Shown here: positions 1 to 24,149 of the stretch, one piece after another
How the letters are laid out: each line of letters begins with the position of its first letter
Numbering within the stretch: position 1 is the first letter of the stretch
Source: a virus
DNA: 24,149 nt
Virus record (IMG/VR): IMGVR_UViG_3300030380_005221
Span: 1-24,149 of that record
Reading direction: 5' to 3' (one strand)
Notes under the pieces: model-generated
Seen by the model: only the letters and a program-made list of their open reading frames with translations
Databases searched by the model: none
Told to the model about the DNA's origin: nothing
Translations under genes and position numbers: made by a program

Positions 1-368
1 GGATCACCCTTAGGTCCAATTAAACCTTGAGGGCCCACCTGACCGATTTCTCCCTGATCCCCCTTTTCGCCGGGATCACCCTTAGGTCCAATTTCTCCAG
101 CGTTTCCTTGTATTCCTTTAGGTCCAACCTCTCCGTCTTTACCGTCAACACCCGGTTTACCAGAGGGACCTGGATCTCCCACAGGACCCTGATCACCTTG
201 TGGTCCCCTTTCTCCCACAGGGCCCTGCTCACCCTGCTCGCCCTTTGGTCCTATTGAACCATCTGTACCCGGAAGTCCGGGAGAGCCCTTTTCTCCTTTA
301 GGCCCACGAGGTCCAACAGAACCTTCTTTCCCTCTAGGACCCTGTGGGCCAGGAGGGCCTTGTTCACC
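1..368 (-). repeat. Gly-X-Y collagen repeat coding region
   Basis: Forty consecutive 9-base units encode Gly-X-Y triplets without interruption up to the window edge. The triplets are degenerate ([15 protein letters not shown] and others), not exact DNA copies. The region is richer in G and C than the surrounding DNA because of the Gly and Pro codons. The rest of the array lies outside the window, so total length and any interruptions cannot be judged. Confidence 0.9.
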
Positions 369-824
369 CAATAAAACTTGCTCCTCCTCTTCCACAACTT
401 CGGTAGGAAAGTATCTAAAAAGTTCATCTATGTTATTTTTACTGCCACTGAAACGATAAACATTTCCATCTGTGCTTTCTACATCCAAACTGTGTATACC
501 GGGACTGATTCTAATTTCCACGTTGGGGGAATTATCGGTGGAAAATAAAACATCCCCTCTTTGTAGAGAGGAGTTTAAAGTTTCCTTGAGTATATACTGA
601 TCCCTTTCAGTTTCCTCTATTTCTCTAAAATACTCATTAATGGTTTTATGAGATCCTATAAATTTGATAACTGAAGTTTTGTCCTCGGTTTCAAGAACAA
701 TACTAGAAATACCATCTCCAAAATTTACAACTTCATCAACACCCACATTGTTAGGTGCTTTTATGAAAAGATCGTTTTTAGAAAACTTATTATCAATTTT
801 AGATTGAAGAACAAACTGAGACAT
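1..824 (-). CDS. Collagen-like tail fibre protein, 3' end beyond window
   Basis: The frame is open from an ATG at 824 to the window edge, giving 274 codons with no stop, so the C-terminus is missing. Residues 1-152 form a non-repetitive N-terminal region starting [10 protein letters not shown]. Its end is acidic (EVVEEEEQ). Residues 153-274 are an unbroken run of 40 Gly-X-Y triplets with frequent GPK, GEK and GPQ. Such Gly-X-Y runs fold as trimeric collagen-like shafts in phage tail fibres. The N-terminus would then attach to the virion and the missing C-terminus would probably bind the host; that division of labour is inferred. An AGGA lies about 9 bases before the ATG, supporting the start. 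The gene follows the large carbohydrate cluster on the same strand, 42 bases after a glycosyltransferase. It could instead be another collagen-containing structural protein, but a virion role is likely. Confidence 0.85.
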
Positions 825-844
825 TATGTTTTTCCTAAACCTAC

Positions 845-865
845 ACTTCTTATGTATTAAGAAGT
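845..865. other. Perfect 8-bp stem-loop between glycosyltransferase and fibre genes
   Basis: Positions 845-852 (acttctta) and 858-865 (taagaagt) are exact reverse complements separated by 5 bases. On the minus strand the hairpin begins just after the TAA of the glycosyltransferase and ends about 20 bases before the fibre ATG. It is not followed by a U run in that direction, so it is not a classical terminator for the cluster. On the plus strand it is followed by a T-rich tract, but no plus-strand gene is supported here. It could be an RNA processing or stability element, or a weak attenuator. Confidence 0.5.
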
Positions 866-866
866 T

Positions 867-2102
867 TTATCTCTTCTTTTTCTTCTTTTTATACTTTTTG
901 GCAGTTTCTTTATTTTGTTGCTTTTTCTTCAAATCATCAATTTGTGAATCCATTTCCTTCATCATCTGTTGTTGTTGCATTTGCTGCATAATGTTAGTAT
1001 AACTTTCGTAGTTTTGCCTAACTCTCTCTTTTTGTTCTGGTGGGATTAAATTTTCCTCAATAAGTCGTTTACATGCGGCATATCCCATATGAGGTTTACC
1101 TGCATAAAAAGCAGTTGCACCAATTTCATCCAGTAACCCATACTTATATACTTCCTCCTGAATGAAAAGAATATCATTGTCTGGATAAGGAATTCCGATA
1201 CCAGTGCTTGCGTGCATAAATGCCAAAGCATTTTTACCCATAGAACGATAAATTCTTGATATCTGATATAAAGGTTCTGCTCTGTCAGGTTTATAGTTAT
1301 AGCAGTCCTCGAATGCTCTAATTACGTCCATATTAGGTTCGCCTTTTATGCCCTTAAGAATTGCAACTCTATACATGCTATAGAAAACTTCCTCAGGCCA
1401 TCCACCTATATCAACTCGTTTCTGATACGCTTCGAGTGAATTATCCCATTGTTGAGAATCGAAGTATGACTGTGCTAGGTAAAATTGATACCTCGCATTA
1501 TCCGGATCATCCTCCAAAGCATTTCTCAGAGTTTCAGCATCCCTTTCATACTTTTCTACTGGAGTTATACCCACATTTCGATTACCCTCAGTTCTAGCCT
1601 CTACGCTATAGTTTCCAAACAATCGACTAACTTTTGCATTTTCATTATCACACGCTGCATACTCGTGAAGTATGCCCTCATATCTCCACCTAGAAGAAGT
1701 TTTAAATATTTGATTTCTCCACCATACAAAGTCACCCCTCTGTATTTTTAGGGAGTACGCATCAGCATCAGCATCATCGGGTAGTTTCAACTCACCCACT
1801 AAAGAGTCATCTGCATCAATAACCCACGCATAGTCTGCTTTATTATCGGCATTACGAAACGCTTCGGTACGAGATCCAATATTACCTGCATGATTACCAA
1901 ATCCCTTCCAATCAGAAAGGTATACTTCACCGGGAACACCCAATTCATCCATTATTTCTTTTATTTTATCGGGAGTTCCGTCTGTAGATCCCGTATCAGT
2001 GATATCATATCGGTCTACGAAGGGAGCGACGGAACGCAGACACCTCTCGATAACGTGAGTTTCATCTTTAACAATCATACACAGAGTAATAGTTGGTTTC
2101 AT
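867..2102 (-). CDS. GT2 glycosyltransferase with TPR-like region and poly-lysine tail
   Basis: The protein has 411 residues. The N-terminus carries the family 2 GT-A signature: MIVKDE at 9-14, DTGSTDGT at 36-43, and the metal-binding DADD at 96-99. It therefore probably transfers a sugar from a nucleotide donor in the cytoplasm. Residues about 184-300 look like TPR-type helical repeats (NARYQFYLAQSYFDSQQWDN), a common partner of this GT2 type. The last 40 residues are unusual: a Gln/Met-rich stretch (about 372-381), then a Lys-rich end with seven basic residues closing the protein (404-411 KYKKKKKKR region). An AGGA sits about 11 bases before the ATG, after a 34-base gap. It is the last gene of the carbohydrate cluster and sits directly before the collagen-like fibre gene. 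Donor and acceptor are unknown. Confidence 0.88.
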   Translation of the reverse strand: MKPTITLCMIVKDETHVIERCLRSVAPFVDRYDITDTGSTDGTPDKIKEIMDELGVPGEVYLSDWKGFGNHAGNIGSRTEAFRNADNKADYAWVIDADDSLVGELKLPDDADADAYSLKIQRGDFVWWRNQIFKTSSRWRYEGILHEYAACDNENAKVSRLFGNYSVEARTEGNRNVGITPVEKYERDAETLRNALEDDPDNARYQFYLAQSYFDSQQWDNSLEAYQKRVDIGGWPEEVFYSMYRVAILKGIKGEPNMDVIRAFEDCYNYKPDRAEPLYQISRIYRSMGKNALAFMHASTGIGIPYPDNDILFIQEEVYKYGLLDEIGATAFYAGKPHMGYAACKRLIEENLIPPEQKERVRQNYESYTNIMQQMQQQQMMKEMDSQIDDLKKKQQNKETAKKYKKKKKKR

Positions 2103-2136
2103 GATAAAAAATCCTTTTGTTCATTGTATGTATAGT

Positions 2137-2811
2137 TCATTTCCTACGTATCCATGAACTCCACCCATTTCTTTCTGCCTCGTGTCCAACACATATCCAA
2201 TCATTATCTTCGCTTAGGTGAAGTTTAGTTTTGTAGTTTTTATATTCATTATCATCATCGAGAAGAATTATACTTACTCTATCTTTAACTAATAAAAATT
2301 CGTCATATCCAGAAAATTCGCTACCATCAATCAAACACAGATCATAGTCTTCTGTCAGATTATTTAAAACCCCTGTATCTGATCCTTTAAAATGAACTAT
2401 ATCCTGATTGTACCAGTTGATACGGGATTCGAGGTCCTCTCGTACAGATTCCAATTCTCTGCCTTTCAAGGAGTTCAATACTTCCCTATGCTCGATACAG
2501 TACGAGATATAATCTTCATAATTTTTTAATGAAAACGAATCATATGAAATACTGGTATTCTTATGACATTCCACAAAAGAAAAGTTTTCTGTATTTTTTT
2601 CTAGATCACTAAAATATTCAGTTGGCTCCATACAAACTAGTTTAGTATTTTCCGTCTGATTAGCCTGGAGTGCAGCGGCAAGACATTGTGTGGAGCCATT
2701 GCCGCTACCAGAACCTATCTCTATAACTCTCTGAATTGATTTATTATTAACGATTAGACTAACAATATATTTACCAAAATTTGTACCATAGTGTATCTCG
2801 GGAGTTCTCAT
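2137..2811 (-). CDS. SAM-dependent methyltransferase-like protein
   Basis: The protein has 224 residues. Motif I of class I SAM methyltransferases is clear at 29-40 (VIEIGSGSGNGS). A later strand, DLCLIDGSEFSGYDEF, resembles the acidic post-motif region of the Methyltransf_24-like group often found in glycan clusters. The start is supported by GGA about 9 bases before the ATG, with a 17-base gap from the preceding gene. In this setting an O-methylation of a sugar, or of a small precursor, is plausible. The substrate cannot be read from the sequence, and another small-molecule methyltransferase role is possible. The next gene is the TPR-containing glycosyltransferase. Confidence 0.75.
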   Translation of the reverse strand: MRTPEIHYGTNFGKYIVSLIVNNKSIQRVIEIGSGSGNGSTQCLAAALQANQTENTKLVCMEPTEYFSDLEKNTENFSFVECHKNTSISYDSFSLKNYEDYISYCIEHREVLNSLKGRELESVREDLESRINWYNQDIVHFKGSDTGVLNNLTEDYDLCLIDGSEFSGYDEFLLVKDRVSIILLDDDNEYKNYKTKLHLSEDNDWICVGHEAERNGWSSWIRRK

Positions 2812-2828
2812 TTTTATATTCCAGTTCT

Positions 2829-3272
2829 TTATTTTAAATAATCAACATAATCAGAACAAATACCAAAAACCTCGGTGGGGTTCCAAGAAACCAAATCTTC
2901 CTCGGACAACAACGGTATTATACACTGATCATTTACTTCTCTCAAATCATGGGCCCATATTAAACCATTACTAATAATTGTGTATCTTTCTTCTTCATGG
3001 AAGAATAATTTTAATTGATCATAATTCAATAGAAACTGCAAAGAATTAAAATTTTTACAATGTATCCATAAATTTTTAGACCTACCAAGTAACCATTCCA
3101 AATCAACCATACTAATCGGTTCATCATGACCTAAAAATAATTCACCCTTTACCACCCAAACATCTATTTCTACGTCATATCCCTTACCTATAGACTCATC
3201 AATATATGATTGAGTATTTTCTCTTTTTAAATTGGGACCGTTGGTATTTCCCCTGTGGGCTATTAATTTCAT
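2829..3272 (-). CDS. Short glycerophosphodiester phosphodiesterase-like protein
   Basis: The protein has 147 residues and resembles the GDPD TIM-barrel family. It carries AHRG at 5-8 (catalytic-type His-Arg), ENT at 18-20, the metal-binding ExD at 35-37, and LGHDEP at 48-52 with the second His. It is much shorter than usual GDPDs (about 230-300 residues), so only a compact half-barrel-like core is present. Either it is a dedicated small subfamily or a reduced copy. The intact catalytic residues argue against decay. The ATG overlaps the previous stop as ATGA. Clustered with a nucleotidyltransferase and a HAD phosphatase, it may act on a phosphodiester or sugar-phosphate intermediate; this is inferred. 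Confidence 0.65.
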   Translation of the reverse strand: MKLIAHRGNTNGPNLKRENTQSYIDESIGKGYDVEIDVWVVKGELFLGHDEPISMVDLEWLLGRSKNLWIHCKNFNSLQFLLNYDQLKLFFHEEERYTIISNGLIWAHDLREVNDQCIIPLLSEEDLVSWNPTEVFGICSDYVDYLK

Positions 3273-3565
3273 ATTTCTTCAATTCTCATTGTCTTATCAT
3301 CATAGAAAATATCGTAATAGGGCTTATCACATCTAAGTTTATGATGTTTCGCACCCCAATTAGATAATTGAGATTTTGTTAAATCAAACCAATCAATACC
3401 GCTACGACTTCCTCTTGCAGTCCAATACACTATTGTATTTCCCTCGTCATATAGTCTATTAATTTTATCGATATTTTCTTGGATCGGTTTTGCATCTTCA
3501 TACACTCTTGGGTTGTCCGGCGTATTGCATATTGTTTCGTCAACATCAACGTAAATCACTCTCAT
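3269..3565 (-). CDS. Small HAD-family phosphatase of capsule/polysaccharide type
   Basis: The protein has 98 residues. HAD motif I is DVDET at 7-11, with nucleophile Asp7 and acid/base Asp9. Motif II is the Thr in YWTARG (47-52). The motif III Lys is in CDKPYYD (Lys81), and the motif IV acidic pair is FYDDK (Asp89, Asp90). No cap domain is visible, so this is a minimal HAD core. The same compact type occurs in bacterial polysaccharide clusters. It probably removes phosphate from a sugar or polyol phosphate. It overlaps the upstream nucleotidyltransferase gene by 20 bases and the downstream GDPD-like gene by ATGA, so the three are likely made together. Confidence 0.8.
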   Translation of the reverse strand: MRVIYVDVDETICNTPDNPRVYEDAKPIQENIDKINRLYDEGNTIVYWTARGSRSGIDWFDLTKSQLSNWGAKHHKLRCDKPYYDIFYDDKTMRIEEI

Positions 3566-4373
3566 AATAATCTTTCCAATAGCGATAACAATTCAATAAG
3601 TCATCTTCATTTTTAACTTGACCTTTATTTAAAATAGAGTTCCATGCCTCAATATTATCCACCTCTTCGGGTGTACCCATAACCGTGGCAAAAGGTGTGT
3701 CATAATAACCAACCAATAACCCATCATTTATTAATAGGTTATATACAAGAGTTACATAATATTCCCCGTTGTATTGAATATTATTAATGACTGCTTCATC
3801 AAAATATTTTTTTATGTAAGAACCTTTACTAAAGTAGTAAGTTCCGGTGGAGGCATGTTCATTCATTGGATTATCTGTGTAGCACTCTTTTTCTTTTATT
3901 TCTGTAACTAAATTATTAACAGTTCTCATAAAAGCCATTTTTGTATTGTTGAGTGTATGCGGATGAAATCCAGAATGCGACAATATACAACCGTCTAACT
4001 TATTTTTCTTCACATACTCCAAGAAGTCTTCTCTATCCCATAAATATGGGTTATCGCAATAAGTAACTACAACCTCTTCGTCGTCATCTATTAAATCGTA
4101 AACCTGCTGAACGGTAAAAACTGGGCCCTTTTTGTGGGAGGGCATCGATACAATTTTACATTTTTTGCAAATTTCGTGTAAAACTTCTTTCATATTTGTT
4201 TGGGACAAATGATCCTCATTACAAATGAAAATAAACTCATCATCAACAGAAAACATATCGACTATATGTTCTATTACTTTTTTGTTTGCAACATGTATTA
4301 ACGGTTTTGGATCAGTATATCCTGCATCCACAAATCTTTGACCTAGCCCGGCCATGGGAACAATAATTTTCAT
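3546..4373 (-). CDS. Sugar-phosphate nucleotidyltransferase
   Basis: The protein has 275 residues. The N-terminal signature MAGLGQRF (7-14) followed by PKPL (22-25) is the nucleotide-binding loop of the NTP_transferase family. YCDNPY around 105-110 supplies the metal-binding Asp (Asp107). It should couple a nucleotide to a sugar 1-phosphate or similar compound, making an activated donor in the cytoplasm. Nucleotide and sugar are not identifiable here. A cytidylyltransferase role would suit the RfbH gene in the same cluster, but the sequence is not an obvious RfbF. The ATG overlaps the preceding kinase-aldolase stop as ATGA. Confidence 0.82.
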   Translation of the reverse strand: MKIIVPMAGLGQRFVDAGYTDPKPLIHVANKKVIEHIVDMFSVDDEFIFICNEDHLSQTNMKEVLHEICKKCKIVSMPSHKKGPVFTVQQVYDLIDDDEEVVVTYCDNPYLWDREDFLEYVKKNKLDGCILSHSGFHPHTLNNTKMAFMRTVNNLVTEIKEKECYTDNPMNEHASTGTYYFSKGSYIKKYFDEAVINNIQYNGEYYVTLVYNLLINDGLLVGYYDTPFATVMGTPEEVDNIEAWNSILNKGQVKNEDDLLNCYRYWKDYYESDLR

Positions 4374-5731
4374 ACTAAAGATTTCCTATATTTTTCCTCT
4401 TCCATACCACTCAGTTTATGTATTTCCTTTTCCGAAAGAAAATTAGAAGTCAGTCCGACTTCTCTGTGCAAACTCAACATATAATCATTAACAGATCGCA
4501 TAGATTCCGGCAACACCACAGCATCAGGAAATAAAAACCCATGAACTTTATTTTTTGTGGAAAATTGTTTAAAATTCTTAGAGTTTTTAAGTAACCAAAT
4601 TTTACATAATTGGTTTATTTCCATACTAGTTGTAAAAACTTCCTGAAAAGAATAACCCGAACAAATCAAACCATGACTCTCTAATAAATTTATAGTGTTT
4701 TCTGAATTGGGTATAAAGTTATTCTTCAAGTCTTGTCCCGGAGTAAAGTATGGAACGTAGTTATAATCATAATCCTTTAAGATTTCAGAAACAATTTTTT
4801 TAGATTCCTTGGAGCAAAGAATAGTATTCAAATGAATAGGATGTGTATGTAAAACAAAATTATGTGGTATCTTTAAATGTACCCCGTACTCCATAGATGG
4901 TCGATTTTGACTAAAGTCTAGAAGGTTTCCCTCACTATCACATAAACTAAACCCATCGAGTAAAGTAACATCTCCCATATTTTTCCCAGATGAAGTTATC
5001 ACCATCTTATCTTCGAATTTATAGGAGATGTTCCCGCCTTGGTGTTGAACTAAATCATATTCAAGAGAAGTCATTTCGCAAAGAGAAAGAAAATCTCTAT
5101 GCCTATCATACATGGTTTTTATTTTTTTTCCTATTTCCTTACCGACACCCGTTACATATGTGCATTCGAGATGAACCTTTTTATCTCTTTTTTCTTCGAA
5201 TCTAATAATTATATCAGCCTTTTGTTTCTGTGGTTCAATATATAAGGATTCATCAATTTCTCTTCTTTTTATTGCCGACTTTACTTCATCAACAGTATAT
5301 CCCCGCTTTGTAGTATCTCTCTCAACTTTCCATTGTGTCAGTAAATCTCTCTCTGTTTCTACAAAAATACCAATGTCACATAATTCAGACATAGTACCAT
5401 ATAGAGCATGTAAACCCTCATACAATATGATTTCTTTTGGATCAATATTAACAGGAGCGTCAAATTTTCCAGTGTCGTGATTGTATCTTTTTCTCATTAT
5501 TGATTCACCGGAAATTAGTTTTTTTAAACTTTCAATCTCTTCATGTAAATTATTAGATGATGGATTCAAATGTGTGTGTATGTTCCAATTGGTATCTCCA
5601 CGTTCCCACTTGTGAGCATCATCACCATTTATAGTCACTACATCATTACACCCAAAAATAAAATATAAAAACTTAGATAAAGTACTTTTACCTACACCAG
5701 AACTCCCAGTTATACAAATAAGATTTTTCAT
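4370..5731 (-). CDS. Fusion: uridine kinase-like P-loop kinase + class II aldolase
   Basis: The protein has 453 residues and two domains. Residues 1-180 resemble uridine kinase/phosphoribulokinase: Walker A GSSGVGKST at 9-17, then KRGYTVDEV and IKRREIDESLYIEP near 142-167, as in that family. Residues about 205-400 resemble class II aldolase (fuculose-1-phosphate aldolase/adducin fold): GGNIS at 232-236, SSGK at 247-250, catalytic-type Glu281, metal ligands HTH at 295-297, and a third His in HGL at 353. The pairing suggests phosphorylation and aldol cleavage or condensation of one carbohydrate intermediate in a single polypeptide; this is inferred. The frame is continuous with no stop between domains. 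It starts in an ATGA overlap with the previous gene and ends in another with the nucleotidyltransferase. Confidence 0.82.
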   Translation of the reverse strand: MKNLICITGSSGVGKSTLSKFLYFIFGCNDVVTINGDDAHKWERGDTNWNIHTHLNPSSNNLHEEIESLKKLISGESIMRKRYNHDTGKFDAPVNIDPKEIILYEGLHALYGTMSELCDIGIFVETERDLLTQWKVERDTTKRGYTVDEVKSAIKRREIDESLYIEPQKQKADIIIRFEEKRDKKVHLECTYVTGVGKEIGKKIKTMYDRHRDFLSLCEMTSLEYDLVQHQGGNISYKFEDKMVITSSGKNMGDVTLLDGFSLCDSEGNLLDFSQNRPSMEYGVHLKIPHNFVLHTHPIHLNTILCSKESKKIVSEILKDYDYNYVPYFTPGQDLKNNFIPNSENTINLLESHGLICSGYSFQEVFTTSMEINQLCKIWLLKNSKNFKQFSTKNKVHGFLFPDAVVLPESMRSVNDYMLSLHREVGLTSNFLSEKEIHKLSGMEEEKYRKSLV

Positions 5732-6630
5732 TTATCAGAAAAAATTTCAGACTCATCAATTATTCTATTCATTTGTTCTTTTTGTTTATCGAAGGGACGA
5801 TAACAATGTAAATCAACAACATGTTTCTGTTTTAATAGATTAATATCATACACATAATCATTTTTCTCATCTGACCACATGCTCCTATCGATTCTGTTTA
5901 TTCTATTATCGTAATGATAACCTATAAATTTTATCTTATTATCAGATAGTGCATTATAAAGCATCACTGATGAATAATTTTCTTCTGCTAACCAATAAAA
6001 ACTTTCAAAATTCATTAGTTCATCTTGGGATGGTTTTGGCCACGGGGGTTGACAGTGTGCTCCGTGACCATAAATTCCAGAGTCTACTATATGACGTATT
6101 TGCTCATCAAAGGATCTATTTAATTCGTACAAATTAATAAAATTACTACCCTTAGAAACATGATAATGTGCTGGTAAGTCTGCACCACTATCGTGACAAC
6201 CATATCTAATTCGCCTAAGAACCGCCGGACCTTCCTTTATAAAGCCGTCCAGAACACCTCGCCTGACAACAGATATTGCTGAGAAATTTAAATGTAGATA
6301 AGAATCTTCTGGTGCAGAATCTATATTCGATGTAAAGTATTCTTTATTGAGAGGAATAAGATCAATATCACCAATCATCCAAGTTTTTTCTGGATCGGTT
6401 TTTGTATAATCAAATTTGGACCATGTTATCTGTAAGACCTTTGGCAAGTTTTCAATAAATTCTCTCTCGATAATAGTCCCATATTCTTCAGACATGTCGG
6501 TGTTACTCTTTTTGCCATAAAGAATGCAGATAGGTTCTATTCCCAGAGCAGTTTTATAAATTTTGGACTGGATGTTCCAGAACTTACTATATTCTTCTGA
6601 TGTGGAAAATATTACATTGTCAATTTTCAT
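5728..6630 (-). CDS. Unrecognised protein, possible DxD glycosyltransferase
   Basis: The protein has 300 residues and I do not recognise a family. The clearest feature is a predicted strand ending in DID at 88-90 (WMIGDIDLIPL), the pattern of GT-A glycosyltransferases in which the acidic pair binds a metal and nucleotide sugar. Residues 141-190 are rich in Tyr, Gly and His, and several Trp-containing segments follow, as in carbohydrate-binding proteins. No signal peptide or membrane segment is visible. The gene overlaps its upstream neighbour (an SDR) by 11 bases and the downstream kinase-aldolase by ATGA, so it is part of the cluster. A transferase role rests on the DID motif and context only. 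Confidence 0.55.
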   Translation of the reverse strand: MKIDNVIFSTSEEYSKFWNIQSKIYKTALGIEPICILYGKKSNTDMSEEYGTIIEREFIENLPKVLQITWSKFDYTKTDPEKTWMIGDIDLIPLNKEYFTSNIDSAPEDSYLHLNFSAISVVRRGVLDGFIKEGPAVLRRIRYGCHDSGADLPAHYHVSKGSNFINLYELNRSFDEQIRHIVDSGIYGHGAHCQPPWPKPSQDELMNFESFYWLAEENYSSVMLYNALSDNKIKFIGYHYDNRINRIDRSMWSDEKNDYVYDINLLKQKHVVDLHCYRPFDKQKEQMNRIIDESEIFSDK

Positions 6631-7399
6631 TACAATTATCTTTCATAATTTTGTAGGTTTTCTCTATACCAGATTCCAACCCATAAGTCTTAATAGGCAA
6701 ATCACTCACCCCACAATAAAATCCATAATCTTTTGTTTCTATAAAAACAGGAACAGTATAATTATCTAGATCATTTATAATGGAAGCAATTTCTAATAGT
6801 GTTTTTTTCCCTTGATACGAACAATTAATTTCTTTTTCAAGGTTATCATTGTTAATATAGTATTCTACCAAAGAAATTAAATCTTGCATATAGAAAAAAT
6901 CCATAATTTTTTCCGAGTGTATGATAATTGGTTGTTTATTAATATAACGATTTATACTTGATTTTATAAATCTTCTATCCAGTTCGTTCTCATCAAAAAC
7001 TGCGAATACTCTCAGGTTATAGAAATTATCAGTATTTCTTATGGACTCAGATATTATGCTCTTGCTCATACCATATGGAGTTTCTTTATGAAACAGTTCT
7101 GCACCAGATCCAAAAGATATTAACCTACCGAAAGATTTTTTATTTGACAATAAATTATAATACATCATCAAATTTTGCCGAAGAACATCAGGGCCGTCGG
7201 GAGACAACCTACTTCCCCCGACGGCCGCAGTATGAACAACAACATCAAATTCTCTAGTTCTAAACCACTCAGAAGTAAGAACGGGATCCGATAGATCAAA
7301 ATCATTCCTAGTGACACTAGTTATATTGTACTTACCAGAAAACCCTTTAACAAGACTTTTGGCAATATATCCATTACCACCTGTTACTAATATATTCAC
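6620..7399 (-). CDS. Extended SDR, NAD-dependent sugar-nucleotide epimerase/reductase
   Basis: The protein has 259 residues. The Rossmann motif GGNGYIA is at 7-13 and the catalytic Tyr-x3-Lys is YGMSK (Tyr109, Lys113). HTAAVGG (56-62) and the later DFFYMQDL resemble GDP-fucose synthase and related 3,5-epimerase/4-reductases. That would suit the two GT10 fucosyltransferase-like genes in the cluster, but a ketoreductase acting after the thiamine-diphosphate enzyme (YerF-like role) is also possible. The start is a GTG forming a GTGA overlap with the PanB-like stop; no upstream alternative reproduces the nucleotide-binding strand NILVTGG. The 3' end overlaps the next gene by 11 bases. Confidence 0.8.
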   Translation of the reverse strand: MNILVTGGNGYIAKSLVKGFSGKYNITSVTRNDFDLSDPVLTSEWFRTREFDVVVHTAAVGGSRLSPDGPDVLRQNLMMYYNLLSNKKSFGRLISFGSGAELFHKETPYGMSKSIISESIRNTDNFYNLRVFAVFDENELDRRFIKSSINRYINKQPIIIHSEKIMDFFYMQDLISLVEYYINNDNLEKEINCSYQGKKTLLEIASIINDLDNYTVPVFIETKDYGFYCGVSDLPIKTYGLESGIEKTYKIMKDNCNEN

Positions 7400-8319
7400 T
7401 TGTCTTTATCGGTTACCGTATTTGGAGTTGCTGAGTGATTTGTCGGGAATCCTTGATCCGTTTCATATTTCCACTTAGAATCTCCAAGCAATTTTTCAAG
7501 TTCCTCTTCTTTAATTTCATAGAAGTTTTCCTCTGCTGGAAATTGTCGGCTACGAACTTCATTAACATAATCGGTAAGAGCACTTGCCATAATTTGACCT
7601 GCTTCACAGTATCTCTTAACAAACTTAGATTTAAATTCCCAGAAAAGTCCCATGAGATCATGGAAAATAACCAACTGCCCATCAACCTCATCACCTGCAC
7701 CAATTCCATAGACAGGAATATCCAATTCCTTTGCAATCATTCCGGCCGGTTCCTTTGGCATCGCTTCTAGGAGAAGCGCGGAGCAGCCCGCATCCTGTAA
7801 TTCTAAGGCTTGCTTCAGAACAATCTCTGCTTGTTTTGCAGTCTTGCCCTGAACCTTATATCCACCAAGTTTTGCTCGTGTATGTGGAGTAAGTCCAAGG
7901 TGACTCATAACCATGATACCAGCATCACAGATTGCTCTGATTCGCTCCGTCATTGCACCCTCTACCTTAACCATATCACAACCAGCAACGATAAACCTAC
8001 CGGCGTTCTCTACCGCGAGTTCATTCGACTGCTGATATGACATATAGGGCATGTCACCAATAATTAAGGCATTCTTTGCTCCCCTACAAACTGCTTCGGA
8101 TGACGCAATCATATTATCCATAGTAACCGGAATTGTTGTCTTGTGACCAAGAGTTGTCATTCCGAGAGAGTCACCGATCAAGATAGCATCAACTCCAGCC
8201 ATGTCTGCAATCCTTGCTTGAGGATAATCATACGCAGTCACCAGAACTGTAGGGTCATTATTCTTTTTATTGTTGTTGAGTGTTAAAATTGTTTTTTTAG
8301 TTTTGCTGTCCGCTGGCAT
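7396..8319 (-). CDS. panB: 3-methyl-2-oxobutanoate hydroxymethyltransferase-like (PanB family)
   Basis: The protein has 307 residues; E. coli PanB has about 264. The PanB fold is clear from VTAYDYPQAR (27-36) through GIGAGDEVDGQL (205-216). Residues matching the PanB active site are present: Asp50 and Asp89 (metal), Lys118, Glu120, His140 and catalytic Glu185. The known reaction transfers a hydroxymethyl group from methylene-tetrahydrofolate to alpha-ketoisovalerate, giving ketopantoate for CoA synthesis. Residues 1-22 form a Lys/Asn-rich extension and the C-terminal 40 residues are also extra. The gene lies between a thiamine-diphosphate enzyme and an SDR, so it may act on a 2-oxo group of a glycan precursor instead; this is inferred. 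Parts are visibly more GC-rich than downstream genes. Confidence 0.88.
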   Translation of the reverse strand: MPADSKTKKTILTLNNNKKNNDPTVLVTAYDYPQARIADMAGVDAILIGDSLGMTTLGHKTTIPVTMDNMIASSEAVCRGAKNALIIGDMPYMSYQQSNELAVENAGRFIVAGCDMVKVEGAMTERIRAICDAGIMVMSHLGLTPHTRAKLGGYKVQGKTAKQAEIVLKQALELQDAGCSALLLEAMPKEPAGMIAKELDIPVYGIGAGDEVDGQLVIFHDLMGLFWEFKSKFVKRYCEAGQIMASALTDYVNEVRSRQFPAEENFYEIKEEELEKLLGDSKWKYETDQGFPTNHSATPNTVTDKDK

Positions 8320-8320
8320 A

Positions 8321-10135
8321 TTAAATTTCCTCCACAGGGGTTACAATCATGTTGTTCAAAAATTCTTCACGAGACAAAAAGGGATACATGTCCTCTAAGG
8401 GTTTAGAAAACATTTTTCCGTTTGGTAGTTTCTTACTACTAATAGTAGGCAATACTTCATCCCATTCTTTACAAATCACTTCACATATCACGGGCCCATT
8501 ATGACTCAAAGACTCGTTAATATCATCTTTCAGTTTATTTATATCGGATGATCGTATATACTTTATACCATACGCATCTGATACCTTTTCAAGATCGGGG
8601 AACGACACACCCGAATCTACATCGGTTCCAATAAATCCGTCATCAAAAAACTTTCTTTGTGTTGTTCTAATAGAGAGATAACCATTGTTATTCCAAACAA
8701 ACATTTTGACAGGCAATTTATTGTGAACCATTGTTTGCAATTCCTGAATATTTGTTTGGAACGAACCGTCCCCAACAATACCAATTACATCTCCGCTATC
8801 TTTTGCAACCGAAACACCTATGCTGGCAGGCAACGTGAATCCCATATCGGCTTGAGCACCGGAAGTAATATACCTCTGATTTTTTTCTATATGAACCGCT
8901 TGAGAGGAAACATAATAAGCAGATCCGGCATCAGAAACCACAACGTCATCGTCCCTAGTGCATTCAGAAAGAACTTTCATAAATCCGTAAAAACTTATAC
9001 CGTCACTGTCATTTAAATGTTCTTCCGAAAATACGGGCCAATTAGTTTTCCACCCTAAACATTGTTTGGACCAGTTGTCTGGGCACTTTGAGGCTTCAAA
9101 TCTTTGTAAAAACTTTTTTGCGTCCGAGTGGATAAATTTGTCTATCTTTATAGTGTTCTTTTGATGTTCTTTATCATCAATATCGACAACAACAAGTTTT
9201 GCCTCTCGTGCAAAGTTTTCATAAATGTAACCCGTAACAGGAATTCCTAGTCTAGTCCCTATCGTTAATACTAGATCAGAATTCTGCAATGCAAAATTGG
9301 CTGCTCTATTGCCCTTAATTCCAACTCTACCTATGTTGAGCGGATGATCTGTTGGTAATAGATCTGCTGCAAGATAAGTATTAACCACTGGAATATTATA
9401 TTTCTCTACAAACTGTTTAAATTCCTCACTGGCTCCAGATAACCTTACACCATTACCCGCTAATATTACCGGACGTTGAGCACAACGAAAATACTCACTC
9501 ACCTCTTCTAAATCAGGTTTTGGCCAAGACCACCATATCTCATCAAAAGCATCGGAGGCGGTATGATGATACCCAACCAAAGATTCCGGATCTATGAGAG
9601 TGGATTGAATATCCAAAGGAATATCTAACCAAACAGGACCGGGTCTACCCGAAAAGGCCTCGTGGATCGCTCGTTCCATATGGTATCGAATTTGTTTTGG
9701 ATCATCAACTAGAACTGCATATTTAGTGATACTCTTTACTATCTCAACAATATCTGCTTCTTGAACACCAATCTGTCTCAATGGTAAATCATAATTACTC
9801 ATTGTTTGGTGAGAATTTATCTGACCCGATACAAAAAGCATGGGAACATTATCTTGCCACGCATCCAATAACCCCGTTATGGTATTGGTTGCACCACAAC
9901 CTGTTGTTGGCATTACAACTCCCAACTTTCCGCTGTACTTAGAATAACCAACGGCTGACATTGCAGACGCTTGTTCGTGGTGACCACAAATAGCTTCTAT
10001 ATTGGGATTTCTTAATATTGCATCATTCAAAAACATGGCACCACCGCCAGTTATAGTGAAAATATGATTCACTCCCATTTCATGAATCTTATTTGCAATG
10101 TAATCTGCTACCCTAATTTTACTATCGTTTACCAT
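8321..10135 (-). CDS. Thiamine-diphosphate enzyme, acetolactate synthase/YerE-like
   Basis: The protein has 604 residues with the three-domain layout of acetohydroxyacid synthase-type enzymes. The N-terminal pyrimidine domain has the HEQ catalytic Glu at 54 and TTGCGATNTITG at 77-88. The central domain contains RPVILAGNGV at 221-230. The C-terminal thiamine-diphosphate motif runs from GDGS at 455-458 to NNN at 482-484. Such enzymes decarboxylate pyruvate and transfer the two-carbon unit. With an RfbH/E1-type dehydratase nearby, a YerE-like role, adding an acetyl branch to a 4-keto-3,6-dideoxy sugar nucleotide, is attractive. A plain acetolactate synthase feeding the adjacent PanB is the alternative. 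The start overlaps the upstream dehydratase by 7 bases; the stop lies 1 base before the PanB-like start. Confidence 0.88.
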   Translation of the reverse strand: MVNDSKIRVADYIANKIHEMGVNHIFTITGGGAMFLNDAILRNPNIEAICGHHEQASAMSAVGYSKYSGKLGVVMPTTGCGATNTITGLLDAWQDNVPMLFVSGQINSHQTMSNYDLPLRQIGVQEADIVEIVKSITKYAVLVDDPKQIRYHMERAIHEAFSGRPGPVWLDIPLDIQSTLIDPESLVGYHHTASDAFDEIWWSWPKPDLEEVSEYFRCAQRPVILAGNGVRLSGASEEFKQFVEKYNIPVVNTYLAADLLPTDHPLNIGRVGIKGNRAANFALQNSDLVLTIGTRLGIPVTGYIYENFAREAKLVVVDIDDKEHQKNTIKIDKFIHSDAKKFLQRFEASKCPDNWSKQCLGWKTNWPVFSEEHLNDSDGISFYGFMKVLSECTRDDDVVVSDAGSAYYVSSQAVHIEKNQRYITSGAQADMGFTLPASIGVSVAKDSGDVIGIVGDGSFQTNIQELQTMVHNKLPVKMFVWNNNGYLSIRTTQRKFFDDGFIGTDVDSGVSFPDLEKVSDAYGIKYIRSSDINKLKDDINESLSHNGPVICEVICKEWDEVLPTISSKKLPNGKMFSKPLEDMYPFLSREEFLNNMIVTPVEEI

Positions 10136-11097
10136 ATAAATTTATTCTTGTAGTAATTTACTATGTCGATGATTTCTGTATCAAAGTCTTTCTTGGGTTC
10201 CCATCCCAAAGAGCGAAGTTTAGAGTCATCCAAAGCATACCTTAAATCTTGTCCCACACGAGAAAATGAGGTATCAACATAGTCTTTTATATCATATTCT
10301 TCCCCGTCTGTCAATACAGAAATTAACTTATGAACAGTATCCATGTTGGTTTGTTCAAACCCGCCAGCGATGTTATAAATTTCATTATTCATACCAGACT
10401 CAATAATCTTTATAACAGCGTTAGCCGTATCCTCTGCATGTAACCAATTTCGGACAGGTGTTCCATTATTGTGAAGTGGTATTTTTCTACCAAGTTTCAA
10501 GAACTTACAAGCCTTTGGTATTAATTTTTCAACATACTGGCCAATGCCATAATTATTGGTGGGACGAACAATCACATATGGGATATTATAAGTTCTGGCC
10601 CACGCCAGCACTAACATGTCGGCGGCCGCCTTAGTTGCAGAATAAGGGTTAGAAGGCTTTAATATATCATTTTCCGTGTGCGCACCATCCTCTATATCCC
10701 CATACACCTCATCTGTGCTGAAATGTAACAGAGTAGGAACCTTGGTGTGTTCTTGTCGATAATTTTTTATCAACTCTAAAATATTATGCACACCGTTTAT
10801 ATTGGACTCAACAAAATCATCACTATTCGCAATAGAATTACCAACGTGTGTTTCTGCTGCCGTATTAATCACATAATCACAGTCATATAAAAATTTTAAC
10901 TCGTTTATATCACAATGCACAAATGAAAAATTATCGTAGGATTCAAACTCCGAGAGAAGATTTTTATTGGCAGCATAGGTTATTTTATCAACACCCTTTA
11001 CATACCAACCACGATCCAGGCATAATCTAGTGACATAAGATCCAATAAATCCCAGACATCCAGTGACATAAACTACTTTTTTTTCTTCAATATTCAT
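10129..11097 (-). CDS. dTDP-glucose 4,6-dehydratase-like extended SDR
   Basis: The protein has 322 residues. The Rossmann motif GCLGFIG is at 13-19. STDEVYGD contains the Thr-Asp-Glu triad (128-130) used by RmlB-type 4,6-dehydratases. The catalytic Tyr-x3-Lys is YSATK (Tyr152, Lys156). VRPTNNYG and VRNWLHAEDTANA also follow the RmlB pattern. It should convert an NDP-hexose to its 4-keto-6-deoxy form, the entry point to deoxy sugars. The TDE triad fits the dTDP-glucose enzyme better than CDP-glucose dehydratase, which matters because RfbH normally takes a CDP sugar. The length is slightly below usual RmlB (about 340-360). The ATG forms an ATGA overlap with the preceding gene. Confidence 0.85.
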   Translation of the reverse strand: MNIEEKKVVYVTGCLGFIGSYVTRLCLDRGWYVKGVDKITYAANKNLLSEFESYDNFSFVHCDINELKFLYDCDYVINTAAETHVGNSIANSDDFVESNINGVHNILELIKNYRQEHTKVPTLLHFSTDEVYGDIEDGAHTENDILKPSNPYSATKAAADMLVLAWARTYNIPYVIVRPTNNYGIGQYVEKLIPKACKFLKLGRKIPLHNNGTPVRNWLHAEDTANAVIKIIESGMNNEIYNIAGGFEQTNMDTVHKLISVLTDGEEYDIKDYVDTSFSRVGQDLRYALDDSKLRSLGWEPKKDFDTEIIDIVNYYKNKFIW

Positions 11098-11744
11098 AAT
11101 ACAAAATCTTCATATGATTGACCTATAAACTCAGGAATTTCATTTTCTAATCTCTCTGTAGGATATTTATTTCCCCCAAGATGAGTGCTTTCATCATGAA
11201 CTAATGCACTTTTAATTTTGGGTATGATGTAATTCCAAAGAAACTGCTGATCCACTTGAACATTGGTATCAAACTCTTCTCCCAATGTTAACTTATGCTT
11301 CTCTACTAGAGAAGAAAAATCAGGAACAAGGTTACCCTTTGCTCCCCACATCCCAGCCATCATAGGAACTGCATGTTCCACATTGTCTCTCATTATATGG
11401 TAATCATGCCCAGATTGTATCCACTCCTCCACAGCAGAGGCCTCTCTTCTGCCTAACCGAGAATCCAAATCCCTTACGATAAAATATTCAACATCAGATT
11501 CCTGAAGAGGGAAGAATCTAATTAGTCTTTGACATTGTGAATCTATTTGATCATGCATGAAGACTTCGCAATTATCATATTCTTTCATTTTTCGTATAAG
11601 TTCAGGTGAAGTATTTTCTTTAGAAATATAATATCTACAAATCCATCCGGGATAATAGGTAGAAGCCAATTCTAAGTTTTCAATAGCACCACTAGTATAC
11701 TTCTTGTCATTCCCCCATAGACTAAAACATATTAATTTTTTCAT
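11094..11744 (-). CDS. Putative DxD glycosyltransferase-like protein
   Basis: The protein has 216 residues from the ATG at 11744, which forms an ATGA overlap with the upstream stop and has GGGAAG upstream; an in-frame TTG at 11756 is less likely. VRDLDSRLGRRE (90-101) has the form of a metal-binding DxD in a GT-A glycosyltransferase. It is followed by HIMRD and GMWGAKG (116-137), a combination I associate with small glycosyltransferase-like proteins in marine phage and bacterial glycan clusters. No membrane segment is visible. The function as a sugar transferase is inferred; donor and acceptor are unknown. The next gene, a 4,6-dehydratase, starts in another ATGA overlap. Confidence 0.65.
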   Translation of the reverse strand: MKKLICFSLWGNDKKYTSGAIENLELASTYYPGWICRYYISKENTSPELIRKMKEYDNCEVFMHDQIDSQCQRLIRFFPLQESDVEYFIVRDLDSRLGRREASAVEEWIQSGHDYHIMRDNVEHAVPMMAGMWGAKGNLVPDFSSLVEKHKLTLGEEFDTNVQVDQQFLWNYIIPKIKSALVHDESTHLGGNKYPTERLENEIPEFIGQSYEDFVL

Positions 11745-12529
11745 AGATCTTCCCAAAATATACCAGTATCAGTTGTTCCCCAGTACCCAGTGATCAACGC
11801 TGAAATGTGGATCGGGAAAACTTCTTTGGGTAAAGAGTTAACGTACTTCCATCTTTCATAAATGTTTTCGTGACCACTATACCAAGCATCTTTAAATTTA
11901 ACATCCTCGTCGAAATAATAACTGTAATGATCAAATATAGGACTCAGCATCTTACCTTCTTTATCCTCACATCCCTCCAGAGTTGGAGGTTCATGACGAA
12001 CAAAAGATTCACCTTCCCAATCCCATAGTCTGATGTAACCCCCATCCCTTCCTTCACCCCAATGACCTTTTGCGAGCAAATTCTTACCAACATAATATCT
12101 ACTCATAAACCCGGCATACTTTAGATTACCTTCCGTCAGTTCTTTCTCTCCCTGATCAAGTGCCTCTGCTGTCCACTGTTCATCGATGTCAAATTCCCAA
12201 AGAAAACATTTGTCAGTGAGTTTCTTGACTTCTTCGATTGCACGATTTACCTGATCGTCTTTAGAATTCCAGAAACCATCAGAGGGAACGTATACTAAAT
12301 TGGATTCTGTTTTCGCCAACTCTTCCATAAACTCTCTAGTACCATCGACACTTGCACCGTTATTGTGATATTCATCAGGAATGGTTTTACACCACTGAGT
12401 GCTACCATTAGATTGGGATGCGCCTTCTACTACCACCCACTTATCACAATTATCTAATATAAATCTATATTGATCATTGTGTAACAAATGATGTTTGCCA
12501 TTTAAAATAATACTAAAGATTACTCTCAT
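11741..12529 (-). CDS. Putative glycosyltransferase with DID motif (GT2/GT17-like)
   Basis: The protein has 262 residues. It starts with a strand, MRVIFSIILNG, followed by WVVVEGASQSNGST (31-44), reminiscent of the GT2/GT17 nucleotide-binding strand. FLWEFDIDEQW (109-119) carries the DxD-like DID at 114-116. These suggest a GT-A fold acting on a nucleotide sugar. The rest is rich in Trp and Tyr. A good SD (GGAGAG, 6 bases upstream) supports the ATG, which overlaps the upstream gene by 17 bases. The acceptor is unknown. Confidence in a transferase function is moderate; confidence that the gene is real is high. Confidence 0.68.
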   Translation of the reverse strand: MRVIFSIILNGKHHLLHNDQYRFILDNCDKWVVVEGASQSNGSTQWCKTIPDEYHNNGASVDGTREFMEELAKTESNLVYVPSDGFWNSKDDQVNRAIEEVKKLTDKCFLWEFDIDEQWTAEALDQGEKELTEGNLKYAGFMSRYYVGKNLLAKGHWGEGRDGGYIRLWDWEGESFVRHEPPTLEGCEDKEGKMLSPIFDHYSYYFDEDVKFKDAWYSGHENIYERWKYVNSLPKEVFPIHISALITGYWGTTDTGIFWEDL

Positions 12530-13298
12530 CTATCTCTCCAAGGGATTTTACGGATCTAAACTTAGATCCGTAATTAAAGGTTTCTGCGGGACACCATACT
12601 GTAAAACTTTCCACATTCTCAATTGTCCATTTATTCATGCAAAGGTGTAGTGGACCCGTGTTGACACCTACAATATGTTTAACATTTTTAGATAATTTTG
12701 CAATGTCCACTACACTAAAATTATAATCCAGAGTACAAGGAAGGTCAAGATATTTTGTAGTTGTAATAACCTTTTTATTCTTAAACTGCAACCGTTCAAT
12801 AAAACTTGATACCTCTTCTTCAAAATTTGGAAAGGGAATGCTCATGTTTTGACTATTGATAAACAAATAATCGTAAGAGTCGATGGATGTCTCGCAAGAA
12901 GACTCCAAAGAGGATTCATTGTAGATCATGTCTGATTTTTTAGAAAACGGACATTCTATTCCCATTTTGTCGGATAAAATCTTAGATAAAATGAGAAAAA
13001 ATGTTCCTTGATCAGAATCATCGCCAAAAATTACATCAGAATCATCACATATCTGAGAATAATTATGAGCACCTATCCATGTGTTAATAAAATTTTCATG
13101 ATCTGTATCAGCAGGAACTACCGAATATAAATTAACCCCATCATTTCCTATAAACTCTTTCAATTGGGAGTGATATGCTGGATTGCATAGAAAATTAAAA
13201 GTTACATTATTGCACTTAGTTGCATGTATTAAAAAATGCAACGTCTGTATACAATCACCCAAATGATACTGATTATAACAATTAATCACTCGTTTCAT
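12513..13298 (-). CDS. GT9/heptosyltransferase-like protein
   Basis: The protein has 261 residues from the ATG at 13298, which makes an ATGA overlap with RfbH and has GGGG 7-10 bases upstream. An upstream in-frame TTG (13313) is less likely. HLGDCIQTLHFL near the N-terminus (12-23) resembles the G-D-x-I loop of ADP-heptose:LPS heptosyltransferases (GT9, GT-B fold). VGVNTGPLHLC (210-220) resembles their conserved TGPMHLA donor-binding segment. The protein is shorter than typical GT9 members (about 320-350 residues), and the middle is not recognisable. A glycosyltransferase or GT-B-like role is inferred. Confidence 0.65.
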   Translation of the reverse strand: MKRVINCYNQYHLGDCIQTLHFLIHATKCNNVTFNFLCNPAYHSQLKEFIGNDGVNLYSVVPADTDHENFINTWIGAHNYSQICDDSDVIFGDDSDQGTFFLILSKILSDKMGIECPFSKKSDMIYNESSLESSCETSIDSYDYLFINSQNMSIPFPNFEEEVSSFIERLQFKNKKVITTTKYLDLPCTLDYNFSVVDIAKLSKNVKHIVGVNTGPLHLCMNKWTIENVESFTVWCPAETFNYGSKFRSVKSLGEIDESNL

Positions 13299-14608
13299 TT
13301 TAAATCCCCGCAAAACTGATCCACAATTTTTTCAATATAATCGAGTTGCTCTGGAGTAATGACCGGACTAGTTCCCAAGAAAAATGTATCAGTGGTAACT
13401 TTTCTTGCATTTGGATAATCACGAACAATTTGATTCTGATCCATGAGGCCTTCGTAAGCAGGCTGTAACATAATATTACCAGCAAAGTACGGTCTAGTTT
13501 GAATCATTGCATTCTCTAAATGATCTACTATATCTTTCCTTGCAAAAGGAGCATTATCTTTTATGGTCAAAGCAAATGCAAACCAAGCAGGATCCGAGTG
13601 CTCTGTTTTCTTGGGAATTACAAAATAATCATCATACTTAGAGAATATATCACATAATCTTTTATGATTATACTTTCTCTTTTCTATGATCTCCGGGAGT
13701 CTATCCAACTGTACTAGACCCATCGCTGCCTGTAAATCTGTAGGTTTGAGATTATATCCTATCTCATCGTACACATACTTGTGATCAAATATTTCATCAG
13801 GTAACGCAGGTAACCAATTAGAAAAACGGTTCTTACATGTCCCATTCTTCAGAAGACCTGCCTTTTGACCCACACAATAGCATCCTCTTCCCCACTCACG
13901 AAAACTCCTAGCAACAATTTCCTGCATCTTGGTATTACATGCAACAAATCCACCTTCACCCATAGTGATATGATGTGCGGGATAGAAAGAACAAGACGCG
14001 AAGTCACCGTAACTACCTAAAGCCCTATCCTTGTAGGTGGATCCCAGAGCGTCACAGCAGTCCTCTAATAGAATGAGTCCATACTCATCTATTATCTCCA
14101 TTAGTCGATCCATATTAGGGGGGTTTCCGAGAACATGTGCAAAGGTTATAATCTTACAACCCTCCTTCGCACGTTCCTCAACCTGATCTAAATTTAAATT
14201 TAGAGTATCTAATTCAATATCAACAAATACAGGTTCAAATCCTACTTGAAATATAGGATTTATTGTAGTAGGAAATCCGGCAATAGGAGTTATTACTTTA
14301 GTGCCTTTAGGAAAATTTGTCAATCTTTTTGATGTCAACGCAGACATCATTATAAGATTGGAACTGCTTCCACTGTTAGTTAATACACCAAACTCCTTTT
14401 GCATCAATTTAGGAAACTGATTTTCGAATCGAATGCCATTTTTACCAAGAACCAACCACCCATCAAGTAGTGTTTTAATAGAAGCAGTATATTCCTCTAC
14501 ACCAAAATATGGTCCTGCATATTGAACCCAGTCCTTTCCCGGTGTCCATGACTTCTTTTCATTCTTTTCATCGATAAATTTTTCTACTAGTTCTAAAATT
14601 TCTTTCAT
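13295..14608 (-). CDS. rfbH: RfbH/E1-type CDP-4-keto-6-deoxyglucose 3-dehydratase
   Basis: The protein has 437 residues, like the Yersinia E1 enzyme as I recall it. It has the aminotransferase fold of the DegT/DnrJ/EryC1/StrS family, but the PLP-binding Lys is replaced by His in SFYPAHHITMGEGG (His212). This is the hallmark of PMP-dependent 3-dehydratases. Cys185, Cys243, Cys245 and Cys258 reproduce the E1 [2Fe-2S] pattern C-x57-C-x-C, with a longer last spacing (x12, where E1 has x7). Asp186 matches the cofactor-binding Asp next to the first Cys. The enzyme removes the C3 hydroxyl of a 4-keto-6-deoxy NDP sugar, giving 3,6-dideoxyhexoses. Its electron-transfer partner (E3/RfbI) is not in the window, so a host or distant gene would be needed. 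Confidence 0.92.
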   Translation of the reverse strand: MKEILELVEKFIDEKNEKKSWTPGKDWVQYAGPYFGVEEYTASIKTLLDGWLVLGKNGIRFENQFPKLMQKEFGVLTNSGSSSNLIMMSALTSKRLTNFPKGTKVITPIAGFPTTINPIFQVGFEPVFVDIELDTLNLNLDQVEERAKEGCKIITFAHVLGNPPNMDRLMEIIDEYGLILLEDCCDALGSTYKDRALGSYGDFASCSFYPAHHITMGEGGFVACNTKMQEIVARSFREWGRGCYCVGQKAGLLKNGTCKNRFSNWLPALPDEIFDHKYVYDEIGYNLKPTDLQAAMGLVQLDRLPEIIEKRKYNHKRLCDIFSKYDDYFVIPKKTEHSDPAWFAFALTIKDNAPFARKDIVDHLENAMIQTRPYFAGNIMLQPAYEGLMDQNQIVRDYPNARKVTTDTFFLGTSPVITPEQLDYIEKIVDQFCGDLK

Positions 14609-14625
14609 AATGTATAATTATCACT

Positions 14626-15333
14626 TCACTTATGTTTAAAGACGTATCGATCTCCGATGTTTCCACCAGTATGCTTAGATTCGGCGTGATTATAAATTTG
14701 TTTAACCAATTTAAATTTAGACTTCATTTTTTCAACTTGTCCAGTATCATGTCTAATATCAATAATGATGCGCCCTTCGGGGTGTAAAGTTTTCTCAAAC
14801 AAATCCATATAGGTATCAACATTATAATGCCAACCACATGACAAGAGTGAAGTTATGAGATGAAATTTCTTTTCATATAATTCATCATGCTCATCAACTT
14901 CAAACGTGTGGATTTTTTCATCAGGAACTCCGTTTTCGGTCATTATCTCACGAGCAGCACTCATGCTGTTATATCCTCTATACTCCTCATTGAACCCAGA
15001 AATCTTTGTAGTATCGAGTTCGGTTTTATCCAAAAGAAAAATATCAAGAACCCTACTCTTTGGATAATAATTATCAGGATAATGATTGTAAATTGCCACA
15101 TCAATCAAACTCAAGCCACAACCAATGTCCAAAGAATTTTCACAGAGTTGTGGAAGATAATCCTTAATCATATCATAGTCTGTTTGATTCATCTTTGTCA
15201 ATGCCGCGTCAACTTCCTCTTGGGGAGAATCTTCGGTAAGGGCATATTCTGTAGTAAGTCTGGTTCTCTGGGGAAACAGATACTTTAAATAGTCCTTATT
15301 AAAATTATTAATTTTACACGTTTCGGTTACCAT
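14626..15333 (-). CDS. SAM-dependent methyltransferase-like protein
   Basis: From the ATG at 15333 the protein has 235 residues. GGAG lies 9 bases upstream of this ATG, and it begins 1 base after the upstream TGA. In-frame ATGs at 15342 and 15348 are possible. NSLDIGCGLSLIDVA is a class I methyltransferase motif I. LLSCGWHYNVDTYMDLFEK and GRIIIDIRHDTGQ fit motifs IV to VI. Substrate unknown; sugar O- or N-methylation would suit the cluster. A GT2 gene precedes it and RfbH follows after 17 bases. Confidence 0.78.
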   Translation of the reverse strand: MVTETCKINNFNKDYLKYLFPQRTRLTTEYALTEDSPQEEVDAALTKMNQTDYDMIKDYLPQLCENSLDIGCGLSLIDVAIYNHYPDNYYPKSRVLDIFLLDKTELDTTKISGFNEEYRGYNSMSAAREIMTENGVPDEKIHTFEVDEHDELYEKKFHLITSLLSCGWHYNVDTYMDLFEKTLHPEGRIIIDIRHDTGQVEKMKSKFKLVKQIYNHAESKHTGGNIGDRYVFKHK

Positions 15334-15334
15334 A

Positions 15335-16177
15335 TCATACATCTCCATGAATATTCATTCCCCAATCATTGAGGTTTGGAATATTATATTTTTTTACATT
15401 TTCTTTAATGAACTTATATTTGTAACTTTCTTTCAAATCCTGTTTAGAATATATCTCAGGATCCACCTTCAGATCAAAATCGAAGTCAACATATTCCCAA
15501 TCAAAATTTGCAACAGATTCGTCATACGCAGAGGGAGGAGTAACATCATGACCATAGGTAGCATGATTAACATAATCAGTTACTTTCCAGAAATATTGTT
15601 TAACAGCCACAGTTGGTTTGTCTAACCATTGTAAATGTGCTATAAATAAACCGGGAGAATTGACAACACCATGTCTACCCGGATGGGGAAGATGTTCGGA
15701 GTGCATCTCCGCTTTTTTAAACTCAGGTCTAGTGGAGTAACTTGATATTCTGTCTTTGAAGTTATTTTTCCAAGGTCCATCAACTCTTACTCTATTCTTT
15801 CCGGTATACTGAATCCACGGACAATACAGTAGAGTATCTTTATTATTTTCAAGTGCTTCCTCTAATTGTTCCTTGCTTATGTGACCATCTAGATACTCGT
15901 CACTGTCCAAACAAATAATATTACCAGAATGCTTAAATGCCTCATCAAACAAAGCCTGTCTCACATTTGATTCTTTATGTGTGGCATCTCCAGCAGCCTC
16001 GGTTTTAAGAACAGACACAATATTAAACTCATCTTTATGTTCTTCTAACCACTCACTAGTTCCGTCAGTGGAACAATCATCCATAAAAACAAAAGCATCT
16101 GCATACTTCCGCCAAATAGGCATCATTTCTTTGATAAGAAACAATTCATTTCGGGTCATTGTTATTTGTACGATCAT
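15335..16177 (-). CDS. GT2-type glycosyltransferase
   Basis: The protein has 280 residues. MTRNE at 7-11, DDCSTDGT at 33-40 and the metal-binding CLDSDEYL around 89-96 are the signature of the Glyco_tranf_2_4-like GT-A proteins. It should transfer one sugar from a nucleotide donor. No membrane segments are seen. The preferred ATG gives the N-terminal strand MIVQITMTRNE and overlaps the upstream GT10 gene by 32 bases; a later ATG at 16159 would remove part of that strand. The order GT10-GT10-GT2 suggests sequential additions to one glycan, which is inferred. Confidence 0.85.
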   Translation of the reverse strand: MIVQITMTRNELFLIKEMMPIWRKYADAFVFMDDCSTDGTSEWLEEHKDEFNIVSVLKTEAAGDATHKESNVRQALFDEAFKHSGNIICLDSDEYLDGHISKEQLEEALENNKDTLLYCPWIQYTGKNRVRVDGPWKNNFKDRISSYSTRPEFKKAEMHSEHLPHPGRHGVVNSPGLFIAHLQWLDKPTVAVKQYFWKVTDYVNHATYGHDVTPPSAYDESVANFDWEYVDFDFDLKVDPEIYSKQDLKESYKYKFIKENVKKYNIPNLNDWGMNIHGDV

Positions 16178-17036
16178 GCTTTATTATTTCCTTAAAAATT
16201 CTTTCATCAAAGTTGGCATACTCTATCGCTCGTTTTTTGTTTTCTTTCATGACATCAAGTTTATTGAAATAATGTTCTGGAGTTATATCGTTAAGTTTCT
16301 CTAATAGATCATCTATTGTATCAAATAAAATCATTCCGTCAACATCAAAATAATCCTCTATATTGGTACATCCCCAATAAATTGGAATGCTCAATGTAAG
16401 AAAAGAATCAATCAGTTTTTCTGTGAAGTAGTTTCCTATTGCATGATTTTCTATACAAATGTGATATTGAGAATCGAATAGTACCTCTTTCTCCCCTCCG
16501 GGTAGAGGAGTGGGTGCATTTGAAAAACACTTTACACTGGTATAAAAATTTCTTGCTATAGGTATCTCTTCTTTTCTATTCCAAACTTGTTGCCTTAATG
16601 CGTAACCAGGTCGATTTAGATTGTACCAAGAAGCAAGAAAACTTACACTAAAATCTTTAGTAATACCATCAAAAGATGGACTATTATCTTCATATCTACC
16701 TAATCCATCAGGGTGTTTTATGTTTCCTCTATTTAACCAAGTGCTACCATACGGAAACTTTTTGGCATTCTCACAGAAAACAATAATTTCATCATCGGTT
16801 CCTAAAATAAGATCATACTTTTTATGATTATCAATGACCTCACTTATGGTAGATCGATTGGGTGACATCATAGATTCATTTGACAACACAAGAACTTTGA
16901 CAGCATTCGGATTATCGAATGACTCCATACGAGTAAAATGTATTTCCACCGGAAATGGAAATGTTAATTCATCAGAAAAAAGATAATCACCGTTCTTTAT
17001 TGTAGGTTTATAGGATTTTGTTTGCAAGTTCATCAT
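16146..17036 (-). CDS. GT10 (alpha-1,3-fucosyltransferase-like) glycosyltransferase, copy 2
   Basis: The protein has 296 residues. Residues 191-222 (YHICIENHAIGNYFTEKLID then IPIYWG) match the GT10 donor-binding motif: an FxxxxEN strand, then YxTEK, then (V/I)PxxxG. The C-terminal half is thus a GT-B nucleotide-sugar domain of fucosyltransferase type; the N-terminal half is divergent, as expected for acceptor binding. It lies immediately after another GT10 gene, overlapping it by 29 bases. The two proteins share the motif but differ elsewhere, so they are paralogues with different acceptors or linkages, not a recent duplication. The donor may be GDP-fucose or another 6-deoxy sugar. Confidence 0.85.
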   Translation of the reverse strand: MMNLQTKSYKPTIKNGDYLFSDELTFPFPVEIHFTRMESFDNPNAVKVLVLSNESMMSPNRSTISEVIDNHKKYDLILGTDDEIIVFCENAKKFPYGSTWLNRGNIKHPDGLGRYEDNSPSFDGITKDFSVSFLASWYNLNRPGYALRQQVWNRKEEIPIARNFYTSVKCFSNAPTPLPGGEKEVLFDSQYHICIENHAIGNYFTEKLIDSFLTLSIPIYWGCTNIEDYFDVDGMILFDTIDDLLEKLNDITPEHYFNKLDVMKENKKRAIEYANFDERIFKEIIKHDRTNNNDPK

Positions 17037-17856
17037 CAGCCATTTCTAAAGATCGTACTGTCTCTAAATTATTTTGAATATAAGGTTTCATAGATTCATA
17101 TAAGTCCGCACTCAAAGAGTCTATATCAAAATTATCATCTAATGATATAATTCCACGATCATCAAATCGATGTCCAATGTTCGTTGCACCCCAGTAAATG
17201 GGAACCGTTCCTACCGCAAAACAATCTGTCACCTTTTCTGTATAATAATTTGGAACAGATTCGTTCTCCATTACTACCGAGAACATATATGGACATATAG
17301 CAGATCGTTTATCATTCCATTTCAAATTTAAATCATCAGAAATACCTATTCGGGGAGAGTCACATGCACCCCCAAATAAATCTAATTTATTTTTAAACTT
17401 AGAAGCAATTTCATGCCTATATTGATGTCCGGGACATGCCAATTTAGGAGAAGCAACCATAGAACATAATTTTATTTTGTCGTGCATTCCCCATGACTCT
17501 ACAGGAATCCACGGAAAATTACTACCAGTTGAATTATAAATGAAACGATCATCAAGACCTAACAATTTTTGATTATTAGTAAATATAGCCTCGAACTCAC
17601 CTTCTTCTATAATAACTTCATAGAAGTCCTCCAGTGATTGTGCAAGTTGAGGAACTATTGCTGATGACTCACACACCCATCCATATCTCTTCTGATCAAA
17701 TCTCTTATCTATTTTGTTTGCATATAGAATAGAGTTATCGATCAAGATTTGAATATCTTGATGTTCATTTGACCATTCAAATGTTTTTGGTTTTAAATTT
17801 GAATTAGAAGATTGATCTGGATTGAATCCAGCACCCACACACTGTAGTTTTTTCAT
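17008..17856 (-). CDS. GT10 (alpha-1,3-fucosyltransferase-like) glycosyltransferase, copy 1
   Basis: The protein has 282 residues. The GT10 motif runs from CPYMFSVVMEN (188-198) through NYYTEKVTDCF (203-213) to GTVPIYWGATNI (216-227). The conserved Glu-Asn, Tyr-x-Thr-Glu-Lys and Gly-Thr-Val-Pro are all present. Upstream, SMVASPKLACPGHQYRHEIA and DLFGGACDS also follow the family pattern. Likely role: transfer of fucose or a related 6-deoxyhexose. The ATG forms an ATGA overlap with the preceding transferase gene, and the 3' end overlaps the second GT10 gene by 29 bases. No signal peptide or membrane anchor, so it is cytoplasmic. Confidence 0.88.
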   Translation of the reverse strand: MKKLQCVGAGFNPDQSSNSNLKPKTFEWSNEHQDIQILIDNSILYANKIDKRFDQKRYGWVCESSAIVPQLAQSLEDFYEVIIEEGEFEAIFTNNQKLLGLDDRFIYNSTGSNFPWIPVESWGMHDKIKLCSMVASPKLACPGHQYRHEIASKFKNKLDLFGGACDSPRIGISDDLNLKWNDKRSAICPYMFSVVMENESVPNYYTEKVTDCFAVGTVPIYWGATNIGHRFDDRGIISLDDNFDIDSLSADLYESMKPYIQNNLETVRSLEMADDELANKIL

Positions 17857-18485
17857 AGTATTCCCACTGTTTGTATTGCTAAAAGGTTACCATCTATACC
17901 CATTTTCTTTAAAACTTCTATCTTATCAGGAACGTCCGACATTCCCATCTCAATTACTGTATATTCATTCACATCCTGCGGCCATACACAGTATGTTGGT
18001 GGGAATACGCCATACTTCACCATTTCCTGGCAAGAACCAAATATTCCAAATAAAACTTCGTGATCAAAGTTTACATCCATATCCAATAAAACCTGTTCCG
18101 ATCGATTTATCCATTCGTCCAAGAAAAATAAAGCCCCATCCGTATAATTAAAATACAAAGGAGAGGCCTTCATTCCTCTGAGATCAGGAGATGAGGATGA
18201 AAAAGCAACATCAACATGTTCCGGAACCATATCAAATGCCTGTGGATATTGCCTAAAAACTGTATCAACATCAGTCCACACCAGTGGTTGTTTGAGTTCT
18301 TCCAGTTTATCTTTAATAAACTTTGGTTTCGATAAACAATTATTTCTATAGGAACCCAGAGATTCCTTTTCCTCTAGGTGTAAGTCTAGAGAAAAACGGG
18401 AAGACATTTCCCGAAGTCTATCCGCACACTTTGTGTAGTATTTATCCTCATTTACATCAGAATAAAAAGAAATCACTTTTGTCAT
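17853..18485 (-). CDS. Nucleotide-sugar transferase-like protein with DxD
   Basis: The protein has 210 residues. LVWTDVDTVFRQYP (68-81) contains the DVD metal site at 72-74, in the W-x-D-x-D context typical of Nucleotid_trans (GT77-like) and related GT-A proteins. Also seen: NYTDGALFFLDEW and FDHEVLFGIF, consistent with acceptor-side segments. The gene begins 6 bases after the RegA stop and is the first gene of the carbohydrate block in transcription order. It ends in an ATGA overlap with the first GT10 gene. Donor and acceptor unknown. Confidence 0.72.
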   Translation of the reverse strand: MTKVISFYSDVNEDKYYTKCADRLREMSSRFSLDLHLEEKESLGSYRNNCLSKPKFIKDKLEELKQPLVWTDVDTVFRQYPQAFDMVPEHVDVAFSSSSPDLRGMKASPLYFNYTDGALFFLDEWINRSEQVLLDMDVNFDHEVLFGIFGSCQEMVKYGVFPPTYCVWPQDVNEYTVIEMGMSDVPDKIEVLKKMGIDGNLLAIQTVGIL

Positions 18486-18491
18486 TATAAA

Positions 18492-18893
18492 TTACTTTCC
18501 AATATGGTATTTAGGTATCAGTTCCCAATCCTTTTTATCTTTATGGGGGATTATTTTAATCTGTCCCATACTAGCAATTGGATCTTTGATTTTTTCGGGA
18601 TTTAAGATTTCACAGAGTTCCCATTCATCTACCAGTTTGGCTATTAAATTCCTACGTCCAACATCCGATTCCGATATATCACTTTCCAATCCATCCAGAA
18701 TGAATAGTTCCTTGAAATGCATAATGGCATATCTTCCACGTTTATGAAGAATATGACATGATTGGAATAATTTATTTTCTTTTCTGGAGGAGACACCCAT
18801 TCGAGTTAATGTCTCCTTAACCATTAAAAAATCATCTTCTTCTTCCAGTCGAACTTCAATACCCAGTCCGTTAAAGACATCCTCAGTTTCCAT
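18492..18893 (-). CDS. regA: RegA-like translational repressor of early mRNAs
   Basis: The protein has 133 residues (T4 RegA has 122). FLMVKETLTRMGV and QSCHILHKRGRYAIMHFKE match T4 RegA closely, as does the C-terminal WELIPKYHIGK. RegA binds the start regions of phage early messages, including its own, and blocks ribosome access. The N-terminus carries about 10 extra residues relative to T4. The ATG is preceded by a strong SD, GAGGTGA, 3-9 bases upstream. Position directly after gp62 is the T4 arrangement. In T4 the next gene is DNA polymerase gp43; here a glycan cluster follows instead. Confidence 0.95.
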   Translation of the reverse strand: METEDVFNGLGIEVRLEEEDDFLMVKETLTRMGVSSRKENKLFQSCHILHKRGRYAIMHFKELFILDGLESDISESDVGRRNLIAKLVDEWELCEILNPEKIKDPIASMGQIKIIPHKDKKDWELIPKYHIGK

Positions 18894-18896
18894 AAA

Positions 18897-18903
18897 TCAC
18901 CTC
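18897..18903 (-). promoter_or_regulatory. Strong Shine-Dalgarno of regA, likely RegA autoregulatory region
   Basis: The minus strand reads GAGGTGA just before TTT ATG. This is one of the strongest ribosome-binding sites in the window and fixes the regA start. T4 RegA represses its own translation by binding the initiation region, so this site and the AU-rich 34-base gap upstream (18894-18927) are the natural candidate operator. Binding here is inferred from the T4 system. Confidence 0.55.
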
Positions 18904-18927
18904 ACTAAGAGTACATTTTACAAATAT

Positions 18928-19305
18928 TTATGTTTTCTGTACATTTAGGTCCTTTAGATGGCTGATATACTCATCGGACAGTAGAGGTAGTATGTTTTTT
19001 GCTTTTGGAGCAGAACATTTAAATTCATCCATTACCAACTGAAGGTCATCAGTTATCTCATTTTTAATCCATTTACTGAATCTCTTTCTCTTTCTGATGG
19101 TTTCCATGTAGTAATCATATTGCATTTTACCACTAAGATCAGAATGCATATTCATCTGATTTGCATGTAAAATTGTGTCCGTAAAATAGGACAAACACCT
19201 GTTTATGACATAAGGAAGATAGTTTTTTTCTGCTAATTCTGGATCATTGAGAAATATATTATTCTTCTCATAATTGATTGAGTTTAGATACTCAGTCAGT
19301 TTCAT
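18928..19305 (-). CDS. 62: Clamp loader small subunit gp62
   Basis: From the ATG at 19305 the protein has 125 residues, shorter than T4 gp62 (187). YDYYMETIRKRKRFSKW resembles the T4 segment ending RGKRYGKW, and the location between gp44 and RegA is diagnostic. gp62 is the single non-ATPase subunit of the gp44/62 clamp loader, which opens gp45 and places it on primer-template DNA. I chose ATG at 19305, which overlaps the co-chaperonin gene by 14 bases and has TTGGAAA upstream, over an in-frame TTG at 19317. N-terminal residues KLTEYLNSINYEKN begin the conserved region. Confidence 0.88.
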   Translation of the reverse strand: MKLTEYLNSINYEKNNIFLNDPELAEKNYLPYVINRCLSYFTDTILHANQMNMHSDLSGKMQYDYYMETIRKRKRFSKWIKNEITDDLQLVMDEFKCSAPKAKNILPLLSDEYISHLKDLNVQKT

Positions 19306-19606
19306 CAGATTTTCCAACCACTGCTATAATATTAGATCGTCTAATAACATCGAAATCGCTATGCACTCCAATACGATCGGCTGCATTATAAAGAATAATA
19401 TCACCAACAGAATAATCAATATGATTGGATATTTTTCCATCCACTCCGGGAACTCCGGGGCCCATACTAATAATCTTTGCCTCTGCAAAGGTGGTATCTA
19501 GAACTTGGCTGGTTTTAAAAATAATACCAGAATCCGTAGTTCTCTCTTCTTCATAATCAATTTTTTCTACCAACAGGAAGTCTCCCTGCGCCATAAAATT
19601 TTTCAT
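19292..19606 (-). CDS. GroES/gp31-like co-chaperonin
   Basis: The protein has 104 residues; GroES has 97 and T4 gp31 has 111. Order of features: the N-terminal strand GDFLLVEKID; a mobile-loop-like segment ERTTDSGIIFKTSQVLDTT (20-38) with hydrophobic IIF to contact GroEL; then AKIISMGPGVPG, YSVGDIILYN and a C-terminal strand NIIAVVGK, all following the GroES pattern. Phage co-chaperonins replace GroES as the lid of host GroEL to fold the major capsid protein. The gene starts in an ATGA overlap with gp44 and overlaps gp62 by 14 bases, so it sits inside the clamp-loader operon. That location differs from T4, where gene 31 is elsewhere. Confidence 0.85.
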   Translation of the reverse strand: MKNFMAQGDFLLVEKIDYEEERTTDSGIIFKTSQVLDTTFAEAKIISMGPGVPGVDGKISNHIDYSVGDIILYNAADRIGVHSDFDVIRRSNIIAVVGKSDETD

Positions 19607-20541
19607 TTAAATTCACACTCCATCATAAGTTCCACGATACACGCGGTAAGGTTAATTTCTTGATCTGCAACGAATGCAGACTTGTATTGATACTCGGCAA
19701 TAATAAGAATTGCTTGAGGAATTGAAGACGGCTTCATATGTTCATTCAATCCATCATAAATCTTACGAAAAAGTTCCGTCTGCGAATTATCTATGTTTTC
19801 TGCAACCCATTTTCTACAGGAAGCAAAGTCTCGATTCTTCATGGCAGATACAAGATCCTTTACTTGCAACTCCCCTATGGAAGAAAGAATACCAACATCA
19901 ATAAGACCAGATACAGAATATCTCTGGAGTTCATTAAGAATCCTTCGAATATCTGGGAAGTATTTCGTAATTAGACTAACAAGAACAGACTTCTCATACG
20001 GTATTTTCTCCGTGCTTAAAATCTCTTCTAGTCTCGAAAGGATTTGAATTGCAATTCCAGGCTTCTCTTTTGCTGGAATTTTAAACTCAATATTAGTACA
20101 TCTGGAATGAATAGGAGATATAATCCTATTCTTATAGTTACATGTAATTATAAATCTACAGTTCTTAGAGAACTCTTCAATTGCACCACGAAGTGCTGGT
20201 TGAATACTTTGTGCATTACTATAATCAAATTCGTCTAGAATAACAATTTTACTTCCACCATTCAGCGAGACAGTGCTTGCAAACTGACGAATCTTTGTTC
20301 GAAGAGTGTCAATGTTACCCTCCTCTGAACAGTTTATGAGTATATAATCTGCATTTAACTCATTACAAACTGCACGAGCAACTGTAGTCTTGCCAACTCC
20401 TGCTCCACCGTAAAGTAGTAAATTTTGAGACTGGCCAGACTTAATAATCCCAGACAAAGTATCCTTCAAACTTTGCGGAAGTATACAATCTTCAATTGTC
20501 TTTGGTCGATATTTTTCGACAAACAATCCATGATCAATCAT
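19603..20541 (-). CDS. 44: Clamp loader ATPase large subunit gp44
   Basis: The protein has 312 residues (T4 gp44 has 319). AAA+ features in order: VEKYRPKTIED near the N-terminus; Walker A GGAGVGKTT at 45-53; Walker B VILDEFD at 100-106; sensor 1 IITCN at 131-135; and the SRC arginine-finger motif at 146-148. Four gp44 copies with one gp62 use ATP to load the sliding clamp. The ATG lies 9 bases after the gp45 stop, and GGGTGA, which overlaps that stop, could serve as SD. The 3' end overlaps the co-chaperonin start by ATGA. Confidence 0.96.
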   Translation of the reverse strand: MIDHGLFVEKYRPKTIEDCILPQSLKDTLSGIIKSGQSQNLLLYGGAGVGKTTVARAVCNELNADYILINCSEEGNIDTLRTKIRQFASTVSLNGGSKIVILDEFDYSNAQSIQPALRGAIEEFSKNCRFIITCNYKNRIISPIHSRCTNIEFKIPAKEKPGIAIQILSRLEEILSTEKIPYEKSVLVSLITKYFPDIRRILNELQRYSVSGLIDVGILSSIGELQVKDLVSAMKNRDFASCRKWVAENIDNSQTELFRKIYDGLNEHMKPSSIPQAILIIAEYQYKSAFVADQEINLTACIVELMMECEFK

Positions 20542-20550
20542 TTAATATAA

Positions 20551-21243
20551 TCACCCATCAAATTTGCTAGAGGTTTCTAGTGCAATCCAGTAAGTAAGAT
20601 CAAAATCACTATGAGTAAACTTACTGATAACAGTTTCAGTAAAATCTACCGTATAATTTCCGGGAAACAGACGCAAAAGATTGATCTTAAAATCAAACTG
20701 ATATGAGGCATCAACTGTGTTTTCTCCCAGAGAGATCGAATAATGATTACTAGTAGGATCATTCACATCATGAACAATACCAAGTATCTCCGAACCGTCA
20801 TCACTCGGACAAATTCTTAGGTCCTGAACCTGTAGAACAGAAGAAGCCTTTGTTAGTTCGTTAAACATAAAATTTGTCATGTCAATTGTCAACGCAGTAT
20901 CTGGCATATTTACCTGTTTAGTCGGAACCGTAAGTAAAGATGGTTCACAATAATGATACTTTACCGAACTCTTCTTCCCGTCACCAATCAGCACATACTT
21001 ATCATCGAAAGTAAATTCTGGAGAATCAAACATCGAAACCACAGATAAAAACTTACTAAGATCCCAAATACCAAACTTAGTAGAAAACTCTTCATCAACT
21101 ACTGCTCTAGCCATAACATTTTTAGTGGGGGTAATAGTTTCAATAACATTGCCCTCCTGTACTAAAATGTTAGAATTTAAACTAGAAAAATTCTTAAGTA
21201 CCGCAAGTGTTTCCTTGCTGAGTTTTGTTGCTTCACTTACCAT
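20551..21243 (-). CDS. 45: Sliding clamp gp45 (DNA polymerase processivity factor)
   Basis: The protein has 230 residues (T4 gp45 has 228). SKETLAVLKNFSSLNSNI, FGIWDLSKFLSVVSMFD, YSISLGE and FKINLLRLFPGNYTVDF follow the T4 clamp; the protein ends in a WIALETSS segment equivalent to T4 VVALEADS. It forms a trimeric ring tethering DNA polymerase and, in T4, the late transcription apparatus. The ATG at 21243 (not the in-frame TTG just before it) shares its A with the TGA of the preceding 55-residue gene, and GGAGG lies 10 bases upstream. Confidence 0.96.
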   Translation of the reverse strand: MVSEATKLSKETLAVLKNFSSLNSNILVQEGNVIETITPTKNVMARAVVDEEFSTKFGIWDLSKFLSVVSMFDSPEFTFDDKYVLIGDGKKSSVKYHYCEPSLLTVPTKQVNMPDTALTIDMTNFMFNELTKASSVLQVQDLRICPSDDGSEILGIVHDVNDPTSNHYSISLGENTVDASYQFDFKINLLRLFPGNYTVDFTETVISKFTHSDFDLTYWIALETSSKFDG

Positions 21244-21410
21244 CAAAATTGATCCTCCATTTTTTCCATATAATCATCATAATCCATATTACCCTTTTTA
21301 ATATTTTTTAGGTAACTCTTATCTTTTTTTCGAGAGGCTTTTTTATATGATCGTTCTTTTCTTTTACGGTAAGCCTCCGACTCATCTGTTTTATTATTAC
21401 TTCTTTTCAT
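21243..21410 (-). CDS. 55-residue highly basic small protein before the sliding clamp
   Basis: The frame runs from ATG at 21410 to TGA sharing one base with the clamp ATG. The N-terminal 40 residues are very rich in Lys and Arg (SEAYRKRKERSYKKASRKKD), suggesting nucleic-acid binding or disorder. The last 15 are acidic and aromatic (MDYDDYMEKMEDQF). I recognise no family. The gene fills the whole gap between RNase H (3-base spacing) and gp45. In T4, several clamp partners (gp43, gp33, gp55) bind gp45 through short hydrophobic/acidic C-terminal peptides. The C-terminus here could be such a peptide, but this rests only on composition and position. Confidence 0.7.
   Translation of the reverse strand: MKRSNNKTDESEAYRKRKERSYKKASRKKDKSYLKNIKKGNMDYDDYMEKMEDQF
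21254..21258 (-). promoter_or_regulatory. Shine-Dalgarno GGAGG of the sliding clamp gene
   Basis: GGAGG lies 10 bases before the clamp ATG and inside the last codons of the small upstream gene. With the TGATG stop/start junction, this arrangement allows both independent initiation and re-initiation. It also supports choosing the ATG rather than the TTG directly before it. Confidence 0.6.
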
Positions 21411-21413
21411 TTT

Positions 21414-22262
21414 TCAGAAATCTCCAAGATTCTCTATAAGATTTTTAAGTCTATTGTCTATCATATAGTTAAGAATTTTGGATCTGTCTCCGTGAGAATT
21501 ATTTTCGTATTGGTTAATAATTTCTTTCTGTATTGTATCAGGTACAGAATCCAAGTCAATTAATTTTTCATTCCTATCCCAGCCCGCCGAGCAATATTCT
21601 GGAGGTGATCCAGTTGTGTTATACGTTTCTAAAATATCAGAAATAACGGCTTTAGTTAATCTTTTTTGTCTTTTAGTTTTTACTACAAATGTATCATCAT
21701 CTGACATGATATTTGGGATACCATCAGAGGTATCCCCCCTAATAATATGATCAACTAGAAAAAAATCAGGATCATCACATATGAGATAATCTTTCTTGAT
21801 ACAGGAATATTGCCTAACATTTTCAAATTTTTGTAGTTGTTTGAAGTCTTTATCATTAGAAAGAATTATAATTTTCTCTTTTGAATGATACTCTTTACAA
21901 ATAACCGCGATGATGTCGTCAGCCTCTGCTCTGTCAACTTTAATATTCTTGTACGGGAAATTGTGTTGTATTTCTGTACGAATTTCATGGAGAGCATCAT
22001 ATATACTCTTCCAATCAACATCAGATTCATCTTGCTTCGTCTTCCTATTTTGCTTATAGTAAGAAAATAGGTCTTTTCTCCAACAATTGCTGGAGTCATG
22101 GCAGATTACAAGTTCTCCATACTCGTCTTTGAACATGGATCTATACATTCTGTATGTGTTGAGAACCATATGCCTTAGCATATTTTCATCAATAGTATCC
22201 ACCTGTTTCATAGTCTGAAAAATATTGGCAAGAAGTATTTGATTATTATCAAGAAGTATCAA
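21414..22262 (-). CDS. rnh: T4-type RNase H (5'-3' exonuclease, FEN family)
   Basis: The protein has 282 residues (T4 Rnh has 305). Acidic metal-binding residues appear in family order: LLDNNQ (Asp5), CHDSSNCWRKD (Asp56), DRAEADDIIA (Asp110, Glu113, Asp115, Asp116), LSNDKDF (Asp137, Asp139) and RGDTSDGIPN (Asp177, Asp180). It removes RNA primers from lagging-strand fragments. The start is a TTG at 22262: a stop codon lies two codons upstream and the next ATG would delete Asp5, which belongs to the first metal-binding strand. GGA lies upstream of this TTG. Confidence 0.9.
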   Translation of the reverse strand: MILLDNNQILLANIFQTMKQVDTIDENMLRHMVLNTYRMYRSMFKDEYGELVICHDSSNCWRKDLFSYYKQNRKTKQDESDVDWKSIYDALHEIRTEIQHNFPYKNIKVDRAEADDIIAVICKEYHSKEKIIILSNDKDFKQLQKFENVRQYSCIKKDYLICDDPDFFLVDHIIRGDTSDGIPNIMSDDDTFVVKTKRQKRLTKAVISDILETYNTTGSPPEYCSAGWDRNEKLIDLDSVPDTIQKEIINQYENNSHGDRSKILNYMIDNRLKNLIENLGDF

Positions 22263-22310
22263 AGTTTAATCCAAAAATAAAAAAAAAGTTACTAAAATTC
22301 AATCCAAAAC
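22261..22310. repeat. Short near-direct repeat and A9 run around the rnh start
   Basis: On the minus strand TTTTGGATTGAATTT (end of the small tail-like gene) and TTTTGGATTAAACTT (just before the rnh TTG) differ at two of 15 bases. Between them lies a run of nine T followed by ATTTTT. No stable stem precedes the T run, so I do not call a terminator. It may be a slippage-prone spacer or chance in AT-rich DNA. Confidence 0.3.
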
Positions 22311-22594
22311 ATGACACCGTTTGTCTGCTTTACTCTAGTATACAATACACCAGCGGTTGGGTCCAACCATTTATCACCTTCTTCTGAAAATTTAGGTGCG
22401 GTTTCTGATCTATAACATTTTGTCATGGAACTTAATCTATACCAAAGTTCAGTGTTGACTAGTGGTGGTGGCAGTTTACCGGACTGCAAAGCCAAAAATG
22501 AACTTCCATTATATTCAACAAGATCCCCATAGTCATAATGATCACCCTTTTGATATTCTCTGCGAATAACAAATGAATCAATATTCTCGTTCAT
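22292..22594 (-). CDS. Small tail/virion-type protein with carbohydrate-binding-like motif
   Basis: The protein has 100 residues. Residues 10-55 (EYQKGDHYDYGDLVEYNGSS, then NTELWYRLSS) resemble the small aromatic CBM5/12-like modules found in phage tail and fibre proteins. Residues about 66-100 follow the pattern P..SEEGDKW.DPT.GVLY....NGV.FWIEF, a motif recurrent in T4-like structural proteins. A virion-associated role, perhaps glycan contact, is inferred. It begins in an ATGA overlap with the upstream gene and is followed by a 29-base gap before rnh. No signal peptide. Confidence 0.6.
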   Translation of the reverse strand: MNENIDSFVIRREYQKGDHYDYGDLVEYNGSSFLALQSGKLPPPLVNTELWYRLSSMTKCYRSETAPKFSEEGDKWLDPTAGVLYTRVKQTNGVMFWIEF

Positions 22595-23286
22595 GGACTC
22601 ACCCGCAATATAATCGTTTCATCGTTTGTTCTTCCAACTGCCGGAATTGACTTAGATTTTAAAGAATCAATCTGCCTTTTTGCAGAGAGGGGAGTGCCGT
22701 TTACTATTGCAGAGAGGATTTGTTTGTTGTTTCGTATGGCTTTCATGACTGAAGTTTCTGTATTAAAGTTCTTGATCGTTGTGCCTGATACGGTGAATCC
22801 CTCTTCACTCTCAAGAAAAACAATTCTATTGTTTTTCTTATGATATAGAATACAACACTTCGCACCAACTATATTTATTGGATCGACAGACTTAATATTT
22901 AACTTACTGTCTTCCTTCATAAACTTCAAATTTTTAATCAGTTTAGAAGGATTAATTTTCTTTTTTCTTCGTGTAATCTTACTATTTTTCTCTAGAACAT
23001 CCACCAATAAAGTGAGATACTCATCGATTTTGATAAGTTTAGTGGTAGACAGAAAAGACCATGCCTCGGAGCATTGAGGATCTGTTCCCCTAATAGCACA
23101 ACGAATCTCATCTTGATTGCGAGAAAATATCTCCAACAATTCTTTTTGAGTTTTCTTCGGAGTCTTGTATGAATCTATAATATTAGAGAATCGAGGCTTT
23201 CTACTAGATTCATTATTTTGTATCTTGGTTAGATACTCATCAAACATTGACTCTAAACGATATCCTAGTTCTTCGCTGCTATTCAT
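22591..23286 (-). CDS. Unrecognised 231-residue phage protein
   Basis: From the ATG at 23286 the protein has 231 residues; this start makes an ATGA overlap with the methyltransferase-like gene. An upstream TTG at 23298 is also in frame but less likely. I do not recognise a family with certainty. Visible features: a charged helical N-terminal half (to about residue 130, with RRKKK in the middle), then a beta-rich segment INIVGAKCCILYHKKNNRIV, and a C-terminal part with basic helices (KAIRNNKQI, SAKRQIDSLKSK). The INIVGA block recalls conserved hypothetical proteins of cyanophages. It is followed by a small tail-like gene, also by ATGA. Confidence 0.6.
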   Translation of the reverse strand: MNSSEELGYRLESMFDEYLTKIQNNESSRKPRFSNIIDSYKTPKKTQKELLEIFSRNQDEIRCAIRGTDPQCSEAWSFLSTTKLIKIDEYLTLLVDVLEKNSKITRRKKKINPSKLIKNLKFMKEDSKLNIKSVDPINIVGAKCCILYHKKNNRIVFLESEEGFTVSGTTIKNFNTETSVMKAIRNNKQILSAIVNGTPLSAKRQIDSLKSKSIPAVGRTNDETIILRVSP

Positions 23287-24149
23287 TGTGGTTTCCAAAA
23301 AACATAAACTGGTTCATATTTTAAATGTTTTCCATTCACTTTACAATAATTCTTACAAAGAGGCTTTCCATCTTCCCCTACTCTATTTTGTCCGGGCATT
23401 CCTTCTAATGCCATTTTCAATTTATATTTATACTCCAAGCCCATTTCTTCGAGGATTTTTTGTGAATCCTCTTCTAGTGGAAGATAATCTCCCTTTACCA
23501 GAATGTCTGCTATGTTCCATAGCAGGTATCTTCCCGGCCTCAACCACTCCGCACAGGTCTCCAGCGTAGGACGCAGGAACCCGTCTCTCCACGATTCATA
23601 AGTAGAACCATACTTCTTGTATGACTGGTTCTCATCTTCGCTATACGCTTCTCTATTGAAGTATGGCGGAGAGGTGAATATTAGATCCACCTTTCCTCTA
23701 TGTCTCTGGAAATCAGGATCATTACGAACCTCTTCTGATCCTAGTTGATATACTTCGTATTCATTTGTGTCGGAGAAGAAAGAATTGGATCTTGTGGTTT
23801 TGGTGTTGTAAAAATCCGCAACCATAGAGTATTTAGAAGTCCCATCATCAAAGAAATTATCAGGATTGGGATCAGTGCCAATGTAACGAATATGGCGATC
23901 GTCACGGACAGACATAGCGCCAAGGATACGGCCACCCCAACCAGAACTCGGATCATAGATTCGCAAATCTGTTTTGTCGGAGATGTGTTCAGTAAATCTT
24001 TCATATAAGTATTTAGCCGTCATGGGAGGAAAATTAACTGCTGGTTGAATATATCCAATTCTAAAAGCCTTAAAGCAAGCAGGGAACAGTTTCTTTCCCT
24101 TTGTGTAGAGGCGAATAGAATACACACGATCATCGGGCATATTCTCGAT
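23283..24149 (-). CDS. DNA methyltransferase-like protein (SPPY type), 5' end likely outside window
   Basis: The frame is open to the window edge; the first internal ATG is at 24140, giving 285 residues. I treat it as probably 5'-truncated because well-structured sequence begins at once (SIRLYTKGKKLFPACFKAF). Numbered from that ATG, IYDPSSGWGGR (61-71) is the SAM-binding FxGxG-like motif I and FTSPPYF (155-161) is the catalytic motif IV of amino-methyltransferases (N6-adenine or N4-cytosine). The order motif I then IV, and the separate conserved block RIGYIQPAVNFPP, fit phage-encoded orphan methylases. No restriction partner is visible. It may protect phage DNA or methylate another amino group. 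The gene ends in ATGA with the next one. Confidence 0.75.
   Translation of the reverse strand: MENMPDDRVYSIRLYTKGKKLFPACFKAFRIGYIQPAVNFPPMTAKYLYERFTEHISDKTDLRIYDPSSGWGGRILGAMSVRDDRHIRYIGTDPNPDNFFDDGTSKYSMVADFYNTKTTRSNSFFSDTNEYEVYQLGSEEVRNDPDFQRHRGKVDLIFTSPPYFNREAYSEDENQSYKKYGSTYESWRDGFLRPTLETCAEWLRPGRYLLWNIADILVKGDYLPLEEDSQKILEEMGLEYKYKLKMALEGMPGQNRVGEDGKPLCKNYCKVNGKHLKYEPVYVFWKPQ

Follow-up and report, generated by a model that had tools for sequence, protein, structure and literature searches.

Why does a T4-like phage carry a long run of carbohydrate genes between regA and a collagen-like fibre gene, and what might a PanB homologue do among them? Large sugar clusters are already known in T4-like phages, such as P-SSM2 and S-SSM7 (PMC3037559, PMC2984593). 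The window, i.e. the whole stretch analysed here, covers bases 1-24149 of a virus record of 68,147 bases (68 kb; G000), a T4-like phage contig that also encodes the gp23 major capsid protein (39469-40662, 451 bits; PHROG major head protein).

Organization of the block and its borders

The initial annotation placed 19 consecutive carbohydrate genes between regA and the fibre gene; the location proved right, but the count did not, since we found 20 consecutive, tightly overlapping ORFs (867-18485), on the minus strand like all genes described below. Their spacing ranges from -32 to +34 bp, and the last ORF is separated from the fibre gene by +42 bp. Co-expression of the block genes is plausible from these overlaps; a late-promoter motif for the block was found at chance level only. 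One flank carries the T4 core, rnh-45-44-(cpn10)-62-regA, in which the clamp, clamp-loader and regA order matches that of T4-like phages (45-44-62-regA) plus a GroES-like insert, and regA itself (18492-18893; PF01818, 1e-39) is the conserved upstream flank. The opposite flank is the collagen-like tail fibre gene (3-824; Pfam Collagen, 2.5e-20; PHROG tail fibre), cut by the contig end.

Gene order around regA and gp43 was compared in relatives. In dozens of further viral contigs, the first genes after regA are the same as here and, in the relatives whose contig includes gp43, this gene lies beyond the block, 11-33 kb downstream of regA on the same strand; the regA-gp43 spacing is 0.2-2.4 kb in three reference phages. 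This upholds the earlier view that a phage-borne block for sugar synthesis and transfer sits at the spot where T4 has gp43 after regA. A chimeric assembly, named at the same time as what would refute the observation, was rejected, since both block junctions recur in independent contigs: the regA/17853-18485/GT10 junction, e.g. in L086, L092, L096 and L100, and the GT2-TPR/fibre junction in L092, L096, L374, G010 and G011 (the GT2-TPR gene also has a fibre-gene neighbour in G012). That the block is functionless stuffer DNA, as suggested for cyanophage LPS clusters (PMC3037559), or an artificial joining of contigs is hardly credible to us: the ORFs are intact and overlapping, catalytic motifs are kept across divergent viruses, and identical junctions are found in many independent contigs.

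The earlier gene calls agreed with Pfam/NCBIfam and PHROG, with eight block ORFs having no Pfam match. The upstream border gene (17853-18485) has no Pfam match, but its predicted fold (AlphaFold pLDDT 91.5), for which the top Foldseek match is the PBCV-1 capsid glycosyltransferase (2p6w, E 4e-9), indicates a GT-A glycosyltransferase. It is followed by a GT10 glycosyltransferase (17008-17856; PF00852, 5.8e-7, above cut-off) and a GT10-like, fucosyltransferase-type one (16146-17036; PF00852, 6.5e-4, below cut-off), both syntenic in relatives, and by a GT2 glycosyltransferase (15335-16177; PF13704, PF00535). Five ORFs without Pfam or PHROG match were classified by eye: a probable methyltransferase (14626-15348), a possible GT9-like glycosyltransferase (12513-13313) and three probable glycosyltransferases (11741-12529, DID motif, with a poor structure model of pLDDT 41; 11094-11756, DLD motif; 5728-6630, DID motif). 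Toward the fibre gene, the block encodes a PRK/uridine-kinase domain fused to a class II aldolase (4370-5731; PF00485, 1e-34; PF00596, 2.5e-21), a GlmU/RmlA-like sugar-1-phosphate nucleotidyltransferase (3546-4373; PF12804 and PF00483 above cut-off, no NCBIfam cut-off reached), a small, weakly matched HAD-like phosphatase (3269-3565; PHROG 1238; NCBIfam EcbF-BcbF below cut-off), a small ORF resembling by eye the start of a glycerophosphodiesterase (2829-3272; no Pfam match; PHROG 34507, unknown function), a methyltransferase-like ORF (2137-2811; PF13578, 2.7e-5, slightly below cut-off) and a GT2 glycosyltransferase with a TPR region (867-2102; PF00535; PHROG 13126).

A YerE-like carboligase in a dideoxy-sugar context

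At the centre of the block, a PanB homologue (7396-8319; PF02548, 2e-98) adjoins a thiamine-diphosphate (ThDP) enzyme (8321-10135). The standard annotation of such a pair is panB plus acetolactate synthase (AHAS). The best PDB match of the ThDP enzyme is, however, JanthE (8RPH; 442 bits), against 255 bits for plant AHAS; a second comparison gave 437 bits to JanthE and at most 269 to AHAS or Gcl, and a tree also sets AHAS apart from this three-domain enzyme. By these comparisons the enzyme is classed as YerE-like, not as an acetolactate synthase. Moreover, the JanthE score exceeded that of AHAS or Gcl in 84 of 84 ThDP proteins, comprising viral and bacterial partners. The AHAS acceptor arginine was dropped as a discriminator, the position being mixed (R in 34/84, P in 35/84).

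Both the block and its relatives contain RfbH and a dehydratase, i.e. the gene context of a 3,6-dideoxy-4-keto sugar. The PMP-dependent 3-dehydrase RfbH (13295-14608; NCBIfam RfbH 472 bits, cut-off 423) carries the motif SFYPAHHITMGEGG, with the Lys-to-His change at the PLP site (aligned to PDB 3bcx, 364 bits), and three cysteines are visible in the stretch corresponding to the four-cysteine 2Fe-2S site. RfbH was detected at 200 bits or more in 54 of 80 viral PanB loci, and the PAHH motif in 51 of those 54. The NDP-glucose 4,6-dehydratase (10129-11097) is RmlB-type and not CDP-specific according to NCBIfam (TIGR01181 301 bits, cut-off 365; CDP-glucose dehydratase model 75 bits), and an SDR reductase (6620-7399; PF01370, 3e-16) completes the centre; most relatives with the dehydratase upstream likewise have an SDR after the carboligase slot. 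No E3 partner reductase for RfbH was present among the Pfam matches within the window, and no gene resembling the CDP-specific cytidylyltransferase RfbF in the 80 viral loci. To speak of a whole pathway, as was done initially, is therefore too strong, given that E3, RfbF, a flippase and a polymerase are all missing.

The PanB-ThDP pair is a conserved module

The initial annotation listed both the PanB and the ThDP enzyme but missed their conserved association as a two-gene module, the feature that makes the locus unusual. In the 80 IMG/VR loci fetched with a viral-type PanB, which are fragments including near-duplicates and of which only about ten had confirmed phage hallmark genes on their contig, a ThDP gene was directly adjacent on the same strand in every case (61 ThDP-PanB, 19 PanB-ThDP). 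In a wider scan, 80 of 82 PanB loci had an adjacent ThDP gene, both exceptions being ordinary PanBs, one of them beside PanC. Among bacterial PanB loci (L174-L247), only 1 of 74 had a ThDP neighbour, a Lachnospiraceae PanB-YerE-RfbF locus (L204). The pairing was found in bacterial sugar operons of Omnitrophota, Chloroflexi and Lachnospiraceae, and the Omnitrophota locus L173, with the order RfbF-RfbH-RfbG-YerE-PanB-SDR, is by its predicted gene functions a yersiniose-type operon with PanB inserted. A Marinimicrobia single-cell contig (L170) has a viral-type PanB without a ThDP neighbour.

In two contigs (L100, L116), a transketolase pair occupies the carboligase slot, and PanB is absent from both records. 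NeuB might make the donor instead in three contigs that have NeuB and YerE without PanB, but this is only suggestive, since NeuB also lies next to the dehydratase in several PanB loci.

The GenBank phage collection yielded no clear phage pair of PanB and YerE. Some GenBank "phage" PanB matches resemble bacterial sequence, e.g. MaAM05 (panC and suf operon). No paper in the literature searched connected PanB with YerE or branched sugars; large T4-like sugar clusters are already known, but the PanB-ThDP centre of the block looks new.

PanB as a putative sugar gene

Phylogenetically, the viral PanBs form a single clade whose sister group is the cluster-type PanBs of bacteria, and the ThDP partners are polyphyletic; the Lachnospiraceae PanB was recruited separately. 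The catalytic and Mg-binding residues D45, S46, D84, K112, E114, H136 and E181 are kept in 70 of 70 sequences of the viral clade, in which G135S, Q142H, V183M and P227S are fixed; no substrate can be read from these substitutions, and V183M is partly common to the cluster-type bacterial PanBs. The pocket was dropped as proof of substrate, the engineered positions I202 and L212 being unremarkable. Because the catalytic residues are canonical and I202 and L212 usual, the choice of 2-oxo acid cannot be read from the sequence.

The intact catalytic residues would also suit a pair of pantothenate/CoA and valine auxiliary metabolic genes boosting host CoA beside unrelated glycan genes, and a marine survey takes viral pantoate transferase as such a pantothenate/CoA booster (PMC8940887). 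We nevertheless judge this improbable, because the partner is YerE-like (84/84), RfbH is nearby (54/80 loci) and bacterial paralogy involves PanC: G004, G005 and G007 each encode an additional PanB next to PanC, and the remaining copy of G004 and of G007 lies within a YerE cluster. PanC was seen beside one ordinary viral PanB and is not needed to explain any of the block-type lineage. Pfam detected no PanC-like ORF in the window, PanC linkage being no strict requirement for a canonical PanB. Compared with the viral pantothenate panB, which belongs to the same family and likewise has its catalytic residues intact, the present copy belongs to a sugar operon and has a YerE-like carboligase, not PanC, as its neighbour. 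Taken as a sugar gene, PanB is suggested to help build an unusual branched sugar, not a vitamin.

For the YerE-like ErwE, 4-hydroxy-2-oxo acids are preferred to pyruvate (PMC12247030), and E. coli PanB produces such acids from formaldehyde and various 2-oxo acids (PMC10127515, PMC7611260). We infer each reaction below, including the PanB substrate. Glucose would be activated by the block nucleotidyltransferase or a host enzyme and converted by the RmlB-type dehydratase to a 4-keto-6-deoxy sugar, from which RfbH, with a reductase from the host, would take off O3. PanB would use methylene-tetrahydrofolate to hydroxymethylate pyruvate or another 2-oxo acid; the YerE-like enzyme would decarboxylate the resulting 4-hydroxy-2-oxo acid and join the product to the C4 ketone of the 3,6-dideoxy-4-keto sugar. 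The SDR (6620-7399) may then reduce the new branch ketone, and soluble glycosyltransferases might transfer the branched sugar to the virion or the host surface. Yersiniose/erwiniose-type pathways (YerE, ErwE, JanthE) share the YerE-like ThDP carboligase, RfbH, 4,6-dehydratase and SDR; in contrast, the present block adds PanB as proposed donor synthase, has an RmlB-type instead of a CDP-specific dehydratase, is devoid of RfbF and E3 and is virus-borne.

Where the sugar might be placed

Among 1562 ORFs in the 80 loci, none encoded a polytopic protein (at least 6 hydrophobic segments), hence no flippase or polymerase, and a Wzx/Wzy-type O-antigen or capsule cluster was rejected. Because of this, and because the GT2-TPR gene adjoins fibre genes and the border glycosyltransferase resembles a capsid-glycosylating one, the context makes fibre or baseplate proteins of the phage itself the most likely target. 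Virus-encoded glycosyltransferases are also known from virion protein glycosylation in PBCV-1 (capsid) and mycobacteriophages (capsid/tail tube), although the likeness of the border enzyme to the PBCV-1 one is at fold level only (11% identity) and glycosylation of the present phage is a prediction.

The same sugar chemistry could instead serve host lipopolysaccharide or capsule during infection and block other phages, as proposed for the P-SSM2 LPS genes (PMC2984593). YerE sugars usually occur as components of LPS (PMC12247030), contigs assigned by binning to Prochlorococcus and Pelagibacter (L168, L169) carry the PanB-ThDP pair, and lipid-linked intermediates of the host might still be modified by a soluble glycosyltransferase. 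As the 80 loci lack polytopic proteins, flippase and polymerase included, and the block adjoins fibre genes, we regard this as possible yet rather unlikely. T4 DNA carries glucosyl-hydroxymethylcytosine. Phage glycosyltransferases are able to hypermodify DNA, according to a passage citing such work in PMC12619734; a similar role here is very unlikely, as PF00303 (thymidylate-synthase/dCMP-hydroxymethylase family) is absent from 8 related records, including some of 117-186 kb (G000 being a fragment), and the block enzymes resemble GT2, GT10 and capsid glycosyltransferases.

Conclusion

The T4-like cyanophage LPS clusters (P-SSM2, S-SSM7, S-SM2, S-H68) resemble the present locus as big blocks of sugar-nucleotide enzymes and glycosyltransferases in a T4-like genome, and S-H68 has a related RfbH (42.5%). 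The S-H68 cluster, however, follows a baseplate gene and those in PMC3037559 are near hli03 or phoH, whereas the present block lies between regA and fibre/gp43. The gene families, their order, the conserved pairing, the phylogeny, the bacterial parallels and the lack of membrane export genes are established. We consider it reasonably probable that the block serves a marine T4-like phage as an exchangeable locus for glycan synthesis, with a fixed position between regA and the fibre genes preceding gp43, and that its core would produce a 4-C-branched deoxy sugar. We give an even chance to a broader proposal, namely that a distinct PanB lineage, common to marine phages and a small number of bacterial polysaccharide operons, left vitamin B5 synthesis to become a dedicated sugar-branching donor enzyme, that the 2-oxo acid hydroxymethylated by it is joined to diverse keto sugars by interchangeable YerE-like enzymes, and that phages swap donor-plus-carboligase cassettes between dehydratase and reductase genes, diversifying the virion or host-surface glycan.

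If true, many viral panB genes read as CoA auxiliary genes would be sugar genes, in contrast to the published CoA-booster reading, branched-sugar biosynthesis would gain an enzyme step, and phages would modularly alter their glycan chemistry, much as bacterial O-antigens change. A specific predicted sugar makes the function of cyanophage sugar clusters, once termed possible stuffer DNA (PMC3037559), directly testable.

Results

The window spans bases 1-24149 of a virus record of 68,147 bases and carries 20 consecutive minus-strand ORFs, spaced by -32 to +34 bp, between regA (18492-18893, minus strand) and a collagen-like fibre gene (3-824, minus strand). The initial annotation had described 19 consecutive genes here; the contiguous run stands, with the count corrected to 20. 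Its main gene identifications were borne out by family searches. Eight of the 20 ORFs had no match in the Pfam search, so the number of glycosyltransferases is in part a matter of motifs recognised by eye. The ORF next to regA (17853-18485) had no match in family searches; its AlphaFold model (pLDDT 91.5) resembles GT-A glycosyltransferases in structure comparison, the best match being a PBCV-1 capsid-glycosylation glycosyltransferase (E 4e-9, TM 0.65, 11% identity). The gene for a kinase-class II aldolase fusion (4370-5731), together with the nucleotidyltransferase, HAD and GDPD-like genes (2829-4373), appears to form a second conserved sugar module; comparable sets lie downstream of PanB in five fetched loci (L058, L059, L067, L071, L073).

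A chimeric assembly, which the initial annotation had named as its own possible undoing, was rejected, since gp23 is encoded by the same contig as the block and both junctions recur in other contigs. Eighty IMG/VR contigs were fetched with regA. In most that are long enough, homologues of the block's first genes follow regA, and two (L092, L096) also keep the far border, where the glycosyltransferase gene GT2-TPR (867-2102 in the window) precedes the fibre. The proposed comparison of regA-gp43 order in relatives showed that in longer records the DNA polymerase gene gp43 lies past the block and has the same orientation (regA at 60818 and polymerase at 88382 in G011; 63857 and 29030 in G010; 96306 and 84136 in G012). 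In contrast, the interval is only ~0.2 kb in HTVC008M, ~1.3 kb in S-SM2 and ~2.4 kb in C48C1; thus it was opened in this clade. It is a locus whose borders are conserved and whose content varies, in which regA is followed by glycan genes, then fibre and collagen-like genes, then gp43-uvsX-41, except in G012, which has most of its glycan genes upstream of gp45.

Elsewhere in the window, a GroES-like co-chaperonin gene (19292-19606) lies between gp44 and gp62; it occupies the same place in L085, L086, L115, L137, L145 and L153 and is missing there in other relatives. The whole record also encodes three consecutive long ORFs beginning with collagen-like or Gly-rich repeats (57378-67368), additional to the window's fibre, and an uncharacterised ORF of 2112 residues (24898-31236) just upstream of a DNA methyltransferase gene.

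Within the block, PanB (7396-8319, minus strand) adjoins a ThDP enzyme gene (8321-10135, minus strand). The best solved relative of the latter is 8RPH (442 bits, versus 255 for plant AHAS), which is JanthE, a YerE-like carboligase (PMC12188165). The window RfbH was classed as the 3-dehydrase type by a curated cut-off and a Lys-to-His motif. The dehydratase is RmlB-type, which favours dTDP over CDP.

With the window PanB as query, 80 viral loci were recovered (71-94% identity), near-duplicates included, and a ThDP gene adjoins PanB on the same strand in all 80, in two gene orders. Distinct viral-clade PanB sequences in the alignment numbered 70, of which three came from genome contigs. About ten of the contigs were confirmed to carry phage hallmark genes. 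An RfbH gene lies nearby in 54 of the 80 loci, with the PAHH motif in 51 of these. A broader scan of 2.9 million viral contigs gave 102 PanB relatives; 80 of the 82 examined adjoin a ThDP gene, both exceptions being ordinary PanB. All ThDP proteins checked (84/84) score nearer JanthE than AHAS or Gcl.

The carboligase slot between dehydratase and SDR can be filled otherwise. Two records lacking PanB (L100, L116) have a transketolase-type pair there, and a split transketolase pair replaces YerE and PanB in L374 and L376. In three contigs without PanB (L377, L378, L379), NeuB and a YerE-like enzyme occupy the slot; an alternative 2-oxo acid donor might come from NeuB there, although some PanB clusters contain NeuB as well.

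The search for block genes in bacteria that the initial annotation had called for, run on the genome_contigs collection (84,980 species), found the PanB-YerE pairing in polysaccharide-type operons. PanB of at least 72% identity occurs on only three of its contigs, from a Pelagibacter MAG (L168), a Prochlorococcus single cell (L169) and a Marinimicrobia single cell (L170), where the surrounding gene sets look like polysaccharide-type clusters. The viral-type PanB of L170 (10001-10924) has no ThDP neighbour; in L169 (270-4633), PanB, a ThDP enzyme and a split transketolase-like pair stand in a row. The next-nearest bacterial PanBs (54-56%) include those of an Omnitrophota operon, RfbF-RfbH-RfbG-YerE-PanB-SDR (L173), and of a Chloroflexi cluster, YerE-PanB-DegT-SDR (L171). 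A Lachnospiraceae locus (L204) has PanB-YerE-RfbF; the other 73 bacterial PanB loci had no ThDP neighbour. In three of four YerE-cluster-type genomes with two PanBs, one copy lies beside PanC. Several Bacillota (L190, L192, L220, L224, L232) have two PanB genes close together. MW495066.1 (L165), named Microcystis phage MaAM05, resembles bacterial chromosomal DNA and contains panB, panC and a suf operon.

In the PanB tree the viral proteins form one clade (SH-aLRT 100), with the cluster-type bacterial PanBs as sister. Their ThDP partners are not one clade (the ThDP tree requires at least four changes); a single PanB lineage has thus been paired with several carboligases. The L204 PanB falls among Bacillota PanBs and not within the cluster-type clade, so PanB and YerE seem to have been paired on at least two occasions.

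Discussion

YerE moves acetaldehyde from pyruvate onto a CDP-3,6-dideoxy-4-keto sugar, and the related ErwE prefers 4-hydroxy-2-oxo acids (PMC12247030). PanB chemistry yields 4-hydroxy-2-oxo acids, which the E. coli enzyme forms from formaldehyde and a range of 2-oxo acids (PMC10127515, PMC7611260). In the viral PanB, pocket positions 202 and 212 are ordinary. The simplest reading is that PanB would make the donor 4-hydroxy-2-oxo acid for the carboligase. A role for PanB downstream of the carboligase, with the acetyl branch as its substrate, is also conceivable, and the gene data fit both orders alike.

The sugar may well be destined for the virion, a target to which we give about an even chance and which we favour over the host surface, a possible but less probable one. 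Fibre genes adjoin the block, and in G012, where the other block genes have a different location, GT2-TPR is still beside them. None of the 1562 ORFs in the 80 viral loci is polytopic; these loci therefore encode neither a flippase nor a polymerase. A hydroxymethylase-family gene was looked for in eight related virus records and none was found.

Large LPS-type clusters have already been reported in T4-like cyanophages (PMC3037559, PMC2984593), as has a viral pantoate transferase, interpreted as a CoA gene (PMC8940887); our literature search found no paper joining PanB to YerE. The large sugar block is of a kind already known, and it is the PanB-YerE module that makes it of interest.
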